Shown one piece after another: positions 1-64,000 of a stretch of 64,000 bases of DNA. A program made the position numbers and the translations under genes. Source of the DNA: Vogesella sp. XCS3 (GTDB taxonomy: Bacteria; Pseudomonadota; Gammaproteobacteria; Burkholderiales; Chromobacteriaceae). Position 1 is the first letter of the stretch. Each line of letters starts with the position of its first letter. The notes beneath the pieces are model-generated. The model saw nothing but the letters and a program-made list of their open reading frames with translations, was not told the DNA's origin and searched no databases. Location of the stretch: the NCBI RefSeq assembly GCF_020616155.1, contig NZ_CP085530.1, forward strand, positions 139,501 to 203,500. Reading direction: 5' to 3'.

Positions 1-762
1 TGGGCGGCCACGTTGGCCGCAGGCAGCGTGCTGCTGCTGGCTTTTGTCATTCCGATGTTGCAGCTGCTGTACTGGGCTTCGCTGGATTTTGCCAACCAGT
101 TCAGCAGCGATTTTCTGGGCTACGCCTGGCGCTCGGTCAGCCTGTCGCTGATCGCGGCTGTGCTGGTAACGGCTATCGCGCTGGTGCTGGCCTACCTGGT
201 GCGCCGTCAGGGCAGCCGGGCCATGCGCAACCTGGCGCGGGTGGCCACCATGGGCTACGCCATCCCCGGTACCGTGCTGGCAGTGGGGGTGTTTGTGCCG
301 GTGGCGTGGCTGGATAACCAGATCATTGCCGCTATGGGCTGGCAGGGCGAAGTGACGGCGGTGCTGAAAGGTACGCTACTGGCCATGCTGCTGGCTTTTG
401 TCGCGCGCTTTCTGGCGGTGGCGTACTCGTCGGTAGACACCGCCATGAACCGCATTACCCGCAGCCACGACGAGGCCGCGCGCAATCTGGGCTATTCGGG
501 CTGGGCGCTGCTGCGCAGGGTCTATCTGCCGCTGTTGTCTGGCGGCCTGTTTACTGGCGTACTGATGGTGTTTGTCGATGTGATGAAAGAGATGCCCATC
601 ACCCTGATGACCCGGCCCTTCGGCTGGGACACCTTGTCGGTACGTGTTTACAACATGACAGCCGAGGGCATGTGGGACCAGGCAGCGCTGCCGGCCATCG
701 CCATCGTGCTGGTGGGGCTGATTCCCACCATCCTGCTGTCGCGCCAACGGGATGTTGCCTGA
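1..762 (+). CDS. ABC transporter permease, FbpB-type (partial, C-terminal part)
   Basis: The reading frame is open from base 1, so the gene begins before the window. The visible 250 or so residues hold several hydrophobic segments and an inner-membrane permease loop of the EAA type (around EAARNLGYSGWALLRRVYLP), which docks on the ATPase. Spacing and sequence resemble the second half of the two-domain Fe(III) or thiamine/polyamine permeases (FbpB, ThiP). Its stop overlaps the start of the ATPase gene as ATGA, so the two are translationally coupled. The Fe(III) substrate is inferred from family resemblance; the binding protein lies outside the window. Confidence 0.85.
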   Translation, partial: WAATLAAGSVLLLAFVIPMLQLLYWASLDFANQFSSDFLGYAWRSVSLSLIAAVLVTAIALVLAYLVRRQGSRAMRNLARVATMGYAIPGTVLAVGVFVPVAWLDNQIIAAMGWQGEVTAVLKGTLLAMLLAFVARFLAVAYSSVDTAMNRITRSHDEAARNLGYSGWALLRRVYLPLLSGGLFTGVLMVFVDVMKEMPITLMTRPFGWDTLSVRVYNMTAEGMWDQAALPAIAIVLVGLIPTILLSRQRDVA

Positions 763-1814
763 TGAGTGCATTGCTAGAGTTACAGTCGGTGTCGCAACGC
801 TACGGTGACAAGGCCGTGGTCAATGACATGAGCTTTACCCTGCAGCAGGGCGAGATCGCCTGCCTGCTGGGTAGCTCCGGTTGTGGCAAGACCACGGTGC
901 TGCGCTGTATTGCCGGTTTCGAGCCTTTGGCCGGTGGCGAGATCCAGCTGGCGGGCCGCCGTATTGCCAGTGTGGCCAGCAGCGTGCCGGCGCATTTGCG
1001 CCAGATTGGCATGGTGTTTCAGGATTACGCGCTGTTTCCGCACCTGAATGTGCAGGAAAACGTGGGCTTTGGCCTGGGCAAGCTGAGCCGCAGCGAGCGC
1101 GAGGCCCGCGTGATGGCGGTGCTGGAGGTAGTAGGGTTGGCCGCGTACGCACAGGCCTTCCCGCACGAGCTGTCCGGTGGCCAGCAGCAGCGTGTGGCGC
1201 TGGCGCGGGCGCTGGCCCCCAAGCCCCAGCTGCTACTGCTGGACGAGCCGTTTTCCAATCTGGATGTCGACCTGCGCGAACGCTTGTCGCGCGAAGTGCG
1301 CGAGATCCTGAAATCGCAGGGCACCACCGCCATTCTGGTCACGCACGACCAGCACGAAGCGTTTGCCATGGCCGATAAGGTGGGGGTGATGCACCAGGGC
1401 CAGCTGCAGCAGTGGGCGCCGCCGTACGAGCTGTACCACGAGCCGGCCAGCCGTTACGTGGCCGACTTTATTGGCCAGGGTGCCTTTGTGCCGGGCAAGG
1501 TAACCGGCCCGCGCTGCGTGACGCTGGAGCTGGGCGAGTACTGCAGCGCCGTGCCGCGCCAGTTTGCCGAAGGCGACGAGGTAGACGTACTGCTGCGCCC
1601 GGACGACGTGGTGCACGACGATGCCAGCCCGGTAACGGCCAAGGTACTGGGAAAGGTATTTCGCGGCTCGGAGTTTCTGTACACGCTGCAGCTGGCCTCC
1701 GGGCAGCAGGTGCTGGCGCAGGTGCCCAGCCATCACAACCACGCCATCGGCGAGCCTATCGGTATCCGCCTGGAGCTGGACCACCTGATCGCATTCCGGC
1801 GCGAAGCGGCCTGA
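762..1814 (+). CDS. fbpC: ABC transporter ATP-binding protein, FbpC-like (ferric iron type)
   Basis: 350 residues, the usual FbpC/PotA length. It shows Walker A GSSGCGKTT (residues 37-45), a Q-loop in MVFQDYALFPH, the signature LSGGQQQRVALARAL, Walker B LLLLDEPFSNLD and the switch His in THDQHEAF. The last ~110 residues form a TOBE-like regulatory domain. The start is the ATG inside the ATGA overlap with the permease; an upstream in-frame extension is only a shadow. It energises import through the preceding permease. Fe(III) is the likely cargo, but spermidine/putrescine, sulfate or thiamine systems look similar, so substrate is inference. Confidence 0.88.
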   Translation: MSALLELQSVSQRYGDKAVVNDMSFTLQQGEIACLLGSSGCGKTTVLRCIAGFEPLAGGEIQLAGRRIASVASSVPAHLRQIGMVFQDYALFPHLNVQENVGFGLGKLSRSEREARVMAVLEVVGLAAYAQAFPHELSGGQQQRVALARALAPKPQLLLLDEPFSNLDVDLRERLSREVREILKSQGTTAILVTHDQHEAFAMADKVGVMHQGQLQQWAPPYELYHEPASRYVADFIGQGAFVPGKVTGPRCVTLELGEYCSAVPRQFAEGDEVDVLLRPDDVVHDDASPVTAKVLGKVFRGSEFLYTLQLASGQQVLAQVPSHHNHAIGEPIGIRLELDHLIAFRREAA

Positions 1815-1821
1815 TGCACCG

Positions 1822-1856
1822 TGCGGCCAATCTTGTCGTGTGAAAGGTTGGCCGCA
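1822..1856. repeat. Inverted pair of the GTTGGCCGC word after fbpC
   Basis: Core GCGGCCAA at 1823-1830 faces GTTGGCCGC at 1847-1855, with TGCGGCCAA/TTGGCCGCA arms of nine bases and a 17-base loop. It lies eight bases after the fbpC stop, just ahead of the true intrinsic terminator. It belongs to the window-wide repeat family described in the findings. Confidence 0.7.
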
Positions 1857-1866
1857 GCATAAATAA

Positions 1867-1896
1867 CAAGGCCCCGCGCAACTGCGCGGGGCCTTG
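1867..1896. terminator. Bidirectional intrinsic terminator between fbpC and pbpG
   Basis: Perfect hairpin with arms CAAGGCCCCGCGC and GCGCGGGGCCTTG around a short AACT-type loop. It sits between convergent fbpC and pbpG and can serve both. Confidence 0.8.
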
Positions 1897-1922
1897 TACT
1901 GTGTGGCAGAGCCTGGCTTGAA

Positions 1923-2783
1923 TCAGCCCGATAGCCAGCTGTTAGGGTGTGCCTCCAGCCAGGTCTTGATGGACTTGGCGTCGTTCACGCGCGCCGCCGA
2001 GCCGTTGGCCGCCAGCAGCACCACGATCAGGCGCTGGCTGCCCATGGTGGTTTCCATCACCAGGCAGCGGCCGGCTTCTTCGATGTAGCCGGTTTTGGAC
2101 AGGCCGATATCCCACTCGCCTTCACGTACCAGCGGGTTGCTGTTTTTGTAATGCAGTACACGGGTGGCGCTGGGGTGGGCCATGTATTCGTGGGTGGTAG
2201 AAAACTGGCGGATCAGCGGGTACTGGTAGGCCGCTTTTACCATGCGTACCAGGTCCATGGCGGTGGCGCTATTGCGCATGTCCAGGCCGGTAGCGTCGTG
2301 GAACACCGCATTGCGCATGCCGATGCTGCGTGCCTTCTGGTTCATTCTGGCAATGAAAGCCGCCTTGCCACCGGGGTAGGTGCGTGCCAGCGAGGCCGAG
2401 GCGCGGTTTTCCGACGACATCAGCGCCAGCAGCAGCATTTCGCGGCGGGTGAGGGTGGAGCCTACACTCAGGCGCGAGCTGGTGTTTTTCAGGCGGTCGA
2501 CTTCGTCCTCGGTGATGGTGATGGGCTCATCCAGCGACAGGCCGGCATCCAGCAGCACCATGGCGGTCATCAGCTTGGTGATGGATGCAATCGGCTGGGT
2601 TTGCAGCGGGTTTTTTTCGTAAACCAGCTTGCCGGTTTGTGCGTCTACTACCGCTACCGACTGGGAATTCAGCCGCGGGCTACTGGTTAGTGCCTGTGTT
2701 TGCAGGTTTACAGGCTGGGCGGCATAGGCCACCATGCTGCTGGCTGCCAGGCAGCCCAGCAGGGCAAAAGTTCTGAGCATCAT
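1923..2783 (-). CDS. pbpG: D-alanyl-D-alanine endopeptidase (PBP7, penicillin-binding)
   Basis: 286 residues with an N-terminal signal peptide (cleavage probably after AYA, about residue 21). The three active-site motifs of the S11 peptidase/beta-lactamase fold are present: SITK (67-70, nucleophile Ser67), SEN (124-126) and KTG (230-232). The PBP7/8 family cuts DD-crosslinks of peptidoglycan in the periplasm; there is no C-terminal amphipathic anchor as in PBP5/6, which supports PbpG over DacA. It is a single gene divergent from uvrB. Confidence 0.9.
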   Translation of the reverse strand: MMLRTFALLGCLAASSMVAYAAQPVNLQTQALTSSPRLNSQSVAVVDAQTGKLVYEKNPLQTQPIASITKLMTAMVLLDAGLSLDEPITITEDEVDRLKNTSSRLSVGSTLTRREMLLLALMSSENRASASLARTYPGGKAAFIARMNQKARSIGMRNAVFHDATGLDMRNSATAMDLVRMVKAAYQYPLIRQFSTTHEYMAHPSATRVLHYKNSNPLVREGEWDIGLSKTGYIEEAGRCLVMETTMGSQRLIVVLLAANGSAARVNDAKSIKTWLEAHPNSWLSG

Positions 2784-3021
2784 TCATGACTCCGATGCAA
2801 TGTTCATGCGGCAGGTAAGACGCTGGCAGGGCTGTATCACACCCGGTGATGCGCAAATGCGCCGTGTCTTGGCACGGCCTGTCAGGCTTACCCTGTTATT
2901 GGTTTGTCGAGCACTTTTATTTTAAATTGATTCCTTTGCTTTGTCCGGCTTTACTTTTAGTGAAAACACATCAGTTATGCGTTAGATGCCGGCATGAAGC
3001 GTGACAAATGAGTGAAATTCC

Positions 3022-5037
3022 ATGGTAGTCAGCTATCCAGGTAGTGCGTTCAAGCTCCATCAGCCCTTTGCCCCTGCGGGCGATCAGCCAGCGGCCATTG
3101 CCAGCCTGGTAGAAGGCCTGTCCGACGGGCTGAGCTACCAGACCTTGCTGGGGGTGACGGGGTCGGGCAAGACCTACACCATGGCCAATGTGATTGCGCA
3201 AACCGGGCGGCCGGCCATCATCATGGCGCACAACAAGACGCTGGCGGCGCAGCTGTACAGCGAGATGCGCGAGTTTTTCCCCGAAAATGCGGTGGAATAC
3301 TTCGTGTCCTACTACGACTACTACCAGCCCGAAGCCTACGTGCCCAGCCGTGACTTGTTTATCGAAAAAGATTCCAGCATCAACGAGCACATCGAGCAGA
3401 TGCGTTTGTCGGCGACCAAGAGCATTCTGGAGCGGCCGGATTGCGTGATCGTGGCCACCGTATCGGCTATTTACGGTATCGGTGACCCGTCCGACTACCA
3501 TCAGATGATCCTGCACCTGAAAGAAGGCGAAACCACGCCGCAGAAGGATATCGTTAGCCGCCTGGTGGCCATGCAGTACGACCGTAACGATACCGACTTT
3601 GCGCGTGGCACCTTCCGCGTGCGCGGCGACGTGATTGACGTGTTCCCGGCGGAAAGCAACGACACCGCCGTGCGTATCAGCCTGTTTGACGACGAAGTGG
3701 AAACGCTCACGCTGTTCGACCCGCTGACCGGCACCACCAAACAACGGGTTGGCCGCTTTACCGTGTTTCCGTCCAGCCACTACGTGACACCACGCGACAC
3801 CGTGCTGCGCGCCTGCGAGAAGATCAAGCTGGAGCTGGCCGACCGTGTGGCCTGGTACCTGAAAGAAGGCAAGCTGGTGGAGGCGCAGCGCATCGAGCAG
3901 CGCACGCGCTTTGACCTGGAAATGCTGTACGAAATGGGCTTCTGCAAGGGCATCGAAAACTACTCGCGCCACTTTTCCGGCCGCGAGCCCGGTGGTGCGC
4001 CACCGACGCTGATCGACTACCTGCCCAAGAACGCGCTGATGTTTATCGACGAAAGCCACGTGACCGTGCCGCAAGTGGGCGCCATGTACAAGGGCGACGC
4101 GGCGCGCAAGCAAAACCTGGTGGATTACGGCTTCCGCCTGCCGTCGGCGGTGGACAACCGCCCGCTGAAGTTTCACGAGTTCGAGCAGCTGATGCCGCAA
4201 ACCATTTTTGTTTCGGCCACGCCGGCCGATTACGAAAAAGAGCACGCCGGCCAGGTGGTCGAGCAGGTGGTGCGGCCAACCGGCCTGGTTGACCCGGTGA
4301 TTGAAATCCGCCCGGTAGCTACGCAAGTGGACGACCTGCTATCGGAAATCCACTTGCGCATCGAGCGCGGCGAGCGCGTGCTGGTGACCACGCTCACCAA
4401 GCGCATGGCCGAGCAGTTGGCCGACTACTACACCGAGCACGGCATCAAGGTGCGCTACCTGCATAGCGATATCGATACGGTAGAGCGGGTGGAGATCATC
4501 CGCGACTTGCGCTTGGGCATGTTCGACGTACTGATCGGCATCAACCTGCTGCGCGAAGGCCTGGATATCCCGGAAGTCAGCCTGGTGGCCATTCTGGATG
4601 CCGATAAAGAGGGCTTTCTGCGTAGCGAGCGCAGCCTCATCCAGACCATAGGCCGCGCCGCGCGTAACCTGCACGGTAAAGCACTGCTGTACGCCGACCG
4701 TATTACCAACAGCATGCAGCGCGCCATGGATGAAACCGAGCGTCGCCGTAACAAACAGATGGCCTTTAATGCCGAGCACGGCATCGTGCCGCAAGGGGTA
4801 AACAAGAAGATCAAGGACATCATTGACGGTGTGTACCAGAACGAGCCTACCGACAGGAAGGCGCTGGCCGAAAGTGCCCGCATCGCCATGCTGGATGAAA
4901 AGGCCCTGGCCAAAGAAATCAAGCGCCTGGAAAAAGACATGATGGAAGCGGCGCGCAATCTGGAGTTTGAAAAGGCGGCCAAGCTGCGCGACGAACTGAA
5001 GGCCTTCAAAGAAAAGGCATGGATGAATGGCTTGTAA
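3022..5037 (+). CDS. uvrB: UvrABC excision nuclease subunit B
   Basis: 671 residues, full length. Walker A GVTGSGKT is at residues 44-51; the beta-hairpin tip that inserts at the lesion is recognisable in the [12 protein letters not shown] stretch; helicase motifs follow, ending with a coiled UVR domain in the last ~40 residues that binds UvrC. It takes over damaged DNA from UvrA in nucleotide-excision repair. The 238-base gap upstream is shared with divergent pbpG; I could not pin a LexA box or promoter there. Confidence 0.97.
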
Positions 5038-5075
5038 GCAGCCTGCCTGCCAAGGTCGGCCGCAAAAGGAAAGAC

Positions 5076-5549
5076 ATGATGAAAAAGCGCATTCTGATGG
5101 TGTGCATGGGGAATATCTGCCGCTCGCCTACGGCGGAGGGAGTGATGCGCAGCATGCTGTTAAAACATGGCTTGCAAGACCAGCTTGAAGTAGACTCCGC
5201 CGGCACGCATGCCTATCACATAGGCGAGGCACCAGACTTACGCAGTACGCAAGCAGCTTTGGCGCGTGGCTACGACTTGCGCCAGCAGCGTGCCCGCCAG
5301 GTGTGTGCCGACGATTTCGAACGCTTTGACTACATGCTGGCGGCAGACCGCGCCAACCTGGCAAGCTTGCAGGCATTGCGCCAAAAAGGCGTGACACCGC
5401 AATTGTTGTTGTCGATATTGGGTACAGAGGCCGATGTGCCCGACCCTTACTACGGCGGGCCGCAAGGCTTTGAGCAGGTGCTGGATCTGATAGAGCAGGC
5501 ATGCGAGGCGTGGTGTCTGGCGTTTTGCCGCCAGGCAGGGTCGGTGTAG
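5076..5549 (+). CDS. Low-molecular-weight protein-tyrosine phosphatase
   Basis: 157 residues from the ATG at 5076, chosen because an AAAGGA ribosome site lies just upstream; a longer in-frame start at 5019 overlaps uvrB. The P-loop CMGNICR (Cys10 to Arg16, CX5R) followed by SPT is the catalytic signature and the general-acid Asp lies in the DPYYGG stretch (Asp123). Family members dephosphorylate tyrosine kinases or small phosphoesters. No capsule or exopolysaccharide kinase genes are adjacent, so the physiological substrate is unknown. Confidence 0.9.
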   Translation: MMKKRILMVCMGNICRSPTAEGVMRSMLLKHGLQDQLEVDSAGTHAYHIGEAPDLRSTQAALARGYDLRQQRARQVCADDFERFDYMLAADRANLASLQALRQKGVTPQLLLSILGTEADVPDPYYGGPQGFEQVLDLIEQACEAWCLAFCRQAGSV

Positions 5550-5582
5550 AGTTTGTTTGCCGCAAAATGACTAAGGGAAAGT

Positions 5583-6275
5583 ATGGCCCTCGATAAAAAA
5601 ACAGCCGCTACCAAACCAATAGAAGTGGCCCCCAGCCATAGTGCCGACATGATTTTGCCGCGCCAGCCGGGTAAGCTCTCGCTGGGTAGGCAAACCGTCA
5701 TCGTGATTGGTTCGTCTACTGGTGGTACCGAGGCGCTGCGGGTGCTGCTGACTGCTTTGCCGGCCAACATGCCGCCGATTGTCATTACTCAGCACATGCC
5801 GGAAATGTTCACCAAGTCGTTTGCCGTGCGGCTGGATGCCCTGTGCAAGCTGACAGTAAAAGAAGCCGAAGACGGCGAGCGCCTGCAGCCGGGCCATGTG
5901 TATATCGCCCCAGGGCACTCCCATTTGCTGGTCAAGCCGGCCAGTACCATAGGCTACGCCACCAGCCTGCACCACGGCGTGCCGGTGAATCGCCACAAGC
6001 CGTCGGTGGATGTGCTGTTCCGCTCTGCGGCCAACGTCATCGGCAAAAACTGTATTGGCGTGATTCTTACCGGTATGGGGCGTGATGGTGCGGCAGGCAT
6101 GGCCGAGCTGAAAGAAGCTGGCGCGCACAATATCGCGCAGGATGAAGCTTCTTGCGTGGTGTTCGGCATGCCCAAGGAGGCCATTGCCTGTGGTGGTGTG
6201 CACGAAATTCTGCCCCTGTCGGCGATTGCTGGCCGTCTGGTGGCGCTGTGCGCGGGGCGTACGCACGCTGACTAA
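5583..6275 (+). CDS. CheB-type protein-glutamate methylesterase lacking a receiver domain
   Basis: 230 residues that correspond only to the catalytic half of CheB. The triad is intact: Ser45 in IGSSTGG, His71 in TQHMP and Asp168 in GMGRDGA, with spacing matching the E. coli enzyme. Only ~36 residues precede the domain, so the phospho-receiver that normally restrains CheB is absent. It would remove methyl groups from, or deamidate, chemoreceptors. It lies 21 bases ahead of the FleR-like regulator and heads the flagellar block; no cheR or receptor gene is adjacent. Either it is constitutively active or it is controlled by a separate partner (inference). Confidence 0.87.
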
Positions 6276-6296
6276 GTTTTACGGATGTAGAAACAC

Positions 6297-7634
<1,338 letters not shown>

Positions 7635-7662
7635 GCAGGTTCTTTAACGGGTAGAGGTCAAC

Positions 7663-7983
7663 ATGTCTACGCAAGGCATCAATCAGTTGCTGGGTGAGCT
7701 TCGAGCCATGTCCGCGCTTGCCGCGGGCAAGCAGGCACCTGCGGCCGACGAAACACCGGAAGTTGATTTCTCTAATGTGTTGAAGTCCACGCTGGAGCAA
7801 GTCAACCAGGTGCAGCAAACATCTCAAGAGCTGCAAAAGCGTTTTGAGCTGGGTGAAGAGGGGGTCGACATCCAGGATGTGATGGTAACGATGCAGAAAG
7901 CCAGTCTGAGCTTCCAGACCATGGTGCAGGCCAGGAACAAGCTGGTTTCGGCTTATCAGGAAATCATGAATACGCAAGTGTAG
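7663..7983 (+). CDS. fliE: Flagellar hook-basal body complex protein FliE
   Basis: 106 residues, typical FliE length, with the conserved C-terminal motif region (VMVTMQKASLSFQTMVQARNKLVSAYQEIMN). FliE links the MS ring to the rod. First structural gene of the block, followed 57 bases later by fliF. Confidence 0.95.
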   Translation: MSTQGINQLLGELRAMSALAAGKQAPAADETPEVDFSNVLKSTLEQVNQVQQTSQELQKRFELGEEGVDIQDVMVTMQKASLSFQTMVQARNKLVSAYQEIMNTQV

Positions 7984-8040
7984 CGCTGCGCTGCCCCGGT
8001 TTGGCTTGCAGCGGAAGATCAATAACGAAACAACCACTGT

Positions 8041-9789
8041 ATGGCTGATCTGGTAGACAACGCTGCGCCTGCCTGGAAAGTGCGCCTGAATGAAGTGCTG
8101 GAGCGCTTCAAGGCCCTTCCCAACAATAAAAAAATTCTCTTCTTCACCGCTGTCGCAGCGGTGTTGTCTATTGCTATTGCCCTTTTCGCATTCAATCGCG
8201 AACCTGCTTACAAAGTACTGTTTACCGGCCTGGCCGACCGCGATGGTGGCCAGATCACGGCATCGCTGCAACAGATGAACGTGCCTTACCAGATCAGCGA
8301 TGGCGGTGTGATTTCTGTACCCAGCGACAAGGTCTACGACGTACGCCTCAAGCTGGCAAGCCAAGGCTTGCCCAAGGCGGGTGGGGTGGGTTTTGAGCTG
8401 ATGGACAAGCAGAAATTCGGCATCAGCCAGTTTGCCGAGCAGGTGAACTACCAACGTTCCATCGAGGGCGAACTGGCTCGAACTATTGAGTCCGTCGGTG
8501 TGGTGGAAACCGCCCGCGTACATCTGGCCATGCCCAAGCAAAGCGTGTTTGTACGTGAGCAGCAGTTGCCTACCGCCTCAGTGATGCTGAGCATGCGTGG
8601 CGGGCGCATTCTGGATGCCGGCCAGATTGCCGGTATCCTGCATCTGGTTTCCAGCTCGGTACCCAATTTGCCGGTGCGCAATGTGTCCATTGTCGACCAG
8701 GATGGCAACCTGTTGTCCAGTCTGCCTGACCTCAATAACGCCTCTGGTCTGGATCGACGCCAGCTGGATTACGTGCGTCAGATCGAAGCCGACTACGCCA
8801 AGCGCGTCGAGGCGATTCTGGAGCCCATCTTTGGCAAGGGTAATGCCCGGGCGCAGGTCACTGCCGCAGTAGACTTTGCCGAGGTGGAGCAGACTTCGGA
8901 AACCTACCGCCCCAATTCCACGCCCAACCCGTCTGCCACGCGCAGCCAGCAGATTGTCGAATCGCTGGGTAAGGACGCCAGCCTGCCTTCTGGCGTGCCG
9001 GGTGCCTTGACGAACCAGCCGCCGTCAGCGGCCTCCGCCCCGCTTACCTTGCCGCCAGGCGCAGCCCCGGGAACGGCGACACTCTCCGGCCTGCCCATGG
9101 GTACGGCATCGGGTACCACACATCGGGAAATTACTACCAACTACGAAGTCGACAAGACTATCCAGCACACCAAGATGCCGAAGGGGAATATCAAGCGTCT
9201 GACGGCTGCCGTGGTGGTGAACTACAAGATGGTGCCTGACGCCAATGGCGAAGCCAAGCCGACACCGCTGACAGATAAAGAGTCCGCCCAAATCCAGAGC
9301 TTGGTACAAGAGGCCATCGGCTATAATAAAGACCGGGGTGATTCGGTTAACGTGGTAAACGCCAGCTTTGCCGATGCCGTGCCGGTAAGTACGGCGAAGG
9401 ATCGTGCACTGGATTACCTCAGTGCCAATGCGGGTGAGCTCATCAAGTATGGTTTGTTTGCTCTTGCCGTGTTGTATCTGCTGTTTGGTGTAGTGCGCCC
9501 CATTATGCGCGATGTGGCCAAGCCACCTGCGCCGGATACGCCCGAGGCCGCAGAAGAAGCCGCAGCTGCAGCAGGTGGTCGTCTGCTGGCTGTGGCGGGT
9601 GAAGAAGGTGAAGAGGGCGGCCAGGCTGGCGGCGAAGGGGGTGGTGCCGGTGGTGGCGATGGTGGCGATCCGAAAGAGCAGGCTCGTCGTCAGTACGAGG
9701 CGCATTTGCAAGCCGCGCGTGATCTGGTGAAAGCCGACCCGCGCATGGCCGCGCAGATCATTAAAGAATGGATAACGTCAGATGAGTGA
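8041..9789 (+). CDS. fliF: Flagellar MS-ring protein FliF
   Basis: 582 residues. One membrane segment near residues 36-58 and a second near 470-490 bracket the periplasmic ring-building domains; a Pro/Ser/Thr/Ala-rich stretch near residues 320-360 is the usual variable loop. The cytoplasmic tail carries an unusual acidic Gly-rich spacer (residues ~520-547, GEEGEEGG then GGG/GGD runs) before the conserved FliG-binding end. FliF nucleates basal-body and export-gate assembly. Its stop overlaps the fliG start by 8 bases. Confidence 0.96.
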   Translation: MADLVDNAAPAWKVRLNEVLERFKALPNNKKILFFTAVAAVLSIAIALFAFNREPAYKVLFTGLADRDGGQITASLQQMNVPYQISDGGVISVPSDKVYDVRLKLASQGLPKAGGVGFELMDKQKFGISQFAEQVNYQRSIEGELARTIESVGVVETARVHLAMPKQSVFVREQQLPTASVMLSMRGGRILDAGQIAGILHLVSSSVPNLPVRNVSIVDQDGNLLSSLPDLNNASGLDRRQLDYVRQIEADYAKRVEAILEPIFGKGNARAQVTAAVDFAEVEQTSETYRPNSTPNPSATRSQQIVESLGKDASLPSGVPGALTNQPPSAASAPLTLPPGAAPGTATLSGLPMGTASGTTHREITTNYEVDKTIQHTKMPKGNIKRLTAAVVVNYKMVPDANGEAKPTPLTDKESAQIQSLVQEAIGYNKDRGDSVNVVNASFADAVPVSTAKDRALDYLSANAGELIKYGLFALAVLYLLFGVVRPIMRDVAKPPAPDTPEAAEEAAAAAGGRLLAVAGEEGEEGGQAGGEGGGAGGGDGGDPKEQARRQYEAHLQAARDLVKADPRMAAQIIKEWITSDE

Positions 9790-10780
9790 TGCCGGTATTC
9801 GTCGCAGCTCGGTGCTGCTGTTCAGTCTGGGTCAGGCTGAGGCTATCGAGGTATTCAAGTACCTGGGGCCGAAAGAAGTGCAAAAGCTCAGCCTGGCCAT
9901 GGCCGGCTTGAGCAACCTTAGCCACGATGAAGTGGAAAAGGTCGTCGGCCAGTTCCGCGAAGAATGTGCAGCACGTGCGAACTTTGGCGCTACCGACGAG
10001 TACCTGCGCAATGTGCTGGTAGAGGCACTGGGCCCGGATAAAGCGGCCAACCTGCTGGACAAGATTTTGCAGGGCAACGATCACAGCGGTATCGAAAGCC
10101 TGAAGTGGATGGACCCATCCTCTGCGGCAGACCTGATCCGCAACGAGCACCCGCAGATTATTGCCACCATCATGGTGCACCTGGACCCCGACCTGTCCAG
10201 TGCCATTCTGGCCTATTTCCCGGAGCGCATGCGTAACGAGGTGCTGATTCGTACTGCTACCCTGGAGGGCGTACAGCCACAGGCGCTGCGCGAACTGAAC
10301 GATGTGCTGACCCAATTGCTGTCCGGCTCCGACCGTGTCAAGAAGAGCGCTGCCGGTGGCGTGGGCATGACGGCCGAGATCCTGAACTTTTTGGGTTCCA
10401 ACGTGGAAGCCTCTGCGCTATCGTATATCCGCGAGTATGACCCCGAGCTGGCGCAGCGCATCCAGGACAAGATGTTTGTATTCGACAACATCCTGGAAAT
10501 CGACGATCGTTCCATCCAGACCATCCTGCGCGAAGTGCAGTCCGACTCTCTGGTGGTGGCGCTCAAAGGTACCAGCCAGGAGCTCAAGGACAAAATCTTC
10601 CGCAATATGTCGTCGCGTGCTGCCGAGATGCTGCGCGACGATCTGGAGTCCAAAGGCCCGGTCAAGTTGTCCGAAGTGGAAGCCGAGCAGAAAGAGATTC
10701 TCAAAATTGTGCGCAAGCTAGCCGACGAAGGCCAGATTGTGATTGCAAGCAAAGGTGGAGACGAAGGCCTTGTCGAGTAA
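9782..10780 (+). CDS. fliG: Flagellar motor switch protein FliG
   Basis: 332 residues with the three armadillo-like domains. The middle-domain EHPQ motif (NEHPQIIATIMVHL) that binds FliM is present, and the C-terminal torque helix around MFVFDNILEIDDRSIQ holds the charged residues that meet MotA. It begins inside the end of fliF, and fliH begins inside its own end, so the set is translationally coupled. Confidence 0.96.
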   Translation: MSDAGIRRSSVLLFSLGQAEAIEVFKYLGPKEVQKLSLAMAGLSNLSHDEVEKVVGQFREECAARANFGATDEYLRNVLVEALGPDKAANLLDKILQGNDHSGIESLKWMDPSSAADLIRNEHPQIIATIMVHLDPDLSSAILAYFPERMRNEVLIRTATLEGVQPQALRELNDVLTQLLSGSDRVKKSAAGGVGMTAEILNFLGSNVEASALSYIREYDPELAQRIQDKMFVFDNILEIDDRSIQTILREVQSDSLVVALKGTSQELKDKIFRNMSSRAAEMLRDDLESKGPVKLSEVEAEQKEILKIVRKLADEGQIVIASKGGDEGLVE

Positions 10781-11537
10781 CAACATCATCCCGGCGGAGT
10801 CGCTGGGTCAGTGGCAGTCCTGGCGTTTCGGCGAGATCGGGGCGCAGCCCGCCCCGCAGCCGGAAGCCATTATTGCCGCGAATGAAGCCCCCGCAGAGGG
10901 GGTTTCTGCTTTGGAGATGCCGGCAGAAGAGGTCGTGGAAGCCGCAGAGACGGTGCAAGAAGAGGCCTTGCCTGCTCCGGCCTACCCGACAGCCGCCGAG
11001 TTGGAGGCTATCCACCAGGAGGCCTGGCAGGCCGGGTTTGAAGCAGGCAAAGAAGAAGGCATGCAGCAAGGCCAGGCCGAAGGTGCACAGCAGGCTTTGG
11101 CGGATGCTGCCCAGCAGTTCGAGAGCTACTGGGCACCGCTGGCCCAGCTGCAGCAAGCCATGGAAACCCAGCTGCAGCAGCTGGGCGTAGCCTTGTCTGC
11201 CGAGGTGCTGCAGTTGGCCGTTGGTTTTGCCGAGCAGATTGTTGCCAGCAAGATTGCGCTGGATCGCAATGCCGTGCTGCCTGTGCTGCAGGCGGCGCTG
11301 GATGAGTTGGGGCAGGGCCTGCTGCAGGCACGTGTGCGAGCGCATCCGGAAGACCTGGCCGTGATACAGGCTTTTGCACAAGAGCGTTTTGCCGGGGTGA
11401 GTTGGCAGTGGGTGGCAGATGAGGCGGTAGAGCGCGGTGGCTGCGTGGTGGATACCGGCAGCGTCAAGCTGGACCTGACGCTGCCGCCAAGGTTGGCCGC
11501 ATTGCGTCAGGCATTGGGGTTGCCCGCGCATGATTGA
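10770..11537 (+). CDS. fliH: Flagellar export ATPase regulator FliH
   Basis: About 255 residues. The start is not an ATG: TTG at 10770 gives MSSNNIIP and has a GGAG site nine bases upstream; GTG at 10755 and TTG at 10743 are alternatives. The protein has an acidic, Ala/Glu-rich N-terminal half, a Gln-rich helix with GxxxG-type repeats ([15 protein letters not shown]), and a V-type ATPase subunit E-like C-terminal domain. FliH dimers hold FliI at the export gate. It overlaps fliG and fliI. Confidence 0.88.
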
Positions 11538-12924
11538 CTTGCTGCAAAGCCAGCGTAGCTACCTGGCGGCGTGCCAGCAGACCATCGCCAATACGCCGGC
11601 CTGGTTGCCAGAGGGGCAGCTTACCCGCGTTACCGGCCTGGTGATGGAGGCGGTTGGCCTGCGTTTGCCGGTGGGCAGTGCGTGTGAAGTACACATTGCC
11701 CAGGGCCACATGGTAGAAGCCGAGGTAGTCGGTTTTGCCGGTGACAAGCTGTTTTTGATGCCGGTGGCCAATATTCAGGGTTTGTTGCCGGGTACGCCGG
11801 TGCGACCATCGCGCAGCATCCAGCCTCCAGCCTACGGGCAGCAGCAGGTAAGGGCCGAGGTGAATGGTCCGCTGGGTCGCCAGGTGCCGGTGGGTTTGAG
11901 TCTGCTGGGGCGTGTGCTGGACTCGCTGGGCCGCCCGCTGGATGGCAAAGGGCAGATTTTTCCCGAGGCTTACTTCCCCTTGTACAGCCAGCCGTTGAAT
12001 CCCTTGCAACGTACGCCGGTGCGCCACGTGTTGGACGTTGGTGTGAAGGCCATCAACGGCCTGCTGACGGTTGGCCGCGGCCAACGTCTGGGCCTGTTTG
12101 CCGGCTCGGGTGTGGGTAAGTCGGTGCTGCTGGGCATGATGGCCCGTTATACCCGTGCCGATGTCGTGGTGGTGGGCTTGATCGGCGAGCGGGGGCGCGA
12201 GGTGAAGGACTTCATCGAGCACATCCTGGGTGAAGAGGGTTTGGCGCGTTCGGTCGTGGTGGCGGCGCCGGCCGACATGCCGCCGCTGATGCGCTTGCAC
12301 GGTGCCGCCTACGCTACGGCGCTGGCCGAGTACTACCGTGCACAGGGGCTGGATGTGCTGTTGTTGATGGATTCGGTTACCCGTTACGCCATGGCGCAGC
12401 GTGAAATTGCGCTGGCCATTGGCGAGCCGCCGGTCAGCAAAGGCTACCCGCCGTCGGTATTCGCCAAGCTGCCACAGCTGATCGAGCGTGCCGGTAATGG
12501 CGAAGCAGGGGGCGGCTCCATTACGGCCTTCTATACCGTGCTGTCCGAGGGTGACGACCAGCAAGACCCGATTGCAGACTCCGCACGTGCCATTCTGGAT
12601 GGCCACTTTGTGCTATCGCGCGAGCTGGCCGAATCCGGCCACTATCCGGCTATCGATATCGAGCAATCCATCTCGCGCGTGATGGTGGATGTGGTGCCGC
12701 GCGAGCATATGGACAGCGCCCGCCGCTTCAAGCAGCTGTTCTCCCGCTACCAGCGCAGCCGTGACCTGATTAGCGTGGGCGCCTATGTGCCCGGCTCGGA
12801 CCCGATGCTGGATGAAGCCATACGCTTGCATACCCGGCTCACCGGCTTTCTGACCCAGGCGCAGCACGAAAACGTGGATGCCGGCATGACCACGCTGTTG
12901 CTGAACGACGTGCTGGCTGGCTAA
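11530..12924 (+). CDS. fliI: Flagellum-specific ATPase FliI
   Basis: 464 residues, F1-beta-like ATPase. Walker A GSGVGKS at residues 192-198, Walker [13 protein letters not shown], and the Rossmann core are intact. It powers unfolding and delivery of export substrates. Starts within fliH by 8 bases. The Walker region is encoded next to a perfect palindrome TTGGCCGCGGCCAA (12071-12084) formed by two overlapping copies of the repeat word. Confidence 0.96.
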
Positions 12925-12934
12925 GGGCTGAGCT

Positions 12935-13360
12935 ATGAGCAAATTTGCCTTGTTGGTACGCCTGGCAACCGACCGTATGGATGCGGCGGCGGAGCGCATG
13001 CGCAAGGCGCAATTGGCGCACGCCCAGGCTGAAAACACGCTGGAGCAGATCAAAGGCTATATCAGCGACTACCAGCAACGCATGCTGGCGCTGGGGCAGA
13101 CCGGTACCAGCGTGGCGCAATGGGCAGACTACCGACTGTTTTTGCAAAAGCTGGACGATGCGCGTGAGCAGCAAAGCCGGGAGGTAGATCGTAGCATGCA
13201 GCGTTTTCTGATGGAAAAGCAGGCTTGGCTGCAGCAGCGTAAACAGCTGAAATCCTATGAGGTGCTGCAAGAGCGCGAAAAAGCCCGTCTTGCATTACGC
13301 CAGCGGCGGCAAGAACAAAAAGCGCTAGACGAATTTGCCGCCAGGCCCAAGCCGCAATAA
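12935..13360 (+). CDS. fliJ: Flagellar export chaperone FliJ
   Basis: 141 residues, almost wholly charged alpha-helix as expected for the FliJ antiparallel coiled coil that inserts in the FliI ring. Identity rests on length, helix content and position directly after fliI and before fliK, as well as the SKFALLVRLATDRMD start typical of betaproteobacterial FliJ. Confidence 0.9.
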   Translation: MSKFALLVRLATDRMDAAAERMRKAQLAHAQAENTLEQIKGYISDYQQRMLALGQTGTSVAQWADYRLFLQKLDDAREQQSREVDRSMQRFLMEKQAWLQQRKQLKSYEVLQEREKARLALRQRRQEQKALDEFAARPKPQ

Positions 13361-13398
13361 TGCTGGCTATAGCCCGGTGATGTAGTCCTTGTTTTTAT

Positions 13399-13414
13399 TG
13401 GCATGCTTCCTGCT
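13399..13414 (+). promoter_or_regulatory. Sigma-54 promoter upstream of fliK
   Basis: TGGCATGCTTCCTGCT matches the consensus TGGCACG-N4-TTGCW at all but two positions, and the invariant GG and GC are exactly 12 bases apart. It lies 35 bases before the fliK start in an 88-base gap, and a sigma-54 activator is encoded at the head of the same block. Confidence 0.75.
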
Positions 13415-13448
13415 TTAAACGCCTCATTCCGTACATGGGGTGCCTGCC

Positions 13449-14900
13449 ATGAGCTTCTCCTTGAAACCCGTATCACACAGTGCCGCTGCTGCGGTTGCCA
13501 GCCCGGCTGCGGCCATGCCCGCTGCGGCAGGCTCGGCGGCTGCGGCCGGCGATAGCCTGTTTGCCAGCTTGTTTGCCGGGCAGCTTGGGGAGGGCGGGCA
13601 GGGCATGCAGGCTGACTTGAGCAGTATGCTGGGTTTGCCAGCGGCAGCCCCGGCATCGCTGCTGCCGGCCACCCCTGCGGCACCGGCAGACGCGGCCGAG
13701 CAAACGTTGGCCGCACCGCCTGCTGCGACAGACGCTGCGATGATGATGCAGATGTCCGGCTTGTTGCAGCCGCCTGCGGCATTGCCCCCGCCGGTGCAGG
13801 AAAAGCAGGTTTTACCGGCGCTGGCCGATACCGCGCGGGAGCAACAGCAAGACCAGCCGGAACCGGCCGACCAGGCTTTGCTGGCCGCGCAGGCTGGCAT
13901 GGCTGCGCTACCGGTAGCGGCGCAGCAAGTTGTGCCAGCCAGCCCGCTTGCTAGCCAGTCTGACCCGGCTGCCGCTGCGCCGGTGGCCGCCCAGGAAATT
14001 GTCCGTACCGCCATGCCATCGCTCGCGCCGGCTCTGCTCAAGCCCGACACCGTTGCGCCCCGGCGTGATGCGGCAAGCTTGCCCCCTGCAGCAGCATCAG
14101 AAGTGACCAAGTTGCTAGCGGAGAAGGGGGGGCAGGCAACTGTGCTGCCGCCAGCACAAACGGTAGCTGCACTGGCACAGCAAACTGGTCAGCAAAGTGG
14201 CTTTGCTGCCCGTGACGACTCGCCGCTGCAGACTGTCGCCGTACCGGCACAGGGTAAGGCCGATATTCTTCCTGCAGATGTCCGCCTGATGTTCCGCAAG
14301 GAAATGCAGCAGGCTGGCTTGGCTCAGCAGGCTGCCAGCACCTCGGCACTCGAGGCGGCAGATATGGTGGCCGGCCAGCGGCAAATCTTGCCGCCTGTGC
14401 TGACAAGCGCCGTGCCTGCCATGGCCACTCAAGAATGGCGTATTGACCCCCCCATGGCGCGCACGGCCGAGTGGCAAACTGCCTTTGGTGAAAAAGTGGG
14501 TAGTATGGTGAGCATGAAGCTGGATAGTGCTTCGATTCAGGTTTCGCCAGAAAACCTGGGGCCGCTGGATATTTCGATTCGCTTCGATGGCCAGGAACAA
14601 GCCACCATTTCTGTGGTAGCTGCCACGCCCGAGGCCAAGTCGATTGTAGAGAGCAGCCTGCCACAGCTGTCGCGCATGCTGGAACAAAGTGGTATCCAGC
14701 TGGGTAGCACCCAGGTGTCGACCCAGCAGCAAGCCCATCAACAAGCTCAGCAGCAGGCGCAGGAACAGGCCCGACAGCAAGAGGGCAGGCAAGGGCACCG
14801 GCAGGGTCATCAGGTCGGCCGTGAGCCGGTATTGCCCGAGGCCGAGCTGGCACGCACTGGCACCACTACACGCCAAAACGGCCTGAGTATTCACGCTTGA
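13449..14900 (+). CDS. fliK: Flagellar hook-length control protein FliK
   Basis: About 483 residues from ATG 13449 (a GTG nine bases earlier is possible). The first ~330 residues are low-complexity Ala/Pro/Gln, the flexible ruler; residues ~345-425 form the conserved Flg_hook switch domain (VGSMVSMKLDSASIQVSPENLG and PLDISI); the tail is Gln-rich. FliK is exported and switches the gate from hook to filament substrates. It has its own sigma-54 promoter, splitting fliE-J from fliK-R. Confidence 0.9.
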   Translation: MSFSLKPVSHSAAAAVASPAAAMPAAAGSAAAAGDSLFASLFAGQLGEGGQGMQADLSSMLGLPAAAPASLLPATPAAPADAAEQTLAAPPAATDAAMMMQMSGLLQPPAALPPPVQEKQVLPALADTAREQQQDQPEPADQALLAAQAGMAALPVAAQQVVPASPLASQSDPAAAAPVAAQEIVRTAMPSLAPALLKPDTVAPRRDAASLPPAAASEVTKLLAEKGGQATVLPPAQTVAALAQQTGQQSGFAARDDSPLQTVAVPAQGKADILPADVRLMFRKEMQQAGLAQQAASTSALEAADMVAGQRQILPPVLTSAVPAMATQEWRIDPPMARTAEWQTAFGEKVGSMVSMKLDSASIQVSPENLGPLDISIRFDGQEQATISVVAATPEAKSIVESSLPQLSRMLEQSGIQLGSTQVSTQQQAHQQAQQQAQEQARQQEGRQGHRQGHQVGREPVLPEAELARTGTTTRQNGLSIHA

Positions 14901-14939
14901 TGCTTTAATCTGTGGAAACGCTGTTCAATTGGCCCGGAA

Positions 14940-14971
14940 ATGAGGAAAATACGCTTTAACAATTTCCTCAT
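14940..14971. repeat. Inverted repeat in the fliK-fliL gap
   Basis: Arms ATGAGGAAA and TTTCCTCAT (9 of 9) around 14 bases, 17 bases before the fliL start. Too weak and without a T-tract to be an intrinsic terminator; could be an operator or a translation-control hairpin for fliL. Confidence 0.45.
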
Positions 14972-14987
14972 GACGAGTTAAACCCAA

Positions 14988-15557
14988 ATGGCTGAAAAAG
15001 AGAAAAAAGAAGACCCGAAAGCAGCAGCTGCAGGGGCACCGGCACCTGCCGGTGGCAATAAAAAGCTGATGATTATCGTGATTGTTCTTTTGGTTCTGGT
15101 GCTGGCTGCCGTTGGTGGTTTGGGTGCCTACTTGTTCCTGGGCCAGAAACATGCAGCCGAAGCGGCCGCAGCTGGCGGTGCGCATGGCGCAGCAGCGGCC
15201 GAGCAAGAAGCTCCCAAGAAAAAAGAGAAAAAAGAAGGCCCGCCGATTTTCGAGAAAGTTGAACCCTTCGTGGTCAACCTGTCTGGCGGCCCTACTGCGC
15301 CAATGTTGCAGCTGGAAATGCAGGCCGAGTTGCTGGACGAACACGCCAAGACCAACTTCAAGGCATACATGCCCAAGATTCGTAGCGCCGTGATTCTGCT
15401 GCTCTCCTCCAAAACCGAAGAAGACGTCGCCTCCGCCGAGGGTAAGGTGAAGCTGCGCGCGCAGATCAAACGCATCATGAACGAGTCCATGGATGCGGCC
15501 GAAGAAGAGCCGGTGGACAGCGTCCTGTTTACTTCTTTCATTATCCAGCAGCAGTAA
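14988..15557 (+). CDS. fliL: Flagellar basal body-associated protein FliL
   Basis: 189 residues: a Lys/Ala-rich cytoplasmic head, one membrane segment near residues 25-50, an Ala/Glu/Lys linker, and the periplasmic stomatin-like FliL domain (from FEKVEPFVVNL onward). FliL rings surround stator units and raise torque. Six bases separate it from fliM. Confidence 0.94.
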   Translation: MAEKEKKEDPKAAAAGAPAPAGGNKKLMIIVIVLLVLVLAAVGGLGAYLFLGQKHAAEAAAAGGAHGAAAAEQEAPKKKEKKEGPPIFEKVEPFVVNLSGGPTAPMLQLEMQAELLDEHAKTNFKAYMPKIRSAVILLLSSKTEEDVASAEGKVKLRAQIKRIMNESMDAAEEEPVDSVLFTSFIIQQQ

Positions 15558-15563
15558 TACCGT

Positions 15564-16574
15564 ATGGCTGATGAAATCCTGTCCCAGGAAGAGGTAGACG
15601 CGCTATTACGAGGCGTTACCGGGGAAGAGGACGACGAAAGTGGTGGTGCGGACAGTGGCGCGGTCCGGTCGTATGATATCGGCCGGCAAGAGCGTATTGT
15701 CCGTGGCCGCATGCCAACGCTCGAGATCATCAACGAGCGTTTTGCGCGTAACCTGCGCATCGGTTTCTTCAACTTTATCCGCCGTAATGCCGAGATTTCG
15801 GTCGGCCCGGTCCGGGTGCAGAAGTACAGCGAATTCATACGTAACCTGGTGGTGCCTACCAACCTGAACCTGGTTCACATCAAGCCGCTGCGCGGTACCG
15901 GCTTGCTGATTTTTGACCCGGATCTGGTGTTTCTGGTGGTAGATAACCTGTTTGGTAGTGACGGCCGCTTCCACGTGCGGGTAGAGGGGCGTGACTTTAC
16001 GCCTACCGAGCAACGCATCATCCAGAAAATGCTGGAAGTGGTGTTTACCGAATACCAGAAAGCCTGGGAGCCGGTATACCCGATCGAGTTTTCCTATCTG
16101 CGTTCCGAGATGAACACCCAGTTCGCCAACATCGCCACGCCGACCGAGGTGGTGGTCGCGGTGACGTTCCATATCGAGCTGGGTGCGGGTGGCGGCGATT
16201 TTCACGTTTGCCTGCCATACTCGATGGTAGAGCCGCTGCGTGACATCCTGGCCAGTACCATGCAGGCTGACCGAACCGAGGTGGATAACCGCTGGGTCAA
16301 CCTGATGCAGCGCCAGGTGCAGGCTGCCGAGGTCGAGCTGGTGGCTACACTGGCAACCGCCAAGATCAGCCTGGGCCAGATCCTGAACCTGAAAGAAGGG
16401 GATGTGGTCATGGTGGATATACCGGAAAAAATTGTCGCAGACGTGTCGGGTATCCCTGTGCTGGAGTGCAGCTATGGCACGGTTACCGGTAACTACGCAC
16501 TGAAAGTAGATGCAATCCTGGCCGGCGCGCACGATCTGGCCGACCTGCCAAATGGAGAGAACGAAGATGGCTGA
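15564..16574 (+). CDS. fliM: Flagellar motor switch protein FliM
   Basis: 336 residues. The N-terminal CheY-P binding peptide is clear (LSQEEVDALLRG), followed by the CheC-like middle domain that binds FliG and a SpoA-like C-terminal domain. It overlaps fliN by 8 bases. Confidence 0.97.
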   Translation: MADEILSQEEVDALLRGVTGEEDDESGGADSGAVRSYDIGRQERIVRGRMPTLEIINERFARNLRIGFFNFIRRNAEISVGPVRVQKYSEFIRNLVVPTNLNLVHIKPLRGTGLLIFDPDLVFLVVDNLFGSDGRFHVRVEGRDFTPTEQRIIQKMLEVVFTEYQKAWEPVYPIEFSYLRSEMNTQFANIATPTEVVVAVTFHIELGAGGGDFHVCLPYSMVEPLRDILASTMQADRTEVDNRWVNLMQRQVQAAEVELVATLATAKISLGQILNLKEGDVVMVDIPEKIVADVSGIPVLECSYGTVTGNYALKVDAILAGAHDLADLPNGENEDG

Positions 16575-17025
16575 AGAACAAGCCTTTGACCCGGATTCTA
16601 TTGCTGGTGCTGTAGACGATAGCAGTGACGCAGGTGTCATGGACGACTGGGCGGCCGCTATGGCCGAGCAGGAAGTGGCGGAAAGTGCAGCTGCTGCCGA
16701 GGTAAAGACCGCCAGCTCGCTGTTCCAGGATTTCTCCGGCGCCACCGGTGCGCAGTCGGTACCGCAGAATCTGGACATGATTCTGGATATTCCGGTACAG
16801 CTTACGGTCGAGCTGGGGCGTACCAAGATTGCGATCCGCAACCTGCTGCAACTGGCGCAAGGCTCGGTGGTGGAGCTGGACGGCCTGGCCGGTGAGCCCA
16901 TGGACGTGCTGGTAAACGGTTGCCTGATTGCACAGGGCGAGGTGGTGGTGGTGAACGACCGCTTCGGTATCCGCCTCACCGATATCATTACGCCTGCCGA
17001 GCGTATTCGCCGCCTGCAAAAATGA
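16567..17025 (+). CDS. fliN: Flagellar motor switch protein FliN
   Basis: 152 residues from ATG 16567 (a longer in-frame start inside fliM is not needed). The acidic N-terminal ~65 residues vary in the family; the C-terminal SpoA domain (LDIPVQLTVELGRTKI to ITPAERIRRL) is well conserved. Overlaps both fliM and fliO (ATGA). Confidence 0.95.
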   Translation: MAEEQAFDPDSIAGAVDDSSDAGVMDDWAAAMAEQEVAESAAAAEVKTASSLFQDFSGATGAQSVPQNLDMILDIPVQLTVELGRTKIAIRNLLQLAQGSVVELDGLAGEPMDVLVNGCLIAQGEVVVVNDRFGIRLTDIITPAERIRRLQK

Positions 17026-17453
17026 AACTGAAATCTACGCTGTGCGTTTTGCTAGCCAGCCCGGCCTGGGCGGCCCCTCCGGTAGAGGGGCCTTCGCCTT
17101 TCTGGAGCATGGTGCAGATGGTGTTTGGCCTGCTGCTGGTGCTGGGGCTAATTTTTGCTGCGGCCTGGCTGTTCCGCCGCTTTACCATGGGCAGCATGCT
17201 GGGGCGCTTTCAGCCCGCTCGCGTGGTGAGCGGGGTCATGGTGGGCCCGCATGAACGCGTGGTGATTGTCGAGCTGGGGGGCGAGTGGCTGGTATTGGGC
17301 GTTACTTCCCGCAGTGTCAACCTGCTGAAAACCATGGATAAACCGCCGCAGGCCGATGCGGCCAACGTGGCGGCTGTTACGCCGCCATTTGCACAATGGT
17401 TGGCCGCAGCCATAGAAAAAAGCCGTAAGCGCCAAGGGGGCGAGGGCGAATGA
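17022..17453 (+). CDS. fliO: Flagellar biosynthesis protein FliO
   Basis: 143 residues from ATG 17022, which overlaps the fliN stop. A signal-peptide-like start ends near AWA, then one membrane segment (VFGLLLVLGLIFAAAWLFRRF) and a cytoplasmic domain. FliO assists assembly of FliP in the export gate. Stop overlaps fliP as ATGA. Confidence 0.88.
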   Translation: MKLKSTLCVLLASPAWAAPPVEGPSPFWSMVQMVFGLLLVLGLIFAAAWLFRRFTMGSMLGRFQPARVVSGVMVGPHERVVIVELGGEWLVLGVTSRSVNLLKTMDKPPQADAANVAAVTPPFAQWLAAAIEKSRKRQGGEGE

Positions 17454-18193
17454 AAAGAAAGTTCTGGCTGGCGATGCTGCTGTCGCTGGTATTGCCGGTA
17501 AGCGCGTGGGCAGCAGGCCTGCCCATGATGAACAGCACCCCAGCGCCGGGCGGTGGGCAAAACTATTCGCTCAGCCTGCAGATGCTGTTGTTCATGACGG
17601 GCTTGGGCTTTATCCCCGCCATGACGCTGATGATGACGGCGTTCACGCGCATCGTGATCGTGCTGTCGCTGCTGCGCCAGGCTCTGGGTACCATGCAGTC
17701 GCCACCGAACCAGGTACTGATCGGCCTGGCATTGTTCCTGACCATCTTCGTGATGACCCCCACGCTGGACCAGGTTTATAACAAAGCCTGGGTGCCGCTG
17801 TCGGAAGACCGCATCAGCTTCCAGCAGGCAGCCGAAGAGGCCGCCACCCCGATGAAGGCGTTCATGCTGTCGCAGACGCGCGAGAAAGATTTGCAGTTCT
17901 TTATCGAGATATCGCAGTCACCCGCGCCGGCCAGCAAGGCTGATGTGTCACTGAAAACCCTGGTGCCGGCTTTTGTGGTCAGCGAGCTGAAAACGGCTTT
18001 CCAGATCGGCTTTATGGTCTTTATCCCGTTTCTGATTATCGACCTGGTGGTGGCCAGCATCCTGATGGCCATGGGTATGATGATGGTGTCGCCGGTCATT
18101 ATTTCCCTGCCGTTCAAGATGATGCTGTTCGTGCTGGTAGACGGCTGGGCACTGGTAATGGGCTCGCTGGTACAGAGCTTTGCCGCCAAGTAG
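17450..18193 (+). CDS. fliP: Flagellar export gate protein FliP
   Basis: 247 residues with a cleavable signal peptide (ends near AWA) and four membrane segments; the TAFTRIVIVLSLLRQALG and MMMVSPVIISLPFKMMLF blocks are strongly conserved. FliP pentamers with FliQ and FliR form the export gate. Confidence 0.96.
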   Translation: MKRKFWLAMLLSLVLPVSAWAAGLPMMNSTPAPGGGQNYSLSLQMLLFMTGLGFIPAMTLMMTAFTRIVIVLSLLRQALGTMQSPPNQVLIGLALFLTIFVMTPTLDQVYNKAWVPLSEDRISFQQAAEEAATPMKAFMLSQTREKDLQFFIEISQSPAPASKADVSLKTLVPAFVVSELKTAFQIGFMVFIPFLIIDLVVASILMAMGMMMVSPVIISLPFKMMLFVLVDGWALVMGSLVQSFAAK

Positions 18194-18201
18194 GAGCTGA
18201 C

Positions 18202-18471
18202 ATGACCCCTGAAACCGTCATTAACCTGGTGCAAAACGCGCTGTTTGTGCTGATTCTGGTATCGGCGCCGCCGCTTGCGGTGTCGCTGCTGGTGGGTTTG
18301 CTGGTCAGCATCCTGCAAGCGGCTACCCAGATCAACGAAATGACGCTGACTTTCATCCCCAAGCTACTGGCCATGTTTCTGGTGCTGGTGCTGGCCGGGC
18401 CGTGGATGATGACTACCCTGCTGGACTACATGACACGCCTGTTCCAGAGCATTCCCAGCGTTATCGGCTAA
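18202..18471 (+). CDS. fliQ: Flagellar export gate protein FliQ
   Basis: 89 residues, two membrane helices, with the family block SILQAATQINEMTLTFIPK. GGAG site before the ATG. Confidence 0.96.
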   Translation: MTPETVINLVQNALFVLILVSAPPLAVSLLVGLLVSILQAATQINEMTLTFIPKLLAMFLVLVLAGPWMMTTLLDYMTRLFQSIPSVIG

Positions 18472-18474
18472 GGC

Positions 18475-19251
18475 ATGATCAGTTTCAGCGATGCCCAGAT
18501 CAATGCGCTGCTGGCGTATTTCCTGTGGCCATTTGCCCGCATTGTGGGCCTGATGCTGGCCGACCCGCTGCTATCGTCCAAAAGCATACCGCGCCGCTAC
18601 AAGGCCGGTTTTGCCATGTTTCTCACCATCTTGCTGGCGCCGGTGCTGCCGCCCATGCCCGAGGTGTCGGTGGTGTCGGCCCAGGGTACGCTGATCGTGA
18701 TCCAGCAGCTACTGATTGGCGTTAGCATCGGGCTGGTGATGCGTATCGTGCTGACCGGTGTGGAAATGGCCGGTTTTCTGATGGGTAGCCAGATGGGGCT
18801 GGGCTTTGCCATGTTTTTTGACCCGCAGCATTCTGCCCAGGTGCCGGCAGTATCCCGCGTGCTCAGCGTGTTTGCTACCCTGATATTCCTGACTTTTGAC
18901 GGCCATCAGGTCTTGATTGCCACCCTGGCGGAAAGCTTCCGTCTGATGCCGGTGGGCGCGCCATTTCCGGCGACTTCGCTGTATAGCCTGGCGGTATGGG
19001 GGGGCAAGCTGTTCGAGTGGGGGCTGTGGCTGTCACTGCCTGTGGTCGGCACGCTCTTGGTGGTGAACCTGGCCATCGGGGTGATGACGCGCGCGGCGCC
19101 GCAGTTCAACGTGTTCTCTTTTGGCTTTCCCGTGACACTGTTTATCGGCTTTGTGGCGCTATACCTGTCGCTGCCACTGATGGAGCCGGCTTTGTCGCAG
19201 CTTTACCGCGAGTCATTCGACTTTATTGCAGCGTTGCTGAAGGCGCGCTAG
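18475..19251 (+). CDS. fliR: Flagellar export gate protein FliR
   Basis: 258 residues, about six membrane helices, standard length. Starts three bases after fliQ and closes the flagellar block; flhB/flhA are not in the window. Confidence 0.95.
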
Positions 19252-19330
19252 CTTTTTGCTAGAATCCCGCACTGAAAATTTTTGCGGCTTGCCGGTGGCA
19301 GGCTGCCAACACACTGAAACCGAGGCTTTT

Positions 19331-20056
19331 ATGGCTGGCCACAGTAAATGGGCGAATATCAAGCACAAGAAGGAACGCGCTGACGCCAAGCGCGGCAAAA
19401 TCTTTACCCGTCTGATCAAGGAAATCACCGTTGCCGCCAAAATGGGCGGTGCCGATATTGATTCCAACCCGCGCCTGCGTCTGGCGGTGGACAAGGCCTG
19501 GGATGCCAACATGCCCAAGGACAACATCCAGCGCGCCATCGACCGTGGTGCCGGCACGCTGGAAGGCGTGGATTACCTGGAATGCCGTTACGAAGGGTAC
19601 GGTATCGGCGGCGCTGCCGTGATGGTGGACTGCCTGACCGACAACAAAACCCGTACCGTGGCCGACGTGCGCCATGCTTTCTCCAAGTACGGCGGCAATA
19701 TGGGTACGGATGGCTGCGTGGCTTTCCAGTTTACCCACTGCGGTTACCTGGTGTTTGCACCGGGTACTGACGAAGACGCGTTGATGGAAAAAGCACTGGA
19801 GGTCGGTGCCGACGACGTAGTCAGCAACGACGACGGCTCGCTGGAGGTAATTACCCCGCCGTACGAGTTCACCCGTATCAAGGGCGAGCTGGAAGCCGCA
19901 GGCTTCAAGTCCGAAATGGGCGAAGTGACCATGCGCCCGCAAAACGAAAGCGTGCTGGCCGGTGACGACGCTGTGCGTATGCAGAAGCTGCTGGACGCGC
20001 TGGAAGACCTGGACGACGTGCAAGAGGTGTATACCTCCGCCGTACTGGAAGATTGA
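19331..20056 (+). CDS. yebC: YebC/PmpR-family protein
   Basis: 241 residues from ATG 19331; the start [14 protein letters not shown] is diagnostic and rules out the longer in-frame start at 19256. The family comprises DNA-binding regulators and, in some members, translation factors easing ribosome stalling on prolines (the YebC2/TACO1 side); which applies here is not decided. Upstream lies a TAGAAT-like -10 element at 19260-19265 without a convincing -35. Confidence 0.95.
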
Positions 20057-20826
20057 TGCCGTTAGTGCGTCTGGCCAAGGCCTGCTTCATAGCAGGCTTT
20101 TTCTTTTTGCTTGCCCACGCCGGCTTGGCCGCTGCCGAGCCGCTGCGCATGTATTGCAGCGAGCACACCGTACCCAAGCACTTTGCCGAGCATGGCCGCC
20201 CCGCTGGTTATGGCGTGGCCTTGGGCCTGGCGATCCTGAAACAGGCAGGCATTGAGGCCGAAGCGCATTGCATGCCGTGGGCGCGCGCCATCCAGGAGGT
20301 GGCAGCTGGCAAGGGCATCATGGCACCGGTGTTTTCCAAAACACCGGAACGCGAGCAGCAGCTGCTGTTCTCGCAGAAAGTCATGGATGACCCGGTGGTA
20401 CTGGTACAGGCTGCGGCACGGCCGTTTGCCTTTCGCCACCCCACTGATCTGGCCGGGCGCAGGGTGGGGACCACCCGTGCTTCGCGCTTTACCGATGCGT
20501 TTAACGCAGCCATGCCATCCATGCAAATCAACGAGGATGGTGGCCCACAGCAGCGTTTGCAGATGCTGGTTGTCGGCCGTCTGGACGTCGCGGTGATCGC
20601 CGGCGGGGTGCACGCAGTACGCTATAACGCGCGCCAGGCGGGTATTGCTATCGAACAGCTGCGTATTGTCAGCTTGCCCGTCATGCTGGACCCGAACTTT
20701 TTTGCCGTATCGCGGCATTTTCCTGACGCTGGTGGCTTGGTAGCACGCCTGAATACCACCATCGCCAGAATGCGCCAGGATCGCAGCCTTAACCGCTTGC
20801 TGGCCGAGTTCCAGGCGCAGTACTAG
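20056..20826 (+). CDS. Periplasmic solute-binding protein (SBP_bac_3 type)
   Basis: 256 residues; ATG 20056 overlaps the yebC stop. A signal peptide runs to about AHAGLAAA. The mature part resembles family 3 amino-acid-binding proteins in layout (EPLRMYC start, ... VGTTRASRF, ... PQQRLQMLVVGRLDVAVI), although no permease or ATPase gene is adjacent, as in many orphan members. An intrinsic terminator hairpin (20080-20102) lies inside the signal-peptide codons, so expression from the yebC promoter would need read-through. Ligand unknown. Confidence 0.78.
   Translation: MPLVRLAKACFIAGFFFLLAHAGLAAAEPLRMYCSEHTVPKHFAEHGRPAGYGVALGLAILKQAGIEAEAHCMPWARAIQEVAAGKGIMAPVFSKTPEREQQLLFSQKVMDDPVVLVQAAARPFAFRHPTDLAGRRVGTTRASRFTDAFNAAMPSMQINEDGGPQQRLQMLVVGRLDVAVIAGGVHAVRYNARQAGIAIEQLRIVSLPVMLDPNFFAVSRHFPDAGGLVARLNTTIARMRQDRSLNRLLAEFQAQY
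20080..20102 (+). terminator. Intrinsic terminator of yebC inside the next coding region
   Basis: GCCTGC (20080-20085), loop TTCATA, GCAGGC (20092-20097), then TTTTTCTTTTT. It starts 24 bases after the yebC stop and within the signal-peptide codons of the downstream gene. Confidence 0.7.
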
Positions 20827-20835
20827 GCCTGGCAA

Positions 20836-20875
20836 GGTTGGCCGCAGGCAGCGTGCTGCCGCGTAGCGGCCAACC
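20836..20875. repeat. Inverted GTTGGCCGC pair between convergent genes (terminator-like)
   Basis: GGTTGGCCGC (20836-20845) and GCGGCCAACC (20866-20875) are perfect 10-base arms; inside them GGCAG-CGTG-CTGCC makes a second stem, so the whole 40 bases fold as one long hairpin. It is the only structure between the stop of the binding protein (20826) and the end of convergent glutaminase (20880), so it probably ends transcription both ways. Confidence 0.75.
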
Positions 20876-20879
20876 CGGC

Positions 20880-21794
20880 TCAGAACACCGACTGGCCGCT
20901 ACGGGTGGTGAAGCGGTCCAGCGCCTCCAGCCCGGCCAGCGAGTTGCCGCGCGTGTCCAGCCCCGGGCTCCACACTGCAATGCTCATCTTGCCCGGCAGG
21001 ATGGCCAGAATGCCGCCGCCGACGCCGCTCTTGCAGGGCAAGCCGACGCGGTAGGCAAACTCGCCGGCGGCATCGTAGGTGCCACAGGTCAGCATAATGG
21101 CGTTCACCTGCTTGGCCTGGCTGCGGCTGAGCCGCTGTTGGCCGCTGACCGGCGAGGCGCCGTGGTTGGCCAGAAACAGGCCGGCGCGCGCCAGCTCGCG
21201 TACCGACATGCGCAGGCTGCAGGCGCGGAAGTAGTGCGCCAGCACCTGGTCTACCGGGTTGCGGATATTGCCGCAGCTCTTCATGAAATGTGCCAGCGCC
21301 GCATTGCGGTGGCCGTGTTCGGCTTCCGACGACGCAATCACGTAGTCGAAATCCAGCGCCTCTTCGCCGCTTTCCTCTCGCAGGAAGGAACGCAGCGCCG
21401 CGCTGCTGTCACCCTGCTGGCCGATGGCGATATCGGTTACCACCAGAGCCCCCGCGTTGATGAAGGGGTTGCGCGGAATGCCGTGCTCGTACTCCAGCTG
21501 CACCAGCGAGTTGAACGGGTTGCCGGAAGGCTCTTTACCTACGCGTTGCCATAGCGATTCGCCGCTCTGTGCCAGCGTGTGCGCCAGCATGAAGGCCTTG
21601 GAAATGCTCTGGATGGAAAAGCGCTTGTCGGCGAGGCCGGTATGGAAGTGCTGGCCGTCCAGGGTAGAAACCGCCATGGCAAACTGCGTGGCGCTTTCTC
21701 CGGCCAGCGCCGGGATGTAGTCCGCCGGCTTGCCGGCCGACAGATAAGGGGCGATATCGCGGGCGATATCGTCGATCAGTTGCTGAATGTCCAT
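20880..21794 (-). CDS. glsA: Glutaminase A
   Basis: 304 residues from the ATG at 21794 (MDIQQLIDDIARDI); the longer frame upstream is non-coding. It has the serine-dependent glutaminase fold with the SxxK motif SISK (in FSIQSISKAFML) and conserved blocks NPFINAGALV and GGILAILPGKMSIAVWSPGLD. It hydrolyses glutamine to glutamate and ammonia in the cytoplasm. Single gene. Confidence 0.95.
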   Translation of the reverse strand: MDIQQLIDDIARDIAPYLSAGKPADYIPALAGESATQFAMAVSTLDGQHFHTGLADKRFSIQSISKAFMLAHTLAQSGESLWQRVGKEPSGNPFNSLVQLEYEHGIPRNPFINAGALVVTDIAIGQQGDSSAALRSFLREESGEEALDFDYVIASSEAEHGHRNAALAHFMKSCGNIRNPVDQVLAHYFRACSLRMSVRELARAGLFLANHGASPVSGQQRLSRSQAKQVNAIMLTCGTYDAAGEFAYRVGLPCKSGVGGGILAILPGKMSIAVWSPGLDTRGNSLAGLEALDRFTTRSGQSVF

Positions 21795-21869
21795 TTTTAT
21801 CACGGGTGTTGTGGTGGAGAAGGTGGCGCGGGTGGTCTTTGCCACCCTGCTGCCAGGGCCTGCCGCCAG

Positions 21870-21883
21870 GGTTGGCCGCAGGC
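21870..21883 (+). repeat. Solo GTTGGCCGCAGGC repeat, intergenic
   Basis: Copy at 21871 in the 113-base gap between glsA and the HD-domain gene. Extended version GTTGGCCGCAGGC shared with several other copies. Confidence 0.7.
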
Positions 21884-21907
21884 TGCCGCGGGTGTAACCG
21901 CGTGCAT

Positions 21908-22561
21908 TCAGGGCTGCTTGGAACCCCACTCCGCCAGAAAAGTTGCGCGGAATTGCATAATCCAGGCTAGGCGCTGTTCGCCCAGCGCGCGGCCAGCCTC
22001 GGTCTGCATGGTTGCCGGCAGTGTGGCCAGCTTCACGGTAATGTGGTCCAGCGCATAGCGGCGGTCATCCAGCGGGCGCTGCTGTGCCTGCGGGTCGTCC
22101 GAGTGCGCCAGCTGGCTGTCCATCTTGCCGGCGGTGTAAAACAGCCGCGCCAGGCCGACAGCCCCCAGTGCATCCAGCCGGTCGGCATCCTGCACGATTT
22201 GCGCCTCCAGCGTTTGCGGCGTGATGGCCGCAGAAAAGCTGTGCGCCTCGATGGCGTGGCTGACTGCGGCCAACTTGTCGGCGGGAAAGCCGGCAGCGGC
22301 CAACGCCTGGCTGGCCAGTGCGGCAGCCTGGCGCGAAGCTAGGTGGCGTTCCGGGTGGTTCTTGGGCAGGTTCACCAGGTCGTGCAGGTAGCAGGCCGCC
22401 ATCACCACCAGCGCATCGGCTTGGGGGTAGCTGTGCAGCAGCTGGCTGGCGCTTTGCCATACGCGCTGCAAGTGGGCCAGGTCGTGGGCGCCATCGTTGT
22501 CGGCATGGCGTGTGGCCAGGTCGCGGCAGACGGCCTGCCAGTGGGGTAGAGCGTGCGTCAT
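21908..22561 (-). CDS. HD-domain phosphohydrolase, YedJ-like
   Basis: 217 residues. Metal ligands are visible as H27 (GAHDLAHLQRV), the HD pair in CYLHDLVN and the distal Asp in IVQDADRLDALGA, typical of the small HD hydrolases of the YedJ group. Substrate unknown; possibly a nucleotide. Monocistronic and separated from motA by a terminator. Confidence 0.82.
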   Translation of the reverse strand: MTHALPHWQAVCRDLATRHADNDGAHDLAHLQRVWQSASQLLHSYPQADALVVMAACYLHDLVNLPKNHPERHLASRQAAALASQALAAAGFPADKLAAVSHAIEAHSFSAAITPQTLEAQIVQDADRLDALGAVGLARLFYTAGKMDSQLAHSDDPQAQQRPLDDRRYALDHITVKLATLPATMQTEAGRALGEQRLAWIMQFRATFLAEWGSKQP

Positions 22562-22638
22562 GGTGTGGCTTTCCGGTAAAGGCCGCCCATTTAAAAAGCC
22601 GGCGGGCAGCCTGTCAATGCGCGGCCTGGTGAAAAAAC

Positions 22639-22662
22639 AAAAGCGCCCCGCAGGGCGCTTTT
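22639..22662 (-). terminator. Intrinsic terminator of motA
   Basis: AAAAGCGCCC, loop CGCA, GGGCGCTTTT; on the minus strand the hairpin is followed by a T-rich tract, matching the end of motA 17 bases upstream. Confidence 0.8.
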
Positions 22663-22678
22663 CTCGGCATGAAGCAGG

Positions 22679-23539
22679 TTATTTCTTGCCTTTGATGCTT
22701 TCTTCCAGCTCCTGGAAGGTGGGGCGTTCGGTGGAGTACAGCACCTTGCGGCCAAATTCCACTGCAGTTTGCGGGGCGTAACCCTGCATGCTGGCCAGCA
22801 GCACGGTCTTGATGCACTGGAACTCTTTGGAGCTTTCGTCCAGCTTTTGCTCCAGCAGGGTACCCAGCGGCGCCACGATACCGTAGGCCAGCAAAATACC
22901 CAGGAAGGTACCCACCAGTGCCGAGCCGATCATGCCGCCCAGTACCGCAGGTGGCTGGCCTACCGAGCCCATGGTGTTCACCACACCCAGCACCGCGGCC
23001 ACAATACCGAAGGCCGGCAGGGCGTCACCCAGGCGGGTAATCGCCGCGGCGGGGGAGTGGCCTTCGTGGTGATGGGTTTCGATTTCGATGTCCATCAGGT
23101 TTTCGATTTCCATGGCGTTCAGGTTGCCGGACACCATGATACGCAGGTAGTCGGTAATGAAGTCCATCACGTGGTGGTCGTGGGCAATGGCTTCGTACTT
23201 GGAGAACACCGCGCTGCTATGCGGGTCTTCGATGTCTTTTTCCACCGACATCAGGCCTTCCTTGCGGATCTTGACCAGAATCTCGAACAGCATGCCCAGC
23301 AAGTCCATATAGCGGGCCTTGGTATAAGGCGAGCCTTTGAACAGCGTAGGCAGGGCGCCTTTTACCGCCTTGAGTGTTTTGCCCTGGTTGGACACCACAA
23401 AGGCACCAATGGCACCGCCCAGAATGGCCATCAGTTCGGTAGGCAGTGCATGGACAATCACCATGATGTCACCGCCGTGAATGATGTAGGCGCCAAAAAT
23501 GCAAATCAGCGCAATTGCGTAACCGATACCAACGTTCAT
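22679..23539 (-). CDS. motA: Flagellar motor stator protein MotA
   Basis: 286 residues, four membrane segments, with the conserved start MNVGIGYAIALICIFGAY, cytoplasmic loop with Arg/Glu charges that touch FliG, and the PAFGIVAAVLGVVNTM block of helix 3. It forms the proton channel together with MotB. No motB follows: the next gene is the HD hydrolase beyond a terminator. Length and N-terminus fit MotA better than ExbB/TolQ. Confidence 0.92.
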   Translation of the reverse strand: MNVGIGYAIALICIFGAYIIHGGDIMVIVHALPTELMAILGGAIGAFVVSNQGKTLKAVKGALPTLFKGSPYTKARYMDLLGMLFEILVKIRKEGLMSVEKDIEDPHSSAVFSKYEAIAHDHHVMDFITDYLRIMVSGNLNAMEIENLMDIEIETHHHEGHSPAAAITRLGDALPAFGIVAAVLGVVNTMGSVGQPPAVLGGMIGSALVGTFLGILLAYGIVAPLGTLLEQKLDESSKEFQCIKTVLLASMQGYAPQTAVEFGRKVLYSTERPTFQELEESIKGKK

Positions 23540-23627
23540 GAGCCTGCGTTCCCCTAAGTGTGCAAGGCGTGGATGTGAGTGAATTTAAGGACAGATACGG
23601 CCGGATTACCAGCCGCAGTGCAACATG

Positions 23628-24023
23628 TCAGTAGTCTACTTTCCCGCGCATGGCCTTGATGCTACCGCGATTGCATTTACCTGCCAACCGGCGCTGCTGG
23701 CTGCCCCAGGTGGGTTTGGTGGCTTTGCGCGCTTTTATCGTGATGTTGGCCGCATCGAGCATGGCCTGCAGGCGCTGCAGTGCATCATGGCGGTTTTGCT
23801 CCTGGGTGCGGTACTGCTGCGCCTTGATGATGATTACGCCGTCTTTGCTGATGCGCTGGTCGCTGCTGGCCAGCAGTTTGTCTTTCAGGCTGTCCGGCAG
23901 GCGCGAAGCACGAATGTCAAAGCGCAAATGGATGGCGGACGACACCTTGTTCACGTTTTGCCCACCCGCCCCCTGGGCGCGTATGGCGGTAAAGGTCACG
24001 TCATCCGGGTGGAGCTGGGCCAA
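23628..24023 (-). CDS. arfB: Alternative ribosome-rescue factor ArfB (YaeJ)
   Basis: 131 residues. The peptide-release GGQ motif (residues 20-22) sits in a single RF-like domain and the tail is strongly basic ([20 protein letters not shown]), which enters the empty mRNA channel. It hydrolyses peptidyl-tRNA on stalled ribosomes. The start appears to be TTG at 24023 with AGGAAG seven bases upstream; no in-frame ATG or GTG fits better. Confidence 0.92.
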
Positions 24024-24080
24024 GTCATTCTTCCTGCGGCAAAAGTCAGGCGGCAGTGTAGTGCCTGCCGTGCCTGGCGG

Positions 24081-25250
24081 CTAGCGTGACGTGCGCTGTT
24101 GTCGGCGCTCGGCAAAGGGCAGCTGTCTGTCGCTGCTGCGTTCGCGTTTTTTCAGGTACATGGCGTTATCCGCTTGCTCGATCAGGGCTTCCAGCTGGCT
24201 ATGGGCGCTGATCGGGCAATAACCGATGCTGGCACTGACCGAGACGATAGCGCCGGATGGCAGGGCGATAGGGCGGCTTAGCGCATAGTCCAGCTCGTCA
24301 ATGGTGTGGCGGATCGCCTGACTGCTGTCCCGGCACAGTGCCACGATGAACTCGTCGCCACCAAAACGGCAGCATACGTCTTGCTGCTGCAGGGTGGTCA
24401 GCAGCCGTTCTGCCGTGATTTGCAGCACCATATCGCCCGCTTTGTGGCCGTGCTGATCGTTGATGGGTTTGAAGCGGTCCAGGTCGATTTCCAGCAAGGC
24501 CTTGTCGCCAGGCCCGGCCGCCTGTTCCAGCAGCTGGCTGATATGGCGTATTCCCGCCCGCCGGTTGAACAAGCCGGTCAGCAGGTCCCGGTCTGCCATA
24601 TGCTGCATTTCGCGGTGGCTGCTGGCGAGCTGGCGCATGGCTTGCTCGGCACGCTGCCGTGACTTTTTCAGCAAGTAGAGGTTGTTATCGTGGCGTTTTG
24701 CCTGCTTGCACATGATGCGGCCTACGGCCAGGCACAGTAGTAGGCTGATGGTGACGTTTTCTGTCACGGTAGCCACGGCCAAGGCGGGCAGCTTGAACAG
24801 CTGCAGTGAGGCAATCGCAATGAGCCAGTTACCGACCGAGGCCACACAGAGCAGGGAAAAGCGCGAAGTGGTGGCAATCAGCATCAGGTCGACGATGGCA
24901 AAGCCCTGGGTCATGGATAAATAGCTGATACCGATACGATCGAGCTCGTAGCCGAACCACACCACGGTGGCGGGGTAGAGCAGGCCGCCACCGACATGGA
25001 ATACATTGCCCCACCTCCTGGCGTTGCGGCCATGCATCAGCATGAGTGCACCAAAAGCCCAGCAGATGCCGGCGACACGTGGCACCAGAATGCTCTGCCA
25101 GTGCGCCGGATGCTGTACGTACTCTACGCACAGCATCAGCGTAAAGATGCTACCTACCAGTAGTGCGGCAGTGCGCCTGGCGGGCAGGGCGTGCTGATCT
25201 TGCCGCGCGTGGTAGTACGCCGTGCGGTAGGGTTTGTCCGGCCGTGCCAT
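24081..25250 (-). CDS. Membrane diguanylate cyclase (GGDEF)
   Basis: 389 residues: about five or six membrane segments in residues 25-180, a helical linker, then a GGDEF domain with the active-site GGDEF at 297-301. The inhibitory I-site (RxxD five residues before) reads QQQD, so product inhibition may be lost. It makes cyclic di-GMP from GTP. The start is one base from the stop of the FAD oxidoreductase, so the two are likely co-transcribed. Confidence 0.92.
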   Translation of the reverse strand: MARPDKPYRTAYYHARQDQHALPARRTAALLVGSIFTLMLCVEYVQHPAHWQSILVPRVAGICWAFGALMLMHGRNARRWGNVFHVGGGLLYPATVVWFGYELDRIGISYLSMTQGFAIVDLMLIATTSRFSLLCVASVGNWLIAIASLQLFKLPALAVATVTENVTISLLLCLAVGRIMCKQAKRHDNNLYLLKKSRQRAEQAMRQLASSHREMQHMADRDLLTGLFNRRAGIRHISQLLEQAAGPGDKALLEIDLDRFKPINDQHGHKAGDMVLQITAERLLTTLQQQDVCCRFGGDEFIVALCRDSSQAIRHTIDELDYALSRPIALPSGAIVSVSASIGYCPISAHSQLEALIEQADNAMYLKKRERSSDRQLPFAERRQQRTSR

Positions 25251-25251
25251 G

Positions 25252-26637
25252 CTAGCGGCTGAATATTTTCCCGGGGTTCAGCAGTTGTGCCGGGTCTAGC
25301 GCCAGCTTGATGGCGCGCATCATGGCGATGCCATGGGTGCCGGCTTCTGCTGCCAGGTATGGCTGTTTGCCAATGCCGATGCCGTGCTCGCCGGTGCAGG
25401 TGCCTTCCATGCCCTGTGCGCGCTGTATCAGGCGGTGATTGACGGCCTTGGCCTGTGTCATGGCAGCCTCGTCGCCGGGCTGTACCAGCAGCATCAGGTG
25501 AAAGTTGCCGTCGCCAACGTGGCCGAATAGCGGCGCTTGCATGCCCTCGTGCCGCAGGTCGGCGTAGGTGGCTTCAATGCACTCGCTCAGGCGTGATATC
25601 GGTACGCATACGTCGGTGGCCACGCAGCGGCTGCCAGGTTGCAGCTGCAAGCCGGCAAAGTAGGCGTTATGGCGCGCCTGCCACAGCTTGTTGCGCTCTT
25701 CGTCGCGCGTGGCCCAGGCAAAGCCGCCGCCGCCGTTGGCCGCGGCCAGCTCGCCCACCATGGCGGCTTGTTCTGCCACGCTGGCGGCGGTGCCGTGGAA
25801 CTCCAGAAACAGCGTAGGGCGCTCGGGATAGTCGGTGCGGCTATGGCGGTTCACCGCCTGCATGGTCAGCGCGTCCAGCATCTCGGCGCGGGCTAGCGGT
25901 ATGCCGCACTGTATGCTCTGGATCACGGTATCCACGGCACCGGTGACGCTGTCGAAATTGACCACCGCGGCCGACATGGCCTCCGGCATGCCGTACAGGC
26001 GCACGGTGACTTCGGTAATGATCGCCAGCGTGCCTTCCGAACCCACCAGCAGGCGGGTCAGGTCATAGCCGGCAGACGACTTGCGTGCCCGCGTGCCGGT
26101 GTGGACTACCTCGCCGCTGGCCAGCACGGCTGTGAGCGCCAGTACGTTTTCGCGCATGGTGCCGTAGCGCACGGCGTTGGTGCCGCTGGCCCGCGTCGCG
26201 GTCATGCCGCCCAGCGTGGCATCGGCACCGGGGTCTATCGGAAAGAACAGCCCGCTGTGGCGTAACTCACGGTTCAACTGCATGCGTGTCACGCCGGCTT
26301 CTACCGTGGCGGTGAGGTCGGCTTCGTGAATGGCCACTATGCGGTTCATCTGCGACAAGTCGATGCAGATGCCACCGTGCACGGCCAGGGTGTGGCCTTC
26401 TACCGAGCTGCCGGCACCGTAGGGGACCATGGGCACACCGTACTGGCTGCACAGACAGGCAATGGCGCTGACTTCAGCGGTGCTGTGTGGCCACACCACG
26501 GCATCGGGCAGGGCATCCGGATGGCAGGATTCGTCGTGGCCGTGGTGGGCGCGCATGGCCTCGCTGGTGGACAGGCGCTCGCCCAGCAGGGCGTGCAGCG
26601 CTGCCAGTAATGGCTCGCATGGGGAGGCGGTGGTCAT
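25252..26637 (-). CDS. FAD-binding oxidoreductase, D-lactate/glycolate dehydrogenase type
   Basis: 461 residues from ATG 26637 (GTG at 26676 is an alternative). The PCMH-type FAD domain is clear: VPYGAGSSVEGH, then PGADATLGGMTATRASG; the FAD-oxidase C-terminal domain ends with CTGEHGIGIGK and LNPGKIF. Relatives oxidise 2-hydroxy acids such as D-lactate or D-2-hydroxyglutarate and pass electrons to quinone or cytochrome. Which acid is unknown. Confidence 0.88.
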   Translation of the reverse strand: MTTASPCEPLLAALHALLGERLSTSEAMRAHHGHDESCHPDALPDAVVWPHSTAEVSAIACLCSQYGVPMVPYGAGSSVEGHTLAVHGGICIDLSQMNRIVAIHEADLTATVEAGVTRMQLNRELRHSGLFFPIDPGADATLGGMTATRASGTNAVRYGTMRENVLALTAVLASGEVVHTGTRARKSSAGYDLTRLLVGSEGTLAIITEVTVRLYGMPEAMSAAVVNFDSVTGAVDTVIQSIQCGIPLARAEMLDALTMQAVNRHSRTDYPERPTLFLEFHGTAASVAEQAAMVGELAAANGGGGFAWATRDEERNKLWQARHNAYFAGLQLQPGSRCVATDVCVPISRLSECIEATYADLRHEGMQAPLFGHVGDGNFHLMLLVQPGDEAAMTQAKAVNHRLIQRAQGMEGTCTGEHGIGIGKQPYLAAEAGTHGIAMMRAIKLALDPAQLLNPGKIFSR

Positions 26638-26742
26638 GGGTGTCTCGCGAAGGGCGGATGCGGAATTATCACCCACAATGAATAATGTGACAGTATTTAT
26701 ATATAACGCTTACGTAACAACGCGCGTATCTGTTGTGAAACC

Positions 26743-26773
26743 CGCAAGCCGCCCCACCGCGAGACGGCTTGCG
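26743..26773 (-). terminator. Hairpin after the ABC exporter gene
   Basis: CGCAAGCCG (26743-26751) and CGGCTTGCG (26765-26773), 13-base loop, 15 bases after the ABC gene stop. No strong T-tract on either side, so termination is only probable. Confidence 0.45.
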
Positions 26774-26787
26774 TAGCAATAACGGGG

Positions 26788-28566
26788 CTATTGCAGCAGC
26801 CAGCGCCCTTCGCCTTGCAGCTGTAACTGATGGCTATGGTGTACCAGCAGGGTGCTGCGGTGACCGACGCTGACCAGTACCGTGTCCGGCAGCTGGCTGC
26901 GTACCAGCCGGTACAGTGCGTCTTCCAGGCCTTCATCCATGGCCGAGGTGGCCTCATCCAGGAATGCCACTTTCGGTGCGGCCAACAGCAGGCGGCCAAA
27001 CGCCAGGCGTTGTTGCTCGCCCAGCGACAAGATGCGGCTCCAGTCTGCCTCTTCGTCCAGCCGGCTGGCCAGGTGGCCCAGCTGTACCGCTTGCAAGGTG
27101 CGCTGGATACGGTCGGCGTCGGCAACGGCGGCCTGCGGGTAGCTCAGTGCATCGCGCAGGCTGCCTAGCGGCAGGTAAGGCTTTTGCGACAGGAACAGCA
27201 CGCTGTCCAGCGGGTAGCCGATATTGCCCTGGCAATACGGCCACAGGCCGGCAATGGCGCGTAGCAAGGTGGTTTTACCACTGCCGGACGGGCCGCGTAT
27301 CAGCAGCGCATTACCCGCTGCCAGGCTAAGGCTCAGGCCGCTTAGCAAGGGGCGGCCATCCGGTGTAGTGACGTCCAGCTGGCCAAGCTGCAGGCCGCTG
27401 CTTTGCGGCTGCGTGTGGGCGCAGGGCAGGGCATCGCTGGCTTCGGCGGCATCCAGAAAGCCGGTAAGACGATCCAGCACGGCCTTGTACTGGGCAAAGT
27501 CGTCATAAGCACGGCGGAAGAAAGACAGATTGTCTTGCAGCTGCCCGAAAGCCTGCGCGGTTTGCACCATGTCGCCCAGCGAGATCTGCTTGGAGAAGAA
27601 TCGCGGCGCCTGGATGATGAACGGGAATACGGCGGCGGTCTGGCTGACAACAAAGTTGAAACCGGTGAATTTCAGGTTACGGAACAGGATGGCCCAGCTG
27701 TTATCGATAAGTCGGCCGAAGCGCTGGCGTAGCTGCGCGCCTTCGACAAGGTGGCCGCGATAAAAGGCAATGCTCTCGCTGTACTCGCGTAGCCGCACCA
27801 GTGCGTAGCGATAATCGGCACCCAGTTTTTCGTTAAGGAAGTTCAGGCGGATCAGCGGGCGGCCAATGCCAAAGGCAAACACCGTAGCGACGATCACGTA
27901 CAGGTATACGGCAAACACCATGCCGCGCGGAATCTCCAGCCCGAATACCGCCAGTACACCGGACAGGCCCCACAGTATCAGGGTGAACTCGAAGGTGGAC
28001 ACCAGGGCGTCGATGACACCCATTGACAGCGACAGGCTGCTGCTGACAAAACTGGCGATGTCCTGCTGGATGCGCTGGTCCGGGTTATCTACCGGGTCGG
28101 CCAGGTGCTGGGTGCGGTAGAAAGTCTGCCCCTGCAGCCAGCGCGACAACATGCGCTCGTTCAGCCATTCGCGCCAGCGGATGACGAAAGCCTGCTGGAT
28201 GTACACCTCGAACAGGCTGCGGCCAACGTGTACGCTGGCCAGCACGGCAAAAATCAGCATAGACGCCCAGAATAGCTTGGCATCCAGCTTTTGCAGCGAG
28301 GCGTACATTTCGTTGTACCAGTTGGAAAACAGCACATTCACCCGTACCCCCGCCAGCGTCACCAGTAGCACCAGCAGGATGGTGAGCAATGGCCGCCAGC
28401 CATTGTTAACCGGGCGGAAAAAGTCCCCTGCCAGGCGCAGAAACTGGCGCCCCCAGCGGCTAAAGCGGGTAGTGAGCCAGATGGCAATGCTGCTGACCAG
28501 CACCGTAATCAGCATGGCCTTGCCCAGCCAGATGCCGCTGGCCAATAGTTCGTTTCCCCAGTTCAT
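26788..28566 (-). CDS. SbmA/BacA-like ABC transporter (YddA type), fused permease and ATPase
   Basis: 592 residues. The first ~360 form a SbmA/BacA-like membrane domain (six or so helices, with the VNVLFSNWYNEMYASLQ block); the last ~220 are an ABC ATPase with Walker A GPSGSGKTT, signature LSLGEQQRLAFGRLL, Walker B VAFLDEATSAMD and switch His in VGHRST. Family members (E. coli YddA, mycobacterial Rv1819c) move vitamin B12 or peptides. Single gene divergent from cysS. Confidence 0.9.
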   Translation of the reverse strand: MNWGNELLASGIWLGKAMLITVLVSSIAIWLTTRFSRWGRQFLRLAGDFFRPVNNGWRPLLTILLVLLVTLAGVRVNVLFSNWYNEMYASLQKLDAKLFWASMLIFAVLASVHVGRSLFEVYIQQAFVIRWREWLNERMLSRWLQGQTFYRTQHLADPVDNPDQRIQQDIASFVSSSLSLSMGVIDALVSTFEFTLILWGLSGVLAVFGLEIPRGMVFAVYLYVIVATVFAFGIGRPLIRLNFLNEKLGADYRYALVRLREYSESIAFYRGHLVEGAQLRQRFGRLIDNSWAILFRNLKFTGFNFVVSQTAAVFPFIIQAPRFFSKQISLGDMVQTAQAFGQLQDNLSFFRRAYDDFAQYKAVLDRLTGFLDAAEASDALPCAHTQPQSSGLQLGQLDVTTPDGRPLLSGLSLSLAAGNALLIRGPSGSGKTTLLRAIAGLWPYCQGNIGYPLDSVLFLSQKPYLPLGSLRDALSYPQAAVADADRIQRTLQAVQLGHLASRLDEEADWSRILSLGEQQRLAFGRLLLAAPKVAFLDEATSAMDEGLEDALYRLVRSQLPDTVLVSVGHRSTLLVHHSHQLQLQGEGRWLLQ

Positions 28567-28697
28567 TTTCTATGGCTCCTGTTGTAATTCTGCTTATGAA
28601 ACAAGGCACTACGCCGTGCATGAAAGCTGCCTGCTAGGGGCTTGACGGCTTTGCTACAATAACGGTTCGTTACTTAACCGATACAGGCCAAGTTGTC

Positions 28698-30071
28698 ATG
28701 CTCAAGCTCTACAACACACTGACCCGCCAGAAAGAAGAATTCAAACCGCTCGTACCCGGCCAGGTAAAGATGTACGTGTGTGGCATGACTGTCTATGACC
28801 TGTGCCATATCGGCCACGCCCGTATGCTCACCGCCTTCGACGTGATCTACCGCTGGTTTGCCGCCAGTAACTACGACGTGACCTATGTGCGCAATATTAC
28901 CGATATTGACGACAAGATCATCAAGCGTTCTGCCGAGCGTGGCATTAGTGCCGAGGCGCTGGTGGAAGAAACCATCGCCGACATGCACGCCGATACCGAA
29001 GCGCTGGGCCTGCTGCGGCCAACCTTCGAGCCGCGTGCCACGCAGCACATTGGCGGCATGCAGGACATCATCAGCAAGCTGATCCACCGTGGCAAGGCCT
29101 ACCCGGCGCCCAATGGCGACGTGTACTACGCCGTGCGCGAGTTCGACGGCTACGGCAAGCTGTCCGGCAAGACGCTGGAAAGCCTGCGCGCCGGCGAGCG
29201 CATCGACGTAGACCCGAACAAGCGCGACCCGTTCGACTTTGTGCTGTGGAAAGCCGCCAAACCGGGCGAGCCACAGTGGCAAAGCCCGTGGGGCGCCGGC
29301 CGCCCCGGCTGGCACATCGAGTGCTCGGCCATGAGCTGCCACCACCTGGGTGAGCATTTCGATATTCACGGCGGCGGCGAAGACCTGCAGTTCCCGCACC
29401 ACGAGAACGAGATCGCGCAGAGCGAAGGCGCACACGGTCACCAGTACGTGAACTACTGGATGCACAACGGCTTTATCAATGTGGATGGCACCAAGATGTC
29501 CAAGAGCCTGGGCAACTTCTTCACCATCCGCGACGTGCTGGGCCATTTTGACGGCGAAGTGATCCGCTTCTTTATCGTGCGCAGCCACTACCGCAGTCCG
29601 GTGAACTTTACCGACGGCATCCTGAACGACGCCAAGCAGGGTCTGACCCGCTTGTACACCGCACTGCGTGGCCTGGACCTGCCAGCCAGCACCGGCATCG
29701 ACTGGGCCAACCCGTACGCGGCGCGCTTCAAGGCCGCGATGGACGACGACTTCGGCACCTCCGAAGCCGTATCGGTACTGTTCGAGCTGGCTGGCGAGGT
29801 GAACAAGAGCAAAGACCTGGCGCTGGCGCGCCTGCTGAAAGACCTGGGCGGCGTGCTGGGCCTGTTGCAGCGCGACCCGGAAGCTTTCCTGCAAGGCGAT
29901 AGCGCCGAGGGCGGTCTGAGCGCCGAACAAGTCGAGGCGCTGATCCAGGCGCGCAAGGACGCACGCGCCGCCAAAAATTGGGCCGAGTCCGACCGCATTC
30001 GCGACGAACTGACCGCCGCCGGCATCGTGCTGGAAGACAGTGCCGGCGCCACAACCTGGCGCCGTGCCTGA
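28698..30071 (+). CDS. cysS: Cysteinyl-tRNA synthetase
   Basis: 457 residues, class I synthetase. HIGH motif at 37-40, KMSKS at 266-270, and zinc ligands including Cys28 and the [10 protein letters not shown] region. Charges tRNA-Cys. The 131-base gap upstream has a TACAAT -10 at 28655-28660 without a convincing -35. Confidence 0.97.
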
Positions 30072-30100
30072 GTCGAAACCGCGCTGCCCATAGCAGGAAA

Positions 30101-30114
30101 GGTTGGCCGCGGCC
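30101..30114 (+). repeat. Solo GTTGGCCGC repeat after cysS
   Basis: GGTTGGCCGCGGCC 30 bases after the cysS stop, ahead of the rpmE promoter. Confidence 0.7.
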
Positions 30115-30123
30115 AGCTTTTCC

Positions 30124-30152
30124 TTGCCAATGGCCGTTTTAGTCTGGATAAT
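30124..30152 (+). promoter_or_regulatory. Sigma-70 promoter of rpmE
   Basis: TTGCCA (30124-30129), 17-base spacer, GATAAT (30147-30152). This gives a ~50-base leader before rpmE. Confidence 0.6.
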
Positions 30153-30168
30153 CACGCGTTTTGAAGAA

Positions 30169-30189
30169 GTACAGGCAAAACCCCTGTAC
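30169..30189 (+). promoter_or_regulatory. Hairpin in the rpmE leader
   Basis: GTACAGG and CCTGTAC around a 7-base loop, eight bases ahead of an AAAAGGA ribosome site. Position suits an autoregulatory L31-binding leader, but that is inference. Confidence 0.45.
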
Positions 30190-30209
30190 CCGAGTTAAAA
30201 GGAAAAGCC

Positions 30210-30425
30210 ATGCAAGCCGATATTCAGCCGAACTACAAAGAAGTAGCCGTTACCTGCTCCTGCGGTAACCAGTTCACCACCAAGTCCACCATGGCTAAAG
30301 ACGCCTTCCACATTGAAGTGTGCTCCCAGTGCCACCCGTTCTACACCGGTAAACAGAAGATCGTTGATACCGCTGGTCGCGTTGATCGCTTCAACCAGAA
30401 GTTCGGCAGCTTCTTCAAGCGCTAA
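30210..30425 (+). CDS. rpmE: 50S ribosomal protein L31 (zinc-binding type)
   Basis: 71 residues with all four zinc cysteines (C16, C18, C38, C41) in [14 protein letters not shown] and [13 protein letters not shown], so this is the C+ form. It bridges the two ribosomal subunits. Own promoter and terminator. Confidence 0.97.
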
Positions 30426-30447
30426 TTACCGCTTGCAAGATGGACAT

Positions 30448-30472
30448 AAAGGCAGCTTCGGCTGCCTTTTTT
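30448..30472 (+). terminator. Intrinsic terminator of rpmE
   Basis: AAAGGCAGC, tetraloop TTCG, GCTGCCTTT then T-tract. Confidence 0.9.
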
Positions 30473-30575
30473 CATGCCTGTGCGCCGCTACCCGCCTTGC
30501 CTTGGCTGAAATGTCAGCTACCGGGGGCGGGCATATCGTCTACACTATGCCGGTTTACTTTTTCGAGCCTGTTAG

Positions 30576-31520
30576 ATGATGCCCGTCAATATCGTGTACC
30601 TGTCGCACGGCAGCCGCAAATATCACGACCAGACCCGTTTTTCGGTACTGACCCTGCTGCATCTGCTGCTGCAACAACAGCGCGATGATATCCGTATCGT
30701 GGTGTACACCGACGATGCCCGCGAAGTACCGCAGCACCCGTTGATTCAGGCTATCGTCCTGCAGCGCGCCGAGTTGGCCGCATTCCGTGGCCCGTTTGAT
30801 TACGTGCATCGCATCAAGCTGAATGTGCTGCGCCGTGCCAGCGCCGAGCTGGACGGCCCGCTACTGTATGTAGACTGCGACACCCGTTGGCTGCATCTGC
30901 CGGACAACATCTTCAGCCGCCTGCGCGGCGACGGCGGCCAGGCCCCGCTGTGTTGCATGCACGTGCCAGAGGGCGCGTTTTCGCCAGCGTTCTTCCCGGA
31001 TTATCACCGTTATGTGCAGCAAAAGCAGGCGCAGCTGCAGCAGCTGGGCATTGCCGATACCTCGCGGCTGCTGATGTGGAACGCCGGTGCCATTGGCGTG
31101 CCGGCAGGCAGTACCGTTTTCTTTGATGACGTGATTCGTGTCAGCGATTATCTGTTTACCCGTGTGGTGCCGCGCAATTGGGTAGAGCAGTTTGCCCTGT
31201 CGCTGGTGGCTTGCAGCCGCTACGAGATGGTGGCGCTGGACGCCGCCTTGCATCATTACTGGAACTACAGCTACGAAGCACCGCTGTATCTGGCCAGCTT
31301 CTTTGCCGCGCAGCCGCCTGGTTTGTCGGTACCACAGCTGGCGGCGGCGTGCGCCCGGCACGACTGGCGCGAAGACGAGCTCAAACGCCTGCAGGCCGCG
31401 CCCGAGCACAAGCGCCAGCGCCGCCGTAACAAGCTGCGTAACTCGCTGCAAAAGCGCCGTATCGACCTGAAAATTGCCATCGCCCGCCTGGGTTTGCGCC
31501 TGCGTGGCCAGCTAGGCTAG
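30576..31520 (+). CDS. Putative glycosyltransferase-fold protein, unknown specificity
   Basis: 314 residues, soluble. The LLYVDCDTRWL stretch (about residues 90-100) looks like the DxD metal motif of GT-A nucleotide-sugar transferases, preceded by a Rossmann-like start (NIVYLSHGSRKYHDQTRFSV) and followed by WNAGAIGVPAG, a pattern seen in GT8-like enzymes. The C-terminal ~60 residues are very basic and helical, which could bind membrane or RNA. It precedes a GT39-type gene by ~120 bases. Function beyond the fold is not recognised. Confidence 0.6.
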   Translation: MMPVNIVYLSHGSRKYHDQTRFSVLTLLHLLLQQQRDDIRIVVYTDDAREVPQHPLIQAIVLQRAELAAFRGPFDYVHRIKLNVLRRASAELDGPLLYVDCDTRWLHLPDNIFSRLRGDGGQAPLCCMHVPEGAFSPAFFPDYHRYVQQKQAQLQQLGIADTSRLLMWNAGAIGVPAGSTVFFDDVIRVSDYLFTRVVPRNWVEQFALSLVACSRYEMVALDAALHHYWNYSYEAPLYLASFFAAQPPGLSVPQLAAACARHDWREDELKRLQAAPEHKRQRRRNKLRNSLQKRRIDLKIAIARLGLRLRGQLG

Positions 31521-31643
31521 CCCGGCAAGCCGTTTGCCCGCCCGCGCCACGCTGCTTGCCGCGTGGCGTTTGTTTTGCCTGCTAGGTGCAGGCGGCGATT
31601 ATCACTACAATGTCGGCTTACTCTCTCTTGGTCATTTCCGCGC

Positions 31644-33293
31644 ATGCTGACTTATTCCGCGCAAAGCCAGGTTGCCGCCCGGCCTACCGAAAAACCCTGG
31701 GTACTGTTGCTGCTGTGTTTTGTCTGGCTGTGGCCAGGCATTTTGGGGCATACCCCCTGGAAGCCGGACGAGCCTTACGTCACTGCCGTGGTGCAGGGCT
31801 TTGTTGCCGGTGGCCACTGGCTGCTGCCCGCCATCGACGGCCAACCTTATCTGGAAAACTCGCCGCTGTACTATTGGCTTGCTGCGGGTCTGGCGCGTTT
31901 GCTGTCACCGTGGTTGCTGCCGTTGCACGATGCGGCACGGCTGGCCACGCCACTATTCATGGCGGTGGCGCTGGCGTTTGCCGGTGGCATCGGGCGCGAG
32001 CTGATCGGCCGCCGCCACGGCCGCAGTGTGGTGATGATCCTGATCGGTTGCCTGGGGTTGATCGTTACCGGGCATGAAATGAACCCGATCGTGGCGGGCT
32101 TCGCCGGCTTTTCGGCGGCGCTGTACGCCATGGTACTCAGCCGCCGCGCCCCGGCGCTGGCTGGCGCGCTGCTGGGCGCGGCCAGCGTGGTGGTATTCCT
32201 GTCGACCAACCTGCTGCAGCTGATACTGGTGTGGAGTGTGGCGCTGCTGCTGCCTGCCTTTGCCAGCTGGCGTAACAAGCGCTATGCCATCACCCTGGTT
32301 ATGGCGCTGTTGTTTGCCTTGCCTTTGCTGATGGTGTGGCCGTGGGCACTCTATAAAAACTACCCGCTGGTATTCCAGCAGTGGTGGCAGGCTTACGCGC
32401 TGGGGCCGCTGCATGGTTTTGGCGGTATCGGCCTGTTTCATGAGCTGGGCTACTACCCCAAGCTGGTGCTGTGGTACGCCTGGCCTGCCTGGCCGCTTGC
32501 GGCGTGGGCGCTATGGAAAAACCGCCGTTACGAGCTGCCGATGCTGCAGCTGCCTTTGCTGAGCTTTGCGGTCTTGCTGTTGCTGCTGACCTTCTCCAAC
32601 AACAGTCACACGGAAGAGGCCATGCCGCTGCTATTGCCGCTGGCGGTGCTGGCTGCGGTCGAGCTCGATAGCCTGCGCCGTGGTGCAGCAGCTTTCCTGA
32701 ACTGGTTTGGCCTGATGGCGTTTGGCTTTTTTGCCTTGCTGGTGTGGCTGGGCTGGGCGGCCATGAACTTTGGCTGGCCGGCCAGGTTGGCCGCACGCGC
32801 CGAGTATTTCAGCCCTTACTACACGCCGCAGGTTTCGCTGCTGGCCGTGCTGCTGGCGCTGCTGGCGACGGCGGTGTGGGTGTGGGCTGTCACGCGGCGC
32901 CATTTGCGCGGCCGCCAGGCCATTACCAACTGGGCAGCCGGCTTGTCGCTGTTGTGGGGCTTGCTGCTAACGCTGTGGCTGCCGTTTCTGGACGCGGCCA
33001 AAAGCTACCAGCCGGTGGTGACAGGCATGATGAAAGCCATGCCGGCAGGGGATAAATGCGTGGCGATAGACGAGCGCCAGATGATGGCGCGGGTCAGCTG
33101 GCAATATTATGCGCAGCTGCGTCTGAAGCCGGTGGCGGCAGGGCAAGCCCTGCCGTGCACGCTGCAGCTGGTGGTAGGGGACAAAGACCAGGCACCCCGC
33201 TACGATGGCTGGCAGCTGCGCTGGCAGGGTAGCCGCCCGCGCGACAAGCACGAGGTGTACTACCTGCTGCAGCGCGTGCCGGCAGCGCATTAA
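31644..33293 (+). CDS. ArnT/PMT-type (GT39-like) membrane glycosyltransferase
   Basis: About 549 residues from ATG 31644 (31563 is a longer alternative). Roughly a dozen membrane helices; the first periplasmic loop carries WKPDEPY, the acidic catalytic motif of GT39/ArnT-type enzymes that use polyprenyl-phosphate sugars, and a soluble C-terminal domain of ~100 residues follows. Likely modifies lipid A, another glycolipid or protein in the envelope. ArnT itself would normally lie with arnBCAD, which are absent here, so the substrate is open. Confidence 0.8.
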   Translation: MLTYSAQSQVAARPTEKPWVLLLLCFVWLWPGILGHTPWKPDEPYVTAVVQGFVAGGHWLLPAIDGQPYLENSPLYYWLAAGLARLLSPWLLPLHDAARLATPLFMAVALAFAGGIGRELIGRRHGRSVVMILIGCLGLIVTGHEMNPIVAGFAGFSAALYAMVLSRRAPALAGALLGAASVVVFLSTNLLQLILVWSVALLLPAFASWRNKRYAITLVMALLFALPLLMVWPWALYKNYPLVFQQWWQAYALGPLHGFGGIGLFHELGYYPKLVLWYAWPAWPLAAWALWKNRRYELPMLQLPLLSFAVLLLLLTFSNNSHTEEAMPLLLPLAVLAAVELDSLRRGAAAFLNWFGLMAFGFFALLVWLGWAAMNFGWPARLAARAEYFSPYYTPQVSLLAVLLALLATAVWVWAVTRRHLRGRQAITNWAAGLSLLWGLLLTLWLPFLDAAKSYQPVVTGMMKAMPAGDKCVAIDERQMMARVSWQYYAQLRLKPVAAGQALPCTLQLVVGDKDQAPRYDGWQLRWQGSRPRDKHEVYYLLQRVPAAH

Positions 33294-33317
33294 GTTTGCG
33301 CTAGGGCGCTGTCAGTA

Positions 33318-33353
33318 AAAGCCAAGGCCACCGCATGCGGTGGCCTTGGCTTT
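33318..33353. terminator. Perfect 36-base palindrome, bidirectional terminator
   Basis: Arms of 18 bases (AAAGCCAAGGCCACCGCA and its exact complement) with no spacer, lying between the convergent GT39-type gene and acetoacetyl-CoA synthetase. Confidence 0.8.
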
Positions 33354-33374
33354 GTGGCGGTTGCGGTCAAGCTG

Positions 33375-33388
33375 GGTTGGCCGCAGGC
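33375..33388 (+). repeat. Solo GTTGGCCGCAGGC repeat, intergenic
   Basis: GGTTGGCCGCAGGC between the 36-base palindrome and the end of aacS. Confidence 0.7.
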
Positions 33389-33394
33389 TACGTG

Positions 33395-35356
<1,962 letters not shown>

Positions 35357-35436
35357 GGGTGGGTCTCCTCTACGTCGTGTTATTCCGGCGGTATCGTTAT
35401 ATGTAGTGTACGACGACGGCTTATGCCGCAACAGGC

Positions 35437-35976
35437 TTAGTCTTCCTTATAGCTGCCGTCGTGCATCCAGCGGGCGTGCTGCGGGGCTTTGCGCGTGGTG
35501 GCCCATTCGTTGAGCATGTCCCACTTGGCTTCGTCCAGCAGCTGCATCATGCGCGGCGTGCCGCTATTGCAGGCCAGCTCCAGGCGGTGGCCGTTGGGGT
35601 CGAAGAAATAGATGCTCTGGAAAATAGTGTGGTTGGTGGGGCCGATCACCTTGATACCGGCCGCCTCCAGCCGTGCTTTGGTGGCCAGCAGGGTGTCCAT
35701 GTCGGCTACTTCCAGCGCCAGGTGCTGCACCCAGGCCGGGGTATTCGGGTCACGGCCCATTTCCGGGCTGTTGGGCAGCTCGAAGAAGGCCAGGATATTG
35801 CCCTGGCCTGCGTCCAGGAACACGTGCATGTAGGGGTCCGGCTGCTTGGTGGACGGTACTTCGTTTTCGGCAATGGCCAGCACGAACTTCATGTCGAGGT
35901 GTTTTACATACCACTCGACGGTTTCTTTGGCGTCTTTGCAGCGGTAGGCCACGTGGTGGATTTTCTGGATCAGCAT
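35437..35976 (-). CDS. VOC-family (glyoxalase/extradiol dioxygenase-like) protein
   Basis: 179 residues with two beta-alpha-beta-beta-beta modules. Likely metal ligands are His7/His8 (KIHHVAY), His in WVQHLALEV and Glu in GHRLELAC. Family includes glyoxalase I, dioxygenases and methylmalonyl-CoA epimerase; which one is unclear. It is divergent from an IclR regulator across a 149-base gap with a palindrome, suggesting regulation by that protein and an aromatic or short-acid catabolic role (inference). Confidence 0.8.
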   Translation of the reverse strand: MLIQKIHHVAYRCKDAKETVEWYVKHLDMKFVLAIAENEVPSTKQPDPYMHVFLDAGQGNILAFFELPNSPEMGRDPNTPAWVQHLALEVADMDTLLATKARLEAAGIKVIGPTNHTIFQSIYFFDPNGHRLELACNSGTPRMMQLLDEAKWDMLNEWATTRKAPQHARWMHDGSYKED

Positions 35977-36051
35977 GGTGTTGTCTCCGTGTGCGGGGCA
36001 GCGATGGCTGCATGGCCTGAACCATACTGCAATGTTAAATATTGCTCAACA

Positions 36052-36070
36052 AGTTTGATATTAACAAACT
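36052..36070. promoter_or_regulatory. Candidate IclR operator
   Basis: AGTTTG-N7-CAAACT in an AT-rich part of the gap between the VOC gene and the IclR gene. Perfect 6-base arms; a match to IclR-type spacing is only plausible. Confidence 0.4.
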
Positions 36071-36125
36071 CGATCCGGGCGGCAGCAATGCTACACTGTG
36101 GCGATACTGACTTGCTTTTATCGTT

Positions 36126-36893
36126 ATGGACGCAGAAAAAGACGCCCGCCGCGGCATTCAATCGATCGAGGTGGGCGGCACCCTGTTGCAAGCGCTGGTG
36201 CGCGCCGGTACACCGATGATGCTGAAAGACCTGGCGCGCGATGCCGGCATGCCGCCGGCCAAAGCGCACCCTTACCTGGTGAGCTTCGGCAAGCTGGGCC
36301 TGGTGGAACAAGACGCCGTAACCGGCCAGTACCGGCTGGGCAGCTTTGCACTGCAAATGGGCCTGACCGCCCTGCACGAGCTGGATGCGGTCAAGATCGC
36401 CAGCGACGCCGCCACCCGGCTGGCGCTGGACATCAACCAGAACGTGGCGCTGGCGGTGTGGGGCAACCACGGGCCTACCGTGGTGCGCATCGTGGAGTGC
36501 AACCGCATCGTGCACATCAATATGCGCACCGGCAGCGTGATGTCGGTGCTGGATTCGGCTACCGGCCGCGTGTTTGCCGCCTGGCTGCCGGCCGAGCTGA
36601 CACGCGCCGTAATAGAAAGCGAGCTGGCGCACAAGCCGCCAGGGCAGCAGCCCGAGCTGGCGGCTACCCTGGCCGAGGTACGCGAGCACGGCATGGCGCG
36701 TGCGGTAGGCTACCCGCTGCCGGGTATCAATGCGCTGTCGGCACCGGTGTTTGACAGTAGCGGCCAACTGGCGCTGGTGATGACCACGCTGGGCCCCGCT
36801 GCCGCTTTCGACGCGGCTTGGGATGGCCCGTTGGCGCAGGCGTTGGCGGCCTGCGCCGCCGCTACCTCGCGCAGCCTGGGCTACCACGGCTAG
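36126..36893 (+). CDS. IclR-family transcriptional regulator
   Basis: 255 residues: N-terminal winged helix (GGTLLQALVRAGTPMMLKDLARDAGMPPAKAHPYLVSFGKLGL), then a GAF-like IclR effector domain. Divergent from the VOC gene. Its stop overlaps that of convergent mvaB by three bases. Effector unknown. Confidence 0.9.
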   Translation: MDAEKDARRGIQSIEVGGTLLQALVRAGTPMMLKDLARDAGMPPAKAHPYLVSFGKLGLVEQDAVTGQYRLGSFALQMGLTALHELDAVKIASDAATRLALDINQNVALAVWGNHGPTVVRIVECNRIVHINMRTGSVMSVLDSATGRVFAAWLPAELTRAVIESELAHKPPGQQPELAATLAEVREHGMARAVGYPLPGINALSAPVFDSSGQLALVMTTLGPAAAFDAAWDGPLAQALAACAAATSRSLGYHG

Positions 36894-37789
36894 GCCGCCA
36901 GCCCCCGGCCACGCGCCTTGGCGTAGCGCGAGCCAGGCTCGCGACCCAGCGCATCGGCGATAAACCATGCGGCATCGGCTACGCGGTTAATGTCTACCCC
37001 GGTGTGATAACCCAGGCCGTGCAGCAGATAGAGTACGTCTTCGGTGGCCACATTGCCCGATGCGCCCTTGGCGTACGGGCAGCCACCCAGGCCGGACACC
37101 GAGCTGTCGAAGGTGCGCACGCCGGCTTGCAGCGCGGTGTGGATGTTGGCGATGGCCATGCCGTAGGTATCGTGGAAGTGGCCGGCCAGCTTGGCTACCG
37201 GTACCTGTTCGCTTACCGCGTCCAGCATGGCGGTTACTTTATCCGGCGTGCCCACGCCGATAGTGTCGCCCAGCGAAATCTCGTAACAGCCCATGTCGTA
37301 CAGCGCGCTGGCCACCTCGGCCACCTTGCGCGGTGCGATGGCGCCTTCGTAGGGGCAGCCCACCACGCACGACACGTAGCCGCGTACGCGCACGTTGGCC
37401 GCCACCGCGCGCTGCATCACCGATTCGAAGCGCTGCAGGCTCTCCGAGATGCTGGCGTTGATATTTTTCTGGCTAAAGGCCTCGCTGGCAGCACCAAACA
37501 CGGCAATCTCGCGCACGCCGGCAGCCAGCGCCGCGTCCAGGCCCTTGTCGTTGGGCACCAGCACCGGGTAGTTCACCGTGCCGTCCAGCGGCAGCGCTTG
37601 CAGCACCTCGGCGCTATCGGCCATCTGCGGCACCCACTTCGGCGACACAAACGCGCCGGCTTCGATGTTCAGCAGGCCGCTGGCGGCCAGGCTTTGAATC
37701 AGCTCGACCTTTACCGCTAGCGGCACGGTCTGTTTTTCGTTTTGCAGCCCGTCACGCGGGCCGACTTCCACAATCTTCACGTGTGTCAT
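36890..37789 (-). CDS. mvaB: Hydroxymethylglutaryl-CoA lyase
   Basis: 299 residues from ATG 37789, which has a strong GGAGGA site; the longer frame upstream is spurious. Start motif VEVGPRDGLQNE, metal/active-site HFHDTYGMA and catalytic Cys in the loop GLGGCPYAKGASGN are diagnostic. It splits HMG-CoA to acetoacetate and acetyl-CoA, the last step of the leucine pathway (LiuE). Last gene of the liu operon, separated from mccA by a small membrane protein gene. Confidence 0.94.
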   Translation of the reverse strand: MTHVKIVEVGPRDGLQNEKQTVPLAVKVELIQSLAASGLLNIEAGAFVSPKWVPQMADSAEVLQALPLDGTVNYPVLVPNDKGLDAALAAGVREIAVFGAASEAFSQKNINASISESLQRFESVMQRAVAANVRVRGYVSCVVGCPYEGAIAPRKVAEVASALYDMGCYEISLGDTIGVGTPDKVTAMLDAVSEQVPVAKLAGHFHDTYGMAIANIHTALQAGVRTFDSSVSGLGGCPYAKGASGNVATEDVLYLLHGLGYHTGVDINRVADAAWFIADALGREPGSRYAKARGRGLAA

Positions 37790-37833
37790 GCCGATTTTCC
37801 TCCATGCACCCATTGCTGACGGGCGCAGATATT

Positions 37834-38130
37834 TCAATAGCGGCTGCGGTAGCCGAAGCGAGCCAGCCACAAGCCGGCCGCGATCCAGCCCGCGCGCACA
37901 AGCAGCCGCGCCAAGCCGGGCGGGGCGACCCAGCACATCAGATGGATAAAGCTGCCGAGTGCACCTAGTCGCCTCGGCCACGCCGGGTCGGGTGGCAGCA
38001 GCTGCAACCACCCCCACAGCCCGGCGTTTGGCGGTCTGGCATCCCAGGCCTGCCAGAGTGCAAACAGGTGGTAAGCCGCCAAAGCCAGGCCGGCCAAGGT
38101 AACTAGCCAGCCAAAGGTATATCGGGTCAT
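37834..38130 (-). CDS. Small predicted membrane protein within the liu operon
   Basis: 98 residues with three or so hydrophobic stretches (residues 5-25, 55-70, 75-92) and a Trp/Pro-rich middle. I do not recognise a family. It lies between mccA and mvaB on the same strand with short gaps (47 and 44 bases), so it is probably co-transcribed with them. Confidence 0.6.
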   Translation of the reverse strand: MTRYTFGWLVTLAGLALAAYHLFALWQAWDARPPNAGLWGWLQLLPPDPAWPRRLGALGSFIHLMCWVAPPGLARLLVRAGWIAAGLWLARFGYRSRY

Positions 38131-38177
38131 AGGGTTGGCAAGGCGATGATGATGCTCACCATGTTAACCCAACAGCA

Positions 38178-40145
38178 TTAGTCCGCCTCGAAATCCACCA
38201 GCTCGTCGCCGTCGCCAACCTGCTCGCCGGCGGCAAAGTAGAACGCCTTCACCACGCCGTCGGCCGGGGCGGTGATGGTGTGTTCCATCTTCATTGCCTC
38301 CAGGATCAGCAGCGGCTCGCCCTTGGCGATGCGGGCGCCAGCGCTCGCCACCAGTGCCACCACGCGGCCCGGCATCGGTGCCTTGAGGTGGGTTTCGCCG
38401 TGCACGCCGCCTTCGGTAAAGGCGTACGGGTCCACGTAGTCCAGCGCCACGCGTTCGCCGTCGGCAAACAGCACGCGCTGGCGGCCGTGGCGTACCACGG
38501 TGGCGGCCAGTTGCTTGCCGTCCAGCGTCACGCGCAGGGTATGGCCGTGCAGGCTGGCTTGGGCGTGCAGCGTGCTGCCGGCGGCGGCGATGCGGTAGCC
38601 GTCGGCACTGTGTTGCAGCGTCACGCTGTGGCGGGTATCACCCTGCTCGAAGCGGATGCCGCGGGTGTGGCTGCCGTTCAGGCGCCAGCCGGCTAGCGTG
38701 GCAAAAGCCTCATCGCCACCTGCCTGGCTGGCCAGTACTTCGGCCAGCGCCAGCAGGGCGAGCTGTGTCGCGCTTGGCGCGGCCGGGGCGGGCAGCAGGC
38801 TGTCGTGGTGGCGTGCTATCAGGCCGGTGTCCACATTGCCGCTGGCAAAGTCCACGTTGGCCGCAATACGGCGCAGGAAGCGGATATTGGTGGTGACGCC
38901 CACAACCTGGTAGGCGGCCAGCGCGGCGTCCAGCTGCTGTAGCGCGGCTTCGCGGCTTTCGCCCCACACGATCAGCTTGGCGATCATCGGGTCGTAGAAC
39001 GGGCTGATGCTGTCGCCCTGCAGCACGCCGGTATCCACGCGCACGTTGCAGCTTTCCTGCGGCGGCACCAGGTGCACCAGCGTGCCGGTGGCCGGCAGGA
39101 AGCCCTTGTCAGGGTCTTCGGCGTAGATGCGCGCCTCGATACTGTGGCCGCGAATCTGCAGCTGGTTTTGTGCCAGCGGCAAAGCTTGGCCGCAGGCCAC
39201 TTTCAGCTGCCACGCTACCAGGTCCTGGCCGGTGATCATCTCGGTGACCGGGTGTTCTACCTGCAGGCGGGTGTTCATTTCCATGAAGTAGAACTGGCCG
39301 CTGTTGACGTCCATGATGAACTCGACGGTGCCGGCGCCCACGTAGCCGACGGCGCGGGCAGCGGCCACGGCGGCCTCGCCCATGGCGCGGCGGGTATCGG
39401 CCGGCAGGTGCGGGGCCGGCGCTTCTTCCAGCACTTTCTGGTGGCGGCGCTGTACCGAGCAGTCGCGTTCGAACAGATAAACGCAGCCGCCCAGGCTATC
39501 GGCAAACACCTGGATTTCCACGTGGCGCGGGCGGGTCAGGTATTTTTCTACCAGCACCTTGTCGTCGCCGAAGCTGGCACGCGCCTCGCGCTGGCAGCTA
39601 GCCAGCGCGGCCTCGAAGTCCGCACTTTTTTCCACGATGCGCATGCCTTTGCCGCCACCGCCGGCGCTGGCTTTAATCAGTACCGGGTAGCCCATGGCGT
39701 CGGCTTGCGCCTGCAGGAAGGCGGGTGCCTGTTCGTCGCCGTGGTAGCCGGGTACCAGCGGTACGCCGGCTTTTTCCATCAGCGCCTTGGCGGCCGACTT
39801 GCTGCCCATGGCGGCAATGGCGCTGGCCGGCGGGCCGATGAAGGCGATGCCGGCCGCTTCGCAGGCGGCGGCGAAGTCTTCGTTTTCGGACAAAAAGCCG
39901 TAGCCGGGGTGCACGGCCTGGGCGCCGCTTTGGCGGGCGATATCTAGGATCAGCTCGGCTTTCAGGTACGACTCGGCGGCCGGGGCCGGGCCCAAGCGCC
40001 AGGCTTCGTCGGCCAGCTTGACAAAGCGGGCGCCTGCATCGGCGTCGGAGTACACCGCCACGGTGCGGATACCCATGGCGCGGGCGGTCTTGATGACGCG
40101 GCAGGCAATCTCGCCGCGGTTGGCAATGAGGATCTTGCTGAACAT
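38178..40145 (-). CDS. mccA: Methylcrotonyl-CoA carboxylase, biotin-carboxylase subunit
   Basis: 655 residues from ATG 40145 (MFSKILIANRGEIA). Biotin carboxylase ATP-grasp with the Gly-rich KASAGGGGKGMRIV loop, a BT-like middle and a C-terminal BCCP domain with the biotinyl lysine in EAMKMEH (Lys619). Subunit architecture alone cannot separate MCC from propionyl- or geranyl-CoA carboxylase; the neighbours (ivd, mccB, hydratase, mvaB, liuR) decide for 3-methylcrotonyl-CoA (LiuD). Confidence 0.93.
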   Translation of the reverse strand: MFSKILIANRGEIACRVIKTARAMGIRTVAVYSDADAGARFVKLADEAWRLGPAPAAESYLKAELILDIARQSGAQAVHPGYGFLSENEDFAAACEAAGIAFIGPPASAIAAMGSKSAAKALMEKAGVPLVPGYHGDEQAPAFLQAQADAMGYPVLIKASAGGGGKGMRIVEKSADFEAALASCQREARASFGDDKVLVEKYLTRPRHVEIQVFADSLGGCVYLFERDCSVQRRHQKVLEEAPAPHLPADTRRAMGEAAVAAARAVGYVGAGTVEFIMDVNSGQFYFMEMNTRLQVEHPVTEMITGQDLVAWQLKVACGQALPLAQNQLQIRGHSIEARIYAEDPDKGFLPATGTLVHLVPPQESCNVRVDTGVLQGDSISPFYDPMIAKLIVWGESREAALQQLDAALAAYQVVGVTTNIRFLRRIAANVDFASGNVDTGLIARHHDSLLPAPAAPSATQLALLALAEVLASQAGGDEAFATLAGWRLNGSHTRGIRFEQGDTRHSVTLQHSADGYRIAAAGSTLHAQASLHGHTLRVTLDGKQLAATVVRHGRQRVLFADGERVALDYVDPYAFTEGGVHGETHLKAPMPGRVVALVASAGARIAKGEPLLILEAMKMEHTITAPADGVVKAFYFAAGEQVGDGDELVDFEAD

Positions 40146-40177
40146 GGTGCGGTTTACCTCGGGGGCGGCCGGCGAAG

Positions 40178-40188
40178 GGTTGGCCGCA
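40178..40188 (+). repeat. Solo GTTGGCCGCA repeat upstream of mccA
   Basis: GGTTGGCCGCA 33 bases upstream of the mccA start, in the mccA-liuC gap. Confidence 0.65.
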
Positions 40189-40237
40189 ACGCGGCTGGCG
40201 CAAGGGGTAGGGTAGGCGTGCATGGTGTGTCCTGTCT

Positions 40238-40349
40238 GGCCACGAAGCCCACGCAAGTCACGGCTGGCGGGTGCCACGCGCGCCTGTCAGGCCGCGCAGC
40301 CTGCGCTGCGCTGGCGCGCTTGTCCGTGTCTTGCGTGTGCTTCCGTGGC
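40238..40349. repeat. liu-operon inverted repeat, copy A (liuC-mccA gap)
   Basis: Left arm 40238-40263 and right arm 40324-40349 (about 25 bases each) pair with one indel and two mismatches; outer ends read GGCCACGAAGCCCACG and CTTCCGTGGC. The right arm ends six bases from the liuC stop. GC-richer version of copies B and C. Confidence 0.75.
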
Positions 40350-40355
40350 GAAAAG

Positions 40356-41141
40356 TCATTGCCAGCTAGGCGGACGCTTCTCGAAAAAGGCGGCCAGGCC
40401 TTCGCGGGCTTCGTCGGTAATACGGATGGCAGCAATGCGGTGCGCGGTGTCCGACAGCAGCTCGTCATCCAGCGGCGAGCTGTCGTGCAGGCAACCCAGC
40501 AGCTCTTTGGCGGCGGCCAGTGCGTGCGGTGCGCCTTTACCCAGCTCGGCGGCGATCTCGGCGATGCGGCTATCCAGCGCGTCCTCGGCTACCACTTCGT
40601 GCACCAGGCCGATGCGCAGCGCGGTGGCGGCGTCGATGCGCTCGGCGCTCAGGAAGTAACGGCGTGCCTGGCGCCAGCCGATGGCGTCGGCCACGTAGGG
40701 GCCGATGGTGGCCGGGATCAGGCCCAGCCGCACTTCGGTGAGCGCAAAGCGGGCGGCGTCGGTGGCTACTGCGATGTCGCACACGGCGGTGAGGCCGGTG
40801 CCGCCGGCCAGCGCGGCGCCGTGAATGCGGGCGATCACCGGCTTCTTGCTGCGGTAGATGCCCTTCAGCATGGCGGCCAACTTGTTGGCGTCTTCCAGGT
40901 TTTGCGCTTCGGTGTAGCCGGCTGCGCGGCGCATCCAGTCCAGGTCGGCGCCAGCGGAGAAGCTTTTGCCGTGGCCGGCCAGTACGATCACGCGCACGGT
41001 GTCGTCACGGTTCAGCTCGCGGAAAGCGGTGCTGAGGTCGGCGATGAGGTGTTCGTTCATCGCGTTGTGCAGCTCGGGGCGGTTCATCCAGACGGTGGCC
41101 ACCTGGCCGCTGCGGGTGATTTCCAAAGTGCTGTAATTCAT
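40356..41141 (-). CDS. liuC: Enoyl-CoA hydratase, probable 3-methylglutaconyl-CoA hydratase
   Basis: 261 residues, crotonase fold: CoA/oxyanion segment SAGADLDWM and the active-site Glu region GGTGLTAVCDIAVATDAARFALTEVRLGLIP. It hydrates 3-methylglutaconyl-CoA to HMG-CoA in leucine breakdown; specificity is inferred from its place between the two carboxylase subunit genes. Confidence 0.92.
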   Translation of the reverse strand: MNYSTLEITRSGQVATVWMNRPELHNAMNEHLIADLSTAFRELNRDDTVRVIVLAGHGKSFSAGADLDWMRRAAGYTEAQNLEDANKLAAMLKGIYRSKKPVIARIHGAALAGGTGLTAVCDIAVATDAARFALTEVRLGLIPATIGPYVADAIGWRQARRYFLSAERIDAATALRIGLVHEVVAEDALDSRIAEIAAELGKGAPHALAAAKELLGCLHDSSPLDDELLSDTAHRIAAIRITDEAREGLAAFFEKRPPSWQ

Positions 41142-41192
41142 TTGAAAACCCTTTCATTTTTTGCCTGTAGAAGACACAGAAAAACCTGGTTC

Positions 41193-41320
41193 TTTGCCAC
41201 GAAACCCACAAAAGCACACGAAAAAATCAAAGCAAACTGTCGCTCGGGTTTGGTTGATGATTCCCTTGGGGCTATTGGCCCTTTGCCTTTATTTCGTGTT
41301 GTTTCGTGTTTTTCGTGGCA
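41193..41320. repeat. liu-operon inverted repeat, copy B (mccB-liuC gap)
   Basis: Left arm 41193-41224 (TTTGCCACGAAACCCACAAA and on) and right arm 41289-41320 (ending TTTTTCGTGGCA) pair over ~32 bases with about six mismatches. The ~65-base loop has no gene. Confidence 0.8.
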
Positions 41321-41354
41321 GACAGGTTTGTGCCTGCCCGTGGCTAAATAAAAA

Positions 41355-42953
41355 TCACATGCGGAACACGCCGAAACGTGTGCTTTCTACCGGTGCCGAC
41401 AGGCTGGCTTCCAGCGCCAGGCTCAGCACTTCGCGCGTTTGCGCCGGGTCGATTACGCCGTCGTCCCACAGTCGCGCGCTGGCGTAGTAGGGGTGGCCCT
41501 GCGCTTCGTACTGTTCGCGTACCGGTGCTTTCAGCGCTTCTTCCTGCTCGGCGGTAAAGGCGTCGCCCAGCTGCTCTTTCTTCACCTGGGCCAGCACGCC
41601 CGCGGCTTGTTCGCCGCCCATTACCGAAATACGGCTGTTTGGCCACATCCACAAAAAGCGCGGGCTGTAGGCGCGCCCGCACATGCCGTAGTTGCCGGCG
41701 CCGAAGCTGCCGCCAATCAGCACGGTGAACTTGGGCACGCTGGCGCAGGCCACGGCGGTAACCAGCTTGGCGCCATCCTTGGCGATACCGCCGTTTTCGT
41801 ACTTTTTGCCCACCATGAAGCCGGTGATGTTCTGCAAAAAGATCAGCGGGATGCCGCGCTGGCAGCACAGCTCGACAAAGTGGGCGCCCTTCAGTGCCGA
41901 CTCGGAAAACAGGATGCCGTTGTTGGCGATGATGCCGACGCGGTAGCCGTTGAGGCGGGCAAAACCGGTGACCAGTGTGGTGCCGTAGTTCTGCTTGAAT
42001 TCGTCGAAGTCGGAGTCGTCCACCAGGCGGGCGATGATCTCGCGCACGTCGAACGGCTTTTTGCTGTCGGCGGGGATCACGCCGTATAGCTCCTCGGCCG
42101 GGTAGCGCGGTGGCAGCGGCGCGGCGCGGTCCAGCCGGCCCTGCTTTTGCCAGTTCAGGTCGGCCACGATGCGGCGGGCAATGGCCAGCGCGTGGGCGTC
42201 GCTTTGCGCCAGGTGGTCGGCCACACCGCTGATGCGGGTATGCACGTCGCCACCGCCCAGCTCTTCGGCAGACACCACTTCACCGGTGGCCGCTTTTACC
42301 AGCGGCGGGCCGCCCAGGAAGATGGTGCCTTGTTCCTTGACGATAACGGTTTCGTCGCTCATCGCCGGCACGTAGGCGCCGCCGGCGGTGCAGCTGCCCA
42401 TCACCACCGCAATCTGTGGAATGCCGGCCGCCGACAGGTTGGCCTGGTTGTAGAAGATGCGGCCGAAGTGTTCGCGGTCGGGGAATACTTCGTCTTGCAG
42501 CGGCAGGAAGGCGCCGCCGGAATCCACCAGATAAACGCAGGGCAGGCGGTTTTCACGGGCGATTTCCTGCGCGCGCAGGTGCTTTTTGACCGTCATCGGG
42601 TAGTAGGTGCCGCCTTTGACGGTAGCGTCGTTGGCCACGATCAGGCAGTCGATGCCGCTGATGCGGCCAACTCCGGTGATCACGCCGGCGCCCGGTGCAT
42701 CGTCGTTATACATGCCGAAGGCGGCCAGTTGCGACAGCTCCAGAAACGGCGAGCCGGCGTCCAGCAGCAGGTCGATGCGTTCGCGCGGCAGCAGCTTGCC
42801 TTTGGCTACGTGCTTGTCGCGTGCCTTGTCGCCGCCGCCTAGTGCGGCGCGGGCCACTTTGGCTTTCAGGTCGGCAACGATGCTGCGCATTTTGTCGGCG
42901 TTGGCCTGGAAGTCGGCTGCGCGCGGGGACAGTTTGGATTCGATGATGGGCAT
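41355..42953 (-). CDS. mccB: Methylcrotonyl-CoA carboxylase, carboxyltransferase subunit
   Basis: 532 residues from ATG 42953. Two crotonase-like carboxyltransferase domains; [16 protein letters not shown] and the second-domain [32 protein letters not shown] blocks match the MCC beta subunit. Transfers CO2 from biotin to 3-methylcrotonyl-CoA (LiuB). Confidence 0.95.
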
Positions 42954-42971
42954 GGTTGGACAACCCCTTTT

Positions 42972-43065
42972 TGCCACGAAACCCACTAAGAGACACGAAA
43001 GCAAACCGAGCGATGAGCTTTGGTCAGGGCGTGTCTTGTTCGTGTTCTCTTGCGGGTTTCGTAGC
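42972..43065. repeat. liu-operon inverted repeat, copy C (ivd-mccB gap)
   Basis: Left arm 42972-42999 (TGCCACGAAACCCACTAAGA then GACACGAA) and right arm 43039-43065 pair with two indels and two mismatches. Same outer sequence as copies A and B. Confidence 0.8.
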
Positions 43066-43083
43066 CTATATGTTTTTCAGGTT

Positions 43084-44253
43084 TTAGCGGGTTTCGGCCA
43101 TCAGCTCGCGGCCGATCAGCCAGCGGCGGATCTCGCTGGTGCCGGCGCCGATTTCGTACAGCTTGGCGTCGCGCAGCAGGCGGCCGGTGGGGTATTCGTT
43201 GATGTAGCCGTTACCGCCCAGGCACTGGATGGCGTCCAGCGCCATCTGGGTAGCACCCTCGGCGGCGTACAGGATGGCACCGGCGGCGTCCTTGCGAGTC
43301 TGGCGGCCCGACTCGCCACGGTCCAGTGCCTGGCCCACGGCGTAGACGTAGGCGCGGCTGGCAGACAGCTTCACGTACATATCGGCCAGTTTGCCCTGCA
43401 TCAGTTGGAAGTCGCCGATGGCCTGGCCAAACTGCTTGCGATCGTTCAGGTAGGGCACCACCACGTCCATGCAGCCTTGCATGATGCCCAAGGGGCCGGC
43501 GGCCAGTACGGCGCGTTCGAAGTCCAGGCCGCTCATCAGCACTTTCACGCCATTGCCTTCGCCGCCCAGTACGTTGGCCGCAGGCACGAAGCAGTCGTCA
43601 AAGAAAATGGGGTAGGTGTTGGAGCCGCGCATGCCCAGCTTGTCCAGCTTGCTGCCGTGGCTGAAGCCGGCAAAGCCCTTTTCCACGATAAAGGCGGTGA
43701 TGCCTTTCGGGCCGGCGTTGATGTCGGTTTTGGCGTACACCACCAGGGTGTCGGCGTCGCCACCGTTGGTGATCCACATCTTGCTGCCGTTGAGCATGTA
43801 GCCGCCGTCTACCTTGTCGGCGCGAAGCTTCATGCTGACTACGTCGGAGCCGGCATTGGGTTCGGACATGGCCAGTGCGCCGATGTGGTCGCCGCTGATC
43901 AGCTTGGGCAGGTATTTCTGGCGCTGTTCGTCGTTACCGTTCTTGAAGATCTGGTTCACACACAGGTTGGAATGCGCGCCGTAGGAAAGCGCCACCGAGG
44001 CGCTGGCGCGGCTGATTTCTTCCATGGCGATCATGTGCGCCAGGTAGCCCATATTGGCGCCGCCGTATTGCTCGGACACGGTGATACCCAGCAGGCCCAG
44101 GTCGCCGAACTTCTTCCACAGGTCGGCCGGAAACAGGTTGTCGCGGTCGATATCGGCGGCGCGCGGGGCGATCTCGCTGGCGGCGAATTCGCGCACCGCT
44201 TCGCGCAGCATGTCGTAGGTTTCGCCAAAGTCAAAGCGCAGGCTGCTGTACAT
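43084..44253 (-). CDS. ivd: Isovaleryl-CoA dehydrogenase
   Basis: 389 residues, acyl-CoA dehydrogenase fold. The helix-G block [18 protein letters not shown] contains the catalytic Glu in the position characteristic of isovaleryl-CoA dehydrogenases, and the C-terminal [19 protein letters not shown] is typical. First structural gene of the operon (LiuA), with a LiuR box upstream. FAD enzyme passing electrons to ETF. Confidence 0.95.
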
Positions 44254-44374
44254 GTTTTCTCCTCCGTGCCCGGGCGGGCGGCTGTCTCTGTGTGCCCCTC
44301 GTGCCGTGTGTCGGGGGGGCCCTTGTATTGATAGGCGGTTTTTCCGCCGTGCATGGTTTTATGTTGACTTACGC

Positions 44375-44389
44375 TTACGTTAACGTCAA
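44375..44389 (-). promoter_or_regulatory. LiuR operator and MerR-type promoter of ivd
   Basis: TTACGTTAACGTCAA, a palindrome of the LiuR type, between liuR and ivd. On the minus strand it overlaps a TTGACG -35 with a long (~19-base) spacer to an ACATAA-like -10, the geometry MerR activators use. Confidence 0.75.
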
Positions 44390-44431
44390 TACAAAATGAC
44401 AGAACCATCCCGCAGGATGGTAAAAAATGGC

Positions 44432-44833
44432 TCAGCTTGTGGCTTCTTTGCCGGTAACGGTATCGATCACCTGGCGGCAATGGCCTTCAAGGGTGACGAT
44501 TTCGGCCAGCACCGCGTCGATGTCGCGGCGTTGTTCTTCCAGCTGTTTCTTGCGCTCCGATAGCAGCTGCAGCAGCTTCAGCGACTGGCTGGCTTCGTCG
44601 CGTGCCAGTTCGTACAGGTCGAGGATCTCGCGGATCTCTGATAGCGCCAGGCCAATGCGCTTGCCGCGCAGGATCAGCTTGAGCCGGGCGCGGTCGCGGT
44701 GGGTAAACAGCCGCTGGCGTCCTTCGCGCTGCGGTTCGATCAAACCCTGTTCTTCGTAAAAGCGGATGGTGCGCAACGTGATGTCGAAATCGCGTGCCAG
44801 GTCGGAAATGGTAAAGAGGCGGTCGTCGCTCAT
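44432..44833 (-). CDS. liuR: MerR-family regulator of leucine/isovalerate catabolism
   Basis: 133 residues from ATG 44833. MerR winged helix (FTISDLARDFDITLRTIRFYEEQGLI), then a long dimerising helix and a C-terminal tail with a single Cys. Position at the head of the liu operon and two matching palindromes nearby identify LiuR, which senses a branched-chain or acyl-CoA intermediate. Confidence 0.92.
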   Translation of the reverse strand: MSDDRLFTISDLARDFDITLRTIRFYEEQGLIEPQREGRQRLFTHRDRARLKLILRGKRIGLALSEIREILDLYELARDEASQSLKLLQLLSERKKQLEEQRRDIDAVLAEIVTLEGHCRQVIDTVTGKEATS

Positions 44834-44900
44834 GATGGTTCCTGTTGTTCTGCCGCGATTGTAGCGTTTTTTGCTCACCTTGCCCGTGGCGTGCTTGAGT

Positions 44901-44914
44901 TTACGTTAACGTAA
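44901..44914. promoter_or_regulatory. LiuR operator between liuR and the acyl-CoA synthetase gene
   Basis: TTACGTTAACGTAA is a perfect 14-base palindrome sharing the ACGTTAACGT core of the ivd site. It lies in the divergent gap, so it can control liuR and the synthetase together. Confidence 0.8.
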
Positions 44915-44962
44915 TAGTAAGTTGCATGCACAAAGACAACAGCATTCACCGGAGACTTCGCC

Positions 44963-46654
44963 ATGACCCGCTTGCCCAGCTACGTGCACGGTACCAGTGC
45001 CACCCCGCTCATCGGCCAAACTATCGGCCAGTATTTCGACGACGCCTGCCAGTGCTACGCCGCGCGCGACGCGTTGATCGTGCGTCAGCAGAATGTCCGC
45101 TGGACCTACGCCGAGTTTGGCGAGCAAGTCACACGGCTGGCTTGCGGCCTGCGCCGGCTGGGCTTGCAGCCGGGCGAGCGGGTAGGGATCTGGTCGCAGA
45201 ACAATGTGGAATGGGTGCTGATGCAGTTTGCTACCGCCAAGGCGGGGCTGGTGCTGGTCAACATCAACCCGGCCTACCGCCGCAGCGAGCTGGAATACGC
45301 GCTGAACAAGGTGGGCTGCCGTGCGCTGGTGTTGTCGCCCAGCTTCAAGAGTAGCGATTACCTGGCCATGGTGGCAGACCTGGCGCCGGAGCTGGTCGCC
45401 AGTGCGCCAGGCCAGCTGCACGCCGCGCGCTTGCCCGAGCTGCGCTGGGTGGTGCGCATGGGCGACGAGGCCACGCCGGGCATGCTGAACTTTGCCAGCC
45501 TGCTGGCAGATGCCAGTGCAGAAGAGCGCGCAGGGTTGGCCGCCACCGCCGCTACGCTGCAGTTTGACGACGCCATCAACATCCAGTTTACCTCCGGCAC
45601 CACCGGTAGCCCCAAGGGCGCCACGCTGACGCACCACAACATCCTCAATAACGGCTTTTTTGTGGGCGAGGCCATGCGCCTGGGCCCGGACGACCGGCTG
45701 TGCATTCCGGTGCCGCTGTACCACTGCTTCGGCATGGTGCTGGGCGTGCTGGCCTGCGTTACCCACGGCGCGGCGATGGTGTTCCCGAGCGAAGCGTTTG
45801 AACCGCTGGCGGTGCTGGAGGCGGTGCAGGCAGAGCGCTGTACCGCGCTGCACGGCGTGCCCACCATGTTTATTGCCGTGCTGGACCACCCGCGTTTTGC
45901 CGAGTTCGACCTGGCCACGCTGCGCACCGGCATCATGGCTGGTAGCCCGTGCCCGATCGAGGTGATGAAGCGCGTCGTGGCGCACATGCACATGGCCGAG
46001 GTCACCATCGCCTACGGCATGACCGAAACCAGCCCGGTAAGCTTCCAGAGCCACACCGACACGCCGGTGGAGAAAAAAGTGGCCACCGTTGGCCGCATCC
46101 ACCCGCACGTGGAAGTGAAGATCGTGGATGCCAACGGCCGCATCGTGCCGCGCGGCGACACTGGCGAGCTGCTGACGCGCGGTTACTCGGTGATGCTGGG
46201 CTACTGGGGCGACCCCGCCAAAACCCGCGAGGCCATCGACGACGCCGGCTGGATGCACACCGGCGACCTGGCGGTAATGGACGACGACGGTTACTGCAAT
46301 ATCGTTGGCCGCGTGAAAGACATGGTGATTCGCGGCGGTGAAAACATCTACCCGCGCGAGATCGAGGAATTCCTCTACCGCCACCCCAAGGTGCAGGACG
46401 TGCAGGTGATCGGCGTGCCGGATGCCAAATACGGCGAGGAGCTGTGCGCCTGGATACGCCTGCGCGAAGGCGAAAGCTGCAGCGCCGACGATATCCGTGC
46501 CTTCTGCGACGGGCAGATTGCCTATTACAAGATTCCGCGCTACATCGAGTTTGTCGACAGCTTTCCGATGACCATCACTGGCAAGATCCAGAAATTCGTG
46601 ATGCGCCAGCAGATGAAAGAAAAACTGGGGCTAGACGAGACAAAAACCGCCTGA
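44963..46654 (+). CDS. Acyl-CoA synthetase (AMP-forming)
   Basis: 563 residues, ANL fold: P-loop [18 protein letters not shown]5 [11 protein letters not shown]7 [22 protein letters not shown]10 [10 protein letters not shown]. Resembles the medium/branched-chain FadD-like enzymes often found in liu clusters; probably activates isovalerate or a related acid. Transcribed away from liuR under the shared LiuR box. Confidence 0.9.
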
Positions 46655-46659
46655 TGGAC

Positions 46660-46670
46660 TGCGGCCAACC
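46660..46670 (-). repeat. Solo GTTGGCCGCA repeat (minus orientation)
   Basis: TGCGGCCAACC core five bases after the synthetase stop, running into the terminator hairpin. Confidence 0.65.
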
Positions 46671-46694
46671 CTGCCGCAAGGCGGGGTTTTTTGT
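46670..46694 (+). terminator. Intrinsic terminator of the acyl-CoA synthetase gene
   Basis: CCCTGCC, GCAA tetraloop, GGCGGGG, then six Ts. Confidence 0.85.
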
Positions 46695-46759
46695 GCTGTC
46701 ACAATTCTGTGGCGGCGTGGATACGCTACAATGCGCGCCATACTTTTGGAGATTGCATC

Positions 46760-47419
46760 ATGACCGTATTCAACGAAGCCGACCTGACCCGTCTGGAAAC
46801 CCTGCTGACCCCGCTGTCGCAAGCCGGCACCACCATGCGCCCGGACGAAGTGCAGGGTTTCTTTACCGCGCTGGCCTGTGGCCCGGACCGCCTGGGTGTG
46901 GACGAGTGGCTGGATGATGTATTGGGTGATGCGCCAGCATTTGAAAGCGCGGAGACCGAAGCCGAAATCCGCGCGCTGCTGCAGAAATTCTACGATAGCG
47001 TGGCCGCTGCGCTGGCCGAAGGCGAGCTGCCGGAACTGGTGCTGTATAGCGCCGACGACAGCGACGAGCCGGATTTCCGCCCATGGTGCAATGCTTATAT
47101 GTACGCGCTGGACGTGGTGCCGACTGACTGGTTTGAAGCGGCCGACGACGAAGGCTTCGAAGAGCTGCTGATGCCGGTGATGGCACTGGGTGGCATGTTC
47201 GAGGCCGAAGAAGGCGAAGCCCCGCTGATGCAGTTTAGCGCCAGCGAGCTGGAAAGCTTCAAGGGCGAGCTGGACGACGCCGTGGTGGCGGTGCACAACT
47301 ACTGGCGCGCCAAGGAAGCGGCGCCGGTTACCGTGCGTAACGATGGCAAGGTTGGCCGCAACGACCCGTGCACCTGCGGCAGCGGCAAGAAATACAAAGC
47401 CTGCTGCGGCCGCAACTAA
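46760..47419 (+). CDS. UPF0149 (YecA/YgfB-like) protein with C-terminal SEC-C zinc motif
   Basis: 219 residues from ATG 46760 with GGAG upstream. Acidic helical YecA-type domain, then a SEC-C zinc motif at the end ([19 protein letters not shown]) like that of SecA. The zinc motif suggests contact with SecB or ribosomes; function of the family is not settled. Confidence 0.9.
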
Positions 47420-47437
47420 GCGCCGCAACCGTACCTG

Positions 47438-47462
47438 AAAGCCCCGCGTAATGCGGGGCTTT
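47438..47462 (+). terminator. Intrinsic terminator after the YecA-like gene
   Basis: AAAGCCCCGC, five-base loop, GCGGGGCTTT and T-tract. Confidence 0.88.
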
Positions 47463-47513
47463 TTGTTTGTGGCGTGGGCTAGACTGCAGTATCACCTGCT
47501 GTGGAGCTTGGCC

Positions 47514-47840
47514 ATGAAACTGGGGCTGGATGAAGTATTGACCCTGCTGGCTGCCATCGAGCAGGACTACCCATGGCTCACGGAAGAGCTGCCGTTTGAC
47601 GAGAATGCCCTGCGCCGGCTGGTGGTGGCCGACTTGCTGGAGCGGGATGCCATGCTGCATCAGCAAGGCGTGACTGCCGAGGACCGCCAATTGGTGTACC
47701 TGGTGTCTACCGCACGCCTGGTGCTGGATAATCTGCTGCTGTATTTGCGCTTGATGCGGCATGAAACGCTACCGGACGAGCAGCTGGGTGAGGTGCGCCA
47801 GCTGATGCAGCGCCTGGAGCGGGGTGAGGGGCGGGAGTAG
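47514..47840 (+). CDS. Hypothetical acidic helical protein
   Basis: 108 residues from ATG 47514 with a GTGGAG site. Soluble, helical, acidic (LGLDEVLTLLAAIEQDYPWLTEELPFDENALRRLVVADLLERD). I do not recognise the family. Flanked by terminators on both sides, so it is its own transcription unit. Confidence 0.65.
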   Translation: MKLGLDEVLTLLAAIEQDYPWLTEELPFDENALRRLVVADLLERDAMLHQQGVTAEDRQLVYLVSTARLVLDNLLLYLRLMRHETLPDEQLGEVRQLMQRLERGEGRE

Positions 47841-47857
47841 CTTGGCCAGAAACAACA

Positions 47858-47884
47858 AACCCCGCCTGTTGCCAGTGCGGGGTT
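47858..47884. terminator. Bidirectional terminator hairpin
   Basis: AACCCCGC (47858-47865) and GCGGGGTT (47877-47884) between convergent genes. Confidence 0.7.
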
Positions 47885-47902
47885 GTGTAGTCAGCGGCTT
47901 AA

Positions 47903-48085
47903 TCAATGAGCCAGGCTGATGTAGGCGTCGCCTTGATAGCTGGCGCTGGCAATGCCCAGCGCGGAGCGGAAAGTTACCAGAAAACGGCGGCCGATCTGGC
48001 GGATGGCAACAACTTCAAAAGCAACAGTACTGTTATCAAGCTCTTGGGTGACACAGTCACCCGGTTTCAATTCATTAATTTTCAT
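47903..48085 (-). CDS. Small hypothetical protein downstream of infA
   Basis: 60 residues from ATG 48085 (66 from 48103). MKINELKPGDCVTQELDNST looks like a short beta-barrel or SH3-like fold; not recognised. It follows infA by 42 bases on the same strand. Confidence 0.55.
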   Translation of the reverse strand: MKINELKPGDCVTQELDNSTVAFEVVAIRQIGRRFLVTFRSALGIASASYQGDAYISLAH

Positions 48086-48127
48086 TGGATTCCTATACGA
48101 CACAGCCGGAACCCGGTTGTGTCTTTT

Positions 48128-48388
48128 TCAATAGCGGCGTTTGGCAGGCGGCAAGCCTTCCATCTTCGCCGTTGGATGGCGGAAGTTAATGCGGCCTTTA
48201 GTCAGATCATAAGGCGACATTTCTACAGTAACGCGATCACCCACCAGCACACGAATACGGTGCATTTTCATTTTGCCGGAGCCATAGGCAAGGATTTCCA
48301 CATTGTTATCGAGCCGAACGCGATAGCGCGATTCTGGCAGCATCTCGATAACAACACCTTGCAGTTCGATCATGTCTTCTTTAGACAC
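48128..48388 (-). CDS. infA: Translation initiation factor IF-1
   Basis: 86 residues from a GTG start at 48388 with AAGGAGA eight bases upstream. OB-fold typical of IF-1 ([44 protein letters not shown]). The ~14-residue tail beyond the usual 72 residues and location away from ribosomal-protein genes suggest the second, betaproteobacterial infA paralogue (inference). Confidence 0.93.
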
Positions 48389-48631
48389 AGTGTCTCCTTC
48401 CGGATGAGGGGTGAGCCCGGTCAAATCACGCAAAGCACAAAGTCTTGCGCCGCCGGGCGGCGGTTTGCATCGTTTAAACCTAAGCGGGAAATTGCTGTGC
48501 GGAGTGGTAACAGCAGTTAAAGCAAGGCAGGTTTGGTGATGTGCGCCAAACCAGAAAATGAGGCAAAAAGCAGTGTAAGGGTAAATGCATGATTTGTCTA
48601 GAAAAACTTTTATTGCCGTTCATGAAGCCGT

Positions 48632-48640
48632 GTTGGCCGC
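48632..48640 (+). repeat. Solo GTTGGCCGC repeat upstream of infA
   Basis: Copy in the 280-base gap between infA and the flavin-reductase gene. The rest of the gap holds only a GC hairpin near 48450-48466 in the infA leader. Confidence 0.6.
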
Positions 48641-48668
48641 TGTGCAACCCGCCCAGTACACCGTTTTG

Positions 48669-49283
48669 TCAAACGGGTAGCTCCGGGCGCGTCAGGTCAA
48701 AGCGCTGGCGGGTCGTGCAGTAGCTGTCTCCCCCCATTTTCCCTATTACATCAAGCTGTTCCGCCGAGAGTTGGCCGTTTTGCAGCAGCCCATCGTCTAC
48801 GGCAATGCCCAGTACATCCAGTAGGACGAGAGTGCCGCTTTGCGCCTCGGGGCTGATATGCAGCTGCTGACGCAGGCGGCACGCCAGCTGTAGCGGAGCG
48901 CCGGCCACCCCCGGGGTGGCCAGCCAGGGTAGGGACTTGCTTTCCAGACCCGCCGCGGCAAGCTCGCTGATCTCGTACGGGTAGGGCGCGCAGCTTTGGT
49001 TCATGGCATCGGCCTGGGCGTGGGTGACGATATTGACGACACATTCGCCATTGGCTTGCAGATTGCGCAGGGTATCTTTGATCTGGCCGTCCCGCGGGTT
49101 GACCTGGGTAAACAGCAAGACCGGCGGCTTGATGCTGGCCACGGTAAAAAATGAAAACGGTGCCAGGTTGATGATGCCTGCCGGGCTGCGTGTGCTGATC
49201 CAGGCAATCGGGCGCGGACTTACAGCGTGTGTGAGTAGCTGATAGACAGTTCGTGTGTCCAGTGTGGCGGTATCAAACAGCAT
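48669..49283 (-). CDS. Flavin reductase-like FMN-binding split-barrel protein
   Basis: 204 residues. The split-barrel flavin domain is recognisable (SPRPIAWISTRSPAGIINLAPFSFFTVASIKPP). Members reduce or bind FMN for two-component oxygenases; partner unknown. Confidence 0.85.
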   Translation of the reverse strand: MLFDTATLDTRTVYQLLTHAVSPRPIAWISTRSPAGIINLAPFSFFTVASIKPPVLLFTQVNPRDGQIKDTLRNLQANGECVVNIVTHAQADAMNQSCAPYPYEISELAAAGLESKSLPWLATPGVAGAPLQLACRLRQQLHISPEAQSGTLVLLDVLGIAVDDGLLQNGQLSAEQLDVIGKMGGDSYCTTRQRFDLTRPELPV

Positions 49284-49400
49284 GGTAGTGTGTCCGTGGC
49301 TGGGTAGGCCATGATTCTAGCAGCCGATGCCCTGGCTTCCGGCCTTGCTTTGGCCGCGCTGACCGTGAATAACAATAAATAAACCCTTCTTGAGCCTGGC

Positions 49401-50558
49401 ATGAGTGACCCCCTGACGATTGTACAAGCCAATATCACTGTCTGCTGGGTAGCAGCCAGTGGTTGGGCCGTGGCCGGCATGGTGCTGAAAATGGCACCTA
49501 CCGTGGCGCGCCGCTTTTTCCTGTGCGATTTTCTGATGGGCCTTAGCCTGCTATTGACGCTGCAGCGTGACGGCATGGCACCGGTGTGGCTGGTTTACCC
49601 GTTTGCCGATGTATTGGGGCTGCTGGCGCTGTGTAGCCTGCGTTTGGGCATCCGCTATTTTGTGCGGCGCGATGGTAGCGGTGTGGCAGAAAGCCTGGGC
49701 GTGGTTTTGCTGGGCGGGGCTTTGTTACTTAGCCAGCCGTACGGGCGCATGCCGGGTTTTCATGCGGTGGTGTATTCCTTGACTGCGGCGTGGCTGTTGT
49801 TGCGCGCCACGCAGGATGCCCTGTCGCATGAGGAACAGCACTTTACCCCAGGCGCGCGGGCGCTGGTGGTCAGCCCGCTGGCGGCGGTGGGGGGCTTGTT
49901 TGTACTACGCGCACTGATGGTGTTGGGGGGCAATGTGGCCACCGCGTCTGTCGCGTCAACCGAGCCTTTCAACGTGGTGTTCCTGCTGGTGGGCCTGGTG
50001 CTGAATCTGGCTGTAAACATTGCCATGGCCGGCGTGGTGACCATGCGCCTGGTGGGCAAGCTGGAACACTTGTCGATGACCGACCCGATGACCGGGGCGC
50101 TGAACCGCCGTGCTTTCAGTATCAGCCTGAAGCAGCAACACAGCATGGCGCAGCGTGGCATGCCTTATGCGCTCTGTGTGCTGGATGTAGACCACTTCAA
50201 GCAGATTAACGACCGGCTGGGCCACGCTGCCGGTGACGCTGCCATTGTGCACCTGGTGACGGTATTGCGCAGCGTGTTGCGCGAGCAGGACCTGCTTTGC
50301 CGCGCAGGCGGCGAGGAGTTTTGCATACTGCTGCCGGATACCACTGAACACGGTGCAACCGCGGTGGCCAACCGGCTGCGCATCGCGCTGGAGCAAACGC
50401 CTTTTGTGTGGGCAGAGACACGTTGGCCGCTTACTGCCAGCTTTGGTCTGGCGGTGTTTACACCGGGCAGCGACGACCCGGAAACGCTGCTACAGCGTGC
50501 CGACCGTGCTGTTTATCACGCCAAGGAGCGTGGCCGGAACCAGGTGGTATTACTGTAG
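49401..50558 (+). CDS. Membrane diguanylate cyclase (GGEEF)
   Basis: 385 residues: about six membrane helices (residues 8-220) then a GGDEF domain with GGEEF at 303-307 and an intact inhibitory site REQD (294-297). Active-site metal Asp in VLDVDHFKQIND. Makes cyclic di-GMP; together with the cyclase at 24081 and the PilZ protein at 53685 it shows an active second-messenger network. Confidence 0.93.
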   Translation: MSDPLTIVQANITVCWVAASGWAVAGMVLKMAPTVARRFFLCDFLMGLSLLLTLQRDGMAPVWLVYPFADVLGLLALCSLRLGIRYFVRRDGSGVAESLGVVLLGGALLLSQPYGRMPGFHAVVYSLTAAWLLLRATQDALSHEEQHFTPGARALVVSPLAAVGGLFVLRALMVLGGNVATASVASTEPFNVVFLLVGLVLNLAVNIAMAGVVTMRLVGKLEHLSMTDPMTGALNRRAFSISLKQQHSMAQRGMPYALCVLDVDHFKQINDRLGHAAGDAAIVHLVTVLRSVLREQDLLCRAGGEEFCILLPDTTEHGATAVANRLRIALEQTPFVWAETRWPLTASFGLAVFTPGSDDPETLLQRADRAVYHAKERGRNQVVLL

Positions 50559-50582
50559 TGGCCAGCGCGGCACCATGAAAAA

Positions 50583-50601
50583 GCCCCCGGCTAGCGGGGG
50601 C
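50583..50601 (-). terminator. Terminator of the acyl-CoA dehydrogenase gene
   Basis: GCCCCCG, loop GCTAG, CGGGGGC; on the minus strand a run of five T follows. Confidence 0.82.
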
Positions 50602-50623
50602 GTGGCTGCGTTGCTAGGCTGGC

Positions 50624-52408
50624 TTAGAAGGCAAACTGTTCGTCTTCCAGCGACATCAACGGTTTGGCACCGCCTTTGATGGTGGCTTTCAGGCTTTCTA
50701 CCTCGGGCAGTAGCTTGGCAAAGTAGAAGCGTGCCGTGGCGATCTTGGCCTTGTAGAAGTCGTCGCTGGCACTGTCCAGCTTGGTATAAGCCACTTCAGC
50801 CATGCGTGCCCACAGCCAGGCGTAGGTCAGGTGGCCTACCAGGCGCAGGTAGTCGGTGGCGGCGGCGCCGGCTTCGTCACGGTCTTTCATGGCAGCCATG
50901 CCGATGCCCATGGTGACATCACCAACGTCTTTCAGTAGCTTGGCCAGTGGGCCTACGAACTCGGCCAGCTGGGCATTGCCCTCGTTAGCCTGGCAGAACT
51001 TGTGGATCTGCTTGGTAAACTTGCGCAGCTTCTGGCCTTGATCCAGCAGCACTTTGCGGCCCAGCAGGTCGATGGCCTGGATGCCGTTGGTGCCTTCGTA
51101 AATCTGCGAGATACGGCAGTCGCGTACCAGTTGCTCCATGCCCCATTCGCGGATGAAGCCGTGGCCGCCGAATACCTGCATGCCCAGGTTGGCCGCAGTG
51201 TAGCCGTTGTCGGTCATGAAGGCCTTGGCTACCGGGGTCAGCAGGGCTACCAGGTCTGCGGCTTCGGCGCGGGCGTCGGCGTCCGGGTGTTTCTCTTCGA
51301 TATCCAGCTGCAGCGCCAGCAGGGCGGCCAGGGCGCGGCCTGCTTCGGTGTAGGCTTTTTGCGTCAGCAGCATACGGCGTACGTCCGGATGCACGATGAT
51401 GGGGTCGGCGGCTTTTTCCGGGAACTTGGCACCGGCCATGGCGCGCATTTGCAGGCGATCGCGGGCGTAGGTCAGCGCGCCCTGGAACGAGGCTTCGCCA
51501 ATGCCCAGGCCTTGCATGCCGCAACCCAGGCGGGCGGCGTTCATCATGGTGAACATGCAGGCCAAGCCTTTGTTCGGCTCGCCAATCAGATAGCCTTTGG
51601 CGTCGTCCAGGTTGATCACGGCAGTGGCGTTGGCCTTGATGCCCATCTTGTGTTCCAGGCTGCCGCAGTACACGGTGTTGCGGCTACCGTCGGCGTGGAA
51701 TTTGGGCACGATGAACAGCGAGATGCCTTTGACGTCTTTCGGGGCATCCGGCAGGCGCGCCAGCACCAGGTGGATGATGTTGTCGGACATGTCATGCTCG
51801 CCGGCCGAGATGAAGATCTTGGTACCGGTTATGTTGTAGCTGCCGTCCCCATTGGGCTCTGCCTTGGTTTTCAGCAAGCCCAGGTCGGTGCCGCAGTGCG
51901 GCTCGGTCAGGCACATGGTGCCGGTCCAGCTGCCGTCTACCAGGTGTGGCAGATAGGTTGCTTTCTGCTCGTCGGTACCGTGGGCGTGGATGGCGGAATA
52001 CGCACCGTGCGACAGACCCGGGTACATCGACCAGGCGACGTTGGCCGAACATTGCATCTCGATGATGGGGAAAGACAGTGTCTTGGGCATGCCCTGGCCA
52101 CCGTAGGCCGGGTCACAGTCCAGTGCGGTAAAGCCCAGCTCGCAGAACTGCTTGTAGGCTTCCTTGAAGCCTACCGGGGTGGTAACCGACTTGGTGGCCG
52201 GGTCGAAGTTGCAGCCTTCTTCATCGGCCTGGCGGTTCAGCGGCGCCAGCTCGTTTTCGCAGAATTGCGCCGCGGCTTCCAGATAAGAGCTGAAGATATC
52301 CTGGGTGGCTTCTTCGTAGCCAGGCAGGCCGGGCAACACTTCCTGAACTTTGATCAGCTCGTTCAGGACAAAGTCGAAATCGCGCAGGGGAGCTTTGTAG
52401 CTAGGCAT
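50624..52408 (-). CDS. Acyl-CoA dehydrogenase, large (FadE-like) type
   Basis: 594 residues from ATG 52408. Longer than the 380-residue class: N-terminal lid, core dehydrogenase domains, then an extra C-terminal domain, as in the ~590-residue PA0506/DmdC-like group. Catalytic Glu region is in YEGTNGIQAIDLLGRK. Oxidises saturated acyl-CoA in beta-oxidation with ETF. A PsrA-type palindrome lies upstream. Confidence 0.92.
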   Translation of the reverse strand: MPSYKAPLRDFDFVLNELIKVQEVLPGLPGYEEATQDIFSSYLEAAAQFCENELAPLNRQADEEGCNFDPATKSVTTPVGFKEAYKQFCELGFTALDCDPAYGGQGMPKTLSFPIIEMQCSANVAWSMYPGLSHGAYSAIHAHGTDEQKATYLPHLVDGSWTGTMCLTEPHCGTDLGLLKTKAEPNGDGSYNITGTKIFISAGEHDMSDNIIHLVLARLPDAPKDVKGISLFIVPKFHADGSRNTVYCGSLEHKMGIKANATAVINLDDAKGYLIGEPNKGLACMFTMMNAARLGCGMQGLGIGEASFQGALTYARDRLQMRAMAGAKFPEKAADPIIVHPDVRRMLLTQKAYTEAGRALAALLALQLDIEEKHPDADARAEAADLVALLTPVAKAFMTDNGYTAANLGMQVFGGHGFIREWGMEQLVRDCRISQIYEGTNGIQAIDLLGRKVLLDQGQKLRKFTKQIHKFCQANEGNAQLAEFVGPLAKLLKDVGDVTMGIGMAAMKDRDEAGAAATDYLRLVGHLTYAWLWARMAEVAYTKLDSASDDFYKAKIATARFYFAKLLPEVESLKATIKGGAKPLMSLEDEQFAF

Positions 52409-52457
52409 GTCGTATCTCCAGTGTTGTCGCAGCCCGCTGGCGGTGCTGCATCCTCGT

Positions 52458-52466
52458 GTTGGCCGC
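52458..52466 (+). repeat. Solo GTTGGCCGC repeat, intergenic
   Basis: Copy in the divergent gap upstream of the acyl-CoA dehydrogenase gene. Confidence 0.6.
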
Positions 52467-52526
52467 TTCTGGCCTGTTAGTGTCTTACTGCCACATTCGG
52501 GCAAGTGAGGGTGATTATAGAAGCAG

Positions 52527-52544
52527 TTCAAACGCTTGTTTTAA
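52527..52544. promoter_or_regulatory. Candidate PsrA-type fatty-acid operator
   Basis: TTCAAAC-N4-GTTTTAA: six of seven arm positions pair and the core resembles the PsrA motif (G/C)AAAC-N4-GTTT(G/C). It lies between the acyl-CoA dehydrogenase and DUF2062 genes. Confidence 0.45.
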
Positions 52545-52596
52545 TTTTTTCGGACTTTTTTATTACGCCAGGAAAAAACATGAAAACAGATAAGCC

Positions 52597-53169
52597 ATGT
52601 CAAAACTGAAACGCTGGGTGCAGGACAAGATGCAGCACATTCACGGCTGGGTGCAGCAGCCTGGCATGGCGTGGCTGCAGCCTTATCTGGACAGGGATGA
52701 GCTGTGGTATGTACAGCGGCGCAAGGTGGCGGGTGCGGTAGCCGTGGGGATGTTTGCCGGCCTGATGCCGGGGCCTACCCAGATGCTCGCCGCGGGCATG
52801 CTGGCGTTGTATTTTCGCACCAATCTGCCGCTCGCCTTGTTGTGTACCCTTTATACCAACCCCTTGACCTATCTGCCGCTTTACTTCGTGGCCTACCGTT
52901 TGGGCAGGCTCTTACTCGGGCAGACTGACACCGTTACAATGCCTGTCATACCGGATGGGTCGTGGCATGACATCACGGTCTGGGGGCCGCAGCTGCAGGC
53001 TTGGCTAGCCGATTACGGCCAGCCTTTGCTGCTGGGCGTGCCGGCCCTGGGTTTGTTGCTGGCGGCCTGCGGCTATGTGCTGGTTATGGTGCTGTGGCGT
53101 GCGGCCGTGGCGTGGCAATGGCGTAACAGAAAGAAAACTAGTGGATCTCACCGAAAAGCAGCTCGATAG
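52597..53169 (+). CDS. DUF2062 membrane protein
   Basis: 190 residues with a basic N-terminus, membrane helices near 45-65, 70-100 and 145-170, and the family block GMFAGLMPGPTQMLAAG. Function unknown. Overlaps the Nudix gene by ~29 bases. Confidence 0.85.
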   Translation: MSKLKRWVQDKMQHIHGWVQQPGMAWLQPYLDRDELWYVQRRKVAGAVAVGMFAGLMPGPTQMLAAGMLALYFRTNLPLALLCTLYTNPLTYLPLYFVAYRLGRLLLGQTDTVTMPVIPDGSWHDITVWGPQLQAWLADYGQPLLLGVPALGLLLAACGYVLVMVLWRAAVAWQWRNRKKTSGSHRKAAR

Positions 53170-53698
53170 CGAACAGGTTTTTGAAGGGCGTTTCCTGAAG
53201 GTGCGGCGCGACACGGTAAGCCTGCCGGACGGCAAGCAAGCGTATCGCGAGTTTATCCGCCACCCGGGCGCCGTGGCCGTGCTGGCACTGAGTGACAATA
53301 ACGAGCTGGTGCTGGAGCGCCAGTTCCGCTACCCGGCAGGGCAGGATTTCGTCGAGATTCCGGCCGGTAAAATTGACCCGCAGGAAGACCCGGCCGACAC
53401 CGCCAAACGCGAGCTGTGGGAAGAAACCGGTTTTATCGCAACGCAATGGCGTTATCTTGGCAAAGCCTACCCGTGTATCGGTTATGCTGACGAGGTGATT
53501 CATTACTATCTGGCCACCGGTTTGACGCAAACCCCGCGCCAGCTGGACGAAGGCGAGTTTCTGGAGGTGATGTTGCTGCCCGCCAAAGAAGCGCAAGCCA
53601 TGTCGCTGGATGGCCGCATTACCGATAGCAAAACCCTGGTCGGCCTGCACTGGTTGGCCGCGTGGCAACAAGGAACCCTGTCAGGTGAAGCCATTTGA
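53141..53698 (+). CDS. nudF: Nudix hydrolase, ADP-ribose pyrophosphatase type
   Basis: 185 residues from GTG 53141 (longer frame to 53075 lies inside DUF2062). Nudix box GKIDPQEDPADTAKREL and EETGF is complete and the PAGQDFVEIPAGKID lead-in is typical of ADPRase. Hydrolyses ADP-ribose to AMP and ribose 5-phosphate. Overlaps both neighbours, suggesting one operon with DUF2062 and PilZ. Confidence 0.88.
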   Translation: MDLTEKQLDSEQVFEGRFLKVRRDTVSLPDGKQAYREFIRHPGAVAVLALSDNNELVLERQFRYPAGQDFVEIPAGKIDPQEDPADTAKRELWEETGFIATQWRYLGKAYPCIGYADEVIHYYLATGLTQTPRQLDEGEFLEVMLLPAKEAQAMSLDGRITDSKTLVGLHWLAAWQQGTLSGEAI

Positions 53699-54005
53699 CA
53701 CCCACTATCACGACCGCCGCGTAGGCAGGCGCCTGCGCATGGGCTGCCGTGCCAAGATGAAATCGCTGCATACCGGGGAGACGCACTATGGCGAGTGCGT
53801 GGACCTGTCGGTAGACGGCATGGCCATACGCTGCATGTATGTGCCGCAGCATGGTGAACGCCTGGAGGTTGTCGTGATTGTGCCGGGTGTGGGCAATATG
53901 CCGATGAAGCCACTGGAGGCGGTGGTAGAAGTGCGGCGCTGCAACGAAGTGGAGCGTGGCAAATTGTACGAGATCGGCACGCGTATTCTGGATCGCAAGC
54001 CATGA
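53685..54005 (+). CDS. PilZ-domain c-di-GMP receptor
   Basis: 106 residues from GTG 53685 (an AAGGA site lies ten bases upstream). Binding motif RRVGRR and the second motif DLSVDGMA of PilZ domains are both present. Single-domain receptor, output unknown. Overlaps the Nudix gene by 14 bases. Confidence 0.85.
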   Translation: MKPFDTHYHDRRVGRRLRMGCRAKMKSLHTGETHYGECVDLSVDGMAIRCMYVPQHGERLEVVVIVPGVGNMPMKPLEAVVEVRRCNEVERGKLYEIGTRILDRKP

Positions 54006-54347
54006 CGGGATAATTTGGCAGTAAAAAGCACAAGGCCGGCATCATGCCGGCCTTGTGCTTTTGTGGGGTTGGCGCAAGCAGGGTGGCAGAAAATTAATCT
54101 ATAAGTTTTTGATATTTAATAGAGTATTGTTTTTTTGATTTTTGCTATGGAATGCCCACTTTGAGCTGATGGCTTTTGTGTATTGGTTTTTGCATAACGA
54201 TAGTTTTAGATTTTGTACTTGCCTTTTTTTTGCTGTGCTATACCCAAACAAAGAACAGGTTTTCCGCGTCAGCAGACTAATAGGCAAGGGGAAGCAGGGT
54301 GCTCCGCACCATGGCGACTTGCTTGCCTCTAACAGGAGGGTCACGCC
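54006..54347. other. Gap between PilZ gene and prkA
   Basis: 342 bases. First the PilZ terminator (54024-54062), then an AT-rich stretch (about 54085-54265) rich in T runs, unlike the surrounding GC-rich DNA. A TATACC element at 54239-54244 preceded by TGTG could be a sigma-S/extended -10 for prkA; no -35 or sigma-54 site with correct spacing was found. An AGGAGG site lies before prkA. Confidence 0.6.
54024..54062. terminator. Strong terminator after the PilZ gene
   Basis: 18-base perfect arms (AAAAGCACAAGGCCGGCA and its complement) around TCA; A- and T-rich ends on both strands. Confidence 0.9.
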
Positions 54348-56276
54348 ATGAGCCCGGACATCTTCAGCCACTACGCATCCCGCTACGATCGCACCCGCGA
54401 AGAAGAATTCACCATCCAGGAGTACCTGGATATCTGCAAGCGCGAGCCCCTGGCCTACGCCAGTGCGGCGGAACGCATGCTGATGGCCATCGGCGAGCCG
54501 GAGGTCATCGACACCCGCCACGATACCCGCCTGTCGCGCATCTTCAGTAACAAGATGATCCGCGTCTACCCGGCCTTCCGCGAGTTTTACGGGATGGAAG
54601 AGGTTATCGAGCAAGTAGTGGCCTACTTCCGCCACGCCGCCCAGGGCCTGGAAGAGAAAAAACAGATTCTCTACCTGCTGGGCCCGGTGGGTGGCGGCAA
54701 ATCGTCCATTGCCGAAAAGCTCAAGGAGCTCACCGAACGCGTGCCGTTCTACGCCATCAAGGGCAGCCCGGTGAACGAGTCACCGCTGGGTCTGTTCAAC
54801 TTTGAGGAAGACGGCCCTATTCTGGAAGACCAATACGGCATTCCGCGCCGCTACCTGCGCGCCATCCCCAGCCCGTGGGCGGTAAAACGGCTGCACGAGT
54901 TTAATGGCGACATCAGCCAGTTCCGGGTGGTGAAACGTTACCCGTCGGTGCTGAAGCAAGTGGGCGTGGCCAAGACCGAGCCGGGCGACGAAAACAACCA
55001 GGACATCTCCAGCCTGGTGGGCAAGGTGGACATCCGCAAACTGGAAAGCTACGCCCAGGACGACCCGGACGCCTACAGCTACAGCGGTGGCCTGTGCCTG
55101 GCCAACCAGGGCCTGCTGGAATTCGTGGAAATGTTCAAGGCGCCGATCAAGGTGCTGCACCCGCTGCTGACCGCCACCCAGGAAGGCAACTTCAAGGGTA
55201 CCGAAGGTTTTGGCGCCATTCCGTTTGACGGCATCGTGCTGGCGCACAGCAACGAGAGCGAATGGAAGCAGTTCCGCAACAACAAGAACAACGAGGCCTT
55301 CCTCGACCGTATTTATATCGTGAAGGTGCCGTACTGCCTGCGCGTGTCGGACGAGATCAAGATCTACGACAAGCTGGTGCGCAACTCTTCGCTGGGTGGT
55401 GCGCCGTGCGCACCGGGCACGCTGAAGATGATGGCGCAGTTTGCCGTGCTGTCGCGGCTGAAAGACCCGGAAAACTCCAGCCTGTACAGCAAGATGCTGG
55501 TGTACGACGGTGACAACCTGAAAGACACCGACCCGAAGGCCAAGTCGCACCAGGAATACCGCGACTTTGCCGGCGTGGACGAGGGCATGAACGGCCTGTC
55601 TACCCGCTTTGCCTACAAGATCCTGTCCAAGGTGTTCAACTTCGACCACACCGAGGTCGCGGCCAACCCGGTACACCTGATGTACGTGCTGGAGCAGCAA
55701 GTAGAGCGCGAGCAGTTTCCGGCAGAGCAGGAGCAGAAATACCTGACCTTCCTGAAAGAGTATCTGGCGCCCAAGTACGTGGAGTTCATCGGCAAGGAAA
55801 TCCAGACCGCCTACCTGGAAAGCTATAGCGAATACGGCCAGAACATTTTTGACCGCTACGTGACCTTTGCCGACTTCTGGATCCAGGATCAGGAATACCG
55901 CGACCCGGACACCGGCGAGAACTTCGACCGTACCTCGCTGAACGCCGAACTGGAGAAAATCGAAAAGCCGGCAGGCATCTCCAATCCGAAAGACTTCCGC
56001 AACGAGATCGTGAACTTTGTGCTGCGTGCCCGCGCCAACAATGCCGGCAATAACCCGGCCTGGACCAGCTACGAGAAGCTGCGCACCGTGATCGAGAAAA
56101 AAATGTTCTCGAACACCGAAGAGTTGCTGCCGGTGATCAGCTTTAATGCCAAAGCCAGCGCCGACGAGGCCAAAAAGCACGAAGACTTTGTCAACCGCAT
56201 GGTCACCAAGGGTTACACGCCCAAGCAGGTACGCCTGCTGTGCGAATGGTATCTGCGGGTGCGCAAGTCATCCTGA
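54348..56276 (+). CDS. prkA: PrkA-family serine protein kinase (YeaG)
   Basis: 642 residues. AAA+ N-terminal domain with Walker A GPVGGGKS (112-119), then the PrkA C-terminal kinase-like domain. In enterobacteria YeaG works with YeaH and YcgB in stationary phase and nitrogen stress. Here the same trio lies in order on one strand. Own AT-rich upstream region. Confidence 0.95.
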   Translation: MSPDIFSHYASRYDRTREEEFTIQEYLDICKREPLAYASAAERMLMAIGEPEVIDTRHDTRLSRIFSNKMIRVYPAFREFYGMEEVIEQVVAYFRHAAQGLEEKKQILYLLGPVGGGKSSIAEKLKELTERVPFYAIKGSPVNESPLGLFNFEEDGPILEDQYGIPRRYLRAIPSPWAVKRLHEFNGDISQFRVVKRYPSVLKQVGVAKTEPGDENNQDISSLVGKVDIRKLESYAQDDPDAYSYSGGLCLANQGLLEFVEMFKAPIKVLHPLLTATQEGNFKGTEGFGAIPFDGIVLAHSNESEWKQFRNNKNNEAFLDRIYIVKVPYCLRVSDEIKIYDKLVRNSSLGGAPCAPGTLKMMAQFAVLSRLKDPENSSLYSKMLVYDGDNLKDTDPKAKSHQEYRDFAGVDEGMNGLSTRFAYKILSKVFNFDHTEVAANPVHLMYVLEQQVEREQFPAEQEQKYLTFLKEYLAPKYVEFIGKEIQTAYLESYSEYGQNIFDRYVTFADFWIQDQEYRDPDTGENFDRTSLNAELEKIEKPAGISNPKDFRNEIVNFVLRARANNAGNNPAWTSYEKLRTVIEKKMFSNTEELLPVISFNAKASADEAKKHEDFVNRMVTKGYTPKQVRLLCEWYLRVRKSS

Positions 56277-56290
56277 GCAGTACGCGGCAC

Positions 56291-56320
56291 CAGGTTGGCC
56301 GCAGCGTTGCGGCCAACCTG
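56291..56320. repeat. Perfect inverted GTTGGCCGCA pair between prkA and the DUF444 gene
   Basis: CAGGTTGGCCGCA (13), loop GCGT, TGCGGCCAACCTG (13), starting 14 bases after the prkA stop. A very stable 13-bp stem without T-tract; could attenuate or stabilise the operon mRNA. Confidence 0.85.
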
Positions 56321-56350
56321 TCACCGTGACCACACGGCTAGGAGGCAAGC

Positions 56351-57622
56351 ATGTCGCACATTATCGACAGAAGACTGAACGGCAAGAACAAATCCGCCGT
56401 CAACCGCGAGCGCTTTTTGCGCCGTTTCAAAGCCCAGATCAAGGAAGCCGTCGGCAAGGCCATCAAGGGGCGCAGCATCACCGACATTGAAAGCGGCGAG
56501 AACGTATCCATCCCGGTGAAGGACATCTCGGAACCGTCGTTCCACCACGGCCGCGGTGGCGTGGGCGAACACGTGCACCCCGGCAACGAAGAATTTGTGC
56601 AGGGCGACCGTATCAAGCGCCCCCAGGGCGGCGGTGGCGGCGGCGGGGGGGGCAAAGCCAGTAATGAAGGCGAGGGGGAAGACGACTTTGCCTTCCAGCT
56701 GTCGCGCGAAGAATTCATGAACGTGTTTTTCGAAGACCTGGCGCTGCCCAATCTGGTGAAAACCCAGTTGATGGGCATCGAGGAAATGAAACCGGTGCGC
56801 GCCGGCTACACCAACGATGGCACGCCGGCCAATATCAGCATCGTGCGCAGCCTGCGCGGTGCCCTGGCGCGGCGCGTGGCGATGGCGGCGCCCACGCTGG
56901 CGCGCCTGCGCGAAGCCGAAGAAGACCTGGACACGCTGCTGGAGTCGGACGACGACAACGCGCTGGAAGTGCGCGAGCGCCGTCGGCATATCCATGCGCT
57001 GCGCGAAAAGATCAACCACATCCCGTTCATCGACCCGTTCGACCTGCGCTACAACAACCGCGTCAAGCAGCCCAAACCCACCAGCAAGGCGGTGATGTTC
57101 TGCCTGATGGACGTGTCCGGCTCCATGGACGAGGGCAAGAAGGATATGGCCAAGCGCTTTTTCATCCTGTTGTACCTGTTCTTGCAGCGCAATTACGAGA
57201 AGATCGAAGTGGTGTTCATCCGCCACCACACCAGCGCGGTAGAAGTGAACGAGCACGACTTCTTTCACTCGCGCGAGTCGGGCGGTACCGTAGTGTCGTC
57301 GGCGCTGAACCTGATGGCCGATATCGTGAAGAAACGCTATGCCAACAGCGAATGGAACATCTACGCCGCCCAGGCGTCCGACGGGGATAACTGGGATAGT
57401 GATTCGGCCAACTGCGGCAAGATCCTGCAGGAGAACATCCTGCCGTGGTGCCAGTACTACGCGTACATCGAAATCACCGAGGGCGAGCCGCAAAACCTGT
57501 GGTACGAGTACCTGCGCGTGGCCGAGCAGCACAAGCACTTCGCCATGCAGAAAATCCGCTCGCCGGCTGATATCTATCCGGTTTTCCGCGAACTGTTCAA
57601 GCGGCAGCCGGCCACCCGCTAG
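56351..57622 (+). CDS. DUF444/vWA protein (YeaH/YhbH)
   Basis: 423 residues. A Gly-rich linker (residues ~95-105) separates an N-terminal domain from a vWA domain with an intact metal site DVSGS (Asp254, Ser256, Ser258). It is the usual partner of PrkA and SpoVR. Confidence 0.93.
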
Positions 57623-57636
57623 GGTTGGCCGCAGGC
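57623..57636 (+). repeat. Solo GTTGGCCGCAGGC repeat between DUF444 and spoVR
   Basis: Begins at the base after the DUF444 stop codon in a 36-base gap that otherwise holds the AGGAGG site of spoVR. Confidence 0.7.
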
Positions 57637-57658
57637 ACAGCAGCAGGAGGGCAGCATC

Positions 57659-59170
57659 ATGACAGCTATCTCCACCGGGTCCGAATGGACCTTCGACCTG
57701 ATTGACGAATACGACAAAGCCATCCGCGACATTGCGGTGAACGAGTTCCAGCTGGACTGCTACCCCAACCAGCTGGAGGTGATTACCGCCGAGCAGATGA
57801 TGGATGCCTACTCGTCGGTAGGCATGCCGGTGAACTACCACCACTGGAGCTTTGGCAAGCACTTTGTCAGCACCGAAAAGAGCTACAAGCGCGGCCAGAT
57901 GGGGCTGGCGTATGAAATCGTGATCAACTCCAACCCCTGCATCGCCTACCTGATGGAAGAAAACTCCATGACGATGCAGGCGCTGGTGATCGCGCACGCC
58001 GCCTACGGCCACAACAGCTTCTTCAAGGGCAACTACCTGTTCCGCACCTGGACCGACGCCAGCGCCATCATCGATTACCTGGTGTTTGCCCGGCAGTACA
58101 TCAGCCGCTGCGAAGAGCGCTACGGCATCGACGCGGTGGAGGAGCTGCTGGATAGCTGCCACGCGCTGATGAACTACGGCGTAGACCGCTACAAGCGGCC
58201 GCAAAAACTGTCGCTGGCCGAAGAACAAGCCCGCCTGCACGAACGCGAAGCCTATCTGCAGACGCAGGTCAACGACCTGTGGCGCACCATTCCGCGCCGC
58301 GAGCGCGACGACAGCGCCAAGGCCGCGCCGCGCTTTCCGGCCGAGCCGCAGGAAAACCTGCTGTACTTCATCGAGAAGTCGGCGCCGCTGCTGGAACCGT
58401 GGCAGCGCGAGATCATCCGCATTGTGCGCAAGGTGGCGCAGTACTTCTACCCGCAGCGCCAGACCCAGGTGATGAACGAGGGCTGGGCCACCTTCTGGCA
58501 CTACACCTTGCTGAACCGCCTGTACGAGAAGGGCATGGTGACCGACGGCTTCATGATGGAGTTCCTGCAAAGCCACACCAATGTGGTGTACCAGCCGCCG
58601 GTTACCGCGCGCTGGTACAACGGCATCAACCCGTACGCGCTGGGTTTTGCCATGTACCAGGACATCAAGCGCATCTGCGAGGCACCTACCGACGAAGACC
58701 GCGAGTGGTTCCCCGATATCGCCGGCACGCCGTGGCGCCCGGTGCTGGAGTTTGCGATGAAGAACTTCAAGGACGAAAGCTTCATCTCGCAATACCTGTC
58801 GCCCAAGCTGATCCGTGACTTCCGCCTGTTTGCCATTCGCGATGACGACCGCGACGACAAGCTGGAAGTGGCCGCCATCCACGACGAGCGCGGCTACCGC
58901 CGTATCCGCCAGATGCTGTCCGAGCAGTACAACCTGGGCTCGCGCGAGCCGAACATCCAGGTGTGGAACGTCAACCTGCGCGGCGACCGCAGCCTCACGT
59001 TGCGCCACAGCATGCACAACCGCAAGCCATTGGAGGCCGGCAGTGCGCAGGAGGTACTCAAACACGTAAGCCGGCTATGGGGCTTTGACGTGAAGCTGGA
59101 GAGCGTGGACGCCGACGGCAGTATTACCCAGACCTTCAGCTGCAAGCCGGATGTGTCGGCCATGGCCTGA
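57659..59170 (+). CDS. SpoVR-family protein (YcgB)
   Basis: 503 residues, standard length, no membrane segment. Family known in Bacillus for spore cortex and in enterobacteria with YeaGH; molecular function unresolved. The HAAYGHNSFFKGNYLF and NEGWATFWHYTLLNRLYE blocks are conserved and His/Glu-rich. Confidence 0.94.
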   Translation: MTAISTGSEWTFDLIDEYDKAIRDIAVNEFQLDCYPNQLEVITAEQMMDAYSSVGMPVNYHHWSFGKHFVSTEKSYKRGQMGLAYEIVINSNPCIAYLMEENSMTMQALVIAHAAYGHNSFFKGNYLFRTWTDASAIIDYLVFARQYISRCEERYGIDAVEELLDSCHALMNYGVDRYKRPQKLSLAEEQARLHEREAYLQTQVNDLWRTIPRRERDDSAKAAPRFPAEPQENLLYFIEKSAPLLEPWQREIIRIVRKVAQYFYPQRQTQVMNEGWATFWHYTLLNRLYEKGMVTDGFMMEFLQSHTNVVYQPPVTARWYNGINPYALGFAMYQDIKRICEAPTDEDREWFPDIAGTPWRPVLEFAMKNFKDESFISQYLSPKLIRDFRLFAIRDDDRDDKLEVAAIHDERGYRRIRQMLSEQYNLGSREPNIQVWNVNLRGDRSLTLRHSMHNRKPLEAGSAQEVLKHVSRLWGFDVKLESVDADGSITQTFSCKPDVSAMA

Positions 59171-59185
59171 ATCCATCGGCCACAG

Positions 59186-59196
59186 GGTTGGCCGCA
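59186..59196 (+). repeat. Solo GTTGGCCGCA repeat after spoVR
   Basis: GGTTGGCCGCA 15 bases after the spoVR stop, ahead of the terminator. Confidence 0.65.
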
Positions 59197-59212
59197 CAGC
59201 CTGGGTTAACGC

Positions 59213-59239
59213 AAGCGCACCGTGAAAGGTGCGCTTTTT
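59213..59239 (+). terminator. Terminator of the prkA-spoVR operon
   Basis: AAGCGCACC, six-base loop, GGTGCGCTT and a T run. Confidence 0.88.
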
Positions 59240-59306
59240 CTATTGTTACGACTTTAAAATCACAGAGGCGCTACCGGCTTGGCCTGTTTCTTGCCAGTAA
59301 ACAGGC

Positions 59307-62300
59307 ATGACCACGCATACCGAAGCCACCCACACCCCGCCGCAAGCCGTGGTGACTGTCCGCCGCGACTATAACCGCTGGGTGGCCAGCGAAACGCTGG
59401 AAGACTACGCGCTGCGTTTTACCCCGCAGCGCTTCCGGCGCTGGTCGGCATGGCGGGTGGCCAATACCGCGGTGGGCGGCGCCGCGTCGTTTCTGGTGCT
59501 GGAGGCGGTGGGCGCCACCATGATGGTGGAGGCGGGTTTCCTGAATGCCTTCCTGGCTATTCTGGCTACCGGCCTGATTATCTTTCTGGCCGGCCTGCCC
59601 ATCAGCCTGTACGCCGCCCGCTATGGCGTGGATATGGACTTGCTTACCCGTGGTGCCGGCTTCGGCTATATCGGCTCCACCATTACCTCGCTGATTTACG
59701 CCTCGTTCACCTTTATCTTTTTTGCGCTGGAAGCGGCCATCATGGCCTATGCACTAGAGCTGGGCTTTGGCATCCCGCCGCAGTGGGGCTACCTGCTATG
59801 TGCGCTGGTGGTGCTGCCACTGGTCACGCATGGGGTCACTGCCATCAGCCGCTTGCAGGTATGGACGCAGCCACTGTGGCTGTGTTTGCTGGTGTTGCCC
59901 TATGTTTTCGTGTTGTGGCACGAGCCGCAGGCGCTGGCCGGCTTGTGGCGCTACGCCGGTGCAAGCCATGCACCGCAGGCGTTTGACCTGCATCTGTTTG
60001 GTGCGGCGCTGACGGTGGGCATCGCACTGATTACCCAGATGGGCGAGCAGGCCGACTACTTGCGCTTCATGCCGCCACGCACCGCGGCCAACCGTCGGCA
60101 GTGGCTGCTGGCGGTGATGGTGGGCGGGCCGGGCTGGGTGTTGCCTGGCGTACTGAAAATGCTGGGCGGCGCGCTGCTGGCCTGGCTGGCGCTGCGCAAC
60201 GGCGTGGCGGCCGAGCGTGCGGTGGACCCGAACCAGATGTACCTCATCGGCTTTGCCCACGTCTTTGATAACACCACGCTGGCCGTAGCCGCCACCACGC
60301 TGTTCGTGCTGGTGTCGCAGCTGAAAATCAACGTTACCAATGCCTACGCCGGTTCGCTGGCGTGGTCCAATTTCTTTTCGCGCCTGACCCACAGCCACCC
60401 CGGCCGCGTGGTGTGGGTGGTGTTCAACCTGGCCATTGCCCTGCTGCTGATGGAGCTGGAAGTGTTCCACGCCCTGGGTCAGGTGCTGGGGCTGTATTCC
60501 AATATCGCCATCTCGTGGATCATGGCCGTGGTGGCAGACTTGGTCGTGAGCAAGCCGCTGGGCTTGAGCCCCAAGGGTATCGAGTTCAAGCGCAGCTATC
60601 TGTACGACATCAACCCGGTGGGTGTGGGGGCCATGGCTTTGGCATCTTTGCTGTCCATTGCCACCCATGTCGGCGTGTTTGGCGAGCACTGGCAGCCGCT
60701 GGCGCCCTTTGTGGCCATGAGCGTGGCATTTGTTAGTGCCCCGCTGATTGCCTGGCTCACCGGCGGGCGCTACTACAGCGCGCGACCAACCTTGGTCGCC
60801 AGCGCCAGCCAGTACCGCTGCGTGGTATGCGAGCGCGATTACGAAGCGGAAGACATGGCACCGTGCCCGGCCTACCAGGGCATGATCTGCTCGCTGTGCT
60901 GCACGCTGGACGTACGCTGTGGCGATGCCTGCAAGCCGCAGGCGAGGTTGGCCGCACAGTGGTCGGCGCTATTGCATTACCTGTTGCCGCGGGCCTTGCA
61001 GCCGTATCTGGCGCACGGGCTGGGGCATTACCTGCTGCTGATGACCAGCATAGGCAGCGTGCTGCTGCTGATACTGGGCTTGCTGTACTACATCGAATGG
61101 CAGGGCGCGCTGCAAGGCGGCTATGCAGCCTGGCTGCCGCAGCTGTTCTGGCGGCTGTTTGCCGTACTGTTGCTGGTGAGCGGCGTGGTGGCGTGGTGGA
61201 TGGTACTCACCGCCAAAAGCCGCGAGGTGGCGCAGCTGGAATCCAACCGCCAGACCGCGCGCCTATTGGCCGAAATCGAGTCGCACCGGCTTACCGACGA
61301 GCAACTCAAGCGCGCGCGCGAGGCGGCCGAGCAAGCCAACCAGGCCAAGAGCCGCTACGTGTCTGCCATCAGCCACGAGCTGCGCACCCCGCTGAACAGC
61401 ATTCTGGGCTATGCGCAGATTCTGGATGGCGACGCCGAGATCCCGCCGTCGCGCCGCCAGGCCATCGAGGTGATACGCCGCAGCGGTGACCACCTGCTGT
61501 CGGTGATCGAAGGCAGTATGGATATTGCCCGTATCGAAAGCGGCAAGCTGCAGCTGGCAACCCGCGCCATGGATTTCGACGCGTTTCTCAGCCAGCTGGT
61601 GGCCATGTTCGAGCTGCAAGCGCGTAACAAGGGGCTGGATTTTCATTACGAACCCGCCGCCCACCTGCCGCAGGTGGTGCGCGCCGACGAAAAGCGCCTG
61701 CGCCAGATATTGATCAACCTGCTGGGTAATGCGGTGAAGTTTACCCGCCGTGGCAGTGTGCGCTTTGCCCTGCAATACCGTGGCGAAATGGCCACTTTCG
61801 AGGTGATGGACACCGGGCCGGGGATTGCCGAGGGGGAACTGCTGCGCATTTTCGAGCCGTTCGAGCGCGGCAGTAGCAGCGGCGCCGGCGGCAACGGCCT
61901 GGGGCTCACCATCAGCAAGATGCTCACCGACCTGATGGGCGGCGAGCTCACCGTACGCAGCACGCCGGGGCAGGGCAGCCATTTCACCGTGCGCCTGTTT
62001 TTGCCGCACGTGCACGCGGCGCTGGCCGAGCGCGAGCTGCCGCGGCGCAACCGGGTGGGTTATGTGGGCGTGCGCCAGCGCATCCTGCTGGTGGACAACG
62101 AAGCCATCGACCGTGAAATGCTGGCCAGCGTGCTGGAGGGGCTGGGCTTTGAGGTGGCACAGGCGGCCAGCGGCTACGACTGCCTGGCCATGGTTGGCCG
62201 CTTCCAGCCGCATCTGGTGTTCATGGACCTGGCCATGCCGGGCATAGACGGCTGGGAAACGCTGCGCCGCCTGCGCCAGAGCGGCAGCACCGCGCAGTTG

Positions 62301-62705
62301 GCCGTGATTTCTGCCAATGCTTTTGATAAGGGGCAGGACAACGATGCCGGTATTGCCAGCGAAGATTTCATCCTCAAACCGATACGGGTAGAAGAACTTC
62401 TGGACTGGATAGGGCACAAGCTGGGGCTGGCGTGGGTCATTGGGCAGCCCGCCGCCGCGCCGCCGTCGCCGCTACCCGCCGTACACGAGCTGGTGTTGCC
62501 CCCGGCCGCCGAGCTGGCCGGCCTGCTGGAAGCGGTGGAGCTGGGCTATGTGCGCGGCCTGCGTAGCGAGCTGGCCAGGTTGGCCGCACTGGATACCGCG
62601 TATGCCGAGTTTGCCCGCGTGGCTGGCGAGCATGTGCGCCAGTTCCAGTTTGAAGCCCTGCGCGAGCTGCTGCACCACGGTTTACAGCCGGAGAATAAAG
62701 CATGA
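59307..62705 (+). CDS. Hybrid histidine kinase with NCS1 transporter-like sensor and cysteine cluster
   Basis: 1132 residues. Residues ~45-500 resemble NCS1 purine/cytosine permeases (about twelve helices; RGAGFGYIGSTITSLIYASF). Residues 505-542 hold eight Cys (505, 508, 520, 528, 531, 532, 538, 542), probably zinc-binding. Two further helices and a coiled coil lead to the kinase: His690 in SHELRTP, N-box NLLGNAVKF, DTGPGI and GGNGLGLTISK. A receiver follows with Asp974 in FMDLAMPG, then a helical tail. ATGA overlap with the regulator gene. Comparable in idea to CbrA-type kinases, which use an SSS transporter. The ligand is unknown, possibly a purine or related solute. Confidence 0.87.
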   Translation: MTTHTEATHTPPQAVVTVRRDYNRWVASETLEDYALRFTPQRFRRWSAWRVANTAVGGAASFLVLEAVGATMMVEAGFLNAFLAILATGLIIFLAGLPISLYAARYGVDMDLLTRGAGFGYIGSTITSLIYASFTFIFFALEAAIMAYALELGFGIPPQWGYLLCALVVLPLVTHGVTAISRLQVWTQPLWLCLLVLPYVFVLWHEPQALAGLWRYAGASHAPQAFDLHLFGAALTVGIALITQMGEQADYLRFMPPRTAANRRQWLLAVMVGGPGWVLPGVLKMLGGALLAWLALRNGVAAERAVDPNQMYLIGFAHVFDNTTLAVAATTLFVLVSQLKINVTNAYAGSLAWSNFFSRLTHSHPGRVVWVVFNLAIALLLMELEVFHALGQVLGLYSNIAISWIMAVVADLVVSKPLGLSPKGIEFKRSYLYDINPVGVGAMALASLLSIATHVGVFGEHWQPLAPFVAMSVAFVSAPLIAWLTGGRYYSARPTLVASASQYRCVVCERDYEAEDMAPCPAYQGMICSLCCTLDVRCGDACKPQARLAAQWSALLHYLLPRALQPYLAHGLGHYLLLMTSIGSVLLLILGLLYYIEWQGALQGGYAAWLPQLFWRLFAVLLLVSGVVAWWMVLTAKSREVAQLESNRQTARLLAEIESHRLTDEQLKRAREAAEQANQAKSRYVSAISHELRTPLNSILGYAQILDGDAEIPPSRRQAIEVIRRSGDHLLSVIEGSMDIARIESGKLQLATRAMDFDAFLSQLVAMFELQARNKGLDFHYEPAAHLPQVVRADEKRLRQILINLLGNAVKFTRRGSVRFALQYRGEMATFEVMDTGPGIAEGELLRIFEPFERGSSSGAGGNGLGLTISKMLTDLMGGELTVRSTPGQGSHFTVRLFLPHVHAALAERELPRRNRVGYVGVRQRILLVDNEAIDREMLASVLEGLGFEVAQAASGYDCLAMVGRFQPHLVFMDLAMPGIDGWETLRRLRQSGSTAQLAVISANAFDKGQDNDAGIASEDFILKPIRVEELLDWIGHKLGLAWVIGQPAAAPPSPLPAVHELVLPPAAELAGLLEAVELGYVRGLRSELARLAALDTAYAEFARVAGEHVRQFQFEALRELLHHGLQPENKA

Positions 62706-63625
62706 TTACCCCACACCAGCAGCACGTGGTGCTGATCGTAGACGACCAGCCGGACAACCTTACCCTGCTGCACGACGCCCTGGACGACGCTGGCTACACC
62801 GTATTGGTGGCTACCGATGGCGAAGCTGCCTTGCAGCGTGCGCGGCTGTCCTTGCCCGATGTCATCCTGCTGGATGCGGTCATGCCGGGGCTGGATGGCT
62901 TCGAGGTGGCACGCCGCCTGAAAGCCGCGTTTGCCACCCGTGCCATCCCCATCGTGTTCATGACGGGCCTGACCGAAAGCGAGCACGTGGTCGCCGCCTT
63001 TGCCGCAGGCGGCGCCGACTATGTCACCAAGCCGCTGCGCCCGCCCGAGGTGCTGGTGCGCATCGCCGCCCATATCCAGAACGCACGCCAGATGACGCAG
63101 GCCAGCAGCGCACTGGATGCCTTTGGCCAGGCCACGGTGGCCATCGCCGCGCGCAGTGGCAGGCTGGTGTGGCAAACCGCGCTGGCCCGGCGTCTGATCG
63201 AGCATTATTTTGGCGCGGGCGACCAGGCCCCGCCGGCTTTGCTGGCCTGGACCCAGGCGGCGCAGGCCGCCAGGCTGGCCGGCACCGAGCAACCGGCCCT
63301 GTTGCTGGCACAGCAAGGGCGGCGACTGCTGGCCAGTTTTCACGACCAGACGGGCGACGAAGAGTGGCTGGTGGTGCTGCGCGAAGAAAACGATGAAGCC
63401 AGCATCAAGACGCTGATGGGGGCCTTCCGCCTGACCCAGCGCGAGGCCGAGGTGTTGCACTGGCTGAGCCTGGGCAAGACCAATCGCGATATCGCCGACA
63501 TTCTGGGCATGAGCCCGCGCACGGTGAACAAGCACCTGGAGCACGTATTCGACAAGCTGGCTGTCGAAACGCGCACCGCGGCGGCCAGCCTGGCACTAGG
63601 CAAGCTGCGCGGCAGTACGGCGTAG
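62702..63625 (+). CDS. LuxR-type response regulator, partner of the hybrid kinase
   Basis: 307 residues: receiver with Asp58 (LLDAVMPG), a middle linker domain of ~100 residues of unknown fold, and a GerE-type helix-turn-helix (LTQREAEVLHWLSLGKTNRDIADILGMSPRTVNKHLEHVF). Start overlaps the kinase stop. Confidence 0.9.
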   Translation: MITPHQQHVVLIVDDQPDNLTLLHDALDDAGYTVLVATDGEAALQRARLSLPDVILLDAVMPGLDGFEVARRLKAAFATRAIPIVFMTGLTESEHVVAAFAAGGADYVTKPLRPPEVLVRIAAHIQNARQMTQASSALDAFGQATVAIAARSGRLVWQTALARRLIEHYFGAGDQAPPALLAWTQAAQAARLAGTEQPALLLAQQGRRLLASFHDQTGDEEWLVVLREENDEASIKTLMGAFRLTQREAEVLHWLSLGKTNRDIADILGMSPRTVNKHLEHVFDKLAVETRTAAASLALGKLRGSTA

Positions 63626-63744
63626 TGCGGGGTAGCTAGGGCCTGTTTACGCTATTTTTGATACGGCGGCGCTTGTCAGTCGGTGGCAATGCGCGAAAAA
63701 CCGGGCGCAGCAGGGCGATCCCTGCCTGCATGGTTTGACAAAGC
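63626..63744. other. Gap between response regulator and LysR gene
   Basis: 119 bases between convergent genes with no clear terminator or other signal. Confidence 0.5.
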
Positions 63745-64000
63745 CTAGTCCAGCGCCAGGCGGCTGGCCAGAAAATCGCGCAGCGCCACGGCCAGGGGGG
63801 TAGGCGTGTCGTTGGCCGCCAGGGCGACCAGGGTGAGCGACGGGCATTCCCAGTAGGGTAGTACGGCAACCAGCCGGCCACTACGTACCGCTTCCTGCGT
63901 CAGCTGTTTGGGCAGCATGGCGATACCCACGCCTTGCTCCGCCAGTGTACGCATCAGGCCCAGATCATTCAGGCCAACTCGCCCGCCAAGCAAGGGCTGT
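63745..64000 (-). CDS. LysR-family regulator (partial, C-terminal part)
   Basis: The frame is open to the window edge, so only the last ~84 residues are visible. GVGIAMLPKQLTQEAVRSGRLVAVLPYWE is the second lobe of a LysR effector domain. Target unknown. Confidence 0.8.
   Translation of the reverse strand, partial: QPLLGGRVGLNDLGLMRTLAEQGVGIAMLPKQLTQEAVRSGRLVAVLPYWECPSLTLVALAANDTPTPLAVALRDFLASRLALD

Follow-up and report, generated by a model that had tools for sequence, protein, structure and literature searches.

Word copies in the window and across the genome

The window, meaning the whole 64-kb stretch of Vogesella DNA that was analysed, has a GC content of 61.2% and carries, among other features, uvrB, a PrkA-family gene and 58 exact copies of the 9-mer GTTGGCCGC, with 40 on the plus strand and 18 on the minus strand. 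The chance level was far lower, with a mean of 2.24 and a largest count of 6 in 100 dinucleotide shuffles, and an expectation of 4.2 under an order-4 Markov model. A large proportion of the copies (33 of 58) extended to the 10-mer GTTGGCCGCA, and 15 of 58 were intergenic according to a crude gene caller that left 13% of the window non-coding. A sequence-only reading of the window had reported the same 58 copies and strand split against about one expected, the same 33 extensions, and about 14 intergenic copies, above the intergenic share; the recount agreed with it. Its list of start positions was exact for 57 of the 58 copies, while the minus-strand copy placed at 55669 starts at 55659.

The first copy (12-20, plus strand) read ACGTTGGCCGCA and was intergenic. 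The full 12-mer AGGTTGGCCGCA was found on the plus strand at 1847-1855 (intergenic), 11492-11500, 20837-20845 (intergenic), 32786-32794, 34640-34648, 47351-47359, 51188-51196, 56294-56302, 60947-60955 and 62579-62587, and on the minus strand at 29015-29023 and 56309-56317. The copies at 56294 and 56309 were both intergenic and formed the first and second arms of a hairpin 3' of the PrkA-family gene. Copies with A at +10 were located on the plus strand at 13706-13714 (intergenic), 17399-17407, 21871-21879 (intergenic), 23745-23753, 30773-30781, 33376-33384 (intergenic), 38856-38864, 40179-40187, 43573-43581, 46088-46096, 57624-57632 (intergenic) and 59187-59195 (intergenic), and on the minus strand at 4272-4280 (within uvrB), 6027-6035, 17358-17366 (in an inverted pair with 17399), 22266-22274, 26978-26986, 28219-28227, 42663-42671 and 46661-46669 (intergenic).

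The 9-mer only was present on the plus strand at 1136-1144 (with G at +10), 2004-2012, 3748-3756 (within uvrB), 7196-7204, 21137-21145, 25735-25743, 30102-30110 (intergenic), 37394-37402, 45535-45543, 46304-46312, 48632-48640 (intergenic), 50422-50430, 52458-52466 (intergenic), 53653-53661, 62193-62201 and 63811-63819. On the minus strand it was present at 10043-10051, 20866-20874 (intergenic, in an inverted pair with 20837), 22296-22304 (in a direct pair with 22266), 36760-36768, 40873-40881, 55659-55667 and 60084-60092. Two further copies, at 12070-12078 (plus) and 12077-12085 (minus), together made up a 16-base palindrome.

The density was not restricted to the window, as the 3.89-Mb genome contained 2279 copies of GTTGGCCGCA and 11 of a reversed control. 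In 464 kb, 272 copies were counted against 6.8 expected, and one-mismatch neighbours of the 10-mer occurred 0 to 14 times each, but 33 to 44 times when the change lay at +10. The density was uneven, and the word was scarce on the plasmid-like contig C2 (164 kb, GC 0.50-0.54), where 160 kb examined held GTTGGCCGCA 4 times and the 9-mer 7 times.

Likeness to DUS dialects and distribution among relatives

Alignment of the 12-mer AG-GTTGGCCGCA with the DNA uptake sequence (DUS) dialects AG-mucDUS and AG-simDUS showed 8 of 12 positions matching in register, a similarity that is weak when taken alone (P 0.03 to 0.09). The sister word AG-GTTGGCCGAA matched at 9 of 12 (P 0.005-0.011, or 0.007-0.015 when judged among genomic 12-mers), and the known dialects have 6 to 11 of 12 positions in common among themselves. 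The earlier claim that the word is unrelated to the known dialects was not supported by the in-register alignment.

The Vogesella word resembled Neisseriaceae DUS in its length of 10 to 12 bases, in its copy number of about 2000 (at least about 1000, far above expectation), in its presence on both strands and in inverted pairs, in its intergenic excess, in having sister words one or two positions apart and in the presence of a ComP homologue. The positions kept were A-2 and G-1 (the AG prefix), G+1, G+4, C+6, G+8 and A+10. It differed in its occurrence outside Neisseriaceae, in G at +5 and in its core, which is CCG instead of CTG at +6 to +8; GTTGGCTGCA, with T at +7, had 5 copies against the 272 of GTTGGCCGCA in the same 464 kb. 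The USS of Pasteurellaceae is also a high-copy self-DNA tag for transformation, and its words are not known to resemble the Vogesella word. According to Frye et al. 2013 (PMC3630211), who describe DUS in Neisseriaceae, the CTG core is common to all DUS dialects and required in N. meningitidis, and the origin of DUS is placed after the split from C. violaceum, in which BLAST found no ComP.

All 13 Vogesella genomes examined carried between 1871 and 2895 copies of GTTGGCCGCA, among them V. indigofera with 2057 and V. oryzae with 2273. The 48 genomes from nine other genera of the family had at most 58 copies, with at most 42 per genome in genera g2, g3, g4 and g8 (GC 0.61-0.68). The sister words GTTGGCCGAA and GTTGGCCGAG were abundant in five other genera and in one species of a sixth, and the sister-genus words varied at +9 and +10. 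In g3, g4, g8 and 9 of the 10 g2 genomes a word was absent or weakly present. Of the 8 genomes from family f44, 7 yielded known DUS when counted in the same way. In family f41 (genome G254) no word was found in the 60 kb searched, and the ComP-profile match (2.1e-17) was stronger than the weakest match in f44 (4.2e-17). In a uvrB tree from which rows G224 and G045 were left out, word-less g2 and g3 rows clustered with Vogesella and G010 (91/96); being a single-gene tree with a midpoint root, few supported deep branches and three outgroup rows inside the family, it does not separate gain from loss.

In a largely open-access collection with few subscription papers or preprints, none of the papers listed seems, going by titles and opening lines of abstracts, to treat the word, or DUS in Vogesella or Chromobacteriaceae. 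Nor does such a word or DUS appear to be described in passages of PMC3630211, PMC3868556, PMC12061091, PMC4906244, PMC10715097 and PMC11316581. Table S1D of PMC3630211 gives over-represented 10-mers for five genomes without obvious DUS, including Pseudogulbenkiania and Lutiella, and one of the present words may already be listed there. PMC11316581 takes potential new dialects to be 12-mers that carry CTG at positions 6-8, a criterion that CCG-core words would escape.

The ComP-related minor pilin as probable reader

A gene for a ComP-related minor pilin was found in Vogesella, adjoining a GspH-like pilin gene and aroB. The solved structures nearest to this pilin were those of Neisseria ComP (PDB 5hz7, 2m3k and 2nba), and 5hz7 was the top match of its structural model, although in the VIA-align table PilV, PilX and PilE outranked two of the three ComP structures. 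The ComP-like pilin matched Pfam PF16732 over the cut-off (E 1.8e-7). Since the PilE-type pilin L013 matched more strongly (E 1.1e-22), this family is non-discriminating; with matches in 61 of 61 genomes as well (60 over the cut-off), it was rejected as proof of ComP. ComEC was also found in the genome, by a model that matched 12 of 14 control genomes and was over the cut-off in 5.

By sequence and fold, the Vogesella protein is a type IV pilin whose nearest match is ComP, and it shares with ComP a W-P-x-L-P stretch, an aromatic-Lys in the alpha1-beta1 loop and a long beta1-beta2 loop. It differs in that the ComP-type DD region (two disulfides, four cysteines) is missing, since 12 of the 13 Vogesella rows have two cysteines and G059 has three; the pilin of the word-bearing f44 genome G224 likewise has two. 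It differs also in its near-neutral net charge of -2 to +5, net charge being the measure applied to a possible electropositive DNA-binding surface. As a receptor marker net charge was rejected, because it did not separate word-bearing from word-less genera. ComP-like pilins occurred in word-less genomes too.

Across 136 alignment columns, the top four separators of word-bearing from word-less rows lay in the alpha1-beta1 and beta1-beta2 loops, an association that is confounded by shared ancestry. These loops contact DNA in ComP, the minor pilin that acts as DUS receptor, according to PMC4906244. The beta1-beta2 loop has N-T-D-x-G in Vogesella, whereas 7 of the 8 word-bearing rows extracted from f44 have G-x-x-D/E. 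The motif tracked was N[TAV]DxG, as the shorter N[TAV]D is non-exclusive (word-less G022 has NVD).

Taken together, the word and the pilin make it probable that AG-GTTGGCCGCA is an uptake sequence read by the ComP-related pilin, in a variant of the Neisseria system whose core is CCG. The minor type IV pilin, most likely the one encoded beside the GspH-like pilin and aroB, would bind word-bearing double-stranded DNA at the cell surface, pilus retraction would draw this DNA in by way of the PilQ secretin, and one strand would then be passed inward by ComEC for recombination. DNA of the same genus would thereby be favoured, so that round after round of transformation would multiply and maintain the copies, and a replicon acquired recently, such as contig C2, would be without them.

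The word may instead be an uptake sequence whose reader is another pilin, either the linked GspH-like one or one of FimT/GspH type in the minor-pilin cluster, and this we regard as unlikely. Prepilin N-termini were matched 17 times in the genome, with 15 of the matches over the cut-off, the GspH-like gene neighbours the comP-like gene in 13 of 13 genus genomes, and the net charge of the ComP-like pilin is unremarkable. However, among the three PF16732-type pilins out of the 17 that were compared with the PDB, the ComP-like one alone matched ComP structures, and its loops covary with the word, in an analysis run on the ComP-like pilin.

The changed core and the matching pilin type suggest a self-recognition system with a longer history and more forms than published accounts give it. 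Chances appear evenly balanced that DUS were ancestral to Neisseriaceae and Chromobacteriaceae, with CTG and CCG classes accompanied by matching beta1-beta2 loop changes (G-x-x-D/E and N-T-D-x-G) and with several losses together with the loop signature. A CCG-core class in the sister family, if true, would move the origin of DUS earlier and break the supposed CTG invariant, and the two classes would amount to a natural word-receptor code. About 20 natural word-receptor pairs (22 rows), together with word-less relatives, would then serve for studying how a pilin reads DNA, and Vogesella hosts would make bench work possible without pathogenic Neisseria. Vogesella and some related genera in any case carry hundreds to thousands of word copies that resemble the Neisseria self-DNA tag.

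Strand use, pairing and coding context

A chromosome-organising or repair motif read inside the cell, like KOPS, Chi or the site of a nucleoid protein, is an improbable reading of the word. Such motifs are frequent genome-wide words too, and a mild tilt towards the G-rich strand (213 versus 171 copies, of which the window supplies 40 versus 18) is in its favour. KOPS and Chi are, however, strongly oriented, whereas the strands of GTTGGCCGCA were nearly even genome-wide (1173 versus 1106), and on account of this evenness an oriented chromosomal motif was dismissed as the main reading. Against it are also the changes in the word at +9 and +10 from one sister genus to another, its company with the ComP-like loop signature, and the orientation of close pairs, 26 of 28 of which were inverted (within 60 bases, in 444 kb).

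These 26 inverted pairs would also suit a word that belongs to a repeat element scattered through the genome, or to a terminator hairpin, yet at most 52 of 384 copies sit in them. The flank profile, with almost no information past about 3 bases, already made this reading unlikely, and it is now very hard to sustain. The sequence-only reading had described copies on both strands, in genes and between them, in hairpin pairs and in different reading frames, and these points held; it had concluded that selection acts on DNA and not on protein, and the independence of the word from codon bias was supported.

A mere reflection of codon or amino-acid preference, to which the favoured Leu-Ala-Ala and Ala-Ala-Asn frames (74 and 126 of 283 genic copies) might point, has a negligible chance of being correct, given that all six frames are used, that density is higher between genes than within them (1.34 versus 0.77 per kb), that the related genera g2, g3, g4 and g8 have so few copies at their GC content, and that synonymous shuffling refutes it. 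Neither codon usage nor protein sequence nor strand orientation accounts for the abundance of the word: in 175 long ORFs the 9-mer was observed 226 times, as against 25.8 (SD 5.0) in 60 synonymous shuffles.

Abundance and anatomy of the word

Counting of the 9-mer GTTGGCCGC showed 58 copies in the window (40 plus, 18 minus), as the sequence-only reading had claimed, against a mean of 2.24 expected from 100 dinucleotide shuffles. The A that it reported after 33 of the 58 copies was also found, and its start coordinates held except for one minus copy placed at 55669, whose true start is 55659 (ten bases off). The whole genome (G000; 3.89 Mb, two contigs), in which the window spans 139501-203500 of contig C1, contained 1173 forward and 1106 reverse copies of the 10-mer GTTGGCCGCA, a mean density of about one per 1.7 kb, and 11 copies of the reversed control. 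Contig C2 (164 kb, loci L239-L245 and L106) had lower GC and was nearly without the word, with 4 copies of the 10-mer within 160 kb; it is probably a plasmid or a recent acquisition. On contig C1, the stretch 3360001-3380000 (L104) carried the 9-mer 6 times in 20 kb versus 12-25 in 18 other C1 stretches, and is perhaps a recent island.

A sample of 464 kb (the window and 20 stretches of 20 kb, one from C2) contained 386 9-mers with full flanks, in which the flank information was limited to about three 5' bases and A+10 (A-2 52%, G-1 56%, A+10 70%). The 10-mer was observed 272 times in this sample, where an order-4 Markov model predicts 6.8, and its one-mismatch neighbours occurred 0-14 times each, partly over and partly under expectation, except for changes at +10 (33-44 each). 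A simple gene-calling script applied to 444 kb of C1 placed 283 copies within genes (0.77 per kb), in all six frame/strand combinations, and 101 between genes (1.34 per kb). The G-rich and C-rich strand copies numbered 213 and 171, and 26 of the 28 pairs less than 60 bases apart were inverted; two full 12-mers form a hairpin at 56294-56317, 3' of a PrkA-family gene. Synonymous shuffling (60 rounds) of 175 ORFs of at least 900 bases left a mean of 25.8 (SD 5.0) 9-mers versus 226 observed, and 6.6 10-mers versus 161 observed.

Distribution in the family and class

Among 61 genomes of the window's family, presumably Chromobacteriaceae given the genus, GTTGGCCGCA had 1871-2895 copies in all 13 g1 genomes and at most 58 in each of 48 genomes from nine other genera. 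Genus g1 is Vogesella, since the aroB-comP loci of two of its genomes were 100% identical to those of V. indigofera DSM 3303 and V. oryzae (2057 and 2273 copies, respectively). The degenerate form GTTGGCCGMA exceeded 97 copies in no genome but the window's own among 369 drawn from the class.

Sister forms of the CCG-core word are common to part of the family. De novo 10-mer counts in 40-60 kb per non-Vogesella genus gave GTTGGCCGAA as the top word in g6, g7, g9, and g10, and GTTGGCCGAG in g5, with no comparable word in g2 (two word-less genomes), g3, g4, and g8. Whole-genome counts of GTTGGCCGAR were 1386 in G010, 2017 in G034, 1668 in G035, 744 in G036, 2223 in G037, 1258 in G038, 1872 in G045, 1152 in G046, 238 in G047, and 942 in G048. 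Two of six g8 genomes, G040 and G043, had 154 and 130; the 36 remaining non-Vogesella family genomes had at most 93, and Vogesella genomes at most 59. G010 is a member of g2, whose other nine genomes had 26-64. The low counts of G040, G043, and G047 (g10) look like decaying word sets.

As a positive control, identical counting recovered known words of the Neisseriaceae DNA uptake sequence (DUS) in 7 of 8 f44 genomes, and f44 was therefore taken as Neisseriaceae; no known DUS word was recovered in G147 (f44). Degenerate GYHGBCYGMA was compared with its reversed control in 399 genomes across the order. The ratio was at least six in 10 of the 11 f44 genomes and between three and four in six Vogesella; in the table, read by eye, no genome of further families exceeded about 2.5. 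This test is coarse, since word-bearing G010 reached only 2.6, near the 2.2-2.3 of word-less g2 genomes.

Relation to the DUS dialects

AG-GTTGGCCGCA was identical to AG-mucDUS and AG-simDUS at 8 of 12 positions and AG-GTTGGCCGAA at 9 of 12; reverse complements had 0-3 positions in common with the dialects. Known dialects share 6-11 positions among themselves. Depending on the register allowed, the chance of the best match was 0.03-0.09 for AG-GTTGGCCGCA and 0.005-0.011 for AG-GTTGGCCGAA, and 9 matching positions were reached by a fraction of 0.007-0.015 of genomic 12-mers. G+1, G+4, C+6, G+8, and A+10 of the dialects are retained, whereas T+7 of the CTG core is replaced by C. According to PMC3630211, CTG is conserved in all DUS dialects, no obvious DUS is reported for C. 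violaceum, Pseudogulbenkiania and others, BLAST found no ComP in C. violaceum, and the DUS origin is placed after the split from C. violaceum. The word was not placed among the described CTG-core dialects, since testing showed a different core. It most likely functions like a DUS, and it is best called a putative CCG-core uptake word.

The ComP-like pilin

The ComP-related minor pilin encoded beside aroB in Vogesella has two cysteines, whereas ComP has four, and as it lacks the DD region it was kept apart from canonical ComP. G224 (L222, L321), a presumed Neisseriaceae genome with king and sim words, likewise had a ComP-like pilin with no more than two cysteines.

Loops were compared between ComP-like rows of 22 word-bearing (13 Vogesella, 9 others) and 25 word-less genomes of the window's family, leaving out G045, G040 (weak word), and 12 genomes without a ComP-like hit. 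The best four separating columns of 136, numbered on the G000 row from two residues ahead of Met, were K65 (21/22 versus 0/25), T98 (20/22 versus 0/25), G101 (21/22 versus 3/25), and D99 (22/22 versus 5/25), counts that, like those of the motif and the Lys below, are not independent because the rows are related by descent. All four are located in the alpha1-beta1 and beta1-beta2 loops; N. subflava ComP, according to PMC4906244, contacts DNA through the DD region and the beta1-beta2 loop, with a minor contribution from the alpha1-beta1 loop. Read by eye, 21 of 22 word-bearing and 0 of 25 word-less rows carried the motif N[TAV]DxG. The Lys also occurred in all 8 word-bearing f44 rows extracted (G257 and G398 left out) and was absent from word-less G147. 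Within g2, G010 had the NTDxG loop, absent from eight word-less relatives, and lacked the Lys though word-bearing.

In Vogesella the soluble part of the pilin carries a net charge between -2 and +5, and net charge did not separate word-bearing from word-less groups. The pilin alone is no predictor of the word, because many word-less genomes still carry ComP-like pilins. No uptake word was found in 60 kb of G254 (GC 0.36); this and three other f41 genomes (G184, G221, G421) each had at least two ComP-profile hits. In 8 of 12 other Vogesella the ComP-like pilin was 47-51% identical to that of G000 with the word unchanged, and the linked GspH-like pilin was 36-50% identical in the same eight genomes.
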